Assembly (NCBI RefSeq): GCF_003013715.1
Contig: NC_072818.1
Location: 744,001-808,000 of the forward strand
DNA: 64,000 bases
Source of the DNA: Candidozyma auris
Taxonomy: Eukaryota > Ascomycota > Pichiomycetes > Serinales > Metschnikowiaceae
Reading direction: 5' to 3'
The notes beneath the pieces were generated by a model. It made no database searches and was not told the origin of the DNA. It saw only the letters and a list, made by a program, of their open reading frames with translations. The position numbers and the translations under genes are program-made. Shown one piece after another: positions 1 to 64,000 of this stretch (within the stretch, counting starts at the first letter, position 1; each line of letters begins with the position of its first letter).

Positions 1-184
1 TCACTCCTCCAGCCTCAACTGATCTAAGGGTCCTCTTCATCTCATCAATCACCACTGGTTGCGAAGACGGATGCTGCTTCTCAAGCAAAGCCACGCAAGA
101 ATCATCACACGACGACTCAAGCGCAAGGGCCCGATAACTTCTAGCAGCAAGACGTTTATTCAAGAACCGTCTCGAAGGAAGCAT
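1..184 (-). CDS. Partial N-terminus of unidentified protein, runs off left edge
   Basis: An open frame of 61 codons starts at an ATG (bases 184-182, minus strand) and is still open at base 1. The first 17 residues (MLPSRRFLNKRLAARSY) are rich in Arg/Lys and lack acidic residues, which is typical of a mitochondrial targeting presequence. The rest is mixed polar sequence with no motif I recognise. It is divergent from the mitochondrial carrier gene at 779, so the two would share the spacer 185-778. Too little is visible to name it, and chance openness over 184 bases is possible. Confidence 0.4.
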   Translation of the reverse strand, partial: MLPSRRFLNKRLAARSYRALALESSCDDSCVALLEKQHPSSQPVVIDEMKRTLRSVEAGGV

Positions 185-778
185 ACATGAGACAGTTGAT
201 TGATGATGAGCTAATGTGGGGCGCTTGAAGTCACGTGACATGGACTCAGATCATGACAACGATTTTTTGCATAGCCCGGGGTTAACACATTCTTCGGGGT
301 TATTGCTTGGACATTCTTTGCCTTGGAATTCGAAATTTCATCCATCATCGTGGAATTTATTTTGTTCCGTATTATTCGGCCGAAACGTCAATCGCGCCAA
401 TCACCGTCTGCTAAGCGAGATCGCTAGTTGAAGCTCCTACACCACACATCTTACACTCCAAAAACAAAAAACAAAAAAACCATAGAAAACCGCATCCTAA
501 GAATAGCAGTTTTTTGTGATATCCTCCTCGATTTCCACCTTCCTTCCTTGGGTATGCTGCTTCGTCAATGACCTCTTCATGAGTTGGTGTAAAGGTGTGG
601 CCTCGAAAATCTTCACTCGCTGAGCTCTGTTATTAGGATTCCCTTTTCCATTCCATTTGCAGCTTTCTCGACAACTAACGCCGTCACGGCGCCATTTCAT
701 TAATTGTTTGCCCCACGCATGAAAGCTTCTTCAAGTAAGGCTGCCATTATTTATTCCTTCGCATTTCCCATCACATAA
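185..778. other. Intergenic spacer, divergent promoter region
   Basis: No convincing gene. It holds a CACGTG core inside a TCACGTGAC palindrome (232-237), the type of site bound by Cbf1-like bHLH proteins, plus A/T-rich tracts. Short open frames here show no protein-like features. Confidence 0.6.
232..237. promoter_or_regulatory. CACGTG E-box (Cbf1-type site)
   Basis: CACGTG within TCACGTGAC, about 50 bases upstream of the left-edge gene's ATG and 540 upstream of the carrier gene. Cbf1 as the binding protein is inferred from the motif. Confidence 0.4.
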
Positions 779-1873
779 ATGTCACAGTCGTTGACAACGT
801 CCGCTATACCGACGCCGTTCCAGCCCCATCGAGAAGTTCATATCCATCATGAAAAAACGCCACCCTCATCAGAAAGAGAACCATCGAAATCGCCAGAAAC
901 TGAAACCGGCTCTCCTCTATTGAGTTGTATGTTGGCTGGTGGCTTCGGCGGCGCTATCGGCGACTCGGCCATGCACTCTTTGGACACAGTGAAGACGAGG
1001 CAACAAGGGTTGCTGTTCAATCCGAAATATAAGAATATGGTGCCTGCGTACCTAACGATTTTTAAAGAAGAAGGATTTTTCAGAGGTCTCTACGGAGGTT
1101 ACACACCAGCGATATTGGGATCTTTTCCATCTACAGCGACGTTTTTCGGCACTTATGAATTCTCCAAACGTTTCATGATAAACACATTGCACATGAACGA
1201 TACTGTTTCGTACTTCATTGCAGGGATTTTGGGTGATTTGGCCCTGAGTGTATTTTATGTGCCTTCCGAGGTTCTCAAAACGAGATTGCAGTTACAGGGC
1301 CGCTACAATAACCCATTTACACAAGGATGCGGATACAATTATAGAAACCTTCGGGACGCCGTCAGGCTGATAGCCAGATCAGAAGGAACGTCGGCTTTGG
1401 CGTACGGGTATAAGGAAACACTTTTGAGAGACTTGCCTTTTAGCGCCTTACAGTTTGCGTTTTACGAGCGGTTCAGGAAATGGGCCATCTTATACAACAA
1501 TTCAGATCAAGATTTATCCTTTGCGCTAGAGTTACTGACAGGTGCGGCGGCAGGTGGGTTGGCGGGTGTACTCACTACTCCCTTGGACGTGATCAAGACG
1601 AGAATCCAGACTGCCACCGTTGCCACTGCAGGGTCCCACGCACCATACATCACGTCATCTAAAGGTGTCATTGGCAAATTCCTTCATAAATTCTCCACCA
1701 TTAGTGCTTTGCATTCAATCTATAGAAACGAGGGCATCTACGGGATGTTCTCTGGCGTGGGACCCCGGTTTATCTGGACGGGTATCCAGAGCTCGATTAT
1801 GCTCTTGCTTTACCAGATGACACTCAAACGATTAGACGCTGTGTTTACTTCCGAAGATCTGTTGGAAGCTTAA
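779..1873 (+). CDS. MME1: Mitochondrial carrier, Mme1 (magnesium exporter) type
   Basis: A 364-residue protein of the mitochondrial carrier (SLC25) family, with three repeats each carrying the carrier signature: SLDTVKTR (67-74, the usual Pro replaced by Ser), PSEVLKTR (162-169) and PLDVIKTR (268-275). The motif GDSAMHSLDTVKTRQQG and the LPFSALQFAFYE segment match the yeast YMR166C/Mme1 subfamily, reported to export Mg2+ across the mitochondrial inner membrane. The first 45 residues are a polar, proline-rich extension facing the intermembrane space. Six membrane helices are expected. A CTG codon at residue 197 falls where the budding-yeast homologue, as I recall it, has a polar residue, so Ser decoding would fit. 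The ATG is the first in frame. The gene is complete. Confidence 0.88.
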   Translation: MSQSLTTSAIPTPFQPHREVHIHHEKTPPSSEREPSKSPETETGSPLLSCMLAGGFGGAIGDSAMHSLDTVKTRQQGLLFNPKYKNMVPAYLTIFKEEGFFRGLYGGYTPAILGSFPSTATFFGTYEFSKRFMINTLHMNDTVSYFIAGILGDLALSVFYVPSEVLKTRLQLQGRYNNPFTQGCGYNYRNLRDAVRLIARSEGTSALAYGYKETLLRDLPFSALQFAFYERFRKWAILYNNSDQDLSFALELLTGAAAGGLAGVLTTPLDVIKTRIQTATVATAGSHAPYITSSKGVIGKFLHKFSTISALHSIYRNEGIYGMFSGVGPRFIWTGIQSSIMLLLYQMTLKRLDAVFTSEDLLEA

Positions 1874-2052
1874 CAACAGCCACATGTATATATATGGGCA
1901 CACAGGTAATACACAACAATAAAGATCCAGTGGGGCGTTATGGTTGCAAATTATTATATGCAGGCCGATTGTCTCCCAAGGTATATAAGCTCCCCTTCAA
2001 CCCTCCATAGAGAGAAAAATATTCACATCTTTCCTAACTTCTAATTTAAGGC

Positions 2053-3404
2053 ATGCACGAAACCTCGGAGTTCGCCATTACTAGGGCGTCCCAATTAACT
2101 GTTCCCAACAAGGATTGGACGCACTACAGACTGGGGTTGAAGCTCAGGTGCACTTACAACACCTCAGGAGTAACCCTTATGATCAACTCCCAAGGCAAGC
2201 CCATCGTATGATGCACCCTTCGTAGGCTCATTACTCACTTCTTTCTAATACATAGGACACATCGCATATCACCGAGAAGAATGTCAAGTTTCTCACCAAA
2301 GAGCCCATTGTCGGACTCAAGATCTCTGAAGGGGAGACGTTGAAGAAACGCGTGCAGATCACATTCGATTCAGCTGGTCATTTTAACCATTTTGCCCTGA
2401 AAATAAAGTTATGGCTTGGACTCAGTGTTATCGGACTGGGCTCTTATCATGGGGACCTTGCTCTGGCATCGCAAAGTGATGTTGGGGCCCAGAAGCGTCA
2501 AAATGACGAGGCAGTACTTGATTTGAAAAATCACTTGAGCACAAATGTGAATTTAGGGCAAAAGGATCCCTTAATTTCGTCTCAGCCTACACAAATTTTT
2601 CTGCAACCGCCACAAAAAGAAACGCTGATGTCTTCGGCTGTAGAGGGTCCTCAGCAGCAGACCTCCCAACAACCCCTCCCTGTGACCATACCTTCCTGGC
2701 AAATGAGTCCCCCGCAGGTTCCAGCGGGACAAGAAAGAGATTTTATTACCCCTCTCGCTGGTAATTTTCCTAAAAGCTTCCAAAAACTCATGGATGCCGC
2801 TCTGTGTCTTCATCAAGAGGCCACATTGCCCTTTGGTAACATGCATCAAGCGAGGCCATTTCAGATCGCACCTTCGAAAGAGTATTCGTCAGATCATCTG
2901 TTCGATCCGACTAACTTTTTACATATGTTCAACAAAAGGGCCAATGACCGATTTGTGCTCTCAAACCCGGGACAGACTGGGGTCCCTGACGACACCTTCA
3001 TGTCGCAACTGACACGCCAGTTCGACAATAGCTGTTTCTCTATGAAACAGACTCACAATGTGACCTCCGATTCGGCAAACTCCACTGTTGAAATACCTTT
3101 AAGGAGATCGAAAAGATCATCGAAGACAGAGGTCACAGAACAAGATTTGAAGGATGCCCTCAACGACGTGCCCTTCGATGTGCCATTGGAGAATACCCGC
3201 AAGAAAGCCAAAAGCGTTGTGAACTCCAAAATGGATAATTTTTTGAGTCAGGCCTTGGAACAAGCTATGCAAAACGAAGCGAGTATGGAGGAGCTTGACG
3301 ATAAAGCTTTACGGCTAAGAGTAGCTCGTAAATTGAAAAGCAAATCATTTAAGGCGTTAGCGAAAAGGATTGACCGGTTAGTAGGGGACTGCAAGAAGAA
3401 TTAG
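2053..3404 (+). CDS. REC114: Probable meiotic recombination protein Rec114, two exons
   Basis: Exon 1 (2053-2205, 51 codons) joins in frame to exon 2 (2256-3404) across a 50-base intron, giving 433 residues. The N-terminus is a beta-rich segment (alternating hydrophobics up to about residue 115) like the PH-like domain of Rec114/Rec7. The centre (about 130-330) is low-complexity and Gln/Pro-rich. The last 80 residues are helical and end with SKSFKALAKRIDRLV, which resembles the short C-terminal Rec114 region that binds Mei4. In that family the protein supports Spo11 double-strand breaks on meiotic chromosomes. REC114 is also intron-containing in budding yeast, as I recall. The assignment rests on architecture and weak sequence resemblance. 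It ends 19 bases before the convergent permease gene. Confidence 0.5.
2206..2255 (+). other. Spliceosomal intron (50 bp)
   Basis: 5' splice site GTATGA, a branch-like TTCTAAT very close to the end, and 3' site CATAG. It interrupts two frames that are both open and join in phase 0 with no codon lost. The open exon 2 frame lacks an ATG near its start, which supports the upstream exon. A branch site within about 10 bases of the 3' site is shorter than in Saccharomyces. Confidence 0.7.
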
Positions 3405-3423
3405 AATCTGTATCATGTTTCTA

Positions 3424-5046
3424 TTATCCAAACCTATTGTTATATATTTTACTCCATTGTGTGATTACTAGTCCGTCATCTAGTTTTGTTTCCTCAGGTA
3501 TGAGATGGTAGCTGAAAAGACGAGGTCCAGCTTCAAACATACAAAGCCAATAAATCCCAGCAAGTGCTAAACTCAACAAGCCCACATATGGATAGGGCAA
3601 CCAGTTCTTCAAGTCCTTCGGATTAGGGTTATCTCCCACAAGTGGCATCACCACAAGATAGACTGAAATTAAGATGACAACTATCGTCCCGAGTATTGTT
3701 GATCGGATGGGCGCCACAAAGTTAGGGTATCGCTTCCTCATGATAAATACTCCCACGGCGCACAAGGCGACAAATATCTGCTGCGGATAGCTTTCGAGCG
3801 AAACCACGTAGTTGTAAACGTCGCCATGAGGCGAGCCAAGCACGACAATAGTGGATAGAGTGCAACTTAGAAGAAGCGTGGGAAGGGGTGCACCTCTTGG
3901 CCAATTTGACGACATGAACCGAGAAAATGGCAAGAAGCCTTCTCTGAATACCTCCTGGCTCACACGGGAAATAGTGTACAAAACAACAAAAACGTTTCCA
4001 GCTGTGCAAACGGCGGATGCAATGGTAAGAAATTGTCTTCCTATGCGAAACCCAAAAATCTTCTCGAATAAAAGCGAGCCAATTAGTTGACCGCTTTGCA
4101 TGATCTCTTGATCAGGGATCACCACCAAGTACGCCATGTTTATGAAGAGGTAAGTCACGGTGATGATAAGCAAAGAAATCGGTCCAGCTATCTTCAAGGT
4201 ACAATACGGATCTTTGATTTCATTGGTTACGGTGTGAATGGAGTTCCACCCGGCGCATGCGAATGTCCCCTTTATCACAGCACTGGCAAAAGATCCCAAT
4301 GTAATTTGCGTTTTTGTCTCGAAAAAGGAACTCATGTGTAACTGCAGCTCTATGTTCGTTACGCTCTGTGGAAGCACTGTGACCCAGAGACCAGTCAATA
4401 CTATCACTGCTGCTAAGATCAACTTCAAACCGCCAATAAAATTCTGAATTCTTATTCCATGGTGAACACTGACTCCATGAAATGCACATGTGATATAAAG
4501 CAACAAGAGCCCAGTCCACCTGATGTTCTAATCTGAGGTTTTGATACCAAGGGCGTGCAAGAAGTACTCACCAAAAACCAAGATGTTCAGAATCGTGAAG
4601 CCAAACATCACCGAGTAGATATAAATGACAACACTAGCCAACCTGTACGGTTTGTCATATATGACCTCAAAAAATGCCTTTGTTCCACCGCTTCTCGGGA
4701 TGAACAGGCCGAGCTCCAAATATACATAGAGCCCTGCAAACGCCAGTCCACATGCTATTAACCATGAGAGGAAAAAGAAAAAAGGCGACCCTCCGCAATC
4801 ACTATACATGCCACTGGATATCGCTAAAAACCCGGATCCCAAGATTCTGCTAACGAACAAGACTATCGTTGAAAAGAGCCCCAAATGGCGCCCTTGGGGT
4901 GCCTCTTCAAGTTGCGGACAAAAGCCGTCAGTTTCTTGTGGGAGAAGATTTGATGAGGAAAACAGCACAGTAGACTCCGTGTCGTCTATAGCAATAGCCA
5001 CATATTTGTGCTTTTTTGGTAGCATAACATTGGTTGTGGATTCCAA
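3424..5046 (-). pseudogene. Methionine permease-like transporter (Mup1/Mup3 type) with in-frame stop
   Basis: Reading from the ATG at 5046, the protein matches the Mup1/Mup3 amino-acid/polyamine/organocation family. The segment GRHLGLFSTIVLFVSRILGS (about residues 52-71) is the typical first-helix region, followed by some 11 further hydrophobic segments. A single TAG (4530-4528) interrupts the frame after residue 172. The same frame then continues for 367 more codons to the stop at 3424. With the stop read as one residue the protein would be 540 residues, as long as the yeast homologues (546-574). A TGG (Trp) to TAG change is the simplest cause and fits the family, which often has an aromatic residue here. 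It may be a recent null allele, a sequencing error or a read-through case. It would import methionine/cysteine across the plasma membrane. Confidence 0.75.
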
Positions 5047-5201
5047 AGTGTGGCTGCTCGGGATTTCTTATCTAGATAAGGCGCGTCAGTCTACGCAGGA
5101 TTATCAAATGAATACAAACATACAGATGCTACTGGTGTTGTATTTCTCTAATGACGTGGATTTGTAATAAATATCGTTTGTTGTTTGTCGGCATGGCACA
5201 A

Positions 5202-8200
5202 CTACTTCTTGTTTTTCCTGCTGACATACGATTCCTTAGCGAGCTTGGTGAGTACGTCCAACTCTCCACTGTTCTCACACATGCTGTAGAACAATGACTC
5301 CTTGTTGACAATTAAAGTATATGGGTCGTCGTACTCGACAACTTTGCCAGCGTCCATCACCAAAATCTTGTCATAGTCGATGATCGACCTCAATCTGTGC
5401 GCAATGGTGAGAATTGTGGATCCAGAAAACTCCTCTCTGATAGTCTGTTGGATCATAGCGTCCGACTTGTAGTCGATCGATGCGGTAGCCTCATCCAACA
5501 AAATCACCTTAGGGCTCTTCAACAATGATCTGGCAAGACACATCAACTGTCTCTGTCCTTGGGACAAATTACTGCCTCCTTCAGACACAGCAGAGTTCAA
5601 GTCCAAGAACTTGTTCTTGTTCTCCTGAGAGCTATCAATGTCCCTGGCACGTTCGCCACGCGATATTAAATTCACTCTCTCCAAAGCTTCAAAGATCTGC
5701 TTGTCATTGTACTGTTCGAATGGATCCAAGTTAGATCTGATAGTACCTGTGAAAAGAGTAGGATCCTGCGGGATGATAGTAATCGCTTGTCTCAAGTTGC
5801 GTAAACCGATGCTGCAAATGTCCACATCATCGATCTTGATGTATCCAGTCTCAGGATCCAAAAATCTGAAAAATGCCGTGATAATGGTGGATTTACCAGC
5901 ACCAGTTCTACCGACAACACCAACCTTGTTGGAGGGCTCCACGTGGAAAGACACATTCTTGATCACTCTAGGCAAGTGTGGAGCATATCTTAAGGAGACA
6001 TCTTTAACCTCAATCTCACCTCTAGTTGGCCACTCCGGCTTTGGTTCATTTTCAGGAATCTCGCTGGGTGGCTCTTGGTCCACCTTCATGAACTCTTGTA
6101 AACGTTCAACGGAGTTCATGTTCATCTCTACGTTGGCGTAAAGACGAACAATCCACAAAGCATTTTCAGAGAAGGAAATCGCGTACGACAAGGACAAACC
6201 TGCCAAACCTGCGTCAATCTTGCCGATGGACAAAATGACAAATATTCCAGCAAACAACATGACAAGAGAGCCTACCGCATCAATTCGCAATGCAAGCCAT
6301 CTGTTTGCAACCCACATGTAGAAGAAGGGCCTATTATTTTCGTCAATAGCAGCCAAGTTCTGCTTCATGAAACGAGACTCCACACCATATGCTCTAATGG
6401 TGGCCACACCAGTCAATGACTCTGAAAAGTGCTGATGAATAGGAGATTTGGTGATAGAGTCGTATCTCTTCAACTCTCTAGAAAGGGTGATGTAGAACGA
6501 TCCAACCAAATAGTACAAATAGGAAATAATGACAGCAAAGAAAATAAAGCCAGGGGTGATGACACTAATAAGAATGAAAATCGAAACGCAGGACACAAGA
6601 CATGCGAATGTTGCCTCGCCAAAAGGTGTCAATTCCTGATCGACGGCCTCAATGTCTTTCGAGAATCTGTTCATGATACGACCAAGAGGTGTTTTGTCGA
6701 AAAAGCCTAACTTGGCTCTCAAAATTCTAGTCAACACGCGTTTGAAAATTCTATTGGAAGCTCTGATACCGGCAAAAAACGACACAAACACTCTGATGGT
6801 CGCCAAAACAGCGTAGCCAAGGCCAATCAATGCGTACCAAATGATGTAGTATTGGACAGTGTGATGAGTCTTGAATGCCGTGACAGCATCAGAGGCGAGC
6901 TTGTAAGCAGATGTGATTGAGCCAATAGCCAACTGTGTATTCGCCAAAAAGGTCTTGACAAGAGCAGGCATAGAGTCACTAGATACACCAACAACATTCA
7001 TAACAGTGGCAATAGTTTCCGGTGTATCCTGAGCCCAATATTTCAACCACCAGGACTGTCCAATGTAGACGAGCTGGGTAAATCCGTAGGTAAAAATAAT
7101 GATGGACCATGTGGGCCAGCCACCAAACTCTTTAACATACCCTGCGTAGACATCTAACCCGACAACACCTTCAGCTTTTTCCTCTTCTTCAATCAACTTA
7201 CCGTCAGTACGGATACCCTCCATTTGCTCTTCTTCGCCAGCGAGATTCTTTAACTTGCTCTCTATGATAGCAGCCTTGGACTTCATTTCGGAGTTCTTCG
7301 AGTCCAAAGACTTCAAGTTAGTACTAGACTGATTACGAGAGCTCATCACTGAGGACTTGACCAACTCATCGTCACCTAAATGACCATTTTCCAACAATTC
7401 ATCTGGAGTACCTTGCACCTTGGCCCTTCCGTCTTCCATAACAACTATCCATTCTGCCTTTTGTACAGTCAATGCAACGTTGTGAGATACCAAGATACAA
7501 GTTCTGTTGGCCATCAAAGGACCAGAAATACAGTTTTCATAGATCCACAAGGCGGTATGAGAGTCCACAGCAGACAAGCAATCATCCAACAAAACGTGCT
7601 TTGAGTTTGAATACAACGCTCTAGCCAAAGAGATACGCTGCTTTTGTCCTCCAGATAAAGCGATACCCTTTTCACCAATCTCAGTTTGATCGCCAGCGGC
7701 CAATATCTCCAAGTCACGGGTCAATCCACAAGCTTCAACGACTCTATCGTAACGCTCGGGAATAAAAGGTTGAGCAAAGATGATATTATTTTTAATAGTG
7801 TCATTAAGCAACCAAGCTGACTGAGAACAGTAAGCGACAGACTCAGTGAGACCAGTAGCTGGATCAACAACCAATTCATCCCTTGGAATTATACCTGGTA
7901 AAAATACTTTACCGTTCAAGAGTTCCATTTCACCCAAAAGTGCCATGAGCAAAGACGTCTTACCAGCACCAGTAGGGCCAATGATCACGTTTAACTTGCC
8001 TGGCTTGAATGCGATGTTCAAGTCTCTTAACTTGAAGTCTGCATCAGATGAAGAGTTCCAAGAGAAAGAAGCATTCTCAAATCCAATAAGTGGAGAGTTT
8101 TCGGTACGTTTCTGACCCAACTGTTCATACTTGGAAGTTTCGTCTTCCTCCAAAAAGTCACTCACTCTGTCAAGAGACACCTTGGACTGAATCACGATGG

Positions 8201-10092
8201 CAGTCATGTCGGCCAATTGGTCTAATGGTGCTCTTAAAAGAGTAAAGAACGATAACGCGGTGAAAGCAATAGGAGCAGTCAAAGGCTTGCCCTCGATCAT
8301 GGTGTAGCAGTAAAATGAAATGACTGTGATGATAGTTGGAATACCAAACCAGATCAAACTCTGGAGGCCCCACAAAATACTTCTCAATTTAAGATAGTAT
8401 AACTCCTCGTGCCTGATCTTCATGATGTCCGAGAAGAAGTTGTTTTCCCAGGCGAAAAATTTAATGATTCTGATGCTTGAAAAGGTTTCGTTCATCTTTT
8501 GAATTCTCTTATCAGTAGTGCCCAACATTGTCTTCTGGGCCTCGCCGGTCATCAAAGAAAGCTTGTAATTGATGGGCAAGAACACAACGATAGCAGCAGA
8601 GCCTACCAATGCACTCCATCCCAACAAGTTGTACAAAAGAACCGTACAAACAACAAGCATCAAGGTGCCTCCGACAAAAAAGTGCAAGTAACCACAGACC
8701 TCCGACACTTTGAAAGCATCAATTGCCATTAAATTGATGATGGCACCCAACTCTGAGGTGCCAGAAGAGTCAGTGTCCTTCTTTTTATCATCGGAATCTG
8801 CTGACTTTTGATCAGACTCAGGCTCATCGTCGCTCACGTCCTTAATGGAGATTTTTCTTCTCAAGGCCTTTGCATACACTTCGCCGATAATGATGGCTCT
8901 CATTCTCACGCAGACACGTCTGCCAATGAACAAAGAAAACCCAGAACTCAAGGAGTCGATCAATTTGGTCAATGGCATGAGCAAAACTAGACACCATGCC
9001 ATGGAGCGTGTGGTGGTTGTGGTGTCCTCAACGTACTCCAAGACTTTCTTGAGCAATATTGTGGGGAGAAAAACCAAAATGGACTCCAACAAGGCCCAGA
9101 AACCCTGAAGAGCGAATAACCACTTGAAATGGGAGAAAAGCTTGAAGGTAAATCTAGCGGCCAGTTTTGAAGAATCAAACACCTTGAGAACATGCAATGC
9201 ATAGTCGTCCTCACGCAAGCCCCAAATGTCTGCCATAGTCAACGGCGACTTGCGGGCTCTCCATATCATCTTATCGATCCACGAGTACGTCGAGAACGAC
9301 CAAAGACTGGCAATGTTCTCTGGTGATGGAGTAGCACCATCAGAAGTGACGTAGATTTTAGCCGGCTTGTCACCCACGCTGCACGACAACGTAAGGTAGG
9401 CAAGAATGACGGTGACGGGGAAATCAAGAGTGTAGTAGTAGGCAACGTGCGACCTCTTGACATGGCCGATGAGAGCCGAGCGGAAGAACACCGCCGACGA
9501 AACAAGATGGAACAAGTACAACGCCGTGGAATGCGCCCACAAGTTGGGCAACACAAGACGCTGCTTCTTCATGTTGAGCGTGCGGGCCCCGCACAAGAGG
9601 AATGCGTAGCCCCAGTTAGCCGTCAAGCAAGCTTGCACGAGAAACGACGACCTCCACTCATACCGGAAGCCGGCAATGAAAAACGTCAACACCGCCAAAA
9701 CAAGCTGCAACGTCACCAACACAAACTCAAGCGAGAGACGCAACCGGTCGCCTAGAGACTTGGGCTGCTCCACGCTCTGGCCATGAGGAGTGCCATCATC
9801 GTTGGTAAAGGTCAACCTCATCATGTCGAAATGGCGATCTCAAAGACACATCGTTGGTGTTCTTGGTGGTTTGCGTTCCATCGTTGCCAATGGCCCCGTA
9901 GGCGTCTGCGCTGGCGAGAAGCGGGCGGGACTCTTCAAGCACAATCTGCTTGGTGCTAGCACAGTAGCTCTTTATCGAAGACACTTGGAGCCACGCCAAG
10001 GACACAGCAGCCACGGCCAACGGAAAGAAGGCGGTGATTTCCGTGCGTGCACATCGTGGAACGTCATCGTAGTCCCATAGTAGGCAGGCCAT
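5202..10092 (-). CDS. Vacuolar ABCC transporter (Ybt1/Vmr1/Mlt1 type), apparent +1 frameshift
   Basis: The 1540-codon frame (9824-5202) holds TMD1, NBD1 (Walker A GPTGAGKTS, signature LSGGQKQRISLARAL, Walker B ending LLDDCLS with Asp replacing the catalytic Glu, as usual in ABCC), a charged linker, TMD2 and NBD2 (GRTGAGKST, LSQGQRQ, ILLDEATAS). It lacks the first TMD0 helix. That helix is in another frame starting at ATG 10092 (WDYDDVPRCAR followed by a membrane helix), as in Ybt1/Vmr1. Joining the frames by skipping one base near 9837 gives about 1629 residues, the family length (1606-1661), and restores an R-R-H-F-D motif seen at this point in Vmr1. A TATATA box (10158-10163) 66 bases upstream supports the 10092 start. 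The family pumps bile acids, glutathione conjugates and metals into the vacuole. The shift could be a real mutation, programmed, or a sequencing error. Confidence 0.85.
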
Positions 10093-10157
10093 GACGAAGG
10101 TGGTTGTACTTTTGGCAAGAAAGGATGAGGAAGAGAAGTGGAAAGAGAGGCGCTAGA

Positions 10158-10163
10158 TATATA
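10158..10163 (-). promoter_or_regulatory. TATA box of the ABCC transporter gene
   Basis: TATATA lies 66 bases upstream of the ATG at 10092, a normal yeast spacing. It is 334 bases from the alternative ATG at 9824, which argues for the upstream start. Confidence 0.45.
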
Positions 10164-10413
10164 GTTAGCGCAGCGCGATGGCAGGAAAGTGCAGGTTGGT
10201 GCCGTGCGAGGCCTTGTGGGAGCTGCTAGGGAAAAGTGGAATCTGGGGCAGATTGAAAAAGCAACAATATCCAAGAGTGTACTCTATGAAGTTGGAAGTT
10301 CACAAAGGTGTACGTTCAATTTTTTTGATTTTTTTTTTTTTTGTTGTTGTTTAGTTTGTTTTGTGGCGCTTAAGGTGTAGGTGTTCTCGCTCACCTCGCT
10401 TCTCTCGGCTGGT

Positions 10414-10424
10414 TGGCTGCGAAA
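10414..10424 (+). repeat. TGGCTGCGAAA motif copy 1
   Basis: Exact copy in GGTTGGCTGCGAAATC, 322 bases upstream of the ABC transporter ATG. Confidence 0.8.
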
Positions 10425-10861
10425 TCGTCTATCCGGGCAAGGTTTCCGCACTGTCTATTATGATTGATTGTGACTCACTTGAATAGAATGGGGAAGAGGC
10501 TTGGGAAGAATGTAGCGGGAGGCGGACGGAGACGGACGCTGAAGAAGGCGGATAAGAATTGTTTGGGTTGATTCTGCGTTGGCTGATCGTGCACTGGCTT
10601 TTTTCGAACATGGGGTCGCCTCGGTTGGATAGTTGAGGAGCCGACCGGTGCGGTACCCCGACTATGTGGAGCCGCTGGGCGAGGCACAAGATATATTGGT
10701 GGTGGCAGGGAAACAGCTGTTTAACGCGGTTTTGACCCCAATTCGTATAGTATATGTATGTTTGAGTTGGAACTGATCTATGGGGGTTGACAATGTTTCA
10801 TTCAGAGGTCGTGCTAAAGAGGTAGTACGGAAGCCGGGTGAAACGCTGGAGTGAGGGAGCT

Positions 10862-10872
10862 TTTCGCAGCCA
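10862..10872 (-). repeat. TGGCTGCGAAA motif copy 2
   Basis: Exact copy on the minus strand, flanked as AATGGCTGCGAAAAG, about 770 bases upstream of the ABC transporter ATG. Confidence 0.8.
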
Positions 10873-11372
10873 TTTTTCCCTGTACCCAGAAGCTCTTAAA
10901 TGGATGGTTGGTCGGGTGTTTGAGACTACTGCTTGGGCAAACCTTACCTATCTATCAAAAAAGACATTTATTTATAGGCTGTGCATAAAGTTTTCTACTC
11001 ATTGCTGCTTCTACTTTGTTTATTTTAATTCGTGGCTTATTTTTATTCGTGGCTCTTCAATTCTTTGCCCCATGCGTGTCAGATGAGAAATGGCCATTCG
11101 GTGCTGATAATGTGGGGCAACAAAAAGGCCTCAAAAATGAAGCAGCTTGTTGCTCAACCCGACCTGTCGATTTCTGATGATGGTCTATCCAAGGTTTCCG
11201 TGTGGACGCTTCGTTGAACTCACTGATTCGAGGTTGGTATCACCTCTCTGGCTATCAATGGAGTCCAGAAGTGAAAGTTTATACATTTTATGAGCCGAAT
11301 GGTTGAATTTTTCATCCTGATTTCCCCATTACTTGGGCTTGTCTCCCTTCAACAGAGGATATCTTGTAACTT

Positions 11373-11383
11373 TTTCGCAGCCA
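11373..11383 (-). repeat. TGGCTGCGAAA motif copy 3
   Basis: Exact copy on the minus strand, in GATGGCTGCGAAAAAG, about 300 bases beyond the RPL2 stop codon. Confidence 0.8.
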
Positions 11384-11679
11384 TCAACAGTCCTTCTTTT
11401 GGTGTAATCCCAATAATGCTCGAGCAAGCTACTTATCAAGCCTTTCCGCTATCACCCATCGAAATTGCTTTGTTATCACTACTCAACCCCATTTTCTTTG
11501 TCTTCATCCAGCCAACTAAGCCCTTTGTACATTCCCCAGCAATTCCAATAGCTGCTGTATACGAAGTACCTACACCAAATGTCTTTGCAAATTCTTTAAT
11601 TCAACTAAAACCTGCTCCCTTGATGCTTTTCGGTCGCTCTGGCACCTACAAATATCTCCCGTAACATGCATTATCCTAT

Positions 11680-12444
11680 CTAATCCTGGGTCTTCTGCGT
11701 ACCTCTCAACAAACCGGTTCTTCTGGCGGCAATCAAACCGGCCTTCTGACCAGGCACGGCGCCTCTCGATATGGTCGATGCTTTACCAATGTGCTGGTGG
11801 TTACCACCACCGTGAGGGTGGTCCACTGGGTTCATGGCCACACCTCTGGTCTTGGGCCATGAGTTTCTCTTGGCCTTGTACTTGTGGAACGCTCTGCCGG
11901 CCTTCAACAATGGCTTGTCGATTCTACCACCACCGGCAACAACACCAATGACACCTCTGGCGTCGGAGTTGATGATCTTCTTCGCACCACTGGGCAATTT
12001 GACTCTCGTCTTGCCCTCATCGTGGTTGTGGCCAATGATGATCACGTAGTTACCGGATGTTCTGCCCAAAGCACCTCTGTCGCCGACTTTCTCTTCAACG
12101 TTCGATACAATGGTACCTTCTGGACAGGCGCCCAAGGGCAAGATGTTACCGACGTTCAAAGATGCCTTCTTACCAGCGTACACAAACTGGCCGGTGTAAA
12201 GACCTTCGTTGGCAATGAATGTTTCTTCTCTCAACTTGTATCTGTATGGGTCTCTGAACACAACTTTGGCTAAGGGAGCACCTCTACCGGAGTCGTGGAT
12301 GATCTGTTTCACGACACCACGGATGTACCCGTGGCGCTCGGCGTAGTCAAGGGTCCTCAACTTGGCGGCGCCCTTTCTCAACCGCGTGTGAGCGGTGAAG
12401 ACGGAACCGGCACCTTTTCTCTGGTTACGGATGACTCTACCCAT
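11680..12444 (-). CDS. RPL2: 60S ribosomal protein L2 (uL2)
   Basis: A 254-residue protein, the exact length of yeast Rpl2. It opens [16 protein letters not shown] and contains the conserved uL2 C-terminal segment [19 protein letters not shown], whose His residues lie near the peptidyl-transferase centre and are needed for large-subunit function and subunit joining. There is no intron. Codon use is strongly biased (TTG for Leu, few CTG), as expected for a highly expressed gene. The promoter (12445-12768) holds Cbf1- and Tbf1-like sites, which control ribosomal protein genes in Candida albicans. The identification is secure. Confidence 0.97.
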
Positions 12445-12499
12445 GGTGGTTTATTAACTAGACGATTGATAGAGAAATTTTCTACTTTGGTGAGGTTTA

Positions 12500-12566
12500 C
12501 ACGTGATTGATAATCATGTGACTTGCAAACTAGGGTGTTTCATAGATCCCACTAGCCTACCCCTAA
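12500..12566. promoter_or_regulatory. RPL2 promoter: Cbf1-like and Tbf1-like sites
   Basis: CACGTG at 12500-12505, a CATGTGAC variant at 12515-12522, TAGGGT at 12531-12536 and ACCCCTAA at 12559-12566, all within 125 bases upstream of the RPL2 ATG. Tbf1 binds TTAGGG-type words and, with Cbf1, drives ribosomal protein genes in C. albicans. Their use here is inferred from the motifs. Confidence 0.5.
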
Positions 12567-12612
12567 CAGTTTATAGTGGGTGCGAACATTGAGCCTACTG
12601 CGATGAAGTGAT

Positions 12613-12618
12613 CACGTG
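12613..12618. promoter_or_regulatory. CACGTG E-box upstream of RPL2
   Basis: ATCACGTGAG, 169 bases upstream of the RPL2 ATG and beyond the 3' end of the RRM gene; a second Cbf1-type site for the same promoter. Confidence 0.4.
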
Positions 12619-12768
12619 AGCATTGCCAGGGCTGAACCCCGGCGCAAAGCCAACCCCACGCTACAATCTCTACACTTTCGAACCTCCAAATAGTGTGTTT
12701 TATCATTTTTGGCAATCTTCTTCTTCAATAGATTATCTTGCCTTCGGCTGACTTGCACTGGCCTTCGC

Positions 12769-13629
12769 TTAAGCCTCGGTCTCGGCTTTACCACTCTCAG
12801 CAGCGTCGGAGCCCGAGGAAGTCTCCTCGTCCTCATCCGACTTGGGTCTGTCCACAGCAGCCTCAACGATGATCAGTCTGCCGTTCACCTCTCTGCCGTT
12901 GTACTCCTCGATGGCACGCTTCTGGGTCTCTTGATCCTTGAACTTGACAAAAGCTATGCCTCTATTGTACACTGGCTTGTGGTTGGCCTTGATTTGCTTG
13001 AGAATGTGGCGAGGCACTCTTCTAGTTGGCACATGGATCCACATGGGCTCCAAGTCCTTGAACACAGCGTCCAACACCTTGACGTTCGCCTTGTAGTCCA
13101 AGTTAGTGATGAACACAGTGTCTGCAGAAGGAGTACCTTCTGGAGTCTTGGTTTTGTCTTGCTTCTTAGACTCGGCGTCACCATTGGCTGCCTCGTCCGC
13201 CTCGGACTTCTCAGCCTTCTCTTCATTCTCATCACTGGCTGCCTTCTCCTTCTTGCCCTTCAGCTTCTTCTTCTTCTCGGTTGCCTGAGCCCTCTTGGCT
13301 GCCTTCTTAGCCAAAAACGCCTCGGTTCTCTCTTTCTTCTCCTCAGGCGTGGCTGGAGGCAATGCTTTTCTCAGGTAGAGCGTTCTTGTCTTGAAAGTCT
13401 GTCCGTTGGACTGCTCAAGCGCCTTGTCGGCGTCCTCCTTCAGGGCAAATTGAACAAACCCAAACCCTAGGCGTCTTGTGACGGTTTTCTTGCCCCTGGT
13501 GAACGTCTTTGTGGGGATCTCCACAGACTCCACCTGCAAACCTTGGAAGAAGTCCTTGAGCTCATCCTCGGTGGCGGAGAAATCCACGTTCCCAATGTAG
13601 ATTCTCTCTTCAATGACTGGCTTCGACAT
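12769..13629 (-). CDS. RNA-binding protein with two RRM domains
   Basis: I place the start at ATG 13629 (MSKPVIEERIYIG), giving 286 residues; the frame extends slightly upstream but only through a TTG. RRM1 has RNP2 IYIGNV (10-15) and RNP1 LGFGFVQF (54-61). RRM2 has RNP2 VFITNL (172-177) and RNP1 RGIAFVKF (223-230). The linker (about 95-165) is a Lys/Glu/Ala-rich charged stretch likely to be helical or disordered, and the tail (260-286) is acidic. The layout resembles small fungal two-RRM proteins such as Rnp1 of S. cerevisiae and Rnp24 of S. pombe. Basic linkers of this kind are common in nucleolar and ribosome-assembly factors, so a role near ribosome production is plausible, but that is inference. 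Confidence 0.85.
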   Translation of the reverse strand: MSKPVIEERIYIGNVDFSATEDELKDFFQGLQVESVEIPTKTFTRGKKTVTRRLGFGFVQFALKEDADKALEQSNGQTFKTRTLYLRKALPPATPEEKKERTEAFLAKKAAKRAQATEKKKKLKGKKEKAASDENEEKAEKSEADEAANGDAESKKQDKTKTPEGTPSADTVFITNLDYKANVKVLDAVFKDLEPMWIHVPTRRVPRHILKQIKANHKPVYNRGIAFVKFKDQETQKRAIEEYNGREVNGRLIIVEAAVDRPKSDEDEETSSGSDAAESGKAETEA

Positions 13630-15220
13630 TTCAGGCAATAGTTTCAATTTAAGATTTCAGTTGGGTTTTTTCGCTCAGTACCGATATGGCAGTGTTTTGC
13701 TCAATTGATGTTACGGATTTCACAAGTTGGAAAGGGCCCGTTGTTTTCTCAGTTTATGATGTGACATTGGTGGCATATTGCTTAGAAGGTTCGATCACCC
13801 GCTTGTGTGCAGGTCGTGGCCCTCCAGGTACCCGAACCCGCCGACCATCCAGTTTATGATATGTAATTGGGCAAATCTTATGACAGTTCCCAATCACTTG
13901 ATGATGATTGACCTTGTAAACGAAATTCAACCGTTACTTCTTTCGCTGAGCAACTTGCAGTGACCATTTATTCGTGTTGCCGATTTCGCACCCACTCGGT
14001 TATCTTGAGCAATGGTTGCAAATGAAATTCGGTACTTGTGGCCAGCAGCGAAGCTGGAAGAAAATACACAAAAACACTCAAGTAAATGTATTATATTGAA
14101 GATGCTAACTGCTGGTTTCAGTCTATTGGCATTGGAGCTGCTTATTCAGAATTGGCGAATCGAAGGTTTGTGGCCCCACTGATTTGAGTAGGAATTTGCA
14201 ACCGAAAGGGACGTCAGTCGATGGTCGTATACGAGTAAAAAGGACAACCTTCAGACAGAATTGCATCGAGTTTACAGGCCAGTGGGTACTCCCATGACTA
14301 AAATGCAAAGAGTCGTAGATTTTAGTTGCAGTATCTGTCACTCAAGCCCTGATCGTCCTTGCTAGTAAAGCCCAGGATATCAAGAATCGAGGCAGATTAA
14401 AACAGCAATGGGTATTGCGAGGGACTTTAAAAGTTTCAAGTGGAGCTAGAATTATTTTAACCTCAGGCTTGAGATACGTTTCTGAGGTTTACTTTCACTT
14501 TGACAGGCAACTGAAGAGCCAATCAAGAAGATTAAATACCTGCTGCAGTTGTCATGAAACTTGAAGACTTAGCGAGTGAGAGACGCGGCGCAAGCTGAGA
14601 GCTCCATTGAAGCCAATTATTTTACTTACAAAGAATGGGTGTTGTAGAGTCAGCTGTTGCATCCAGTTCCACAGCAACACGAAGTAAGAGCAAGACTCAA
14701 TACAAGGACCCAATTTTTAAACAAGAACTAAGATCACAAACAGATGTGGTCAAAATGTCACAAGCGTGGCCATGCAATCTTTAAAAAGAACAGATGTGAA
14801 TCCTTTTGAAAAACACCACTAGCATTGAGTGGCTGTCCCTCTGGTTGCTCACTGCTCATCTATTTAGCAGCCAACGTCTACCAGCATCACCTCTGAAGGT
14901 CGGGACCGATGTCTAAAGCGTGTTGGGGTGCTCGTCCAGCCCCAGCAAAGCGACTCCTCTACATAGCACCAGAGACTCTGATGCTCTACATTTGTTCACC
15001 AGACCCAAGCCCAGTGTCTCAGTACAGTAGCGATTCTATTTGTAAATGCCCTGGTAGCAGAGCGGATGGAGAAAGTGAATGAGGGAGAATAAATGGACAT
15101 GCAGATATATTTTTTGTGGCAAGCCAGAGACCGGGGCATCCAGGCTGTAATATCAGCCAGAGGCTGCAACAGCCAGAGGCTGGGGCAGCGGCCTCTGCTC
15201 TTCAAGTGACGCTCAGGCAC
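13630..15220. other. Intergenic spacer, 1.6 kb
   Basis: No supported gene. It holds the promoter of the RRM gene at the left end and the 3' flank of QCR6 at the right. Degenerate versions of the recurrent motif occur (TTTCGCACCCA at 13984, ATGGTTGCAAA at 14012). Two 13-bp palindromes sit just beyond the QCR6 stop codon. Confidence 0.55.
15154..15182. repeat. Tandem pair of 13-bp palindromes downstream of QCR6
   Basis: CAGCCAGAGGCTG occurs at 15154-15166 and again at 15170-15182. Each copy is an inverted repeat (CAGCC/GGCTG) able to form a small hairpin. They lie about 40-65 bases past the QCR6 stop, so in the 3' UTR they could act in termination or mRNA stability; that role is speculative. 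Confidence 0.6.
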
Positions 15221-15697
15221 TCACTTCAACTTGTAGAACAACCTAGGGGCGGCGCAGTCGTTGATGCAATGCTGCAAGTGGAAGAACTCCTCGACACAGT
15301 CCTCCTTGTACGCCTTTTGGGCGTAGTCCTCTTCTTCTTGCTCCTTGTGGACTCTCTCAACACACTCGTCAAAGTGGTGGACGTAAGGCACACACGAGGC
15401 GCTCTTGCTGCACTCTTCACGCAATTCGTCAAATGGGTCGGTCACCTCCTCCTCGTCCTCGTCATCTTCGTCCTCGTCGTCTTCATCTTCGTCGTCATCG
15501 CCGCCTTCTTCAGCATCGTCAGCGTCTTCACTGGCCTCATCGCTGGCACCCTCGTTGGCGTCCTCGCTGTCATCTTCGCTGGCGTCTTCGCTGGCGTCGT
15601 CATTGACTTCGTCGGTGCCGGCCTCAACCTCTTCGTCTGGCTCAGCAGCGTAGGCAACTGGAAAAGTCAGCTCGAGCAAGTCTCTGAGAAATGACAT
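15221..15697 (-). CDS. QCR6: Cytochrome bc1 complex hinge protein Qcr6
   Basis: A 158-residue protein with a short hydrophobic N-terminus (MSFLRDLLELTFPVAYAA), a very acidic middle (about 19-88, nearly all Asp/Glu with Ala/Ser) and a C-terminal domain with paired Cys residues (EECSKSASC, HFDEC, EDCVEEF, HCINDC). This is the acidic hinge subunit of ubiquinol-cytochrome c reductase, which sits on the intermembrane-space side and aids cytochrome c docking. Two helices linked by disulfides form the conserved core. The acidic stretch is encoded by GA-rich repeats (15443-15630), which also create a spurious Ser-rich open frame on the other strand. Confidence 0.93.
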   Translation of the reverse strand: MSFLRDLLELTFPVAYAAEPDEEVEAGTDEVNDDASEDASEDDSEDANEGASDEASEDADDAEEGGDDDEDEDDEDEDDEDEEEVTDPFDELREECSKSASCVPYVHHFDECVERVHKEQEEEDYAQKAYKEDCVEEFFHLQHCINDCAAPRLFYKLK

Positions 15698-16637
15698 ATT
15701 TCGAACCCGATCTATTGGAAAGCAAAGATTAGAATTAGTGGTAGTTCACGGATCCTCCGTATAAAGAATGTCCTGTTTCCAGAGGGGTGTCTCTAGAGTG
15801 TTGATTTGATGGGACTTTGAGAGTAGCTTTTTTAACACTTGGGTGCGAATTGTTGCAAATCATGAGCCTAGCGATTGGTCAATCCCGCCCGCTAGTTACC
15901 CGCCGCCATACAGGAAGAGCAGAATGGGTGGTTTAATGGTGACTTTGGTGCACGGGTTTTACCATGGATTAAGGGCTTTTTGCAAAAAATGAAGGGCATT
16001 TTATTCTGGAAATTTTATCCTGAACTCACCATTGCTCGTTACGTTTCTCTTGTGGTGCTTGTAAGGCTGGGTAGTGTGAATTGCTGGGGCGCTGAATGGC
16101 TGCGAAAAAAGTTCCCATAGTGAGATTGTTTTATGTGAGTGAAGAAGTGAGCGAGGGACATACAAACAAAATGAAAGATCAAGCAAATGGTTGCCTGAGG
16201 AGAAAGCGGGGTTTTCGTGATCTGCTTTAGTTGCTTTGCAGGGTTTGTGTGATAATTAATTCATCTTCAATATGCTTGTATATGAGTTCTTAGAATATGC
16301 TATGTACAATAAGTGTAGCACTAGGCAGATATGGTAGTACAGTTCCCTCAGGTAGGGAATCGTCTCTCAACTATCATCTCGTGTCTTTAAATGACACTTA
16401 GTGTCTCTCAAGATTGCTCGTGCAGATGAGATCCACTCAACTCAGATGGTGGACAAAGGCTTTAACCTCCTCACTATATGTGTAGTCATACACCCAATCG
16501 AAGATGATTTGAATCCTCACGATACAAATAAAAATCATACATACTCACTCTCTACTGCAACCACTTTCTATCAACGTTGACACATCTACGTCAAGCCTCG
16601 GTTCTTAAGTTGTCTTTATTAAGTATACATGCAACGC
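15698..16637. other. Intergenic spacer between QCR6 and RPL8
   Basis: QCR6 promoter at the left and RPL8 3' flank at the right. It contains the exact 11-bp motif at 16097 and a GTGTC-N7-GACAC inverted repeat at 16381-16397 followed by TTAGTGTCTC (16398-16407). No gene seen. Confidence 0.55.
16097..16107 (+). repeat. TGGCTGCGAAA motif copy 4
   Basis: Exact copy in GAATGGCTGCGAAAAAAG, 400 bases upstream of the QCR6 ATG. Confidence 0.8.
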
Positions 16638-17429
16638 TTAAGCGGAAACCTTTGGCTGAGCAGCCTCCAAAGCCTTAGCCTTCTTGGCAACCTTGTCGTT
16701 GTGCTTCTTGCCCATGATACCACCGCCCCAGTGCTTTCTGTGCTCCTCGTACTTATCAATGAAGTTGGCGTTGATGGTGGACACCAACTTGGACAATTCA
16801 GCCTCGTCCTCGGCAGCAACCTCGGTCAAGGCAGCAACAGAAGAGGTCTTCTTGTGAACCAAGGTACCCAATCTGGCCTTACCCTTGACAATGGCGTATG
16901 GAACACCCATCTTTCTGCACAAAGCAGGCAAGAAGATGACCAACTCAATAGGGTCAACATCGTTGGCAATCAAAACCAACTTGGCCTTCTTGTTCTCGAT
17001 AAGAGAAACAACGTGGTTCAAACCGTACTTGACAACCACAGGCTTAGGAGAAACATCGTGGGCCTTCTTGCCCTCAGCAATGGCGGCAGCCTCCTTGGTC
17101 AATCTCTCCTTCTTCTCAGCAGCAGTCTCAGGTCTGTACTTGTTGAACAACTTGAAGGTCTGGGTGGCGGTGTTCTTGTCCAAAACGTTCTGGAACTGAG
17201 CAATGGCAGGAGGGACCTTCAATCTCATGGACAAGATCTTCTTCTGTCTCTGCAATCTGACGTACTGAGGCCATTTGACAAATCTGCTCAAGTTTCTCTT
17301 AGGCTGGATGTCCTGACCGATACCGTAGTTTCTCTTTCTTCTTTCAATCAAAGGGTTGGCTGGAGTGGCAGAGACGGCCTGGGCCTTGGCGGCCAAAGGG
17401 AGAGGAGCAACTTTCTTAGCTGGAGCCAT
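16638..17429 (-). CDS. RPL8: 60S ribosomal protein L8 (eL8)
   Basis: A 263-residue protein beginning [16 protein letters not shown]. It contains the L7Ae-family core ending in GMNxAI-like packing: [20 protein letters not shown] and [18 protein letters not shown]. This is eL8 of the large ribosomal subunit, which binds 25S rRNA. Length and ends match yeast Rpl8 (256 residues) closely. It has no intron and a biased codon set with Leu almost always TTG. A CATGTGAT element upstream (about 17568-17576) may be a weak Cbf1-type site. Confidence 0.96.
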
Positions 17430-17746
17430 CGTGATGTAGTATACTAACTAAGCAGGTTGATCTTTTTTTGAGGATTTTTTCGCTACCCAGGGTATGGAGC
17501 ATGGATTGTGTGCAGGGCGATGGACGCTCTGAGAGTGTGTGTGGTGGTGCCGTGGGTTGAATGTGAGTCATGTGATGGGTGTGACTGCGAAACCAGAGTA
17601 GCCCAGCTGGCCCTCTATTAAGATCTACGAAGAGAAAAAGTGTTGCCAATCAAATATTTCTTCATTTCAAGCATGGCAATTTCACATACTTAGTGCAGTC
17701 TGCAAGTGCAGCCGATGAATTGGTGGAATTCCAGGTATTCTCTTAA

Positions 17747-17757
17747 TTTCGCAGCCA
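17747..17757 (-). repeat. TGGCTGCGAAA motif copy 5
   Basis: Exact minus-strand copy in TAATGGCTGCGAAATTAAG, 318 bases upstream of the RPL8 ATG. Confidence 0.8.
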
Positions 17758-18609
17758 TTAGACGTCGGTGAGAAGAGGTTGGGAGAGTTGAAAAGGTATG
17801 TAATCAGTCCAATGGAATTGTGCCAATGGCTGCTTAAAATTGTATATTTGTTAAACACTTGGGAGGAAGAGCCACAAGAAAATATATAGGAGATCCATGA
17901 TTTTTGGGACACGGTCGAATTTTTCACAGCTAGCAGCTTCGCTTGGCTTCTCCTTCGACGAACGTGTAGTTTCAGTCTCGATTATGGCGTCCACCAATGT
18001 TAACATCAGTACAACAAGACATTAGTTTAATGCATTTTGACAAGACAAGCCCACGGTTGTTTTGTGGCGCTTGCAGGGTTCGCTGGAAGAAATGGCTGCA
18101 ATCGAGCATCGTCAGTTGCCTAATAATTTTGCTGTTTGACTGATCATTTGCAAACAAAAAGGTCCATATACGCTTGGTTGAAATCAATCTCGGCAGGGGC
18201 ACCAATAACACGATCTGGCCAGCAAATGTGGTTAGTACAATATGCTTTGTAGAACACAATCAGTAACTCACAGTTAGCTACACCATCATTTAGTCATTAC
18301 GTCATTAAGGTATATAGGCTGTCCGAGGATGCTCTATGTAATGCTATCTCGAGCTCTCTAGTCTATTTTGGCAGCCTAAGAAACTAGGGTATCATGATGA
18401 GATGCGTTTTGGAGCCATAGTGCGGTAACTGGGAGAGTGGCCCCGTAGAAACCGAAGATGGAAAACATACACCAGTTAGCAATGTCAGCATATCGGTTGA
18501 GACGCGCATTCAAAGTGCATTCAGACTCGCCAATGCCCATTTCAATTGATATAGGTTCATTCTTGACTGGTACTTGCCGATGGTCGTGTGGCCGCTGGTG
18601 GTGTCTAAA

Positions 18610-18620
18610 TGGCTGCGAAA
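18610..18620 (+). repeat. TGGCTGCGAAA motif copy 6
   Basis: Exact copy in AAATGGCTGCGAAAAATG, 120 bases beyond the stop of the unknown gene at 18741. Confidence 0.8.
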
Positions 18621-18740
18621 AATGCGACTTGCAGCTGAGCCCACTCGAAGAAGCTGGGGATGGAAAGCAGTCACTGAGAACAATGTATAATTAACTGGTC
18701 ATGCCAGCCGAAGTCAAAAACGGCCGGCCCAACCATCGAG

Positions 18741-19667
18741 TCAAAACTGGTCGACCTCGTCGCCCAACTTCGCCGGCCTCGCCCTCTCCGGAGCCCACCC
18801 CTTCACCGTATACTGCACCACCCGTTTCCCCATCACCAATTCCCCTGCTGGCCGAAGCCACCGCCGGTGAGGCGCCCACGGCACCACTCGACTGGCGCCC
18901 GCCCTTCGTTCCATCACAAGCGCTCCTCTCCTCGCACCGTCTTCTGTTCTCACATACTCGCGCCAGTTGGCACACCGCCTGGGGAGCGGGTCGCTGCGCG
19001 GAGGCAACACCACACCGTCCCAGAGTTTTCTGGTGGAAAGCGCCAGGATCCGGGCCAAGTCGTGCTCCTTGTCGAACTGCCGAAGCGAGCGCGCCCACTG
19101 CCTGGTGCTGGCGCCAGTGGCGCCGCCGGCCCCTAGTACTCGGTTGTATCTGGCGCTGGTGTCGTGCGCGTAGAGACGAAGAAACGCCAGGTTGGCTCTG
19201 GCCTCGCGGCTTCGACATCGGCTCATCGCACCCACTGGCACCTCTTCGTCTGGGGGTGTTTTGCATCCCTTGCTGGAGAAGGTCACCAACTCCACATCTG
19301 TCTCGTCTGCGGCAATCTTTGCTTCGTCTGCCTCTTCGTCAATCTTTGATCTGCCTCCCTCAATCTTTGTTCCGGCTCCCTCGATCTCTGGCTCCTTGTC
19401 CTTGTCTCTTGCAATGATGTACGAGAGCTCGGCGCGAGGGTCTCTGAGGAAACTGGCGGTGGCCTGCGCGGTGACAGCGCACCCAGGCAACGGTGGGTTG
19501 CTTTTCGTTGATGCTGCGGAGTCGGTGTCGTGCTCGCCTCTGCTGCCTCTGCTGGCTCTGCTCACGCTGGTATTTGTGGATGCGATACTCTGGCTGCTGT
19601 CGCTCATGACACTATCGTCAAACAGCTCCACACTTGCCGCCAGCGACATCAGGGCCACGTCGCTCAT
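18741..19667 (-). CDS. Uncharacterised protein, GC-rich gene
   Basis: From the ATG at 19667 (MSDVALMSLAASVELFDD) the protein has 308 residues; the frame extends further upstream through sequence that looks like 5' leader, so the later Met is preferred. The first half is Ser/Asp-rich and probably disordered, with an acidic Glu/Lys/Asp/Ala stretch around 95-125. The second half looks folded: EARANLAFLRLYAHDTSARY and DLARILALSTRKLWDGVVLP, followed by many Trp, Arg and Pro residues. The 3' half is much more GC-rich than its neighbours. I recognise no family. The strand is chosen because this frame is longest and has a sensible start and composition. Confidence 0.65.
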   Translation of the reverse strand: MSDVALMSLAASVELFDDSVMSDSSQSIASTNTSVSRASRGSRGEHDTDSAASTKSNPPLPGCAVTAQATASFLRDPRAELSYIIARDKDKEPEIEGAGTKIEGGRSKIDEEADEAKIAADETDVELVTFSSKGCKTPPDEEVPVGAMSRCRSREARANLAFLRLYAHDTSARYNRVLGAGGATGASTRQWARSLRQFDKEHDLARILALSTRKLWDGVVLPPRSDPLPRRCANWREYVRTEDGARRGALVMERRAGASRVVPWAPHRRWLRPAGELVMGKRVVQYTVKGWAPERARPAKLGDEVDQF

Positions 19668-20419
19668 GCAATGGATGATAAAAGCTCGATCTGGAAAAGG
19701 AAGAAGTAAAAAGCAGTAAAAGAGTTTGATTAAATCAAATGTCTTCCTCGACAGTTGGGGAACCTCGTTTTTATATAGGAGCAAGCCTCTGCCCAAGGCT
19801 GCTGCCAACTGCCGCAGGAATCGAGAAGGGGCCAGTTCTGGCTCGGTCGCTTGCGGTGCGGCGGCCCCACAAATAGCATCCTCTGCTCCAGAGCGCACCC
19901 AAGCTTTTTTCACCACCACCTGCGAACATGATGTGGGTACCCACCTGAGAAGTGAAGAAGGGTGCCTGAATATTTTGAAGGCTTGCTACGTGGAGGACAG
20001 TTTTGGGCCCTTTGTGTTGAAGGCTTTCACGTCCCCTCTTACTTGGATATCAGCTTTCCTGCTTCCTTGCTTCCCTGCTTTCTCTGCATCTTTTTGTGTT
20101 TGGCGAAGAGTTATTTTTGCACTCCGTTCCGTTGCATCGCTTCTCGTTCTCACCTGGCCTTCGTTTAGCCACTTTTCGAACGCCTCCTCTCACCCTCCAC
20201 AATTCTACATCTACACTCTAAGACTCTTCTTAAAAAAAAATCTAATTAGCGCTTTTATGGTAGCCTCTTTTGCCTTCTTTTCACCATGACTCGCTATCGC
20301 TCGTCGTGGCACCGTTGGGTACGCACAGCGTCTATCCCACCGTCACTTCGCTTGCGGTGCTCTAATCATGGTGCCGCTCGTTATCTAAACCAAAATGCCT
20401 AGCTTTTGTGTCGTCAGGC
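19668..20419. other. Intergenic spacer
   Basis: Promoter of the unknown gene at the left and 3' flank of the sugar transporter at the right. It is pyrimidine-rich from about 20030 to 20290. Open frames here look like low-complexity chance reads. Confidence 0.5.
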
Positions 20420-22471
20420 CTACTCTGCTGTTGGCCTGGCTCCTTTGATCTCGGTTCCCTCCTCGGGTCCCGGCTTGGCCACTCCGAGCTCGTAGTCAAA
20501 CTCGTCAAGTTCCATCGCAACGTCTCCAACTTGTGTGTATCCAGCACTGACCGTGCCGTAGTACTCATCAAACAACTGGTCGATGTTCTCGAGCTCCACC
20601 CCCTTCGTCTCAGGGTAAAAGTACATTACCGTGCATATCGAAAGCGCACAGCTGCTTGCTGGGAAAATATACATGGCCCATCCTATAGTCTCCTGGAAGA
20701 TTGGCGTGAGCTGGCCCACAATGTAGTTGGCTAGCCAGTTGGTTGCCGTAGAAAGCGACACACCCTTTGATCTCACCGCCAAGGGATACACTTCTGGTGG
20801 GATGAGGAACCCGATAGGACCCCAACTGTAGCCAAAGCCAGCATTGTATATCACCACCAAGAGAGCAACCAACAGCGGCGTCGCCTCCACATCGAGCCAC
20901 ATGACAAACGCAATGAAGCTGAGACACACCCCCATTAATAGGCCTCCGCTAATAAGAATAGGTTTGCGGCCCCACCGGTCCACTAAAAACCAGGGCGCAA
21001 CGGTACTGAGTAAGTATACTGTAGCATTCACTCCTGTCATAAGAAGTGCCATGGAGTCCTTGAAGCCAGCTTCTCCAAACACCATGGGGGCGTAGTAAGA
21101 TATGATGTTGATGCCATTGAATTGGGCGAACGCCAACGCTGAGCATGCGATGAATATACGAAGCCTGTAGTGGCCGAACATGTGTCTCCACGATCTCTCC
21201 TTTTTGGGAATTTTGATTCTCTCCTCGAGAATACTATTTTTGATAAGGAAGAACTCGTGCTCCGCTTTAAGCGGGTCTGGGTCATCGTGATACAAAAGAC
21301 AGAGCACATGGAAGCCTCGCTGATCCATGTCAACGTCCAAGAGCCATCGAGGGCTTTCGACAACAAAGAAACCGCCTAGGAATAGAATGATCGCCAATAT
21401 CACTTGGATAAAAAGCGGAAGCCGCCACGAAACATTGGCAGCAAGAGCGTCTGGGTTCTCTCTGGCGTCTCCAATGTCCTGAATGAAGTAGCAAGCGTAA
21501 TCGATCCACACACTCAAGCAGTAGCCGGCAATGTTACCAGTGAACTCACCACAGACAAGCTTACCACGATCCTCGGACGGAGAGATCTCACATTGGTACG
21601 AGGGAACCATAGTGGATAATATACCGACGCCAAACCCGCTGAACACTCTGCCCACGCCGAAAACCCACAAGTTGGTTGCAAATGACTGTAGACACCCGCC
21701 CAACATGAAAATGACTGTTCCTAGCAAGATCGTGCGCTTGCGCCCAATGCTGTCAGAGATCTTCGACACCATGAGCGATGAGATCATGGCGCCAATCTCC
21801 AAGATGGAAATCACCAACCCAATCTCGGTGGCTGTCGGGTAGTTGAAGTACATCTTGAAAGTGACAAACGTCAAGATCCCCGAGCACACGCCCTGCTCGT
21901 ATCCGAAAAGCGACACAAACAACGATACAAACGCCGAGGTAAAGTAAACCAACTTCTTCCCCTTGAACTTGAGCTTCCGCGTGTACTTCCTTGCATCGAA
22001 GTCTACATGCTCATATGAGTTGCCGTAATTATCCATCCGGACTCCACTATCCACCAGAGGGCCCAAGTCGCGCCGTCTGAGGCGATCTTCCTCTGTTGCC
22101 GTGTCAATGGTATCCCACTCAGCGAAGGAGTCACCACCGTCGCTGTTATCACCGTCTCCAACACTGAAGTTATCACTGCCGTCGCCCGAGTCATTAGCTT
22201 TGCTCTTTATCATCACGGGTTCCGAGTCAAGGGATCCTCGGCTCCCCGAGCTCGAGCTCACGTGCTCGTGTGCTGGTTTTTCGTAGCTGCTGTCCAAGTT
22301 GCTCAAGTGGCCCAACGGCTGTAGCGGGTGTTTCTCGCCCTGATTGTTGGTGTAGTTGGACGAGTGCAATGGGGAAGGTCTGCCTGGCGGGTTTGAGGAG
22401 TCGACGGCGTCGTAGTCCAAGTCAGAGTTGGAGCCGCCGCCGTGCTCGTTTAATCTGTGATATTTGCTCAT
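20420..22471 (-). CDS. MFS sugar transporter with long acidic N-terminus
   Basis: From ATG 22471 (MSKYHRLNEHGG) the protein has 683 residues; an earlier in-frame ATG would add 38 residues of leader-like sequence. About 170 polar, Ser/Asp-rich cytosolic residues precede 12 membrane segments. Sugar-porter signatures are present: DSIGRKRT after TM2, GRVFSGFGVGILS, the VESPRWLL loop, DRWGRKP in the second half and PETKG near the end. The segment QFNGINIISYYAP in TM7 is typical of sugar porters. The large N-terminal extension is unusual for hexose carriers and recalls sensor-like or polyol-type members. The substrate cannot be told from sequence alone. Confidence 0.88.
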   Translation of the reverse strand: MSKYHRLNEHGGGSNSDLDYDAVDSSNPPGRPSPLHSSNYTNNQGEKHPLQPLGHLSNLDSSYEKPAHEHVSSSSGSRGSLDSEPVMIKSKANDSGDGSDNFSVGDGDNSDGGDSFAEWDTIDTATEEDRLRRRDLGPLVDSGVRMDNYGNSYEHVDFDARKYTRKLKFKGKKLVYFTSAFVSLFVSLFGYEQGVCSGILTFVTFKMYFNYPTATEIGLVISILEIGAMISSLMVSKISDSIGRKRTILLGTVIFMLGGCLQSFATNLWVFGVGRVFSGFGVGILSTMVPSYQCEISPSEDRGKLVCGEFTGNIAGYCLSVWIDYACYFIQDIGDARENPDALAANVSWRLPLFIQVILAIILFLGGFFVVESPRWLLDVDMDQRGFHVLCLLYHDDPDPLKAEHEFFLIKNSILEERIKIPKKERSWRHMFGHYRLRIFIACSALAFAQFNGINIISYYAPMVFGEAGFKDSMALLMTGVNATVYLLSTVAPWFLVDRWGRKPILISGGLLMGVCLSFIAFVMWLDVEATPLLVALLVVIYNAGFGYSWGPIGFLIPPEVYPLAVRSKGVSLSTATNWLANYIVGQLTPIFQETIGWAMYIFPASSCALSICTVMYFYPETKGVELENIDQLFDEYYGTVSAGYTQVGDVAMELDEFDYELGVAKPGPEEGTEIKGARPTAE

Positions 22472-23025
22472 GTCGGCATTTAAAGAGAGAAAACGGGGAA
22501 GGTGGTAGGTTGAAGGTGTAGGTTGGTTGGAATTGGAGCTAACTTTAGAGCGCGATCTCCAGTGTGAAGGATTGCTTGGGGCCAACCATGTGTGACGAGG
22601 GAGTCAAATAGCCAGGAGGGTTTGATATTTTGATTACTTCACAACATTTTGAGCCTAAACTGGCTTGTTGATGCTCTCGTGTGCTGCTATTTACTTTGTT
22701 TACTGACTTGAACTTTGTAGATCCTAGGGCGTTGCAGCAAGGGTCTCGAAAATTTGTGGGGTCAAATTTCGCAGCCATTCTACGCTACTACAAAAACGTG
22801 TACTTATAGTTTTGTGTCAATTGCGTGGGAGGACGTCAAGTGGAGAGCAGAAGAAAGAGGGAAGAACTTCCAGATTCTCCCAGAATTCTCTGCATGGCTA
22901 CTGCAATCTCCTAGTCAGCGTCCCGGCATTAAATAGTAGGCAAAAGTCTATAATACGCATACCAGTGCAAGCAGATTCACTAGAATCCAATGGATCATCT
23001 TGTCTCATCGATTTCTGGTCAACAA
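22472..23025. other. Intergenic spacer
   Basis: Promoter of the sugar transporter and 3' flank of the elongase gene; contains an exact copy of the 11-bp motif at 22767. No gene seen. Confidence 0.55.
22767..22777 (-). repeat. TGGCTGCGAAA motif copy 7
   Basis: Exact minus-strand copy in GAATGGCTGCGAAATTTG, 296 bases upstream of the sugar transporter ATG. Confidence 0.8.
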
Positions 23026-24006
23026 TCACTTCTTCCCGCCCTTGATGTAGCTCTCAATATAGAATGCCGCGAACAACATGGTCAAAGGAGTCAAGTAGGC
23101 CACATTGATCATGAGAGGCATCGCCTGCTCAGCATTGTGGATGCAGTTGTTGTACGAGTTGCTCAGGGTGTCGTAGTACCACACAAAAGCGTGGAACACG
23201 GCCAAGGAGCCGCCAAACACAAACTGGCAGATTTGGAGCGAGGTGAGTATTCTTTTGGCTATCACTGGCACCCTCACTCTGATACAGCACAAGGAGAAGT
23301 AGAAATACATCAACGAGTGGATAAACGAGTTGAACACCACAAAAATCCAGATGGGAGGCGCCCTGTAACGGATGCCGCTCCACATACACATCATGGCGCC
23401 CGCATGGTGGTAGCTCTGCAAAAGCGACGAGGGCTTCCCCTTGAGCAAGATGATGATGGTGTCGATGACCTCGTAGAATTTCAGCATGTAGAACCACCAG
23501 CCGAGAATGGTCAAGTTCTTCGTCATGAAGTCCTGGTTGAAAACTCCGTTTTCCACGTCACACACGGCGTACACGAAATTCGAGAGCCTGCTCTGGGAGT
23601 TGTACCTCAACGACATGGAGGCCACCGTTTTGCCAAAGCACTGGAGCATGCTGACAAACGTCCACACCGAGTAGACGCAAAGAAACACGTTGTGCAAGAG
23701 CACGAACAACTTGAACAAGGGCGATTTTGCTATGTGGAACGGAGCGGGCGCCAAGCGCTTGACCTGGGTCTCGGTGAGTTTTTCATTCTCCAAGTGGGCT
23801 TTCTTCTTCTGCCTGGCGATCACTAAAGGATTGACGAAGTGCACCACGGAAAAGTACACGATGGCAATGGTCAAGGGCATAGACACTTTCATGGAGGCGT
23901 CGAAAACGGCCGCCAAAAGGGCGTTTTCAAAGGGAGCCGAGGGGGGCCCCAAGCTGGTGGATGGGTACTTGAAAAAGTCCGAGTGAGGAAGCCCAAAGTA
24001 GTGCAT
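23026..24006 (-). CDS. Very-long-chain fatty acid elongase (ELO family)
   Basis: From ATG 24006 (MHYFGLPHSDFF) the protein has 326 residues; the frame extends upstream into pyrimidine-rich leader. ELO motifs are in order: KFYEVIDT (176-183), QSYHH (197-201), NSFIHSLMYFYF (226-237) and TSLQICQFV. About seven membrane helices are expected. The family condenses malonyl-CoA with acyl-CoA in the ER. The catalytic histidine box is QxxHH rather than HxxHH as in Elo1/2/3, a form known from elongases acting on unsaturated chains in fungi, algae and animals, so a polyunsaturated or otherwise distinct substrate is possible. The C-terminus is Lys-rich (YIKGGKK), as in other ER residents. Confidence 0.92.
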   Translation of the reverse strand: MHYFGLPHSDFFKYPSTSLGPPSAPFENALLAAVFDASMKVSMPLTIAIVYFSVVHFVNPLVIARQKKKAHLENEKLTETQVKRLAPAPFHIAKSPLFKLFVLLHNVFLCVYSVWTFVSMLQCFGKTVASMSLRYNSQSRLSNFVYAVCDVENGVFNQDFMTKNLTILGWWFYMLKFYEVIDTIIILLKGKPSSLLQSYHHAGAMMCMWSGIRYRAPPIWIFVVFNSFIHSLMYFYFSLCCIRVRVPVIAKRILTSLQICQFVFGGSLAVFHAFVWYYDTLSNSYNNCIHNAEQAMPLMINVAYLTPLTMLFAAFYIESYIKGGKK

Positions 24007-25117
24007 CCTGAGGGATAAAACTGGAATGTGGATGAGAAAGAAGAAGAAGAAAGAAAAGAAAGGGCAATGAAGCGAAGGAAAAAGAAGAGTGGGTTTTGGT
24101 TGGCAATTGGGGGTAGGATGGTAGCTAGATGACGGCACCGCTGCCTAATGCGGAAAGCGAAACGAAGAGGGTAGCGCCAGGCAGGTGGATGAGAGACGCT
24201 TTTTGGGCGCGAAGCCGTTGCAAGGGTGGGAAGTGCTCGAGGGTCAGGAGCACACACAATAGAGAACAATATAAATGCATAGTCCATATAAATAGTTATA
24301 GATAACGGAATACAGAATCCGAATTGTTCAAATTCCATCCATCGAAGTTGTTGGTTTTCTGCTCTCGGGTTTCTTCTTTTTTTTGTCCTTTCGCTCTTCC
24401 TCTTCGCTTCCTCGGCAGTAGATTAGCTTTTGGCGCCAGACTGCGGCGCTTGTCTCAGTGCGAAGCAGCTTCCCATGGGGCCACAAATCGACAGCAGAAT
24501 TGGCACACAGAACCCAATTGGAGGATTTGGTGAGAGCTTTTCCATCTACAGCCAGCTAAAAAGTTCACTGTGCTAATTTCACTTCTCAATTGCTCTTGCT
24601 GAAAGTTTTGTGTAGCCATGTCTCACTCAGCTTCGCTTCGCTCGGCTCGCAAGAGGGAGGCACCGAATGTTGGGCTTTTGCTGCCCAATTCCGACCCCAG
24701 CCTTCGGAGCGCTCGGTCCACAAGAGAGAACACAAAAATGTCGTTTGACTAAAGCCCGGCGGGTATTTGTTTTCCTGTAAATTTACTAGAGTTTATTTTT
24801 TATACTTTTTTTTGTTTGTTGAAGTGTGCTTCTTTGTTCATTCGATTCTTTGTTCACTGTTTATGGTACTTCTTTTAGCTGTTCAATACGTATCGAAATT
24901 CACTCTCCCTCCACCGCTTGGCCCTGCAAGGTCTATTACTTCACCGCATCTGGTTTGCAGCCATTGCGGTTTGTGGAGCTACCTCTTGAAACAAAGAACC
25001 TTGATTGCCATCCTTTGCAATGGAAAGAACAATAACGACACATTACTCTTTACCAAGCTCTTCCTACACTGTAATTCTTATCCTTTACACTCTCAATCTC
25101 TTGTCATGATTCGTTAC
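24007..25117. other. Intergenic spacer, 1.1 kb
   Basis: Elongase promoter (with a pyrimidine-rich leader) and 3' flank of the KH-domain gene. A weak motif relative, TTTGCAGCCATT, occurs at 24954. No supported gene or tRNA. Confidence 0.5.
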
Positions 25118-27874
25118 TTACCAGCAATTGGACTGGGAATTGCGCATGTCTGGGGCTAGCGGGGCCGCAAGACTGGGTATCTTTTTCATGGCGCTGACGT
25201 TGTTGGGCTGGTTGGTGATGGCCCGCAACGGTTGCATTTGTGGAGGCCTCGTTGGCGTTCTTTTGGGGGATCCTCTGGGGGACCCGCTGAATTCGCTCGT
25301 GTAACTTCGTACGGGCGATCTAGCAGGCGACCGCACTGGCGATCTCGTGGGAGACCGTGCGTAGTCCATGGCAACGTCTACATAGCGCTCGGGAGATCTC
25401 GTGGGCGATCTCACGGGAGACCGAACGGGGGAGTGGGCGGGAGATGCCATTGGTGTTGGTGGGAGCATCACCGAAGGGAGGATGGGATCGAAGTGCAATT
25501 CCTGCTTGTCCAAGATGAGGAAGCGCTGGTCTCTGAGGAAGATTGTCAAGTCAGCAATGGCCTTTTGGGCTTTGGCCACGTCAAACGAGCTCAAGAAGAT
25601 TTGGTGGTATGGGAGTGGTTCCTTTGTTTCTGGATCGATGGGGTTGGCGTTCCATGAAAGCTCTACATCCAAAAGAAGTCTGAATGGGATGATGATTTTC
25701 TCCCTGATATCCTCGTTTTTCTCGTTGAAGGTGCTCTCGAACTTCCCAAGAGTAAATGTCACTTGGAACTCCCACGTTTGTGGAAGCATCGATGCCAACT
25801 TCATCGCACACTGGTGAGGCCTGCTGTCGTTGCCCTTGATCGCCAACAAATGGTAATTCTCGCCTTTGAACGAGTCTAGAGAAGCTGGGAAGTCGATGTA
25901 GGTGCTGAAGTCTGACTCCAAGTCGTTGACAAACCGGAGATTCTGGCCCTGTCTCCGAATAAGCATTCTGTAGTGACTCTTCAAAAGCCTGAATCCGACG
26001 CTGTTATAGATGGCGGACATCCCACGCAGCTGGGCCAATGTGTTCAGACAGCATTGGGCCACCAATTGGTCGATTTCGTATTTCACATACACGATATTCT
26101 TCAGGTTCTTCATTGGGCACTTGATCAACACATTGTTGTCTCTTCTGAAGGAATACAATATTCTGTCGTCGTTATTTTTGTCAGGATTTTTCCTCAGGCT
26201 CGAGAACTTAATGAATACATTGTATTTTTTCATGATCGACTGAATAATGGAGCCTCCGTTCCCGATGATGCTTTTATGGAAAACCTCAGGAATGTTGAAC
26301 TCCATTTCCGCTGGCAACTCCATTTCAATGAGCGAAACGCTTTTCAGTAAAATATCAAACACGGAAGAAAGCTGTCTGTTCTTGACTCCCGCTGCAACTG
26401 CAATAGATGAGCAAATGGTGAAGTTGTACTCGTTATGAGGCTTGAATCTGATTTGGGGCATGTGGTTGAGCTGGTTCAAAATCTTGATGACTTTGCCGTT
26501 TTTTTTACCACTAAGAAATTCTCTGTGCTCATTGCGGAGCTCCATGCTTACTGAGAAGCGGAACTTCGAAGACTCGTCTGTATTGCTTTCTTCCGTAAAT
26601 AAACAGCTGGCTTGAAATCCTGCAATGAGATCTTTGAGAAGCAGACGAACCTCACTCTTGAAGCCAACAATGCTCATTCCGTTGCAATTGTACGTGAGAA
26701 TGCATGTCTTGCGGACGTTAATGAGCTTGATCAAATAGTACTCAAAATCGACAGATCTAAAGTTTGAAGGAAACTTGATATCCAAGCTGTAGTAGTTGCA
26801 ACTGAGGTTGCTGATCTCTTGAATGGTCTTTTTGACTTCCTCCACGCTGTGACCCTGGACAACAACCCTGTTGTTCCTAGCTTCTCCAAGGCTTGGTATC
26901 AGAATGAAGGTGCCATGCTGAAGCATGAGCGACAGGATGTCTCTCTCCGAGTATAAAGTGATGATGTCAAGCTTGTCCTTGGAAAGCTCGATCTCCTGCA
27001 AATACAAATTTGCTTTGGAGTTCACTCTCGAGTCTACCGTTGCGATCAAGTCCAGAATAATGCGTTTTGCCAAAAGAATTTCGGGAATCCTTCTAGACGT
27101 AATCCATATATAGGAGTCCTCGTTTGTCTTTGCCACCTTGCAGTTGAAGTTAAAAGGCATCAAAGCTGGCAAGTATATGTTCACATTCAGCTGGCGAGCA
27201 ACCTCGCCAAAGTTGGCGAAGTTGACTCCTCCCAAACCGGGAAGTAAAGATAAGGGCACCCCGATTCTGTGCACTTTAAACCCATGCAACGAGGCGTCAA
27301 CCAAAATTCGGCACTCTGTTTCTGCCACCCTAAGATTCTCCGTTGGCCCTGCTATGTACAAGGCGAAGGGCGAATCGGTGAGTGGGACCGCCGAAGCCTG
27401 CAAGTTCTTAAAGTCGATATGTTTGTCGCTGATCATGATCTCCACCTGGCATTTTGTAGCTATCGCTTCGATTCTCAGCACGAATTCCGGCCCTATCTGA
27501 GCAAAATCAGCATCAGAAAGGGCAATCTTTTTAACGTCCACCCTGAAGTAAGTGCGCAATAGCTCGATCCTTGAGATATTTATGAATGTTTCCAGCCCGT
27601 TTATCAGAATGGTGATGAGCTGATTGGAAAGCTGTGGCTCGACCAACTTGACGTGGTTCACGTCGTCCATTCCGTTATGGTTGAGTTTCCTTACTGTATT
27701 CCTCAAAGGCGCCATGTTGTCCATGATTCTGACATTGGGAGAGGGACATGGAATCAACGTGGGAGTGTAAGCAGCCAGGCTCTGCCAGAGGCCAAAGTCG
27801 GACTCGAATAACCCAGCCAGCGGGTTTACCAAGTAGGAATGCTCCAACGAGAGAATAACGAGATTGGAGTCCAT
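25118..27874 (-). CDS. KH-domain RNA-binding protein (YLL032C-like)
   Basis: From ATG 27874 (MDSNLVILSLEHSYLVNPLAG) the protein has 918 residues; an in-frame upstream extension lacks family features. At least two KH-like GxxG loops are visible: SGKKNGKVIKILNQ (about 458-471) and IIGNGGSIIQSIMKKY (about 532-547). Other alpha/beta segments suggest further divergent KH folds, as in the budding-yeast KH protein YLL032C and the Bicaudal-C/vigilin-like group. The last 110 residues hold a run of Arg-Ser-Pro units (S-P-V/T/A-R repeated about ten times, roughly residues 808-865), which suits phosphorylation by proline-directed or SR kinases. The likely role is cytoplasmic mRNA binding. The family assignment is moderately sure. 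Confidence 0.78.
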   Translation of the reverse strand: MDSNLVILSLEHSYLVNPLAGLFESDFGLWQSLAAYTPTLIPCPSPNVRIMDNMAPLRNTVRKLNHNGMDDVNHVKLVEPQLSNQLITILINGLETFINISRIELLRTYFRVDVKKIALSDADFAQIGPEFVLRIEAIATKCQVEIMISDKHIDFKNLQASAVPLTDSPFALYIAGPTENLRVAETECRILVDASLHGFKVHRIGVPLSLLPGLGGVNFANFGEVARQLNVNIYLPALMPFNFNCKVAKTNEDSYIWITSRRIPEILLAKRIILDLIATVDSRVNSKANLYLQEIELSKDKLDIITLYSERDILSLMLQHGTFILIPSLGEARNNRVVVQGHSVEEVKKTIQEISNLSCNYYSLDIKFPSNFRSVDFEYYLIKLINVRKTCILTYNCNGMSIVGFKSEVRLLLKDLIAGFQASCLFTEESNTDESSKFRFSVSMELRNEHREFLSGKKNGKVIKILNQLNHMPQIRFKPHNEYNFTICSSIAVAAGVKNRQLSSVFDILLKSVSLIEMELPAEMEFNIPEVFHKSIIGNGGSIIQSIMKKYNVFIKFSSLRKNPDKNNDDRILYSFRRDNNVLIKCPMKNLKNIVYVKYEIDQLVAQCCLNTLAQLRGMSAIYNSVGFRLLKSHYRMLIRRQGQNLRFVNDLESDFSTYIDFPASLDSFKGENYHLLAIKGNDSRPHQCAMKLASMLPQTWEFQVTFTLGKFESTFNEKNEDIREKIIIPFRLLLDVELSWNANPIDPETKEPLPYHQIFLSSFDVAKAQKAIADLTIFLRDQRFLILDKQELHFDPILPSVMLPPTPMASPAHSPVRSPVRSPTRSPERYVDVAMDYARSPTRSPVRSPARSPVRSYTSEFSGSPRGSPKRTPTRPPQMQPLRAITNQPNNVSAMKKIPSLAAPLAPDMRNSQSNCW

Positions 27875-29393
27875 GGAGGGGGGAAAGGTTGAAGAAGAAG
27901 GTCTCTGGATGTGATAGCAAAGGTGTTGGAGAGTATGACCTATATAAAAGGGGCCTTTTTGCAAAACGGTTTGAGCAAGAAAAAATGGCTGCAAATGTCA
28001 ATAGGTAAACAAGCGTATGCACCAGGTGCCTATTAGACTTCCCGAAAGAGGAAATTGATAACAGCAGCGCAGGAGACGCCTGCCTCTTTGGGAAAAGACA
28101 TTAAACCAGGTGCAGGATGGTATGGTCTTGGTGCCTGGTTGCGGTTGGTGAAGGGAAGAATTTTGAAGGCTTTGGGGAGATTATGACATATCACACATAG
28201 CAGGCAATGATCAGTGTGTTCGGTAAATCTCCTTATGGGAAGAGGAGGAGGGGGTAAGGTGTTGACAATCTTTTGAGATGAAGCCACAAACAGACCATCT
28301 TTTAGAAATCACTGAGAAAGTTATAAGAGCTCCTTTGCAAAAGGCGATAGATGCTCCTTGGGTTTTGTGTGACTCTAGGTTGAAGCAGAAACTTGTTTTC
28401 AAGTCTAGAAGCATATATATGGTGCATCGTGGAGTGTCAACATCCATCAGCTGTAGTACAACTACTGTACAACTCGCCAAGCAGTAAGAAGGCTTCGTTA
28501 TTCCATCGATATTGATATTATTCTGATTTGTATTTTTTCTCATTCGTGGGTGCCAGTCTTCGAAGAAACATACTGGAAGGTCAGATTACTGTTTTTGAGG
28601 ATGGCTCCGTACGGGCCAATCCACTATACGATTTGCTTCACTTACAAAAGCAAGATTCCTATCACTCCAACTTGCCTCAACTATCAATGAACGACTCTTT
28701 ACACTTCTACTTGATTTTCAACAGAGTGGCGTTGATTTATCGCATACAACATTGTAAACGGTTCCCGATCCACTTCCAGAGGCAGCAATGGAGTTGTAGT
28801 ATTGATCTATGGTCTCTCTTCAATTGACAACGATCGTACTTCATAATCTCATTGATGTTTGTCCTTTAAGAATGGCTAATTTGATAGACTCACCGTGATG
28901 GAAGTTCCTTGCGTTAACCTCACACTATCTAAAGATCAATATCTTGTTTGAACTTAATTCTAGTTTATCCCCTCAGAACTCATTATCACCCCATGAGTTT
29001 TGCAGTCAAGTAAAAGTGCTTCTCACTATACTCGAACCGAAATGGACTTTGTTCAATCAAGATGTTGAGGATCTCACACTTATAATACTGTTTCTTTACT
29101 TGTCTAAGAAGACCATGCAAATTAATGTCGCTGTTAGTTCCAATTCTAATTTTGAGCCTTCCAGTTGTCTGATTATATAAAGCCCGACGGTCCGTATAAC
29201 ATATCAATTTGTAGGCATGAAATAGCTAAGTATTTCAAGAAGTGTGGCTTGAACGAGGTGAAAGCGTCACGAACCGACCTTCGTCTAAGTTGAGATCAAT
29301 TGTTTCTAAACCTTGTAGTCAGGACGTATGCATCGACTAAAGAACCTCATAAATATCATCCATTGATTTTTGTAGAGCATAATCAATTTGTTA
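27875..29393. other. Intergenic spacer with protein-like fragments
   Basis: Contains the KH gene promoter (a TATATAAAA element near 27942 and a motif variant TGGCTGCAAAT at 27986). On the plus strand between about 28550 and 29300 several short protein-like reading frames follow one another. They do not join into one frame and are described as a finding. No annotated gene is supported. Confidence 0.45.
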
Positions 29394-30515
29394 TCACCTT
29401 GGTGGAACCCTCTTCGTGTCCCAGATGTACACCATCTCGTCCCAACCCGTGGTTGCACACCACCCCGGATCTCCCCAGAGACTGTAGTCACAACCCAAAA
29501 CAAACTCACGGTGCTGTCGCATCACACCTTTGCAGCCGCTACCACCATTATGCAAAAAGCGAGCCTTGTCGTCCAGCTGGTCGATCCAAACCCGGGATGT
29601 CATGTCATAAGACGTGGAAAGTAGTTCCTGGCCCAGGTGGGGAGACCAAACGACCTTTCTCACGGCAAATTCGTGCCCTAGCAACTCGTTAAGTGGAGTC
29701 GGGCCACGTAAGTGGTATGCTGGCAGAGGCTGGCCCGGAATTAGGTTATCGAGTTTAGCTATCATTCGCAAATCCCACACCCTCACCGACTTGTCCGTGC
29801 CCGCAGACGCTACAATGTTGGGCTTGTATTTGTTCCAATCACAAGATAGCGCCTCGAGTCCGCCGTGAGCTACAAAGTCAAGCTGGAGCGGCTGCGGAGC
29901 ACGAATATCCCATATATTAACATGCGACGACCCATTGCAACTGATGATCGTCAGCGGTGAATGCGGCGAGAATGTCGCGTTGTAAACACACTGAGCTGTG
30001 TTGAAGGCGGCCTGGCCCTGTTTATGGCTTGTTGGAGGCGCCGGCTGCGAGTTGGAAGCCTTGGCACTATGGTCCACTTTTGAACTCAACGTGAGCATCG
30101 ATTGTTGTCTCGAAGGAACCCAGAGTTTGATGTTACCGTCCCACGAGGACGTGACAAAATTCTGTTTTTCAACCAAATTCCAATTGACAGAGAAAACCTC
30201 TCGCTGGTGCTCTTTCCAGTTCATCACAGGGAATTGCGGCACTTTGGCGTCGAAAAGCTTCACCAGACCGTCTCCCAGAGCCACAGCTAGCTGGTTTTCG
30301 TTAATTTCGCTCCAAGAAGTATCAAAAAGCCCATCCTGGGTTTCCCATGCGATATCGTTGTGGATCTGGCCGCTTGGGTCTATCGATAGAACAAAGAGTT
30401 TCCCGTTTCCCACGAGCCCGTAATTGGCTGCTGTGGCCACCGCAAGCTTGTTGTCGAAAAAAGGTGAGTATCGCACGCCGTAGCCGTTGTAACCTGCGGT
30501 TCTGAAGGAAAGCAT
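29394..30515 (-). CDS. PEX7: Peroxisomal import receptor Pex7 (WD40)
   Basis: A 373-residue beta-propeller. It opens MLSFRTAGYNGYGVRYSPF, the characteristic Pex7 start, followed by WD repeats such as HQREVFSVNWN...SSWDGNIKLW, NGSSHVNIWDIR, SAGTDKSVRVWDLR and a final WDEMVYIWDT. Pex7 recognises the N-terminal PTS2 signal on cargo such as thiolase in the cytosol and, with a Pex20/Pex18-type co-receptor, delivers it to the peroxisomal membrane. Length matches the yeast protein (375). An insert of about 30 residues rich in Ser/Gln/Ala between the third and fourth repeats is a lineage-specific loop. The identification is secure. Confidence 0.95.
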   Translation of the reverse strand: MLSFRTAGYNGYGVRYSPFFDNKLAVATAANYGLVGNGKLFVLSIDPSGQIHNDIAWETQDGLFDTSWSEINENQLAVALGDGLVKLFDAKVPQFPVMNWKEHQREVFSVNWNLVEKQNFVTSSWDGNIKLWVPSRQQSMLTLSSKVDHSAKASNSQPAPPTSHKQGQAAFNTAQCVYNATFSPHSPLTIISCNGSSHVNIWDIRAPQPLQLDFVAHGGLEALSCDWNKYKPNIVASAGTDKSVRVWDLRMIAKLDNLIPGQPLPAYHLRGPTPLNELLGHEFAVRKVVWSPHLGQELLSTSYDMTSRVWIDQLDDKARFLHNGGSGCKGVMRQHREFVLGCDYSLWGDPGWCATTGWDEMVYIWDTKRVPPR

Positions 30516-30718
30516 TTGGATGGGTCAGGTTGGCTTGAAAGTGTTGATAATTGAGGGTCTACTTTGAGTGCGCACTACTACTGATGGGACCCCAGAGTCA
30601 ATGCACTGTTGATTCGATCAACCGATTATATACAGAGATCTATGAAACATATTTAGACGTGGTCTAGTGATACACCCACGAGCGTCTTGCTACTCAATGT
30701 CTCTCACGTCTGCGACAT

Positions 30719-32353
30719 CTAAATGTCAAATGTGCGTGTGTCGAGGAACTTGATGAGATTGTGGTGCTCGGGGCGGATGTCGTTGATGCTCAAAAGCCCG
30801 AACGAGATCATGTCGCCGACAATTAAGGCAGCCTTTTGCTGCGAGTACTTAAGGTAGTCAAACTCGTCGTCGGTGGATGCAATTATCTCGTCGTCATCTA
30901 CCACGGCGATGTCGTCGACACTCAAGGCGTCGATACCCGTGGTGATTTTAAAGGTACTTGTAACACCCTTCTCTTCGGAGTTAGACCCTAAAGCCGATGC
31001 GTCGGTAGATTTAGGTGGCCCGTTTTGAAGAAGTCCCCAGATGCACCAGAAGAACTGAACTGTGGACCGCCACAATATCACTTCATTGTAGAGCTTCTTC
31101 ACCTCGTATTCTTGCATCTGCAGCACGTCCGACTCATTAATTGAAGGTTTGCTTATTGTCTTTAAGTTGGATGTAGGGATCCTGAAGTCGTACTCAATGT
31201 ACGACTTGATCAAGTTGATGATCTCCTCCTGTTTTGGATACGCCTCCTCGTGGATAACATGAGGCTGCTTCTCGTCAGCGTAGTCTGACATCCACTCGGC
31301 AAAGTGATCAGCGATATCAAATGCTGGGAAGTTTGCACCAGAGTACTCGAAATCAATCACTGCCAAGTCATTGTCTCTTCTGTTGGTGGTGCTGATCATG
31401 CTGCCCTCGGGCGCAGGCTGTATCACCTCTTCGGGGTCAAAAGTGTTTCTCAAAAGCAAATTGCCGTACTGGGTATCGTTATGGCAAAACTTGTAGTTCT
31501 CGGAGAATCTTGCCTGGTCATACTTGGCAAAGAGCCAGTCCTTGTAAGCATGAAGCAATTGTTTGAACTGGGGCCACGGCAAAAGCAAAATATCGGTGAT
31601 TTCGCTTTCTTTATACATGGGCAAGAAGTCCCGTTCGAAATTGCCCAACCACTTGAAGATCTGAATCCACGCCTGCGGAAGCTCGCAAGCACGATCCTTC
31701 TCGTCCAAATCAATTTTGTAATGCAAATCCTTCATTCTGCGCCCAATCATCTGGGAAATCACCGGGCTCCGCACATCGTCCTTGGTCATCGTGACGAAAC
31801 CTTCCAAAAACTGCTCAAAGCGGCCATTGGAGAAGATTCCCAAAAGTTTGGGCCCGATTTTCTTGGGCGAAAGCTTCACCAAGATCCCTAGCTCGTAGTC
31901 ACGATCAATGATCGACTCCACGTTCTTACCGTACACTCTCAACAACAACGACGGCGCAGAGGTCACGGGGTCCTTCAACTCCACCTTGTATATGCTGTTG
32001 GTAAGTGCTCCCGAGATACGAGTCACCACAACGTTTTGCACGGTCAAGTGCTTCTTGTGCCATTTGCTGATCCTGAGGGCTCTAATGAGGGCAATGAGCT
32101 CCTGCTTGAAAAAATCCAACGGCAACGTGTTATCTAGCGTCACCAGCACCAGGGGAATCGTCATCTCTGCTCCATGCTCGAAATGCTGCTGCGTTAGCGT
32201 GAGACTAGCCAACGACGAGGACGAGAGTGATCTCCTCAGACCCAACGAGGGTCTTCTTGTAGCCAGCGTGGAGCGAGAGTTAGCGGTCGAGTTTCTGGTT
32301 CTCGACCGAGAACGTGACCTTGACCGAGTGGTCTCGTAGGGAGTGATTTCCAT
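30719..32353 (-). CDS. CKI1: Choline kinase
   Basis: A 544-residue protein with the choline/ethanolamine kinase fold. The Brenner phosphotransferase motif appears as FCHNDTQYGNLLL and the choline-kinase motif as VIDFEYSGANFPAFDIADHF, where the HxD and DFE acids hold catalysis and Mg2+. The N-terminus (about 8-50) is Arg/Ser-rich with RSRSRSR repeats, a likely phosphorylated tail. A CHKA-type extra acidic stretch near the C-terminus also appears in yeast Cki1 (582). The enzyme phosphorylates choline in the first step of the CDP-choline (Kennedy) route to phosphatidylcholine. Ethanolamine kinase is the main alternative, but length and motifs favour Cki1. Confidence 0.92.
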   Translation of the reverse strand: MEITPYETTRSRSRSRSRTRNSTANSRSTLATRRPSLGLRRSLSSSSLASLTLTQQHFEHGAEMTIPLVLVTLDNTLPLDFFKQELIALIRALRISKWHKKHLTVQNVVVTRISGALTNSIYKVELKDPVTSAPSLLLRVYGKNVESIIDRDYELGILVKLSPKKIGPKLLGIFSNGRFEQFLEGFVTMTKDDVRSPVISQMIGRRMKDLHYKIDLDEKDRACELPQAWIQIFKWLGNFERDFLPMYKESEITDILLLPWPQFKQLLHAYKDWLFAKYDQARFSENYKFCHNDTQYGNLLLRNTFDPEEVIQPAPEGSMISTTNRRDNDLAVIDFEYSGANFPAFDIADHFAEWMSDYADEKQPHVIHEEAYPKQEEIINLIKSYIEYDFRIPTSNLKTISKPSINESDVLQMQEYEVKKLYNEVILWRSTVQFFWCIWGLLQNGPPKSTDASALGSNSEEKGVTSTFKITTGIDALSVDDIAVVDDDEIIASTDDEFDYLKYSQQKAALIVGDMISFGLLSINDIRPEHHNLIKFLDTRTFDI

Positions 32354-32613
32354 GGCGAAGACGAAGTGGTAGTAATAAGAGTTGTCAGATTAGATTGGCT
32401 AATAATCTGTGAGATTATGTCTTGCGACCTATTCCGGTATATGGGTAGGCAGGGGAAAGTGAAGGGGACATGGGTAGATAGACGTTGGGCTTGGAAAACT
32501 GAGTATTCAGGGGTTCTGATATGTTTATTAGGTACTGCTGAGTGTGATAATGTGATTTTTATGAGAATTTGTGGAACTTTTGTGTAACTTACACGGGCGC
32601 CTGTAATGGTAGA

Positions 32614-32624
32614 TTTCGCAGCCA
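32614..32624 (-). repeat. TGGCTGCGAAA motif copy 8
   Basis: Exact minus-strand copy in TTTGGCTGCGAAATC, 261 bases upstream of the CKI1 ATG. Confidence 0.8.
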
Positions 32625-34331
32625 AATGCATGGAAGTACATCGAAGGTACATGTGTTGATGATATGAGGTAAATGTATGGCAAGTGATGAAGAATGGTGA
32701 AGATTACTTATTGAGGGTGACGAAGTATTAGAGGCACAATTAACTGCCTTTCTTGTGAATTGTAGACGGTTTTGCCGCCCAGAGATTGCGCAAAGATTGG
32801 TGAAAATTTTGGTACCGATCTGGTGATATTTGCAGCCATTACGAGACACTATAAGTGACTTCGGATGAGCCTAACATTGTACTTAGGTTGTGCAAAGTAT
32901 TCATTGTGGATACGTAGTCGTGATTTTGTAATACAGTGAGATCACTTACTTGCTTGGTACAGCTGATTCTCTTGTCTGGACATTAAAGAACCGATGTGCT
33001 GATATCCAAGTTACATACTATTGTATTGGAGAATTTTAGATTCTTTTTTTCTCGAAACTACTACTCTTTGAGTGGTTCTCCGATTCCTTACCGGGTTCTT
33101 TCTGGAAAGCCAGAGAGCTGGGTTTTAGCCAAAAAAGGTGTCAGTTGGATGAACAGTCTCTAGAATATTTGCCGATACTATTGTATAATAGACATATTGT
33201 ACAAAATGAACGTATTCAATTGCGTTCAGTCTGCTTGAACTATACCTGTTTGCCAGCATAATGTGATTTTGATTACACATTACTCATTTTCGGATCACTA
33301 AAGCTATTGCAGCTACGACAGCCCTCAAGACAAGAATAATTGGGAAAACCTGTGTTGACGTTCAAAAAGAACAGTCCATTGAAGGAAGAATCTTGGTGAA
33401 TGTTCTTTTTTTATCATTCAGAATCAAACGGGCTGAACTTCATTTCAAAGTTAAAAAAAAATTGAATAGTTTCCAGGACCATGAGAAACAATTTCATTGA
33501 TAGTCACCCACAAGCAACTCTGTTAAAATGTTACCTCCTTCGATCAATTCTGCCCTTTGTAATTGTCCTACCCGACCCAACTTGAAAATGTCCAACATTA
33601 TCTGTAGATAATGAGACACCTATTGTAAACAAGCCTCTCTACATACTCCTTCATACCAATACATACATAGACAAAGCGAAACAGTCTGTACATAGAAAGG
33701 TCTTCGCTTGCCCATGTCTCATCTTAGACTCAACAATAACCAATCCATACACTAAGTAATCACAGCAGGTAGAGAACACAAGCAAACGGCAGAGAAACAG
33801 ATAAGCAGCAAGGATAAGCGGCCACAAAGACGTTAAGGAATACGAGTCCTTCATTTTTTGGAGAGCAGCAGATAACGCAAGAGATAACAAAGGGTGTCAA
33901 GAGCAAGAAGCACAAAAGTGCAGCGGTAAAGGTAAGACAAGTTCAAAGGTTACCATCGGAGGTCAACACCAGCCAGATTCCAGCCGCTTACAAAAACCGA
34001 GCAAGAATTGACAATTTCAAAGGCTCTCTAAGAACTACAGGATTATCGTCAATGGAACCATTGCAGGCTTTATTTCGACCATCACATCTCGTTCCCATTA
34101 TCTCATCCTCGGGTCCAAATGTGTGCGAACTGTGTGTCTCAAACAGGAATCTGAGCACCCGATGAGGCAAGAGCAAGCAAGGCGGAAAAGCTTTAGGCTT
34201 AGCGTTGGAGAAGAAGTTCTGTCAGAGATGAACAGCGAAGACGAGGAGAAACGTTTATAGAAACAACATGAGACAACGATTGAGGGAAGCATGAGTTGGA
34301 CTTGGCCCAGGAGCATCGGCTGGCCCGGTAA

Positions 34332-34342
34332 TGGCTGCGAAA
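34332..34342 (+). repeat. TGGCTGCGAAA motif copy 9
   Basis: Exact copy in TAATGGCTGCGAAAATAT, in the middle of the long divergent spacer between CKI1 and the DUF1765-like gene. Confidence 0.8.
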
Positions 34343-34631
34343 ATATATTAAAGAAAGTAAATAAATAAATAAATGAACAAATGTACCACTACCACAACCA
34401 CACCACCTTCTTTCCTTGATCTCAGTCCGATCTCGTATAAACATCCCCCACATCAAGCTTCATGACCTCATACCAAACTGTCCTTGTGAGAGCCTCCTTT
34501 GAGTTTTTTTCCACCCGCTGACCCCCTTCCATTGGCTCATTGACGGGTGTCTCAGCCACCACCGCGCACACGATCGGCCCAGGGCGCAAACACCACACAA
34601 TGTGGGCCCGGCAGAACACCAGGCTGCCCAC

Positions 34632-34745
34632 GTTACAAAATTGCCTCAGATGCCCCAGTTACAAAATTGGCCAAGTTACAAAATGCAATTGTTCCAATAG
34701 CCCAATTGCCTCGATTGCCTCGATTGCCTCAGTTGCAATTGCCCA
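34632..34745. repeat. Short imperfect repeats (GTTACAAAAT and ATTGCCTCG)
   Basis: GTTACAAAAT starts at 34632, 34658 and 34675 with variable short spacers, followed by three consecutive copies of an ATTGCCTC(G/A) unit. This is a degenerate microsatellite-like block of unknown role. Confidence 0.7.
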
Positions 34746-34896
34746 TTTGCTCTGGTCATCAAATGCACAGAGACGTTGCCGTTTTTCGTTTTCTGTGTTT
34801 TTCGTCTCTCTCCCTGACGCTCTCTCTGGTTCGTTTCTGCCTGCCGCTCCCTCCGTGGGCTTGCCGCCAGGCGCCTGCGCTTCCTGAGGCTGCCGA

Positions 34897-34907
34897 TTTC
34901 GCAGCCA
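34897..34907 (-). repeat. TGGCTGCGAAA motif copy 10
   Basis: Exact minus-strand copy in CCTGGCTGCGAAATCG, about 990 bases upstream of the ATG at 35883. Confidence 0.8.
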
Positions 34908-34984
34908 GGATGAGCTCCAGCGATGACACTTGAGCTTTGGCTTTCTTTCCACGTGAGGGGTTTTACTGTCAAGTTGGCTTTATC

Positions 34985-35882
34985 TTGCTTGCTTTATTCT
35001 TCCTCTTTTTCTTTTTTTCTTTTTTTTTACCTTTTTCTTTTTTTTCTTGCTTTGCTTCTTTTCTTATGCTGCTTTCCTTACTTTCTTCTCCTTCCTTCTC
35101 TGTGCCTGCCCTGCCCACTTCGCACCCGCTTCTCAATTGGGCCTCTCAGAGCTCCTTTGGGCGGCCAGGGCCACCTCCAGATGCCCCCAAGCCACCAGCC
35201 AATATCCACAGCGATGCCACGAGCTTCAGCTCAAGTGAGCATTCTTACTCTAATAATCTTTTCCTTTTTTTTTCTTTTTTTTTGGTACAAATTCAACCTT
35301 ATTATATCTCCTTCAATTTCATTCCTCCAACGTTTTTCTCTTCTTCGTCTTCCGCACAGCTTCGACCCTGTCTCTCCTGTCGACTCGCCTCACTCTCACT
35401 TTCTTTTGTTTTTTTTAGCTTCCTGCCTGCCTGCCTGCCTGCCTGCCGCCTGCTGGACCTGTACCGCTACAGTGGTGTTTGGTTATCACCAGCAATCTGC
35501 TGCCGGGTGCTTCTTTGCTTCACTTCTTTTCTTCGCCTGCTTGCTTGTCAGTTTTCCTTTAATCCTTTGGGTCATCCATTTCGTTTTTTTTTTTATTTCA
35601 GAACATCTTTCTTCTTCACTGTTTCGGTGCTCCTGTCCCTCGCTTAAGCTTACTGGCGTGTTTTACCATCCTCACTTGTGCCAAACACCTTTGAATCTTC
35701 CCAGCACTAGCCGAAGTCGGGACTCTCGGTTGTTGACTTTGAAATCCGTCGCTTTGCTCCTTCGTTGACCTTTTTTTTTCCAATTCCCGTCCTGCCAATT
35801 TGTACTGTCTGTTGAAAATCGCTTCCTAGTTCCCACTCCTGTCGCCTAAGTCTAACAAGCTCACGCTCCCCCCCTTGGCCCC
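34985..35882 (+). promoter_or_regulatory. Pyrimidine-rich promoter/5' leader of the DUF1765-like gene
   Basis: Nearly 900 bases dominated by C and T on the plus strand with several T7-T9 runs, a (CCTG)6 microsatellite at 35422-35445 and no purine-rich coding signal. Two overlapping long open frames here come from the T/C composition (Phe/Leu/Ser runs), and I do not accept them as genes. Long CT-rich leaders are common before yeast genes with complex regulation. Confidence 0.55.
35422..35445 (+). repeat. (CCTG)6 microsatellite
   Basis: Six perfect CCTG units followed by a partial one, in the leader of the gene at 35883. It is likely to vary in length between strains. Confidence 0.85.
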
Positions 35883-38800
35883 ATGCCCATCATACGGTCC
35901 TCCTCACTGAGTCGCCGCAAACTGTTGCGTCTGGCAAGGCTGCTGTCGCTGTTGGCGTCTCAGAGCACCTACACGGCCGACGGCTCGGCTCTGGCGATGC
36001 TGTTTCTGCCGAAACAGCATCACGACGCTCTGGCCCTGCAAAAGCCGTCTCCCGACGACGACCGCCTGATCAAGTTGCTCTTGAAACAGTACAAGAAGCT
36101 CGAGCTTGCCTTGTCGAAGTTCAGCTCCAAGCACAACTCCGTGACAAAGGCCAACTTGCTTAGAACCGTGTTGCTCCCGTTTCTTCGCCTGCACCCGCCT
36201 TTAGAATCAACCTTTCTGCCGTCCCTGAAGCTCTACGCCAGTTTTTGCTCCGTTTCAACGTCTATCTTGGGCAAGTGGTGGCGCCTGTTGCTTCTGGCCT
36301 TGGTGTCTCAGAACCAGACCTCCCCGGTGTCTGCTCTGGACAGAAATGCCTACTTAGAGTGCATATCTCGCATCATGGCTTTACGAGAATGGGTATCTGC
36401 CGATTCTGAGGCTCTGGCGGTGTTCTCTTCGTGTCTAGCGGATACGCTAGATTTCTGTGTGCGCCGGGTGCAATCGTTGAAGATCGTGCCCATTTCTATG
36501 TGTGCATTTGTGGGCAAGGTTTTCGCATATGCTTTTTTCAACTTGCCCCATGTTTGCAATGCCTTGTTGTTTTTGCTCAATGTCAAGCAGGCTCTGGTGC
36601 TGGCGTTGGTGTCGTACTGTGAAGAGCCTTCTACAAGTGAGGTAGCGGACGCAAAGGCCGCATTCCCCAAACACCTATCGCATCTCATCGCTTTTAAGGG
36701 CCTAGATAATGTTCCCAAGGCGAAGCAGGGGGTAATCAACTCGATCCCACCGCCGTCTCATCCCGTCAAGGGCATTCGTGACCCTAGCGGCGTCTGGGTA
36801 CGTAAATGGTCTTGTTCAGATAGCGATATCTTCAATTCTTTTTTTCGTCATTACATCAGCCTTGCCGATATGTTCTTGGCCAATGCCAACCGCAACAGGG
36901 AGGTGTTGCCTGCGGTGCTTCCTGGTTTCTATATCATTGCAACTCACGTTTATCAGGTTTTTGAGTACTCCATCAACAGAATAGTTCACAACATGAGGAA
37001 TCCAGAAATTCCAGCGGGAACCGTTCCTCCTGTGTCTGCTCAAAGTCCATCGAAGCCATCATCCCCGCCACGAACAAATAAACTGCCAGCATCTCCGGCA
37101 ACAGCGGGGCCTGTTCCTCAGCTGTCCAACTCGTATCCGTTCAAATCGAACGATACAAATTATACTTGCATTTCAAAGATTCTCAAAACCACCAGAGATA
37201 TCAGTTTCTCCTCCATTCCATTCGCAAACAATCTCACCCGCTTTATAGACTCGATGTTTGTGAATATTGCTCGCTCCACCAGTATTTATGACTGCAACCG
37301 AAACGGGCTCATTCTCAGTCTAGTTCATGTGCATTCAACCCATGTTTTTGACACGAGTAATATTGACTGGGATTTTTGGTTAGGCTGTGTCTATCTCATG
37401 CTCTCCGAGACCCACCATCTTCAAATCACACAAAGAAGCATGGCATTCTTGTTCAACGTCTGGGACAGGATCCCTGACCAATTGTGCAAAGTGGAAGTGC
37501 CGCAATCGATTCTGTATTTGAAGGGCTGGCTCAGGGACCCGCTGGAGAGCATCAAGATGAACTTTTCAAACTGGTTGACCTCAACAGAAGTATGGATGAA
37601 ATTCTTTTTACATTGGAACCCCATAGTCAGATCTTATTTCTTGCGGCTTTTGGTTTGGAGAGTCATTGGCATAAACAACTATGAGTCTTCATCTTCGATT
37701 CAAACTACGCGAAGAAGTAAGGTGAAGCTCGATGGCATGTTCGATGCCTTGAAGCAAAAGAAGAATCTCCTAACTCCGGAGTTGAACTTGTCTCCGGACA
37801 GCCCAATGGTAAATCGAAAGTTTGGGATTTTGCCTTTGAACCCTGCTCTGACTTACTTGGGCCCCGATGACATTGCAACTAGTTACTTGACAGGAAATGC
37901 AACAAGAACTAGTGACCTCAGAAAGACGCATCCATATGAAGTGTTCGATGAAGCCATTTACTCTTGCACATCTTTACCCAGCTCTCCAGCTCAGCAGAAT
38001 GGAAAGATAAGTCCAGCTATGACCCCACTCGGGAAGGCGCAAAAGAACGGGTCATTAATTAATTCCTTAAGCAAGTTCTTCAAAGGCTTATCTACGGAAG
38101 ACAAAGGCTCGAACATGGGATTGCAGCCTCCACAAACTTTTGCTGAAAGAAAACCGCCAACGCATATGAAACGCAATTCTCGGTCATTCAGCTCGTTAAC
38201 CAGTTCTCCAAGAATCCCATCGAGAAACTCAAGTCCCAGTCTAGCATCGCATCGTTCAGTGTCTACAGACTCTTCTGTTACATCGGACTCTGAGTCGTCC
38301 ATGTCTGACTTCATTGCGTCATCTAGCTCATCGTTTTCATCGAGATCCTCAAAGCATACTCAACCGCCAGAGCTTTTGAAAGTGCCTCCAGAAATTGTTC
38401 GTCCAATATTTAAATTCGATATTATTATCGATAATGAGGTATTGGCTCATAAGTTCACTCAAATGCAAAAGGCAAACGCTTCAGATATTAGTGGAAAGTT
38501 CTACATGCAAGGACAAAACTACTTGCCTTCATCGTTACCGAAGGCAGTCAAGGTCCCATCTGTTTCTGTCTTTCTCAATTCAGATATCTACAACCCTTTT
38601 TACATAAGCACCGACAACTACCTTATTGATGAGGAGATCTTTGACGAAGGAGAAGAGAGTGAAAAGAAGCACTTCGTCAAGGAGATCACCCACTGGTGCA
38701 CCAACAAAGCGTCATTGCAGTGTTTGGGTAAAGCTATCAATGAGTGGAATCTGATTGTTGAAGAATTTGAGCGCTTTTTGTTCCACACCATCGAGGCTGA

Positions 38801-38960
38801 TCAAGCTAACTACATGGCCACAATGTCATCAATACCTGGCGAGGATGTTGAAGGATCTCCCAAGAAAAAGGAAATCAACGAGGAGGAGTACTTCCAACGA
38901 CTTGTTCCGTTCCTCCCGATTGACAGTTTCACGGAGCTCAAGCTACTCAATGCGTCATAA
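35883..38960 (+). CDS. Large uncharacterised protein, DUF1765-like
   Basis: 1025 residues. The N-terminal 360 residues are helical and Leu-rich. The segment WSCSDSDIFNSFFRHYISLADMFL (about 307-330) resembles the core of the fungal DUF1765 family, whose function is unknown. A Pro/Ser-rich linker covers about 380-415, a second folded block follows to about 690, and a Ser-rich disordered region (SSPRIPSRNSSPS, SSSSSFSSRSS) covers about 765-830. The C-terminal 190 residues look folded. The first 121 codons contain 15 CTG codons, far above other genes here; under the CTG-clade code these would be Ser, not Leu. That raises doubt about the N-terminal start or suggests a special region. The family call is moderate. 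Confidence 0.75.
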   Translation: MPIIRSSSLSRRKLLRLARLLSLLASQSTYTADGSALAMLFLPKQHHDALALQKPSPDDDRLIKLLLKQYKKLELALSKFSSKHNSVTKANLLRTVLLPFLRLHPPLESTFLPSLKLYASFCSVSTSILGKWWRLLLLALVSQNQTSPVSALDRNAYLECISRIMALREWVSADSEALAVFSSCLADTLDFCVRRVQSLKIVPISMCAFVGKVFAYAFFNLPHVCNALLFLLNVKQALVLALVSYCEEPSTSEVADAKAAFPKHLSHLIAFKGLDNVPKAKQGVINSIPPPSHPVKGIRDPSGVWVRKWSCSDSDIFNSFFRHYISLADMFLANANRNREVLPAVLPGFYIIATHVYQVFEYSINRIVHNMRNPEIPAGTVPPVSAQSPSKPSSPPRTNKLPASPATAGPVPQLSNSYPFKSNDTNYTCISKILKTTRDISFSSIPFANNLTRFIDSMFVNIARSTSIYDCNRNGLILSLVHVHSTHVFDTSNIDWDFWLGCVYLMLSETHHLQITQRSMAFLFNVWDRIPDQLCKVEVPQSILYLKGWLRDPLESIKMNFSNWLTSTEVWMKFFLHWNPIVRSYFLRLLVWRVIGINNYESSSSIQTTRRSKVKLDGMFDALKQKKNLLTPELNLSPDSPMVNRKFGILPLNPALTYLGPDDIATSYLTGNATRTSDLRKTHPYEVFDEAIYSCTSLPSSPAQQNGKISPAMTPLGKAQKNGSLINSLSKFFKGLSTEDKGSNMGLQPPQTFAERKPPTHMKRNSRSFSSLTSSPRIPSRNSSPSLASHRSVSTDSSVTSDSESSMSDFIASSSSSFSSRSSKHTQPPELLKVPPEIVRPIFKFDIIIDNEVLAHKFTQMQKANASDISGKFYMQGQNYLPSSLPKAVKVPSVSVFLNSDIYNPFYISTDNYLIDEEIFDEGEESEKKHFVKEITHWCTNKASLQCLGKAINEWNLIVEEFERFLFHTIEADQANYMATMSSIPGEDVEGSPKKKEINEEEYFQRLVPFLPIDSFTELKLLNAS

Positions 38961-39036
38961 TTATTTACATGGATACCTCATACAATTCAAATTTCATTAT
39001 CGTTACACATCTATTGTTCTCGTAAACCCGTGACCG

Positions 39037-39885
39037 TCACTTTGAACTTGATGGCTTTCTCTCTGAGGTGTCTGAGGTTTCCTCTTCCTCGCTGAACTTA
39101 TTGTAGTAATAGACTGTAGAAAGCATACATATGAAGGAACTCGACGCCCAAAATATCAACACGCCAATGAAAAGACTGAGAAAGTAGTACTTCACAAGAT
39201 AGTAGCGAATGCCATCCCACTCGATGACGAAATCTAGCGATGTTCGTGAGTTGTCTATGATGATCGGCCGAGTGTCAAGAAACTTGAGATAGCTCTGTTG
39301 GTCCCGTAACAATTCAACAAGCTGAGCACCCGTACTGTAGAACAATGGCCAATCTACTTCCACTGTTTTGAAAATATCCACAAATACCGGAGGAACCCAA
39401 TACCGTAGGTGGTACGGGATCCAACTGTTTCTGTCGACATAGATGTATCTCAGATCGCAATTGATGATGAAGCTGTTCTCTCGAATCAATTGCGGCGTAA
39501 GCTTGAACACGTATTGCAAAAGGTGGTACGACTGCTCAACAAAACACACGGCCCTCAAGTTGATCCTCACAGAAAACCGAAGATCAGCGTTCCGTCGAAG
39601 AAACGGCAACGCCAACGAAGGGTCAATTTCGCTGAAAACAGGCAGAAGGCCCTGGCCCGATGTATCCTTGAAAAAAGACGCTGGCACGGCAAATCTCTCC
39701 ACAGGCACCAACATCTTGTAGAAATTCAAGTATGTGACAATGGAGATCGGTAAAAGCACCATGACAATTGCCGAAAAAAGCGAGGCGCCATAGAGAGATT
39801 GCCGGGTCATAAACAAGCTAGCTCGAGCATACCGTGTGGCCACGGAGCCTGCCCACGCTAAAAGTCGATCAGTAAGGGTAGCCAT
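39037..39885 (-). CDS. SEI1: Seipin (lipid droplet assembly protein)
   Basis: From ATG 39885 (MATLTDRLLAWAGS) the protein has 282 residues, near the 285 of yeast Sei1; an upstream in-frame extension is leader-like. It has a first membrane helix at about 33-53 (SAIVMVLLPISIVTYLNFY), a lumenal beta-rich domain of about 170 residues and a second helix near 240-262, ending in an acidic cytosolic tail. This two-helix topology, with the short P-x-x-x-x-x-Y-x-x-F segment after TM1, is that of seipin, the ER ring protein at ER-lipid droplet contacts. Primary sequence is poorly conserved in fungi, so the call rests on topology and local similarity. The gene ends 76 bases from the convergent DUF1765-like gene. 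Confidence 0.75.
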   Translation of the reverse strand: MATLTDRLLAWAGSVATRYARASLFMTRQSLYGASLFSAIVMVLLPISIVTYLNFYKMLVPVERFAVPASFFKDTSGQGLLPVFSEIDPSLALPFLRRNADLRFSVRINLRAVCFVEQSYHLLQYVFKLTPQLIRENSFIINCDLRYIYVDRNSWIPYHLRYWVPPVFVDIFKTVEVDWPLFYSTGAQLVELLRDQQSYLKFLDTRPIIIDNSRTSLDFVIEWDGIRYYLVKYYFLSLFIGVLIFWASSSFICMLSTVYYYNKFSEEEETSDTSERKPSSSK

Positions 39886-40280
39886 GGACGCTCTGTGGTG
39901 CACGTTTGCACATGAATCGTGGGGAAGGGAAAAAAACATAGTAGGGTTGGCCAATTGAGTGATGGTGCACGGGTGTATTGGAAGTTGCAAAAAAAAAAAA
40001 TGGAGCAACGATAACGATGGATACAAAATTAAAAAAGACAAAATGACAAGTTCAGCGAATAAGGAGAGTCGTAATACAGCAAATAAGCAGATCCCAAATA
40101 AAAGTGACTAGTTGCCCGCCCTCCTGCGGGGCATAGAAGAAAACGTCTGATGGCACATGTATGTAGATGTAGATGTGGTAGTAATGCAGTTTAACCGTAA
40201 AAAAAAAAAAAAGGAAAAAAAACCAATGCAAAGATGATAGGGTGGTGAATGGTTGCTGGATGAAAGGGGAGGCGTAAGGT
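39886..40280. other. Intergenic spacer between seipin gene and SFP1
   Basis: Seipin promoter and SFP1 3' flank. Contains A-rich homopolymers at about 39990-40000 and 40199-40212. No gene seen. Confidence 0.55.
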
Positions 40281-41456
40281 TTAATGAGTGGTGTGTCCCC
40301 TGTGGTACTTGAGCCCGTTGAGGTTCTTGTATCTCTTGCCGCAAACCTCGCAACGGTACGGTTTGTCTTTCTCCATGCCGGCACCATCGAGGTAAGGGGT
40401 GTTGGACTCAGGGTCAATGATGGAAAAGGTCCCGTCTTCGTTCTCTTTGAGCGTTTGGTTCTGGTGGCCATGCAAACGGTGATATTTGAGGCCGTTTTGG
40501 TTCTTATAGGTTTTTTCACAGCCGATCACAGGACACTTGAAAGGCTTATATTCTTCATTCTCCATCACATACAAGTGTCTAGCTGGATCGTCAATATACA
40601 TGCTGTCGGAGTCGGCGTCTGCCACTTGAGGATTCACCTTATGGGGCGGAAGATGCCTCTGTTGATGCTGGTTACTGTTGTTGTGGTGGGGCGCACCATT
40701 TCCGGTGCCGGCATGGGATATCGACCCAGAAACGGACCCTTGGGCAATCGTCTGGTTCTGTAGATTAAAATGGCTTGCCGGAAGGTGTAACGAGCCCTGT
40801 TGCTGCTGCTGTTGTTGCTGATGCTGTTGCTGGTGATGGTGGTTGTTCAAGAACACATCGGTGGTGGAAACGGTCTCCATGACATTGTGGATGTTGTTGA
40901 GGTTGTTTCTCTGGCGGTGCGCCGCAAGCAAGTGGGAGTCTGCCTCCTGTTGCGGCGACGCCAGAATGTGTGCCTCCTCGTAGTGCCTCAACAAGTCGTG
41001 GAGCGTCGGCAAGAGCTGTCCACAGCACGAGTAGTCTTTACAGTAGTCTGCTTCTAATGTGGTGAGATACAGCGTTGTGTTTGGCGGCGAAAGCGTTCCC
41101 GCGTGGAGACTGGCGGCATTTACCGGCTGAGACACCGAGCTCATACGAAACAGGCCCCTTCTTGGGTTTATGAGGTTCCCCGGGAGATTGGCACCGTTGG
41201 CATTATTGGAACCCCCTGGATGGTTCTGGTACATCATCACCTCGTCCTTGAGCCACAGGCCAATGGTGACAGAACCCCAAGAAACGCCGCCCATGCCCTG
41301 GGAGTGGGCAATCAGCTCTCTGCGGAAACGGGAGTTGTTGAAGATACTGGGTTGTCTCTGATGAGTAATATCTATGGGCTGGGGCACATTTAGAAAATCC
41401 TGGGAAGGTTCCAGCAGGCCCGAGCCGCCGTTGTCGAAAATGGAGGTGTTAAACAT
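40281..41456 (-). CDS. SFP1: C2H2 zinc-finger transcription factor Sfp1
   Basis: 391 residues with two C-terminal split C2H2 fingers: CPVIGCEKTYKNQNGLKYHR and CEVCGKRYKNLNGLKYHRGH, separated by about 40 residues that include the conserved TPYLDGAGMEKDKPYRC. This arrangement and the finger sequences are diagnostic of Sfp1, the TORC1-controlled activator of ribosomal protein and ribosome-biogenesis genes. The middle has a His/Gln tract (about residues 205-222), coded by CAG/CAA repeats at 40797-40850 and likely to vary in length. The N-terminus carries the conserved FRRELIAHSQGMGGVSWGSV-type block. It is shorter than S. cerevisiae Sfp1 (683) but near the size of Candida homologues. Confidence 0.93.
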   Translation of the reverse strand: MFNTSIFDNGGSGLLEPSQDFLNVPQPIDITHQRQPSIFNNSRFRRELIAHSQGMGGVSWGSVTIGLWLKDEVMMYQNHPGGSNNANGANLPGNLINPRRGLFRMSSVSQPVNAASLHAGTLSPPNTTLYLTTLEADYCKDYSCCGQLLPTLHDLLRHYEEAHILASPQQEADSHLLAAHRQRNNLNNIHNVMETVSTTDVFLNNHHHQQQHQQQQQQQQGSLHLPASHFNLQNQTIAQGSVSGSISHAGTGNGAPHHNNSNQHQQRHLPPHKVNPQVADADSDSMYIDDPARHLYVMENEEYKPFKCPVIGCEKTYKNQNGLKYHRLHGHQNQTLKENEDGTFSIIDPESNTPYLDGAGMEKDKPYRCEVCGKRYKNLNGLKYHRGHTTH

Positions 41457-42490
41457 GCAATGGGATGGTGCACTGGGAGCTGAATGTCTGGGAATTTGTG
41501 TTATTAGTGTGACTTAGTTCCCTTAGTTGAAGCACTGGCTAATCTGTCTATTTGCTAGCTCCAGGTGAGACTGGCTAAAAAAGATATAAGTTGATAAGCG
41601 AGGCTGCTTTCTTATTGGCTGCCGGTGCACTAACACTAGGAGGAGCTGGCGATACTCTTTCTGAAGTGGCCCTCTATATGGGTGAACTTATGGATTAGTG
41701 ATAACGAACCTATAGATTGGGACGGATATGGGTATATTTGTCAGGCGTGCATATAGGCGCCGTGATTTCTTTTTTGGGCACAGCACTACCGGCCCTAGCA
41801 TGGGCCATAATATGTTTTATGAAGTATGAACATCGGTACTAGAGCTTGAAATCAAGGGCTCTTTGATGGTGCTCTTTAATTTTTTTAATTCTGATTGTGT
41901 TGGCGATTGCATGGCCTTGTCGCTTCTCCTAAAAGAGTGTACTGCATATGGTTGCACATTGCCTCTCTCCATTCGTCATTAAATTTCCCTTGAAAGCGGG
42001 AGCTCAAAGTAGAAAAATTGGTCATAAAGGTAAATTGTCATTCGGTAGACTGTGTATCAATTTTTGGGCTATCTGGGGTCACCGGTTCATGTGGAAACGG
42101 CATAAGGATGCTAAATCTAAGGAGACAGTTCCGTGCTGTGTACAGTACACGCTCCAAACTGACCCCCCTCAAATCTGGAAATTTCACTTTGTGACGGCAA
42201 CGGCATCTCTGGTCACGTGATCTCGTTCCGATGCCCTGAACCAGCCAATCACTGAACACATCAAATAGCGTAGTGAACTTGAAGTCCAGAACAGACAAGC
42301 TCTTTGATAAAAAAAAGGACGCAAAATAAGCTTGCAAAGAATAAGAAAGCGCTGTGAATCTGTGGTGATTGCGTAGTTTTGTTCTACGTTCTGTTATCTA
42401 CTCAGTGACAGCGGTTACGCTGTCTTTGCCTCCCTCGGTTGTTGCACTGTGAGTTGCATCTGCGTGAATTTTGAGAACGTTACTGATCGG

Positions 42491-42507
42491 GTGACTATAG
42501 TCACGTG
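42491..42507. promoter_or_regulatory. 14-bp palindrome overlapping a CACGTG box
   Basis: GTGACTATAGTCAC is a perfect palindrome, and its right arm runs straight into CACGTG (42502-42507). It may bind a dimeric regulator next to a Cbf1-type factor; unproven. Confidence 0.5.
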
Positions 42508-43639
42508 TATATGGTCCGTCCGATACTCACTAGTTCTGTGCGTCGCATGCAGGGGCATGGCGTCAGGCTAAATATCCCACACATCAAAGAAACACAGATG
42601 AGGAATTAGTGAAGATTCCATGAACTTGATAAGATGCAGTCGCAAAAGAACCCCTAATTTATCAAAGAAGAAATCGGAGTTTGCCAAAACCCAGCGAAAG
42701 TATCACTACACCGTTCCAGCTTCAAATGGCTGCGAAGTTTTTAATTGTTTGCCAAATGCAACGCTTTTCCAGACTAGCAACTAGCCACGAAACTTCTCAG
42801 ATTCTAAATGAGTATTGATAAGAAGACCTTAGGTTGCCTCCAAGAAATGCTACAATAGTTCTAATTTTGAAGCAGGCCACGATATTGCAGCCCTTGTGAC
42901 TCAATACAACCTATGCCATCCAACAGTATTGGTAAATATGGTCAACTCAAAGTCGGCTACTATGATGAAGTTGATCTATTTGTCATTCCCAATATGAAAC
43001 TCATATTCAATCTTTCTCTGAATCATTTGTTCAGTCATTTGTGTTGTTTGGAGGGTAGCTTCTGATTGCAAAGAAGCACATGAAGATCAGGGTGAGGGCA
43101 CCTACAAATCTTAAATGGGTATGATTAGATATAATCAGAGATTCTCACGGAGAACTTCTCAAAACACCATCTACTGGTAACAAAAATCAAAGTGCTCCTG
43201 CTGCTGTAGTGCTATTTGTCTACTTTGGCACAAGCTTAGAATGCTTCTACTGCCAGGTGCGAAATGGCTGCAAAACGTGGCAGTCTACCCAAACAGAGCA
43301 CACGAGCAGGGTATGAAAAGAAGAATTAAAAAATATGAACACCAAGAGTCTGAAATGAGAATCTTTCTTTTTCCAATCTGTCAGGCTTCAATTTTCGACA
43401 TTCATATATGGCCTCTCCCCTTTCTGGACACCACAAACGAAAATATCAGCAATGAATATGCAAACGTATTATTTTTCCCAAATACCACTCTTTTCGTCAC
43501 AAATTTATTTACATCTTGCTGTTTGTACATGTGCATTGATCATCTGCTGCATTTGATGCACCTGCTTTGCGTATTCCAAACTCTCGGACCTCGGCCAGGG
43601 GGACTGTGATTGTGCCTGAATACGCGATTGATTGAATTG

Positions 43640-43843
43640 CACGTGCGCGAGATCACGTGCAACAGCCACAACTACTACACTTCTGGGCCCTGTCTTCCCT
43701 GTACGACTCCGGCCTCTGGTCTCTTTACATCATCTGAGACTTCTTCCGAGTTATTAGCCCATAGTCTCCAAAGAAGCAGACTCGCTCGTCGTCAAAACTC
43801 CCATGGAGAACACACCCGACCCAGCCTCTCATTCAATCACGTG
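43640..43843. promoter_or_regulatory. Three CACGTG boxes in the F-box gene promoter
   Basis: CACGTG at 43640-43645, 43654-43659 and 43838-43843, at 160-365 bases before the ATG at 44003. Three copies in 204 bases is well above chance. Cbf1-type control is inferred. Confidence 0.5.
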
Positions 43844-44002
43844 ATCTCTCCGACTCGGATACCGCCGCCCTTTTTGCACCCAAATGAGCAAATCGGTGCT
43901 TCACCACGGTCTGTTGCATATAATGCAAACACTTTGTGGTTTCTGTCTTCACTTTTTTACCCTTTTTCCTCTCCTGTTTCTTCTGTTCTTCATGTCTCTG
44001 CC

Positions 44003-45712
44003 ATGCTTCAGCTCCCCTCGGATGTGATCGTCCGCATTGCCTCATATCTACCCCAGGAAGATAAGCTTAATCTCGCTAAGACATGTCTGGAGTTGTACAA
44101 CACGCTACATCCGCTCATGTACGAGGTCATAGTGCTTGACTCGTCCCGAGTGCACTTAAACGAGCTCCAGGCGTTTGTCAATCGCCACAAATGGTTCGAA
44201 GAATACGGTTTTGACTGCTACCCTACGGTGGTGAGGTCTCTCTATGCGCTAACGAGGCTCTTGAAGAACCTCTCGAAGAATGTGCATTTGTGCAAATATA
44301 TTAAGTACCTAGTGGCTCTGGAAAACATTCCTGATATGCCCCACGTGGAGTTGGTCGGGTTTCTCTCGGGAATAATCCCCAAGTTGACCAACTTGTCTTC
44401 TTTCCAATGGTACTCAGTCCATCAGCCCTTGGACGCCCATTTGATGTCTCAGTTGCCTTCAAGAGTCCAGCAGGTGAGAGGTAATCTCCAGTTTTCCCTG
44501 GCGTTTTCCACATTCAGCTTGCCTGAAAGCGTGGAGATTTTGGACATCTCCAACTTTGGCTGCGAAAAGAACTTGTACAACCTCGTGGGCTTCCCCGAGC
44601 AGTTGTCGTCGCTTACGGTGCTGAAGCTGGTTTCTCCAAGCAGCCGTATGTTCACCACAACGCTTTCACCCTGCTGTTCAGCCGTGCTTTCAAATACCCA
44701 GGAGCTGATCTACTTGGACGCCCCCACATACATTTCGTCGTTGTTCAACTCGCTATCGTTGGACTCACCAATCAAATTGATATCTCTTAAGCTTAGGGAT
44801 ATTTCTGTGTCTGTGTGTGACGCACACATCTTGAAGAACTACGTGGATTTGGCCTGCCTCACGAGCTTGGCTTTGGAGGATTGCACGGAGATCTTGTTTG
44901 ACCATGTCTTGCCCCATAATTACATCTCCTCCACTTCCTCGGCGTACATTCGGCGCAACGCTCCGGCAGAGCTTTTCTTGGACCTTTTGGTTCCCGAGCT
45001 CACTTCTTTGAGGCTGCTTCACATCAGCATGACCAATGAGCTATACTACAACAACTGCATCATCTCATCCATTGCTGCTCTTAAGGGATTGGAGAAAATA
45101 AGCGTCCATTTGAAGTACCTTTATCGTGGCAGTGAACCGATTGACTTGGACCCATTGGTTGAGGCTCTCGAGAAGCACGCCCCAACTTTGAGGTATCTCG
45201 ATGTGTGCTTCAACACTATAGACAACAACGTCTCTCCAGGCCAGAAGAAAAAACAATGCTCTCTTTCGACGGAATCGCTTGCCAGGCTTTCCAATCTCAC
45301 TCAGCTTGAGTACTTGAAGATTCCTGTTTTCAGAAACCAAATGGATACACTCCATGAAAGCCTTCAGCATATACCAAAATTAAAAGTTGCCCAAGTGGGT
45401 GTAACAGACCTGGGATCGAACACTACTAGCAATGGCGACACCTTAATCTATGCTCTTTACAACACCAATTGCCTCATTTCCCAGGACTATTTCACTTCGC
45501 CAAACTCCTTCACGAGCCTGATTCACGACGAGAAAAAGCACGAATACCTCACCTTGAGTGAGAAGTTCAAAGATAGTATCAGTCTGTTAAGGTACATGAG
45601 ATACGATCTTAAGAACCAGTCGCTCGTCTACGACTGCCATGGAGCAGTTACTGAAGCTGAGGATGGCGCGGTAGAGAATTTCGACACACTTGTGTCGTCT
45701 GTCATGATCTGA
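44003..45712 (+). CDS. F-box protein with leucine-rich-like repeats
   Basis: I place the start at ATG 44003 (MLQLPSDVIVRIASYLPQ), giving 569 residues; the open frame extends to 43610, but that part is leader-like. The F-box is at residues 1-45 (LPSDVIVRIASYL...LNLAKTCLELYNTLHPLMY), the Skp1-binding module. The remainder has irregular Leu-rich repeats with LKLVSPSS, LTSLALEDCTEI, LTSLRLLHISMTN and LEYLKIPVF, like the yeast F-box/LRR-type proteins YLR352W and YDR306C. It is probably a substrate receptor of an SCF ubiquitin ligase with unknown target. One exact copy of the 11-bp motif (44557-44567) lies in its coding region, where it encodes GCE, which I regard as chance. Confidence 0.82.
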   Translation: MLQLPSDVIVRIASYLPQEDKLNLAKTCLELYNTLHPLMYEVIVLDSSRVHLNELQAFVNRHKWFEEYGFDCYPTVVRSLYALTRLLKNLSKNVHLCKYIKYLVALENIPDMPHVELVGFLSGIIPKLTNLSSFQWYSVHQPLDAHLMSQLPSRVQQVRGNLQFSLAFSTFSLPESVEILDISNFGCEKNLYNLVGFPEQLSSLTVLKLVSPSSRMFTTTLSPCCSAVLSNTQELIYLDAPTYISSLFNSLSLDSPIKLISLKLRDISVSVCDAHILKNYVDLACLTSLALEDCTEILFDHVLPHNYISSTSSAYIRRNAPAELFLDLLVPELTSLRLLHISMTNELYYNNCIISSIAALKGLEKISVHLKYLYRGSEPIDLDPLVEALEKHAPTLRYLDVCFNTIDNNVSPGQKKKQCSLSTESLARLSNLTQLEYLKIPVFRNQMDTLHESLQHIPKLKVAQVGVTDLGSNTTSNGDTLIYALYNTNCLISQDYFTSPNSFTSLIHDEKKHEYLTLSEKFKDSISLLRYMRYDLKNQSLVYDCHGAVTEAEDGAVENFDTLVSSVMI

Positions 45713-45809
45713 ATCAGACAACTCTTCCAATTGAAGGCTTACTTCGTCTGTGACTGCAATGCATCTCTAAAATACATAGTTATACAAAAAGAAAGAGCTA
45801 TTCATTTGC

Positions 45810-47507
45810 TTACTCTCCATCGTCGGCGTCGTCAACTTCTTCTTCGAGCTTCTCTTTTCCATTTTGCATGGTTTCCTTGAAAACGTCTAGCGCCCGCTGT
45901 CTGCCCATCTTATAGTCGACGATTGGCTCGGGATACTTGTTCTGCTTTGCAAGTTGGGCCAGTTTAGCGTGGTCAAAAGGAGCATGGATCAACTTCGACT
46001 CGATATCCTTGAGCTCAGGACACCACTTCTTAATAAAGGCTCCCTTGGGGTCAAACCGCTCCGACTGACTCGCAGGATTAAACACACGGAAGTATGGCTG
46101 GGGGTCGACACCAGTAGAAGCAGAAAAACCCCACCCACCGTTGTTTGAAGCGAAATCCCCGTCGATCAACTGAGACATGAAATACTGCTCTCCATACCTC
46201 CAGTCGATAAGCAAGTGCTTGGTGAGAAAACTGGCGACAATCAAACGGCCCCTATTGTTCAAGTGTCCTGTTTCCTTTAACGCTCTCATACTAGCATCCA
46301 CAATAGGGTAGCCTGTGTTGCCTTCCTGCCACTTCAAAAAGTGATCCTTGTTGTATTCCCAAGGCAAGTCGGAATATTCCAAGTGGAAGGGCTTGAACAT
46401 GGAAACATGCGGCCAGAAGCACAAAATGTGCTTGTAAAAATCTCTCCACGAGACCTGTCTGAGGTACTCTGTGATTCCTGGAGCGGCAGTTTCGTTTGCC
46501 TCTGTCAATAACTCCTTCTCATGCAACATCCAAAGAATTGTCCTAGGGGAAAGTGTGCCCGAAGAAATGTGAACACCAAGGTTGGAGGCACCGCCCTCAA
46601 GGGAGTTTCTTGTGTCGCCGTATTTCTTGATGGCATCTGATTCTGTCCATTTTTCCAAAGCGGCGTACGCATCATCTTCGCCAATGTCCTTCCAGTATTT
46701 ATTGAATCTCTTCTCATCCACCTTGATAGTAGGAAGCCCGTGGCCCTGCTTGATTAAGTCTTCTTTGCCAACCTCTTGCTTTACAGGACTATCGACGATA
46801 ATCTTGCCCTTGTCGATATAATGGGCATTGACGTAATCTACCCACGCTCTGTACCATGGCGAGAAGACGGCAAATTGTTTACCTGAGGACTTGGTGACCA
46901 ATTCACCTGGCTGCACGACACACGTATCGTGGCAAACCTGGAAGTTGATGCCTTTCTCCAAGGCCTTATCGATCAACTTAGTCAGAAGTCGTAACTCGTC
47001 CACTTCGTACTCTTGGTTCACGAAAAGGTGAGAGACCTTGTGCTTCTGTAGGAACTCGAGAATTGAGGGAATGATCTTCGCCCTGGTTTCAGCATTGATC
47101 GTGACAAACGCAATATTCAAGTCCGCCAACTTCTTGTGTAGTTTTTGCATGCTCAACACACGATAGTGCATCTGGAACTTTGACTTCCCGTGTGCCTTGG
47201 TCATCTCCTTGCAATTGACCCAGAAACATACCAAGGGCAACTTGTTTTTTGCAGCCAACTTGCTTGCCTCAGACAAGCCCTTGTTGTCGAAAGTGCGGAA
47301 GTCTCTGACAAACCAGTGGGCAATGCAATTGGCCGGTTTGATTTTGGACCTTTCTTTTTCCGTGGATTCTACCTTGTTGAGGAGAATGTTGTATGGTTTG
47401 TTCTCATCCTTCGCATACTTGGTAGCTGCCACCGCTGTGGGCAATTCCTTTGGATAGAACTTAGAGCTGAACTTGGGAAGCTGCTCGAGCTTCTGTTTTT
47501 TTGACAT
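45810..47507 (-). CDS. PHR1: DNA photolyase
   Basis: 565 residues, as in yeast Phr1. The N-terminal alpha/beta domain (about 62-200, with HWFVRDFRTFDNKGL) binds the antenna chromophore. The C-terminal FAD domain carries the class I CPD photolyase signature: GHLNNRGRLIVASFLTKHLL and WRYGEQYF, then NNGGWGFSASTGVDPQPYFR with VFNPASQSERFDP. These residues form the FAD pocket and the Trp electron-transfer chain. The enzyme repairs cyclobutane pyrimidine dimers with visible light in nucleus and mitochondria. In the stretches I checked, in-frame CTG was absent. It is convergent with the F-box gene, 97 bases apart. Confidence 0.96.
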   Translation of the reverse strand: MSKKQKLEQLPKFSSKFYPKELPTAVAATKYAKDENKPYNILLNKVESTEKERSKIKPANCIAHWFVRDFRTFDNKGLSEASKLAAKNKLPLVCFWVNCKEMTKAHGKSKFQMHYRVLSMQKLHKKLADLNIAFVTINAETRAKIIPSILEFLQKHKVSHLFVNQEYEVDELRLLTKLIDKALEKGINFQVCHDTCVVQPGELVTKSSGKQFAVFSPWYRAWVDYVNAHYIDKGKIIVDSPVKQEVGKEDLIKQGHGLPTIKVDEKRFNKYWKDIGEDDAYAALEKWTESDAIKKYGDTRNSLEGGASNLGVHISSGTLSPRTILWMLHEKELLTEANETAAPGITEYLRQVSWRDFYKHILCFWPHVSMFKPFHLEYSDLPWEYNKDHFLKWQEGNTGYPIVDASMRALKETGHLNNRGRLIVASFLTKHLLIDWRYGEQYFMSQLIDGDFASNNGGWGFSASTGVDPQPYFRVFNPASQSERFDPKGAFIKKWCPELKDIESKLIHAPFDHAKLAQLAKQNKYPEPIVDYKMGRQRALDVFKETMQNGKEKLEEEVDDADDGE

Positions 47508-48207
47508 TGAACCCTCTCAGACTGCTACACGATGTTCAGCACATCTTATATGTTGGAGCAACTCACTGTTGCTACTGGTGCTTGCGGTCATGTGATCGTC
47601 TGTGAAAGGACCATTTTCAAGGGCTTAGATGAGCTAGTTGGACGTAGCAAGGTCGCAAATGCTCACAAAACCACGACAGCCCTGTGTATGTGATGTAGTT
47701 CTCGTATTGCTACCGATGTGCGTGGTGATGATTGAGCAACCATAGAGTGCGAGACAATGGACGGGGTTTTTGTGATTTAACCAGCGACGAATTTTGTCAA
47801 TTGCGAAATTTTGGACACTTCTCGTGTCTTGGATCGTAACCCTTGCAAGAATGGTGACAGGTTGACGTCTTTTTGTGATACTTGTTCTTGTTGCATTTAC
47901 ACTGAGCGCATAATTTGCACCCATTTGGAGGTTCCCTACCGTCTAGAGATGTAGCTACAAGTTTACTGAGTATACGAGCAGTAGACTCAAAGAAAGTGTC
48001 TATGACAAACAAATCGCTGAAGACTTAACGTTTTAGTCCTCAACGAGCCCTCCTCTTATTCTTCCTTTTTTGTTCAAATGACTCATAATGAGACAGTACT
48101 AAAAAGCCACGCTCTCCTATACCAGTAAATGGACCATGGCTATCCATCCATGTATCGTAAACTCTACAGTCACTCTTCTTGTAACACCTGGGTAGATCAA
48201 TACTTAT
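47508..48207. other. Spacer between PHR1 and the ABCF gene, with a Cys-rich open frame
   Basis: Divergent promoters of the photolyase and ABCF genes. The minus strand carries a Cys-rich reading frame (47797-48012) and another protein-like frame (to 48222) that overlaps the ABCF start. See the separate entry. Confidence 0.5.
47797..48012 (-). CDS. Possible small Cys-rich protein or gene remnant
   Basis: The frame begins without an ATG (TTG at 48012) and encodes 71 residues. The C-terminal 40 have a dense metal-binding-like pattern: CKLCAQCKC, then CHHSC and a final KCPKF, with several His and Lys residues. Just upstream on the same strand lies another protein-like frame (48222-48040, with an ATG at 48147 and residues MDSHGPFTGIGERGFLVLSH), in a different phase and separated by 28 bases. 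The two could be exons of one small gene, a frameshifted remnant, or chance. No standard splice sites of normal length join them. I do not recognise the family; a metallothionein-like or zinc-binding peptide is one option. Confidence 0.3.
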   Translation of the reverse strand: MFVIDTFFESTARILSKLVATSLDGREPPNGCKLCAQCKCNKNKYHKKTSTCHHSCKGYDPRHEKCPKFRN

Positions 48208-50202
48208 ATGGTCAGAAAGCAAAAGGCTACAGTTCTGGACGAAATTGCCGTCACTTCGGAATCCTCACGTTTCCACAATGAAACTCTAGAGACACTATCT
48301 AAAGATGTCTACTTGAAGAAAGTCTCTATCTCTGTTGGCCTAAAAGACCTTCTACTCGACGCAGATGTGAGACTCAACCACGGAATCAAATATGGGCTTA
48401 TTGGTCCTAATGGATGTGGGAAAACGACCCTCATGAAGTGTCTTGGAGACAAAAGAATTCCTGGGTTAGCTGATAACCTTCGAATTTTGTACGTCGAACA
48501 GTTGCCGGTTGAGAGTACCTCAAAGCTGGTGTTAGAGACCGTTTTGGCTGCTGACAAGGACAGAGTCAAATTACTGCTGCTCTTGTCTACATTGGAGGCA
48601 GCATTGAGTTCAGCCGACCCATTGAAGATAAAGCAGGCCATAAAACAGGTCAAGTTGGAGGAGCAGAAAGCCAATCTAGCTGCAGCACAAAAAACTGCCA
48701 CTGAGAGAACAGGAGCAAGAGGACATAGGGCTCGAAAGGCATTGGTAGAGCAAGAGTCGCTTGTTGCAGAATTGGAGGCTCTTTCTTTGGATGAAGTTGT
48801 TGATTCTAACACTGATGAAGCTTTTGTTGCCCAAGAAATGGCATTACAGTTGAGTGAGCAGCTCAAAGGTTACGATTCAGAGGAAGTGCTTCGCTCCAAG
48901 GCTGCTAAAATCCTCAAGGGTCTCGGTTATTCAGATAAGAAGATGCAGCAGCCAGCCAAAGTGCTCTCAGAAGGCTGGAGAATTCGTGCCTCATTGGCTG
49001 CAGCGTTGCTTCTTCAGCCTGACATACTTCTCCTTGACGAGCCAACAAACCATCTCGATTTGCCCACTGTTTTGTGGCTCCAAAATTACTTGCGGGATCT
49101 TGAAGACGTAACTTTGGTAGTAGTGTCTCACAATCGAGCATTTTTGAACGAGGTGGCCGAAGAAACCATCGTTTGCAAGAAGCAATCTTTGGAATACTAT
49201 GATGGAAATTACGATGAATACATGGAAAACTTCCAAAACAGACAATCCTTCTTGCGGGCTAAAGCTGATGCCAATCGAAAAAAGAAGGAAGCTTTGGAAC
49301 ACAGTATCGAGAAAGGTCTCAATTCAGCTAAGAAAAACGGCGACGATAAGAGTGTGCAAAGAATGGCAGCACGCAAGAAGAAGCTTGACAGAATTGGCAT
49401 GGATGTGAACAGTAAGGGCCACAAATACAAACTTAACAGAGACAGAGCTGGATATCACGAAAACTTCCTTGAAGAAGTTGAAGTTGAAGAAATAGTGGAG
49501 CCTGATCACTGGAATGTGGAGCCCCCACCGCCAATGCGCTACAGTGGGGATTTGTTAGTGACAAGCAATGTCGGGTATAAATATCCCGAAGGCGACGTCA
49601 TCTTTGGCAGAGTTTCCTTCAGCATAGGCCAGAGAGCCCGCATAGCCCTAATCGGCGCCAATGGCACAGGTAAATCGACTCTCATTAAGTTGCTCACGGG
49701 CAAGATTCTTCCCAGTGTTGGACACATAGAAAGGCCAGGAAATGCCACTATAGGCACATTTGACCAGTTCAATGCCGAGGTCTTTCTAGCTGAGTATAGC
49801 TCGGAGGCTACTCCACTCTCTGTGTTCATGGAGAAGTACCCCAACGGTAAAGAAAGCCACTATAGAGGGCATATGGGCAAGTTCGGGCTCCGAGGATCCA
49901 CTGCTATCAAGCCTTTGGCCACGCTAAGTGGAGGAGAGATGGCACGCCTTAAGCTTGCACTCAACTTCTTTGAGCTGTCGCCGAACTTAGTGATTCTTGA
50001 TGAGCCCACCAATCACTTGGACATGCAATCTATCGAGTCGCTCATTGAGTTGATTGATAAGTACGAAGGCGCCGTGGTCATTGCCTCTCACGACCAGTAC
50101 TTCGTGACGAAAGTGGCGAAGGAGATCTACACATTCAAGAAGAAGCAGTTGAAGCAGCTCGAGTCTATGGATGAGTACATCGAGGAGGTAAGTGGAGCAT
50201 GA
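48208..50202 (+). CDS. ABCF ATPase (soluble, translation/ribosome type)
   Basis: 664 residues with two ABC domains and no membrane segments. Domain 1: Walker A GPNGCGKTT (about 71-79), signature LSEGWRIRASLA and Walker B ILLLDEPTNHLDLP. An inter-domain helical linker of about 60 residues, Lys-rich (ANRKKKEALEHSIEKG), follows. Domain 2: GANGTGKST, LSGGEMARLKLA, LVILDEPTNHLDMQ. Both catalytic Glu residues are intact. The family acts on ribosomes (Arb1 in ribosome assembly, Gcn20 in stress signalling, bacterial EttA/Uup). The LSEGWR signature and linker look closer to Uup-like members than to Gcn20; it is longer than Arb1 (610) and shorter than Gcn20 (752), so I give no symbol. Confidence 0.9.
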   Translation: MVRKQKATVLDEIAVTSESSRFHNETLETLSKDVYLKKVSISVGLKDLLLDADVRLNHGIKYGLIGPNGCGKTTLMKCLGDKRIPGLADNLRILYVEQLPVESTSKLVLETVLAADKDRVKLLLLLSTLEAALSSADPLKIKQAIKQVKLEEQKANLAAAQKTATERTGARGHRARKALVEQESLVAELEALSLDEVVDSNTDEAFVAQEMALQLSEQLKGYDSEEVLRSKAAKILKGLGYSDKKMQQPAKVLSEGWRIRASLAAALLLQPDILLLDEPTNHLDLPTVLWLQNYLRDLEDVTLVVVSHNRAFLNEVAEETIVCKKQSLEYYDGNYDEYMENFQNRQSFLRAKADANRKKKEALEHSIEKGLNSAKKNGDDKSVQRMAARKKKLDRIGMDVNSKGHKYKLNRDRAGYHENFLEEVEVEEIVEPDHWNVEPPPPMRYSGDLLVTSNVGYKYPEGDVIFGRVSFSIGQRARIALIGANGTGKSTLIKLLTGKILPSVGHIERPGNATIGTFDQFNAEVFLAEYSSEATPLSVFMEKYPNGKESHYRGHMGKFGLRGSTAIKPLATLSGGEMARLKLALNFFELSPNLVILDEPTNHLDMQSIESLIELIDKYEGAVVIASHDQYFVTKVAKEIYTFKKKQLKQLESMDEYIEEVSGA

Positions 50203-51024
50203 AGCGATGGTAGAGGCATGTGTTACCACGGAATGTCGTTTCTTTGGAGTAGCAAATGAGTACCGATCAATTCATGTAAGTAAAGATGATGCTGGTCATC
50301 AGTGTTCATGACCCAAATACGATGCCAGCATAGGTGAGCAAAGAATGGAGGTACTCTGTCCGTTGGTAACTACTTGGAGGAGGACAAAGAACCCTAGTTT
50401 CATTCGTTTTGTTTTAAAATAGGCGATTTAATTGATTCAAGCTTATCCACTCACCAAACCCTGTTCATCGTATTTTTCCCTCGCTAAGTGTAAGCCACAT
50501 TGGGTAAAGTTGGCTTTGGCAACCTTAATGGCTGCGAAAAACGTTCTCCAGCAGCACCCTCACAGATGCTATGATTTCCGAACAGTGACACATAAAGCAT
50601 AAGAGAAAAGAACAAAAAAATACTAGAATCAGACTATTTGGGCAGCCCGCGAATCAAATAAACATTCCACCATTTCGTATCCGCCAGCTCCATGAAGTAA
50701 ATCTTACATTCTCTCGAAGCTCCCTCACCTGCCTACCGCGCCTCGTATAATGCCGTCAGGTCAAAACTCTGCTATACTTCCCTTACATAGCCTCGCAGCA
50801 CAGCCTTCAGCACCCCCATTTCCTCAGCTGGCCCTTCACTTTTTCTTGCCCTCAAAAATAACTTCCTCCGAGTACCACCAGCATCTTCGGTGGCTATAAG
50901 CATTCACTCACCCACGTGGTCAACACAAGCAGAGCCTCATCAGCCCAAAATCTTCAGTACCCACTCCATTCGCTTAACCACCCAAAACCTCCTACCATCA
51001 GTATTCGCCTAGCTTAGCCTACTC
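50203..51024. other. Spacer between the ABCF gene and the mannosyltransferase gene
   Basis: Promoter of the mannosyltransferase gene with the exact 11-bp motif at 50529 and a pyrimidine-rich stretch near 50700-50870. No gene seen. Confidence 0.55.
50529..50539 (+). repeat. TGGCTGCGAAA motif copy 11
   Basis: Exact copy in TTAATGGCTGCGAAAAACG, 496 bases upstream of the mannosyltransferase ATG. Confidence 0.8.
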
Positions 51025-52584
51025 ATGAAGGCCAGAACGCGTTTTGGCTTACTATGCCTTGTGGCCATTGGGTTTGTTTCGGTGTATCTATGGCCCTCAA
51101 GAACGCTCCACACTGTGCTGGCTGGAGACGTATTCTCGCTGAGTCAATTTCTGGACCTGGGGTCGCTCGAGCAGATGTGCTCATCCTACTTCGATACTCT
51201 AGCTCATATGGCTCCCGAGTGGGCTTCAAGCTCGCGATTCCAGCCGCTTCCCGGGGTGGCCAATCACATTGACCACTTGCGCATCTACAACAGGTGCTAC
51301 TTGGAGAACGGGTTCCAGCCTACGATTGCTGCGTTGGCGGCGGAAAAGCAGCTCCTACCGTTTTTTTCGGGCTCAACTCCCCTGGCGCCAGACTTCAACG
51401 TACTGTACTTGCGTAACCACTTGAAGAAGGCAGAAGGTAGGGGCATTGTAGTCAGTATAAGCGACGCTGAGGTTGGCAGAGCATCCAACCTACTACGTGT
51501 CCTCAATTACTTGGGGAACGAGCTCCCGGTGCAATTTGTCCACTTGGACGAGCTTTCGGACGTGTCTGTGAAATTGCTTGAGTACGCAGCAGTGTCGCCT
51601 CGGGCTCTTGGCCACGACCAGAGACTCACTTTCATAAACGTCAAGGATTACTTGACACCCAGCTTCGCTGAGCATTTCAAGGGCTACAACAGAAAATGGT
51701 TTGCGGCGGTCTTCAACACATTTCACGAAATGATCCTTATGGACGCTGACGCAGTTCCCTATGTGCTACCTGTGCTGTTCTTCCTGCTACCGGGTTACAA
51801 GGAGAGTGGGGCGTACTTCTTTCGAGACCGTGAATTAAATGTGCTTTTGAAAAAATGGAAAACCGATTTTTTCAAGCGCCTATTACCGCTGCATAAGTCC
51901 CCATTTGGATTTGAGGTGGACCCCGTTCAGTTGCAAAACAACTTCTTTCTATTTAATTCAAAGCACGTTGCCGAAAGCGGTGTGGTCATCATAGACAGGA
52001 AAACACATATGTCTGGATTGGTTATTCCTGTTGCATTGCAGTACTTTCGTAAGAGCGGAAGGATTCTTTATGGCGACAAGGACTTGTTTTGGCTTGGTCA
52101 GTTGATAAGCGGAAACTCCAACTACACATTTCACTTCAATGCTGCTGGCGCCATGGGGCAAATCGAACCAACAGGTGAAATATGCTCGCCGCAAATGGCC
52201 CACTACGGCTCTGATCACCTCCTTTGGTCTAATGGAGGCTTAACTAAGTGCAAGAAGCCGACGTGGGTGCGTGATTACCTCTTATACTCGAGATTTCGTC
52301 AGCAGTTTAGTTCTATTGAGGAGCTCAAACAGAGCTATAATGGGCCTGTATCGGTGTCGGAGATCATTATTCCCGCTACTTTGAAGGACAAGAATATTCC
52401 AGGTACGGGAAAAAGGCCAGTTTCCAACTTCAATAAGGCAGATGATCATGGCTGTGCTGCAACGTATTACTGTGCCAACGCAAGGGATGGGGGGCGACTA
52501 ATTATATTGAATGAAGAGGAAAAAAAACATATCCAAGCTGTCATCGAGGTGTGGAATGATCGTCGTTCGTGGGGAACTTTATAG
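51025..52584 (+). CDS. Golgi alpha-1,3-mannosyltransferase (Mnn1 family)
   Basis: 519 residues. A single N-terminal membrane anchor (about 6-23, FGLLCLVAIGFVSVYLW) after a short basic tail gives type II topology. Family motifs are visible: NRKWFAAVFNTFHEMILMDADAVPY, with the DxD metal/sugar-nucleotide site, and YGDKDLFWLGQLISG with conserved Asp residues. Mnn1/Mnt-type enzymes transfer terminal alpha-1,3-mannose from GDP-mannose to O- and N-linked chains in the medial/late Golgi, and CTG-clade yeasts carry expanded sets. The exact acceptor is unknown. A late Cys-containing block (AATYYCANARDGG) resembles the conserved C-terminal portion. The start ATG follows a clear leader. Confidence 0.88.
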   Translation: MKARTRFGLLCLVAIGFVSVYLWPSRTLHTVLAGDVFSLSQFLDLGSLEQMCSSYFDTLAHMAPEWASSSRFQPLPGVANHIDHLRIYNRCYLENGFQPTIAALAAEKQLLPFFSGSTPLAPDFNVLYLRNHLKKAEGRGIVVSISDAEVGRASNLLRVLNYLGNELPVQFVHLDELSDVSVKLLEYAAVSPRALGHDQRLTFINVKDYLTPSFAEHFKGYNRKWFAAVFNTFHEMILMDADAVPYVLPVLFFLLPGYKESGAYFFRDRELNVLLKKWKTDFFKRLLPLHKSPFGFEVDPVQLQNNFFLFNSKHVAESGVVIIDRKTHMSGLVIPVALQYFRKSGRILYGDKDLFWLGQLISGNSNYTFHFNAAGAMGQIEPTGEICSPQMAHYGSDHLLWSNGGLTKCKKPTWVRDYLLYSRFRQQFSSIEELKQSYNGPVSVSEIIIPATLKDKNIPGTGKRPVSNFNKADDHGCAATYYCANARDGGRLIILNEEEKKHIQAVIEVWNDRRSWGTL

Positions 52585-52701
52585 AGCACGGCAATCATCC
52601 TAGGGATAGCAAGCGTATATTATATTATTTATAAAGCATATTATGAGAAATCTAAGCATCTAAAGAAAAAATTTGACGATGTTGTCAGGTCATCCGAAAA
52701 A

Positions 52702-54183
52702 TTAGGTCTGTCTGATTCTGTTCTGGGAGTATTTGGCGACGAAGGAGGCAAAAATACTTACGCCGAGCATCCCGACAAGAACCATATTCGAACCCAAGTA
52801 CATTCGGTTTACATCATCTGCCCACCCCGAGTACAAGGCGTAGGTGGCCGTCACGGAGCCGAGGTTACCCAAACCAGTGACCAAGGCAGAAGCACAGCTA
52901 GCGCCGACATCGCCGTAACGGCCCTCGAAGATCTCAGCCGACCAAGACATACAAATGGGCACTGTGGGGCCCAAGCCATACCCTGCAATAAGCAAACCAC
53001 CATATTTGCTCCAGGGTTTCTCTGCAAAGGTGGTAACTATCATACCGACGATGATGATCACACAAGCACCACTGAAGAATAAAAAGCGGAACTTTTTGAA
53101 CCGGTCCGCAAAGGGAGTGATGGTGAGAATTCCAAACAAGTCAAACACCCAAATAGGAGCGTACAAGAGCGAAACATCAATATCCGAAAGATGTGGATTT
53201 TGCACTGAGATTATGGTGGATCCAAACACAGCAAGACCAAAACCGGTTCCTACGACGCCAAAGTACATGATCACAATTGGCCAAAGCCTGAAGTCGGAGA
53301 TGATGAGCACAATGTCTTTCCAGCCCCAATTCAACTTTTTTTGTCTGCCAATCATGTCCTTGCAGTGAAGTTCCCTCTCTGGAGTAGAAAGTGGATGCGT
53401 GGGAGTAAAGTACTTCCTCAAGAAAGTTCTAAAAATACCTGCGTCCTCTTTGTGTTTCTTGAAAGGTCTATCTGGAAGCCACCAGAGCAAAGAAAATCCG
53501 GCCACCATGGTGATACAACCATAGATGAGATAAAGCCATTGCCAACCAGTGTAGCCTCTCACACCATCCATTTTCTGAAAACCAGCACTGACTAAACCAC
53601 CAACAGCGCACGAAATCTGGGCAGCCGTGAAGTAGTACCCTACTCTTTGAGTCATTCTGTGGTTGGGGTACCACAAGGTGATGTAGTAAGACATTCCGGG
53701 CCAAACTCCAGCTCCAACGACGCCTCCAATGAATTGAACAGCGTACAATCCTTGATAGTTCTTCAAGGCACAAAAACAGGCATAGATTAGACCTACCGTG
53801 ATAGCAATACGGGCCAACCATGTCTGAGGGCTGACTTTGGTCATGACTAAATTCATGGGCAAGTCGAACAAGATCGTTCCGATGTACCCCAAAGCGTTCG
53901 CTGTAGAGAGGTTCAAGGCAGACAAGTTCAACTTCTGGATTAACGAGTGGCCCTCTTCTCGGTTCATGGTCAAGGTGACTCCATAAGTGTTGGATCCAAA
54001 CGAGGTGAGGAAGTAGAGAGTCCAAAGTGCCGGGATGATTCTTTTGTCCAACTTTCTGTAGATCTTGTCGAGCTGTTTTTGCTCTTCAATGTTTGCAGCT
54101 TCGAGCTCTACGAAGCTGATTTCCTCAGTCTTCGTCATTGAACTAGAGTCCTTAGACGTTTTGGGGGGGATCTCCATGGTCAT
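52702..54183 (-). CDS. MFS transporter, allantoate permease (Dal5/Tna1) family
   Basis: 493 residues with about 12 membrane segments. The N-terminal LDKRIIPALWTLYFLTSF segment and the LFDLPMNLVMTK and WPGMSYYITLWYPNHRMTQRVGYY blocks are typical of the anion:cation symporter group that includes Dal5 (allantoate), Tna1 (nicotinate), Vht1 (biotin) and Seo1. Such proteins import small organic anions or vitamins at the plasma membrane. A TATA-like element (TATAAATA on the minus strand, about 54236-54243) lies some 55 bases upstream. The neighbouring THI5 gene does not prove a vitamin substrate. The substrate is unknown. Confidence 0.88.
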   Translation of the reverse strand: MTMEIPPKTSKDSSSMTKTEEISFVELEAANIEEQKQLDKIYRKLDKRIIPALWTLYFLTSFGSNTYGVTLTMNREEGHSLIQKLNLSALNLSTANALGYIGTILFDLPMNLVMTKVSPQTWLARIAITVGLIYACFCALKNYQGLYAVQFIGGVVGAGVWPGMSYYITLWYPNHRMTQRVGYYFTAAQISCAVGGLVSAGFQKMDGVRGYTGWQWLYLIYGCITMVAGFSLLWWLPDRPFKKHKEDAGIFRTFLRKYFTPTHPLSTPERELHCKDMIGRQKKLNWGWKDIVLIISDFRLWPIVIMYFGVVGTGFGLAVFGSTIISVQNPHLSDIDVSLLYAPIWVFDLFGILTITPFADRFKKFRFLFFSGACVIIIVGMIVTTFAEKPWSKYGGLLIAGYGLGPTVPICMSWSAEIFEGRYGDVGASCASALVTGLGNLGSVTATYALYSGWADDVNRMYLGSNMVLVGMLGVSIFASFVAKYSQNRIRQT

Positions 54184-54464
54184 GTTGCAACGAAAGAAGA
54201 TTGAATTAAAGAATTTGCAGGCGAAATCCGCTAGTATTTATATCCAAAATATTTAGCTCTTGTTGGCCCCTTTTCACAGATTTTAGTCTCGGTGTAACCC
54301 AAAAAATTCAGTACGGACTTTTCACGCATCAACCAAGCTCGAGCGTCTATTGTGCGGCAGGATGACTACGAGTCATCCAACAAGAGTCATCATGCCCCCA
54401 TTACAAAACCGTTGGGAATTCAGAGCTCACCTTGCATTTGTTGGCACCAAGGAATGCACTTAGA

Positions 54465-56190
54465 TCACCAACGACGCATATCCTTGTAGTTGACGCACTG
54501 CAACGCCATAGGTATTCTGTACCGTTCGCCATCGAACTCAAAGTACTTATCGTTTGCTCCCCAGCCCATAGGTCCGGGGCCCCAAGTAGGCGTATAGCAT
54601 ACTTCATCCCACTTACATAGTCTAGAACAGCGGGTGAATATCGACCAGCGCAAGGCACCCAAAAGATCCGCGAGCTTCTGCTTCATGGTGAGCAAACTGT
54701 GCTTGAACTCGTCATGCCTATCATTTTTGGGCTCAATGTAGATGTCCAGCATCATCTCCCTGACATCACGGAATATTCCAAAAACGGTTTCCACCACCTC
54801 TCTGGTCACTCGATACAAGGAGGAGTAAATCAAACTGTCTGACCTAGTTGTCAATGGAAACGTGTGATAAGCATAGTCCTTGATGGCCATTTTGATCGCA
54901 TCCTTCTCTTTTGTCTCTTCATCCTCGGTGTTATCGTCAGAATACCTTCTTACGAAATTGAAAGTCAACCGGGATAGGTCAGAAATTGCGGTTTCTAAGG
55001 CTGCACCAAGATCACCCTCCTTTGAACTTGCTTCGAATACCCCAAGAGTAGTGTTAAGCCCCGAAAGCATCGGGGCAAACTTCTCCTCGATTCGTCTGGT
55101 GAGAACCTGCCAGTTTGTTTGATGAAATGGATCCACAGGCTCTAACACGCTCTGACGAACGTCACTTATGAGCGCCTCTTTGAGTTCCTCGGAGAGGTTA
55201 TGAATTCTTCTTTTGTACGGATCAGGATTGAGCCATGTATGATTGAGAGGAGTGACCATCTTTGAGAAGTCAAGCAAAATTCTCTGGTCTCCGCTATCCA
55301 CGCCAGCGCCAGCTTGTTGGTGCTCGAATCTGTTCATATATGACCACTTGTCTACGAGGTGCTTTCTTTTTTCTTCAAGAGAAGTTTTTGGAGTGGGCTT
55401 TTCGTAGGGCAAGTGAGCCAAACTTGTGATGTTGTTCAAGGTAACGTTGGCCACGAGCTCGATTCCGTCGTGGAAATCACAGAGAACCATTTCGAATCCG
55501 ACTTCAAGACGAATGAATCCTTGAAGGCCGAATTCCTTGCCCCATTTGCAAATCTTCTCTGCTGCCTCGTACTCGTTCACTTTTTTGTTGATATCCTTCT
55601 GTCTGCTCAAAATCAACTGCTGGTCCATTTCTCCCGTGTTTGTCTTCGCTGCAGAAGCACCATCGAGATAGATGAGCTTATCCAAAGGCTTTGTGTTTCT
55701 GAATGTAGAGAAACGTGCCTCTAAAGGGATGAACGAACTCTTCTGTGATCACTTCCTGGCTCCTCTCTCCCACCATCGACTTGTGGGGTCTCTTGTGTGG
55801 TTTTCCGAACCGAGGAGGCCCATTGCCTCTATCGAACCCAGCAAAGCTGTAGCTGAACTCATAATCCATGGCAATCCACTCATAGGACTCCGGTACGTGG
55901 GGCAGCCCTGTGGAGTGGTACATGAGGGTGTTGGGTGGAATATACGCTGGAATGAACGACACCCCCACGGGAAAGATACTGTTATCCTTCTCTTTCAACG
56001 CCCCATGGACTGTGTTAAATACAGCCGAGGCGTTAAGCAAGTCCACTGGGTGTTTTTCGTACCATTGTTCCGCATCTATGTTCTGGAAATTGTGGGGTCT
56101 GGGTTGTCTGTAGTTGCTGAAGGTGCTCAACGAAAACCAGATGAGAACAGCGTTGAGCAGCAAGGAAAGCCAAGTAAGGGAAAGAGGCAT
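54465..56190 (-). CDS. Uncharacterised membrane-anchored protein, apparent +1 frameshift
   Basis: Two overlapping frames look like one protein. The first (56190-55678, 170 residues) opens MPLSLTWLSLLLNAVLIWF, a signal anchor, and continues with VGVSFIPAYIPPNTLMYHS and YEWIAMDYEFSYSF, then a Pro/Lys/His-rich linker. The second frame carries LEARFSTFRNTKPLDKLIYL and continues for about 400 residues to 54465, ending QCVNYKDMRRW. Skipping one base near 55722 would give about 574 residues with a smooth join; the shift must fall between 55748 and 55678. I know no function. Similar fungal proteins seem to be extracytoplasmic or ER-lumen type II proteins with the LIYLDGASAAKTxTGEMD block. It could be a mutated allele, a sequencing error or programmed frameshifting. 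Confidence 0.65.
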
Positions 56191-57302
56191 TGGGGAAAGA
56201 GGTATTGTGGAAAAGAGAGAAGTGGACGTTGATAGGAGCTGAAGTGGAATTGAGGATTATTGTGGGGCCACATCCGGGGCGGATCGAGAGGGTTCCGAGA
56301 TCGGCGCAGTGATGAGATAGATAGCGTGAAATGACTGGCTTTACTGGAGGTTACCGGAGAAAAGTGTGGTTGTTAAGTTTGGTCTTGGTAGAGAGGCTAG
56401 GAATTGACCGTTTTTTTTGCCGGAGAAGGGCCAACACAAACAACGTGCTGTCTGCGTGAGGTTCCTATGAGACGGCCCGATGAAGCCGATTTGCCGATTT
56501 CACCGAAACCAAAAAGCGTGTTGCTGAAGGGAGCAATAGTTGGAAAAAAAACGTCATGTGATACTTTCTAAAACGGCTTTCGTGGATTCCATGAATATAT
56601 CGTAGTCGATTAAGGCTTCACTTGAAATGGTTGCAAAATCGACGCCGGTGGTGCACATGGTTAGGTGGCTAGGGCTTCCCTCGTTTATAGATGCATCTAC
56701 ATTCTATTGAAATGTTGAAAGCGCCGAGAAAGTACATTTGGACTTGTAATCTTAGCTAGCAAGATATCTTAAAAGAACTATCCAGGCTGTCCGTTCTTGC
56801 TGGGAAATCTTGTTTGTGTGACTGGTAAAGTTCTAGTAATATGTGCGATTTTGGCTGAAAATCGATCCCCACATTTTCGAGCCATGAGGTTCAAATTGGG
56901 TAATGAGAGCTCATGGTAATTGTTTACGGGTTGTATGGATCTCTATATTGCAATCAACTGGTCCTTTTTGGTGGTCTGTGATTTTTAAAGAAATGTTGAG
57001 GTAATTGCGTTTTGTAGATACTACGAGGAGTTCACTAAATAGTGCGAATAATATGTGGGAGTGTGCTATTTCAACTAGCAATAAGAGGCTATGCAAAGAT
57101 TTATAAAAAAAAAAGGTAATAGATGGGAGAAACAAAGAGCTTAATATCAAGGTGAGCATTGGCTGAAGCATTCTTCAAAATGTACCAGTGAGATGACATA
57201 CTTGTGGATCTCCAGTAGCTTGCTCTTATTAGTGCTTGCGAGGAGATCCCCAGTTTACTACAGTATTCATAAGCAAAGCTTTATCTTCGACTACTAACAC
57301 AC
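56191..57302. other. Intergenic spacer, 1.1 kb
   Basis: Promoter of the unknown membrane protein and 3' flank of THI5. A degenerate motif (TGGTTGCAAAA at 56628) is the only notable element. No gene seen. Confidence 0.55.
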
Positions 57303-58340
57303 TTAGGCGGACGCACCAACGGCAGCAGAGTCCAATCTTCTGTACCCGCCACAAGCCTTGCACTCCTCCTGGATCTTACCAATCAACTTCTGGGCCTCCA
57401 AGGGGTCAGCAACCTCCTTGGGCTCAGGCCACGAGAGGTACTCGTTCGAGTAGTTGGGCTTGTAGTCCGCAGGCAAGATCTCCAATCTCTTGCCATAGGC
57501 ATTCACCTTTCTCCAGTCTCTGTGGACGTTGTACAAGGAGTCCGAGAAGTAGGCAAAGCATCTCTCGAACATCTTGCCATTGACCTTGGAGGTCATTTGT
57601 GGCTTGAAGTCACAGTAGAGCTCCCATGCCTCCTTGGGGTTAGCAAGCATGTAGTCGGTGGACTTCTTGAGCGCCTTCAAGATTCTTCTCACTTTCTCAG
57701 GGTTCTCCTTCAAGAAGGTGTCGTTGCAGATGTAGAGAATGGTGCAGAAACAGCAGCAGCCCAATTCAGCCAACTGGTCAATTCTGAGCATCTTGGCCTC
57801 CTTAGGATCCTTGCCGGACTCCTTCAAGTACTCCTCTAACTCCACTTGCTGAATACACTCAATACCAATGCCAGCATCGATCTTGCCCTCAATGATGTAC
57901 TTAGCCACGTTCATGCCGCATCTGACGGCGGTGTAGTCGTCTGGAGTCATTCCGTAGTGCTTGGTCAACTCGTCGACTTGGATCTTGCCGAACTCTCCCA
58001 CATAGCCGATTCTCTTACCCTTCAACGAGGTGAAGTCGTCGGTGATGCCTGAACCCTCCAAATACAAGATTCCAGTGAAGGGCTCGTCCAACAAGGAGCC
58101 CACCGAAGTCACAGGGAAACCACGAGCTTTTGCAGCCAAAGTATGGACCATAGCCTTGAGACCCATGTCGACCTTACCAGACCCAATCAACTCGGTAACG
58201 TCAGAAGGGTTGGAGGGCTCCAACACAGAGACATCTACGTTTTCCTCCTTGAAGTAGCCCTTCAATTGAGCAAGGTAGATAGGAATATGGTAAGGCGTAG
58301 CCTGCCAGTTGAGCAAAAAAGACACTTTTTCAGTAGACAT
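57303..58340 (-). CDS. THI5: HMP-P synthase (Thi5/NMT1 family), thiamine pyrimidine synthesis
   Basis: From ATG 58340 ([18 protein letters not shown]) the protein has 345 residues (yeast Thi5: 340). It makes 4-amino-5-hydroxymethyl-2-methylpyrimidine phosphate from PLP and one of its own histidines, a single-turnover suicide reaction. Key residues are in place: Lys62 that binds PLP and His66 that is consumed ([14 protein letters not shown]), and the CCCFC motif ([11 protein letters not shown]) that binds iron. The NMT1/THI5-like periplasmic-binding fold is intact. Codon bias is strong, fitting a gene needed at high level because each enzyme works once. The C-terminus is a few residues longer (SAAVGASA). 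Confidence 0.96.
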
Positions 58341-58395
58341 GATATATATAGTTGGTTGCAAAAAATGAGTATGGCAATTGGGTCGGTGAATGCCT

Positions 58396-58404
58396 CCTTA
58401 TATA
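58396..58404 (-). promoter_or_regulatory. TATA box of THI5
   Basis: TATATAAGG on the minus strand, about 57-64 bases upstream of the THI5 ATG; normal yeast spacing. A TGGTTGCAAAA near match to the recurrent motif lies between the two (58353-58363). Confidence 0.6.
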
Positions 58405-58442
58405 CCCGGTTTTTCTTCTGATTACCTCAATTGCTTTCCCCT

Positions 58443-58590
58443 TAAGCGCATAATACAAGACCCCCAGCCCCCTAATCAATGTCGACCTCTGGACCTCTCC
58501 TTACCAGGTCCCAGTTTAGTGTCTCAAACTAGACACTACGAGGGTACTTCACACTAAAAGTGCTCATAGCCCTGCCTTGTAAGCGCATAA
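58443..58590. promoter_or_regulatory. THI5 upstream elements: direct repeat and inverted repeat
   Basis: TAAGCGCATAA occurs twice exactly (58443-58453 and 58580-58590). Between the copies lies an inverted repeat, TAGTGTCT (58517-58524) and AGACACTA (58531-58538), with six bases between. All sit 100-250 bases upstream of the ATG, where thiamine-responsive sites are expected. No TPP riboswitch core is visible. Confidence 0.5.
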
Positions 58591-61500
58591 ACGCTAAGGG
58601 GCACCGGTGAAAAGGGAATTGCCCGGGTCTTGGTACAACTGATTAGGGGTCTCTCAGAGTATGCTTATATGGGTCCTGCTGGGTTTTGATATGCCCTTTG
58701 CTGATTGGCTGCGTCCCCATGTGAGACGATCAAGGATACCTGGAATGCGACTAGCCGGGATGGTTTTTGACATAAGATGGACTTGCAGTGGCCGAAATCG
58801 CCACACATGAAAGCAGTGTCTTTGGATATAATAGGATGATAGAAGTAGCTTGCTTTTGAGAATTTGAGAGAAATGACTCAATTATCCACACCTTTCTCCT
58901 TAGAATAGTGGTGCGCTAAAGCATCGCCGTAGCTCAAAGGGTTACTCGAAGCACTAGTTGGGAAAAGCTATGAGTATTTACCGGATGGCTTTTGTCACCT
59001 CTGTTCACACTCTCTTCATCTCTTGAAACATTGTTCCTTGCCAATTACCAACAGGAGAAAATTGTCATGAAAACCCATGACAGAGCGCACATACTAGTTT
59101 AGGCGGTACTATATCGAGGACCTACTTTAGTAGAGCAAATGGTGAGCAGCTTGTATTATTCTTCCCTTCGTTTTCTTTGAGTTATTGAGACGATTATTCA
59201 AAAAAGGATTTCTCAGATCATAGTAATGACGTTGGTGCAACAAAGCTCCACAAATGTAGAGCCAATCAGCGAAACGACCTCCAAAACTAAGAACGACACA
59301 GAAACGTTTGCAATATATGATTAAGGTTCTTTTGTAATGTCTGCAATGGTCTGCTTAACTTATAAAAAGGATATTCACAAGCAAAAATATGTATGATTCA
59401 CGTACTATACTAACTGATTAATATAAGCACAAATTGGAGACTTAAAGCTTTTCTATACCGACATAGTTATAAAAAGTGGTATGATTGTTCTTCATGATGA
59501 CCCAGAGACTGTTGCCAGTAGACTAGCATCGTTCTTATAACGATTTGAATCAAGTCCATGCAAAAGAGTTTAGGCTGAAGTTAGTAATATCAAGATCGAG
59601 AAGTTTGAAACTGCGAACGGATAGTGACGTTTCGTATAGATCGAGAGACTCATGTTCAATTGAGCAAGGGGGGAAAAATAGATTCATGGTTAATGAATCA
59701 ACTTAAAAATGCCACAATGCAAATACTCAGAATCTACGGCATAAGTATAAAAGACAAATAAAGGAAATAACAAAAAAAAAAAAGAATCAAGTGAAAAAGA
59801 AGAAGAGAAGAATCAAAATCACCACATTGATCTTATTAGTCTAATAATTAACAAGATCCATAAGTGTCAAGAGAAAATTACTTTCTGTAGAAGGGCTTGC
59901 AATGCAAAAAGACTCTGCCTAAGGTTCCTGTTCCAGAAGTTGCTTGTTGCTCAACGAGGTGGGCTGATTCAAATGCATTGGTGCTCTTAGTATTTTGGTT
60001 TTCTTCACCGATGGCTCGAAGGTTAAATTAATGTCTTTACGGACGCATTTCTTCTCGATTCGCTGCATAACCTTATTGAGGTTACTTCGAGGTCGAGAAA
60101 ACACTACGTCGTGCACTGTTGCTCTATGTTTTGAGTTTGTAGGTGGTCTGCACAAGAAATCAGTAGAGACACTACGAAAGGTTAATAGTTGCTGCCAGCG
60201 GCCCTTTTAGGGAAGAAAAGTGGACCATCCAGACCTGCTTAGCACAGAGTGCTGAGCGCAAATTCAGACTCTTCGAGAATAAGGATGTATTGCCGAATTG
60301 TGCCACATTTCTACAAATCAAGGACAAACTTGTTATTGTGAGCCAAAAACGTGAAAAAGATATCCTGGTTCGGGCGTCACTGAGACAACTCAGGGGCTGG
60401 TTTGAGGCCCATGGCCACGATCGCAAGCCCAATTGCAATGACAGCAAGATCAGAAAATGCCCTCGTGGTGTTTAGGTAAAAACGACTCTAGCAATTCCAA
60501 TTTCAACAAAATCTGCCTCTTCATGTGATGGAGCAGAAACGTAACCTTATTGGAGAAGGTAGTGAAACCTAGAGGTTGCATAATGTTTGTGGAACGCGAC
60601 ACAATTGAAGCAAATCCAGAATGAATCTTGAAAAATCGCGAGGCCGTTTTCACATCAAAGAGGTAATCAGGTCACTTCCGTTGTCCTGCCTCGGGCAATT
60701 ACCCGAAATCTGATACCAAAATTGTTTCGACTTGCAGTTAGCGGCTGGCGAGCGTCAAGGTACAAGCCTTCACATTTGACGCCATGCATATGCACGATAA
60801 GCCACCTTTTGCATTCGCTACGAGTTTCGTCTAAGACGTGCATGTCGCGTTTTGTCTGTCATGATTGTCCTCTCCTGAGAAATAGAGGGCTCATGGGCCC
60901 TTCATAAATGTAGGTGGGCTGGTTAAAAAAAGGTTTCTGGTTTCCACGTTTGAAGAGAGACACACGATGCAAGCAATGCTTGATTGACTGGATTTGAGCA
61001 ACAACTTGAACTACAAAGCAATGAAGTAATGTTGTGGAAGCTAGGTCAGATATCGTAACCAGCGGAAGACATGGAGATGATTTACTTCTGCAAACTAAAT
61101 GAGTAGCTCATATCTCCATAATCATTGTACAAGGTTTTGAGGTTGCTAAATCCTTAAGCAACGTACTCTGTTCTCTACATTGTGATTCTACGTATACTTG
61201 ATTAATAACGAACAAAGGGAATAGAACAAACTATCCAGAGCTTCTCTCGTACTATTTCAAGAAAGACCCTTGAAAAAATTTTCGATGCCTTCTACTGGTT
61301 CTTATGATTGATGAATTGAGCAAAAAGTCTGGAAAAATTTCCACGATGAACTGGTTCTTTGCTGGCTCAAGTTTTTCTTCAAGGTGTCACAAAAGAGGGA
61401 AGGAGGTTTCCAGAATAGTGATCAAGACCGTGTATTCAACGCCCCAATAAATCATAAGGATAAGAAGCGCTGGAGCAGATGGAACTACAGCTTTTCTTTC

Positions 61501-63042
61501 TCTTTCTCTTTTTCATTTTCATCCCTTTATTTTTGCACGAAGAGCAGAAAGACTGCTGACACGAGGACCGCCTTAATGTTTTTCCACACTCAAGAAAAAA
61601 GTTAAGGTTTTCGTGTTTGTGAGAGTGTCAAGGAGTTCCATATTTGCATAAAAAATCTTATGATTTTACACAAAAGTCTAAATCACGCCGCTAAGCACAC
61701 AAAAAAAATCATTACAGAAGAAATAGGCAGGATATCTCTGGAAGTTTTTGAAGTTCTCAAAGAAAACACCAGTATACATTAAAAATTGACATTGCAAGAG
61801 ATTAAACAGGGCGCAATGCTAACCTTGCAACTACAAGGGTCCCCAAAGACCTCAGTGGCTTTGATGAGTTCAGCTTTCAACTCTCCACACCGAGTCCAGA
61901 GAAATATTGGCGACCGTGCGTCAGGTTTGCTTTAGCGATATGCATTCGGCAGGGTGGACCGCCAACCGTCAATGTGCACATGAAAATCGATCGCACAGTC
62001 GATGATTAAGGTTTTAGTGAGATTCAGCAGCGCCATTTGTGGCCTGAGAGCAGGAAGGTGAAAATGTAACAGTATGACAAATGTAGCTTAATGCTGACAT
62101 GAAAGTGGTGCCCCTGCTATTGTTTCAGAGACAATGGGTCCAGCGTATAGCCCAATAGCTAAAAAATTGCGCAATCTCATACTTCCTCGGGAACATATTT
62201 GTTAACCGCTTGCGCTTAACTTTAGACATCTACGTTAAAGTGCGCTAGTGTGGTCAAATGTAGCTTTCGAATTTCCTCGTGAGACTACGGCTACAAACTT
62301 GACTTGCTATTCTGTTTCATTCATGATCTTCACAATCCTTAGAAGATTAGTACGTAATTTGAAAGTAGACCAAGCCTTCTATAACTCACGAATTTTACGT
62401 AGCGTGAGACCTCCGAGATTAAGGAGATAGCAATTGGTAAAATTACCCGCACTTGTTGACTTCTCGGGGAATTGGCATCAGCACTCTCGAATTGACGGTT
62501 AAGACTTTCCCAAACTCATTTCTTACACCCGCCTCAGAACTCTTGTAAGTACCTTTTTTCGCTTAACACAACCTACCAAGCTATACCTGCATAAAAAGAA
62601 CGCAACAACTTAAGCCTTGCATAAGGCGTCTATGCAAGCACCCTGCACCATGTAAGACAATGCATATTTTGCATCCACAGGACCTTCAAAAAACGGCCAC
62701 AAGTACGTCCACATGGGTGTTGAAATATATTTGCTACCAGCTCCTTTTGGTGCCAGCACTCCAAAATAAAGCTACCAAAGGCAGAGCGGCAAATATGGCC
62801 TACAAAAACTGAGGTTTTCATGTAGCTGTTCGGGATTTTAACGCTCAGGTGAAGGGCTTAGCATCCTTTGGGAAGGTGAAATACCGAAAGTGACCGGTAA
62901 CATAGCAACTCGTCGCCTTTATTGACGTTGGGCCAGCATGTAGCATTTTGGCCAAGGTGGGTTCCGCAGGCGCGTAGTACACACAGTGAATATTTGCAGC
63001 CACACAAGCTCGAACACTGTAGAATACAGTTCAATCCCAAAC

Positions 63043-63050
63043 TATATAAG
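63043..63050 (+). promoter_or_regulatory. TATA box of the adhesin gene
   Basis: TATATAAG lies 45-52 bases upstream of the ATG at 63095, the only strong TATA element nearby. Confidence 0.6.
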
Positions 63051-63094
63051 AACGCTTTTCTTCCCCCATCTTCCTCTCCATCAAACACAAACGC

Positions 63095-64000
63095 ATGACT
63101 TTGATCTCCAAATTCAGTAGCACTTTGGCTACCTCGCTCGCTTTATTGACTTCCGCCTACGGTCTTGATGTGTCCAAGGACACCATCTACTCCGACTTGA
63201 CCTCGGTGGACCTCTACAACCTTGACGTTGAGAAGGGTGCTTTCTTCACCCTCTTGAACATCGGCGACATCTCCAACTCTGGCTCCCTCAACAACAAGGG
63301 CGAGTTGTACGTCACTTCCAACAACTACAAGCCTGTGTCCTACTCCCAGAACGGTCAGGACTTCATCAACTCTGGTAAGGCTTCTTTCGACTCCAGACAG
63401 GCCAACAGCGCTGGTAAGATCAACATTAATGTCGACAACTTTGAGAACCACGGTGAGGTGTGGTTCGGTACTTCCGACTCCTCTCTTTTCCCAAAGATTG
63501 GTCTTGTGTCCCTCAAGAGCTTCGACAACTACGGTAAGCTTTCCGTTGCTCAATCTCGTGGTGACGCCGGCCTGGTCAACTTCATCGACGGTACTTTCGA
63601 TTTGAACAACAACGGTGCCATTTGTGTGGAAAACCTCAGATGGTCCCAGCTCACCGGTATCAACGGTCCTGGTTGTATTGCTCTCGGTGAGAAGGCCGAG
63701 CTCGACCTCGCCAAGCTCATTTCCATTGACGAACAGCAGACCATTGCTTTCACCGGCAAGGACTCTGTTCTCAGCATCCTTGGTTTGACCGAAGCCCTTA
63801 CCGGTACCAGAACATACAACGTTGCTGGTTTCGGTTCTGGTAACAAGATAGAAGTCAACCTTGGTTTCACTTCCCACGAGTACAAGGGCGACACCTTGTC
63901 CCTTTCCTTCCTCTTTGGTGTGTTCAAGATCGACTTCAAGATCGGTGAGGGCTACGACAGTGACAAGATCAAGGCCGACGGCATTTTGGGCGGCGGTTTC
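63095..64000 (+). CDS. Hyr/Iff-type GPI cell-wall adhesin, N-terminal part
   Basis: A frame of 302 codons from ATG 63095 remains open at the window edge. A signal peptide (MTLISKFSSTLATSLALL, cut near residue 22) is followed by LDVSKDTIYSDLTSVDLYNL and repeated small-domain turns (GDISNSGSLNNKGELYV, ENHGEVWFG, FDNYGKLSV, NNNGAICVENL). This is the Hyphal_reg_CWP beta-helix domain of Candida Hyr/Iff cell-wall proteins, which act in adhesion and surface properties. The Ser/Thr-rich repeats and GPI site would lie beyond the edge. Codon use is very strongly biased to C- and T-ending codons, indicating high expression. These genes are often subtelomeric and variable between strains. Confidence 0.93.
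   Translation, partial: MTLISKFSSTLATSLALLTSAYGLDVSKDTIYSDLTSVDLYNLDVEKGAFFTLLNIGDISNSGSLNNKGELYVTSNNYKPVSYSQNGQDFINSGKASFDSRQANSAGKININVDNFENHGEVWFGTSDSSLFPKIGLVSLKSFDNYGKLSVAQSRGDAGLVNFIDGTFDLNNNGAICVENLRWSQLTGINGPGCIALGEKAELDLAKLISIDEQQTIAFTGKDSVLSILGLTEALTGTRTYNVAGFGSGNKIEVNLGFTSHEYKGDTLSLSFLFGVFKIDFKIGEGYDSDKIKADGILGGGF

What the first reader, a model, noticed from the sequence alone, without database searches (positions are those of the whole stretch)
10414..58363. Recurrent intergenic 11-bp word TGGCTGCGAAA (consensus about AATGGCTGCGAAAAW)
Exact copies on either strand at 10414, 10862, 11373, 16097, 17747, 18610, 22767, 32614, 34332, 34897 and 50529, all between genes, and one inside a coding region (44557). 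Chance expectation for an 11-mer in 64 kb on both strands is about 0.03. One- or two-mismatch relatives also lie between genes at 1940, 13984, 14012, 17582, 18093, 27986, 32828, 42727, 43265, 56628, 58353 and 62993. Flanks are conserved too: AAT or AT before, A-rich after, extending to at least 14 bp. Orientation is mixed and many copies are 260-500 bp upstream of an ATG. It could be the binding site of an abundant general regulatory factor, a replication origin consensus, or a mark of a short dispersed element. I know no such motif named in yeasts.
Basis: seen in the sequence. Interest (0 to 1): 0.87.

Follow-up and report, generated by a model that had tools for sequence, protein, structure and literature searches.

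The report
Dominant promoter barrier motif in yeast
A 14-letter DNA word, found far more often than chance in front of genes of a yeast that is probably Candida auris, looks like the landing site of an unidentified protein that keeps promoters open and lines up the neighbouring nucleosomes.

Summary
In the whole genome (12.25 Mb, 7 contigs, probably Candidozyma auris) TGGCTGCRAAA occurs 1,454 times, against 6 for the reversed word. In 264 kb of the window's chromosome GGCTGCGAA is the most over-represented 9-mer by z-score; 77 of 84 core sites are noncoding and 55 of 105 promoters carry one. The site is AATGG(C>T/G)TGC(G/A)AAAA. Nothing outside it is conserved, so it is not a dispersed element. 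It occurs in both orientations. GC content and A/T skew oscillate with a ~175-bp period in register with the motif. No matched control set reached this (0 of 300); independent chromosome-1 sites repeat the GC wave, the skew only weakly. That is the sequence imprint expected of nucleosomes phased against a barrier. Best reading: the binding site of a general regulatory factor (GRF), more enriched here than the known GRF words counted. Binder unknown; no in vivo data seen. Replication origin and telomere-type site are less likely. No paper among the (capped) listings I saw describes the motif.

The parts
10414..10424 (+). exact TGGCTGCGAAA, noncoding, 590 bp upstream of the ABC transporter gene (5202-9824 -)
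10862..10872 (-). exact site in AATGGCTGCGAAAA context, noncoding
11373..11383 (-). exact site, noncoding by codon-usage call (lies in a 124-aa ATG frame, 11290-11664, that did not score as a gene)
13984..13994 (-). variant TGGGTGCGAAA
16097..16107 (+). exact site, 400 bp upstream of the UCR hinge (complex III) gene 15221-15697 -
17747..17757 (-). exact site, 318 bp upstream of the ribosomal L7Ae-family gene 16638-17429 -
18610..18620 (+). exact site, noncoding, upstream of the same gene at 1.2 kb
22767..22777 (-). exact site, about 300 bp upstream of the sugar transporter gene 20420-22471 -
24953..24963 (-). A-form TGGCTGCAAAC, upstream of the ELO fatty-acid elongase gene 23026-24006 -
27986..27996 (+). 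A-form TGGCTGCAAAT, 112 bp upstream of the KH-domain gene 25118-27874 -
32614..32624 (-). exact site, 261 bp upstream of the choline kinase gene 30719-32353 - (inside an uncalled 138-aa ATG frame, 32236-32652)
32828..32838 (-). A-form TGGCTGCAAAT, same promoter
34332..34342 (+). exact site in the divergent gap choline kinase / DUF1765 gene
34897..34907 (-). exact site, about 980 bp upstream of the DUF1765 gene 35883-38960 +
42727..42737 (+). variant TGGCTGCGAAG in the divergent gap 41457-44002
43265..43275 (+). A-form TGGCTGCAAAA, about 730 bp upstream of the F-box gene 44003-45712 + (inside an uncalled 122-aa ATG frame, 43241-43609)
44557..44567 (+). exact copy inside a coding region (F-box gene); probably not a regulatory site
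50529..50539 (+). exact site, about 490 bp upstream of the mannosyltransferase gene 51025-52584 +
62992..63002 (-). A-form TGGCTGCAAAT, about 100 bp upstream of the Hyphal_reg_CWP gene starting 63095

Best explanation
AATGG(C)TGC(G/A)AAAA is the DNA-binding site of a sequence-specific general regulatory factor (GRF). The factor binds in either orientation in promoters, most often 200-400 bp upstream of start codons. It excludes nucleosomes and serves as the barrier against which flanking nucleosomes are phased, keeping many unrelated promoters accessible. Shown: the word, its strictness, its promoter location, its presence in front of unrelated genes, and phase-locked ~175-bp composition waves around it. 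Inferred: that a protein binds it, that the waves mark real nucleosomes (dyads about 190 and 365 bp from the motif), and that binding opens promoters. The identity of the protein is unknown.
For: 1,454 TGGCTGCRAAA genome-wide against 6 reversed controls, 742 forward and 712 reverse. Most over-represented 9-mer by z-score in 264 kb. 77 of 84 core sites noncoding where 38% of the DNA is noncoding, p 1e-24. 55 of 105 promoters carry a core site (divergent gene pairs share sites). 25 of 76 promoter sites lie 200-400 bp from the ATG against 17.9% expected, p 0.001. No orientation bias, 42 opposite and 34 same, p 0.42. Of 33 single substitutions only G8A is common (20 noncoding); C4G and C4T have 3 each and 23 have none. 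GC and A/T-skew waves, best period 175 bp, amplitude 0.0142 and 0.0289, reached by 0 of 300 distance-matched control sets. They appear at sites under 300, 300-600 and over 600 bp from coding DNA and for both the G and A forms, with best periods of 165-205 bp (no separate controls for these subsets). 29 chromosome-1 sites repeat the GC wave with the same amplitude and phase (0 of 300 controls; profile correlation 0.88). GC is reported to be higher at dyads than in linkers beside nucleosome barriers (PMC8228248, passages seen).
Against: No nucleosome, ATAC or binding data were available, so barrier function is inferred from base composition. GC also peaks at 0-40 bp from the motif, which a nucleosome centred on the motif would fit as well as a cluster of other factor sites. 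The skew wave replicates only weakly on chromosome 1 (31 of 300 controls as large). The GC wave is weak at the 39 sites nearest to genes (0.0081). Controls were matched for distance to coding DNA, not to transcription starts, which are unknown. Depletion from convergent gaps is marginal: 0 of 64 sites, P 0.05, with one gene set; with the first gene set 3 A-form sites fell in convergent gaps. Motif-bearing genes show no codon-bias difference (p 0.79). Motif density is patchy along chromosome 1. No relative's DNA could be searched, so conservation is untested.
Confidence: 0.8

Rival explanations
1. It is the origin-recognition (ORC) consensus of this yeast; ORC at the site phases nucleosomes and licenses replication.
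For: Noncoding location, long asymmetric A-rich-ended motif and flanking phased composition would all fit an ORC site; ORC is known to phase nucleosomes in S. cerevisiae (recalled).
Against: Core density is one per 3.1 kb on this chromosome (largest gap 14.7 kb), about ten times denser than yeast origins (recalled, about 30 kb). About half of promoters carry it, few or none of the convergent gaps do, and sites peak 200-400 bp before start codons.
Confidence: 0.07
2. It is the site of a conventional regulon-specific activator or repressor that happens to have many targets, without a chromatin-organising role.
For: Promoter location; a strict motif is compatible with any transcription factor.
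Against: Targets in the window are functionally unrelated (complex III hinge, L7Ae ribosomal protein, sugar transporter, elongase, choline kinase, mannosyltransferase, cell-wall protein). About half of 105 promoters have it. The phased composition is not expected of a regulon factor.
Confidence: 0.1
3. It is the mark of a short dispersed repeat or mobile element.
For: Hundreds of identical 13-bp copies in both orientations.
Against: 44 aligned noncoding copies show no conservation beyond -2 to +12. Copies accept only specific substitutions. They are tied to promoters.
Confidence: 0.01
4. It is a telomere-type (Rap1-like) site used inside the chromosome.
For: Rap1 is a GRF with a long asymmetric site in S. 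cerevisiae (recalled).
Against: The two contig ends examined carry a 20-21 bp telomere-like unit, TTCTTAGGTGGTGTCTGGGT, that lacks the motif.
Confidence: 0.02

Closest known systems
Reb1 / Nsi1 GRF sites (TTACCCG(G))
   Same: Short asymmetric promoter site of a GRF that makes nucleosome-free regions and phases nucleosomes; used in both orientations (recalled). C. albicans Nsi1 ChEC-seq gives TTACCCGG (PMC7565893, passages seen).
   Different: Different word. TTACCCG itself is only weakly enriched here, 9 noncoding against 4.2 expected in 264 kb, and the new word is longer and far more frequent.
Cbf1 site CACGTG as GRF
   Same: Proposed as a major ancestral GRF of these yeasts, with CACGTG bound by Cbf1 in C. 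albicans (PMC2897762, passages seen); the second noncoding 7-mer here after poly-A once the new motif is masked, CACGTGA 40 against 11.
   Different: Palindromic, unrelated sequence, and less enriched.
Abf1, Rap1, Tbf1, Rsc3/30 sites
   Same: GRF or remodeller-linked promoter sites that set nucleosome-free regions (recalled).
   Different: None resembles TGGNTGCRAAA (motifs recalled). PMC2897762 reports no ABF1 ortholog in D. hansenii, C. albicans and Y. lipolytica. The ABF1 Pfam search here was uninformative, as its controls did not ring.
C. albicans-specific GRF k-mer CACGAC (PMC2897762)
   Same: A Candida-clade nucleosome-depleted word proposed as a GRF site.
   Different: Different word, and not enriched here: 28 against 26.6.
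Metazoan YY1 site (AAnATGGCGGC, recalled)
   Same: Shares ATGGC-GC; also a promoter-bound factor (recalled).
   Different: The conserved 3' half CRAAA is absent from YY1 sites; similarity from memory only, no homology tested.

Membership tests
General regulatory factor (GRF) binding site | Many sites, concentrated in promoters of functionally unrelated genes | tested here: met
   1,454 strict sites in the genome; 77 of 84 core sites noncoding and 55 of 105 promoters in 264 kb; varied gene functions in the window
General regulatory factor (GRF) binding site | Information-rich, specific DNA word occurring in either orientation | tested here: met
   Substitution spectrum; 204 forward and 194 reverse 13-mers; no bias relative to genes
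General regulatory factor (GRF) binding site | Nucleosome depletion at the site and phased flanking nucleosomes in vivo | tested here: inconclusive
   Only an indirect imprint: phase-locked ~175-bp GC and A/T-skew waves; no chromatin data held
General regulatory factor (GRF) binding site | Bound by an abundant, usually essential protein that recruits or blocks remodellers | not testable with these tools
   No binding data; binder unknown
Known GRF sites (Reb1, Cbf1, Abf1, Rap1, Tbf1) | Matches the consensus of one of them | tested here: not met
   TGGNTGCRAAA differs from the TTACCCG, CACGTG, ACCCTAA and ACACCCRTACA words counted here; apart from TTACCCGG and CACGTG the consensus words, Abf1's included, are recalled
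Replication origin consensus (ORC site) | Spacing and location compatible with origins | tested here: not met
   One core site per 3.1 kb on this chromosome and promoter-bound, against a recalled origin spacing of about 30 kb; ARS activity and ORC binding not testable
Dispersed repeat / mobile element | Homology extending beyond the word among copies | tested here: not met
   No conservation outside -2 to +12 in 44 copies
Telomere-type (Rap1-like) site | Motif present in the telomere repeat unit | tested here: not met
   Terminal 20-21 bp units at one end each of C1 and C7 lack it; other ends not examined
Reb1/Nsi1-type Pol I terminator site | Present beside the rDNA | tested here: inconclusive
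   rDNA is at the end of contig C5, but the first 2,900 of the 3,300 bases fetched upstream read N and the contig ends before the expected 25S 3' end

The most novel reading that the evidence does not exclude
Candida auris, and perhaps its whole family, organises much of its promoter chromatin with a so far undescribed general regulatory factor whose 14-bp site has taken over the place held by Reb1/Abf1/Rap1 in Saccharomyces and proposed for Cbf1 in the ancestor of these yeasts. The genome has evolved around it so strongly that nucleosome positions can be read from base composition alone.
Probability: 0.5. Interest if true: 0.78.

Novelty: new member of a known kind. Interest (0 to 1): 0.64.

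Why it matters
A comparative nucleosome study (PMC2897762; passages seen) proposed that D. hansenii, C. albicans and Y. lipolytica use GRFs with specificities other than Abf1/Reb1, because those sites explained little of their promoter chromatin. This motif is a concrete, testable candidate of that kind in a multidrug-resistant pathogen. It gives a 14-bp bait to identify the protein, more than a thousand predicted sites, and a prediction of nucleosome positions that MNase or ATAC protocols can check. If the factor is fungal-specific and essential, it would also mark a regulatory hub absent from humans.

Tried and rejected
Dispersed element: rejected by the flank alignment. Start codon or upstream ORF (ATG GCT GCG AAA reads M-A-A-K): orientation is random relative to genes. 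Reading frames after the motif ATG are slightly longer than after other noncoding ATGs (median 21 against 14 codons, p 0.013); the motif itself fixes the first four codons as sense, so I give this no weight. RNA-level element: disfavoured by the lack of orientation bias; Rfam found nothing in the window and ARAGORN no tRNA. Telomere repeat: rejected at the two ends examined. Expression proxy: no codon-bias difference between 52 genes with and 48 without the motif. Regional patchiness on C1 (dispersion 3.4 for the G form, 2.1 for the A form) is not specific, since Cbf1 words show 3.1. ABF1 Pfam search of the genome: no match, but its control genomes did not ring, so it says nothing. rDNA test for a Reb1/Nsi1 role: the stretch is masked or missing.

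Paper searches. By sequence: 20 of 64 papers listed; 40 of 51; 15 of 33. By topic (GRFs, nucleosomes, ATAC or replication in C. auris and relatives): 20 of 139; 20 of 254; 25 of 523; 15 of 758; 10 of 1,391; 12 of 13. None of the listed papers appears to describe this motif, judged from titles and abstract starts; unlisted papers were not seen. The one listed C. auris paper holding pieces of the A-form word (PMC12486835) has them in its list of oligonucleotides and synthetic DNA, with no mention of a motif. I saw passages of PMC7565893 (plus its outline and abstract), PMC2897762, PMC10985990, PMC13123710, PMC8228248, PMC8262905 and PMC12486835; none was read whole.
Full report
What was checked. 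All 12 exact TGGCTGCGAAA copies are in the window at the stated coordinates. By codon-usage gene calls, 11 are noncoding and one (44557) is inside a gene. Two-mismatch matching is uninformative (52 found, 21.3 expected by chance), but the constrained family TGGBTGCRAAA gives 19 against 0.38 expected.

Genome-wide scale. The window is C7:744001-808000 of a 12.25-Mb, seven-contig genome. AATGGCTGCGAAA occurs 398 times (204 forward, 194 reverse) against 1 for the same word reversed (0.38 expected from base composition). The A-form 12-mer AATGGCTGCAAA occurs 399 times against 0. TGGCTGCRAAA occurs 1,454 times against 6 (about 11 expected from composition). In 264 contiguous kb (C7:544001-808000), GGCTGCGAA is the most over-represented 9-mer by z-score, ahead of poly-A (53 against 1.5).

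Organism. The window's ABC-transporter protein is 100% identical to an unnamed 63-member cluster and 88% identical to Candidozyma haemuli. Candidozyma (Candida) auris is therefore the likely host, by inference; other close relatives of the C. haemulonii complex are reported at 12.6 Mb or more but were not tested.

Anatomy of the site. Aligning 44 noncoding exact copies shows conservation only from -2 to about +12: AATGGCTGCGAAAA. Of 33 single substitutions of the 11-mer, one is common in noncoding DNA (G8A, 20 copies, 0.29 expected). C4G and C4T follow with 3 copies each, seven more have 1 or 2, and 23 have none in noncoding DNA. The site is thus AATGG(C, less often T/G)TGC(G/A)AAA(A/T). Some copies form head-to-tail arrays at 11-bp spacing, for example five A-form copies at C7:589213-589257 and pairs on C1.

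Where it sits. In the 264 kb, 77 of 84 core sites (TGGCTGCRAA) are noncoding although only 38% of the sequence is (p 1e-24). Of 113 called genes, 105 have an upstream gap of at least 150 bp; 55 of these 105 promoters have a core site within 1 kb, and 72 with the looser form (a site between divergent genes counts for both). Among 76 promoter sites, 25 lie 200-400 bp from the nearest start codon, against 17.9% expected. Orientation relative to the gene is free (42 opposite, 34 same). With the second gene set none of 64 noncoding 11-mer sites is in a convergent gap, but such gaps are only 4.5% of the noncoding DNA (P 0.05). With the first gene set 3 of 79 intergenic core sites, matching the A form, were convergent. 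In the 30 chromosome-1 loci, 28 sites are noncoding and none of the 23 with both neighbours visible is convergent. Genes behind the window's sites are unrelated in function.

The composition wave. I folded both flanks of noncoding core sites about the motif and stopped each arm at the first coding base. Pooling 78 sites of C7 and 29 of C1, GC content is high at 0-40 bp, low at 60-130, high at 160-200, low at 260-330 and high again at 340-370; A/T skew alternates in step. On C7 alone (78 sites) the best period is 175 bp for both, with amplitude 0.0142 (GC) and 0.0289 (skew); 0 of 300 control sets matched for distance to coding DNA reach either (largest 0.0076 and 0.0161). The wave appears at sites under 300, 300-600 and over 600 bp from coding DNA and for both the G and A forms, with best periods between 165 and 205 bp; its GC part is weakest nearest to genes (0.0081), and these subsets had no controls of their own. 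Other words: TATA 0.0033 (GC) and 0.0079 (skew); GAAGAAG 0.0039 and 0.0109; Cbf1 0.0102 and 0.0112; A8 tracts 0.0069 and 0.0145. So Cbf1 sites show a smaller GC wave, as a second GRF might. In 29 independent chromosome-1 sites the GC wave has the same amplitude and phase (0 of 300 controls, profile correlation 0.88); the skew is weaker (31 of 300 controls as large, profile correlation 0.55). A review reports GC oscillation beside nucleosome-inhibiting barriers in vertebrates, with higher GC at dyads than linkers (PMC8228248, passages seen). I therefore read the wave as phased nucleosomes with dyads near 190 and 365 bp and an AT-rich nucleosome-free region around the motif. The GC peak at the motif itself is not explained by this and may reflect neighbouring factor sites.

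What it most likely is. The word behaves as the site of a general regulatory factor acting as a chromatin barrier. It is not a known GRF word. In the same 264 kb (noncoding) CACGTGA is 40 against 11 expected, TTACCCG 9 against 4.2, ACCCTAA 5 against 6.1, and the C. albicans-specific CACGAC 28 against 26.6; a Rap1 word was absent. A comparative nucleosome study argued that C. albicans, D. hansenii and Y. lipolytica use GRFs of other specificity (PMC2897762, passages seen). The C. albicans Reb1 ortholog Nsi1 binds TTACCCGG (PMC7565893, passages seen). None of the papers listed in my searches appears to describe the new word (by sequence; 20, 29, 31, 42, 53, 64 by topic). The listings were capped, and preprint servers and most subscription papers are not held, so this is weak evidence of absence.

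Rivals. ORC site: density and promoter location argue against it, not excluded. Regulon-specific factor: breadth and phasing argue against it. Dispersed element: contradicted. Telomere-type site: the telomere unit at the two contig ends examined lacks it. A Reb1/Nsi1 link through the rDNA could not be tested, because the sequence is masked and the contig ends too early.

Limits. The binder is unknown. No chromatin, binding or expression data were available and no relative genome could be searched. Gene calls are codon-usage predictions of mine, not annotation, and the two gene sets and the coding mask differ slightly (77 or 78 noncoding core sites). Whole-genome letters were limited, so positional statistics come from 264 kb of one chromosome plus 30 three-kilobase loci of another; C7 is denser in the motif than the genome average (70 of 1,454 strict 11-mers in 2.2% of the genome), so the promoter share may be lower elsewhere.

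Noticed in passing
C7:589213-589257 (L035), C1:2811783-2811806, C1:3069572-3069594: Head-to-tail arrays of the motif at exactly 11-bp spacing (five A-form copies on C7, pairs on C1), which puts successive sites about one helical turn apart.
   Followed up: partly
C1:300000-900000: Stretch poor in the motif: 3 G-form 13-mers, 4 A-form 12-mers and 18 forward TGGCTGCRAAA (30 per Mb against 61 per Mb genome-wide) in 600 kb. Motif density is overdispersed along C1, as is that of Cbf1 words.
   Followed up: partly
C7:544001-808000 (holds the window), noncoding DNA: A second enriched noncoding word, ACCCGTGCAC(C) (ACCCGTGC 10 against 1.1 expected), not a word I recognise.
   Followed up: no
window 3424-5025: Amino-acid permease split into two minus-strand ORFs (303 and 165 aa) matching different parts of the same Pfam model; an intron or a disrupted gene, described only.
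   Followed up: no
window 58341-63094: A 4.7-kb stretch without a called gene between a THI5-like gene and a Hyphal_reg_CWP cell-wall protein gene near the chromosome end.
   Followed up: no
L051 635-978 and L052 1-371: Telomere-like repeat of about 20-21 bp, TTCTTAGGTGGTGTCTGGGT, at both contig ends examined; neighbouring units differ by one base in a T run.
   Followed up: partly
G000 C5:962430-962541 and C5:1004483-1004633: Two 5.8S rRNA matches 42 kb apart at the end of C5, one strong (140 bits) and one weak (44 bits); the first 2,900 of 3,300 bases fetched upstream of and into the 18S read N.
   Followed up: partly
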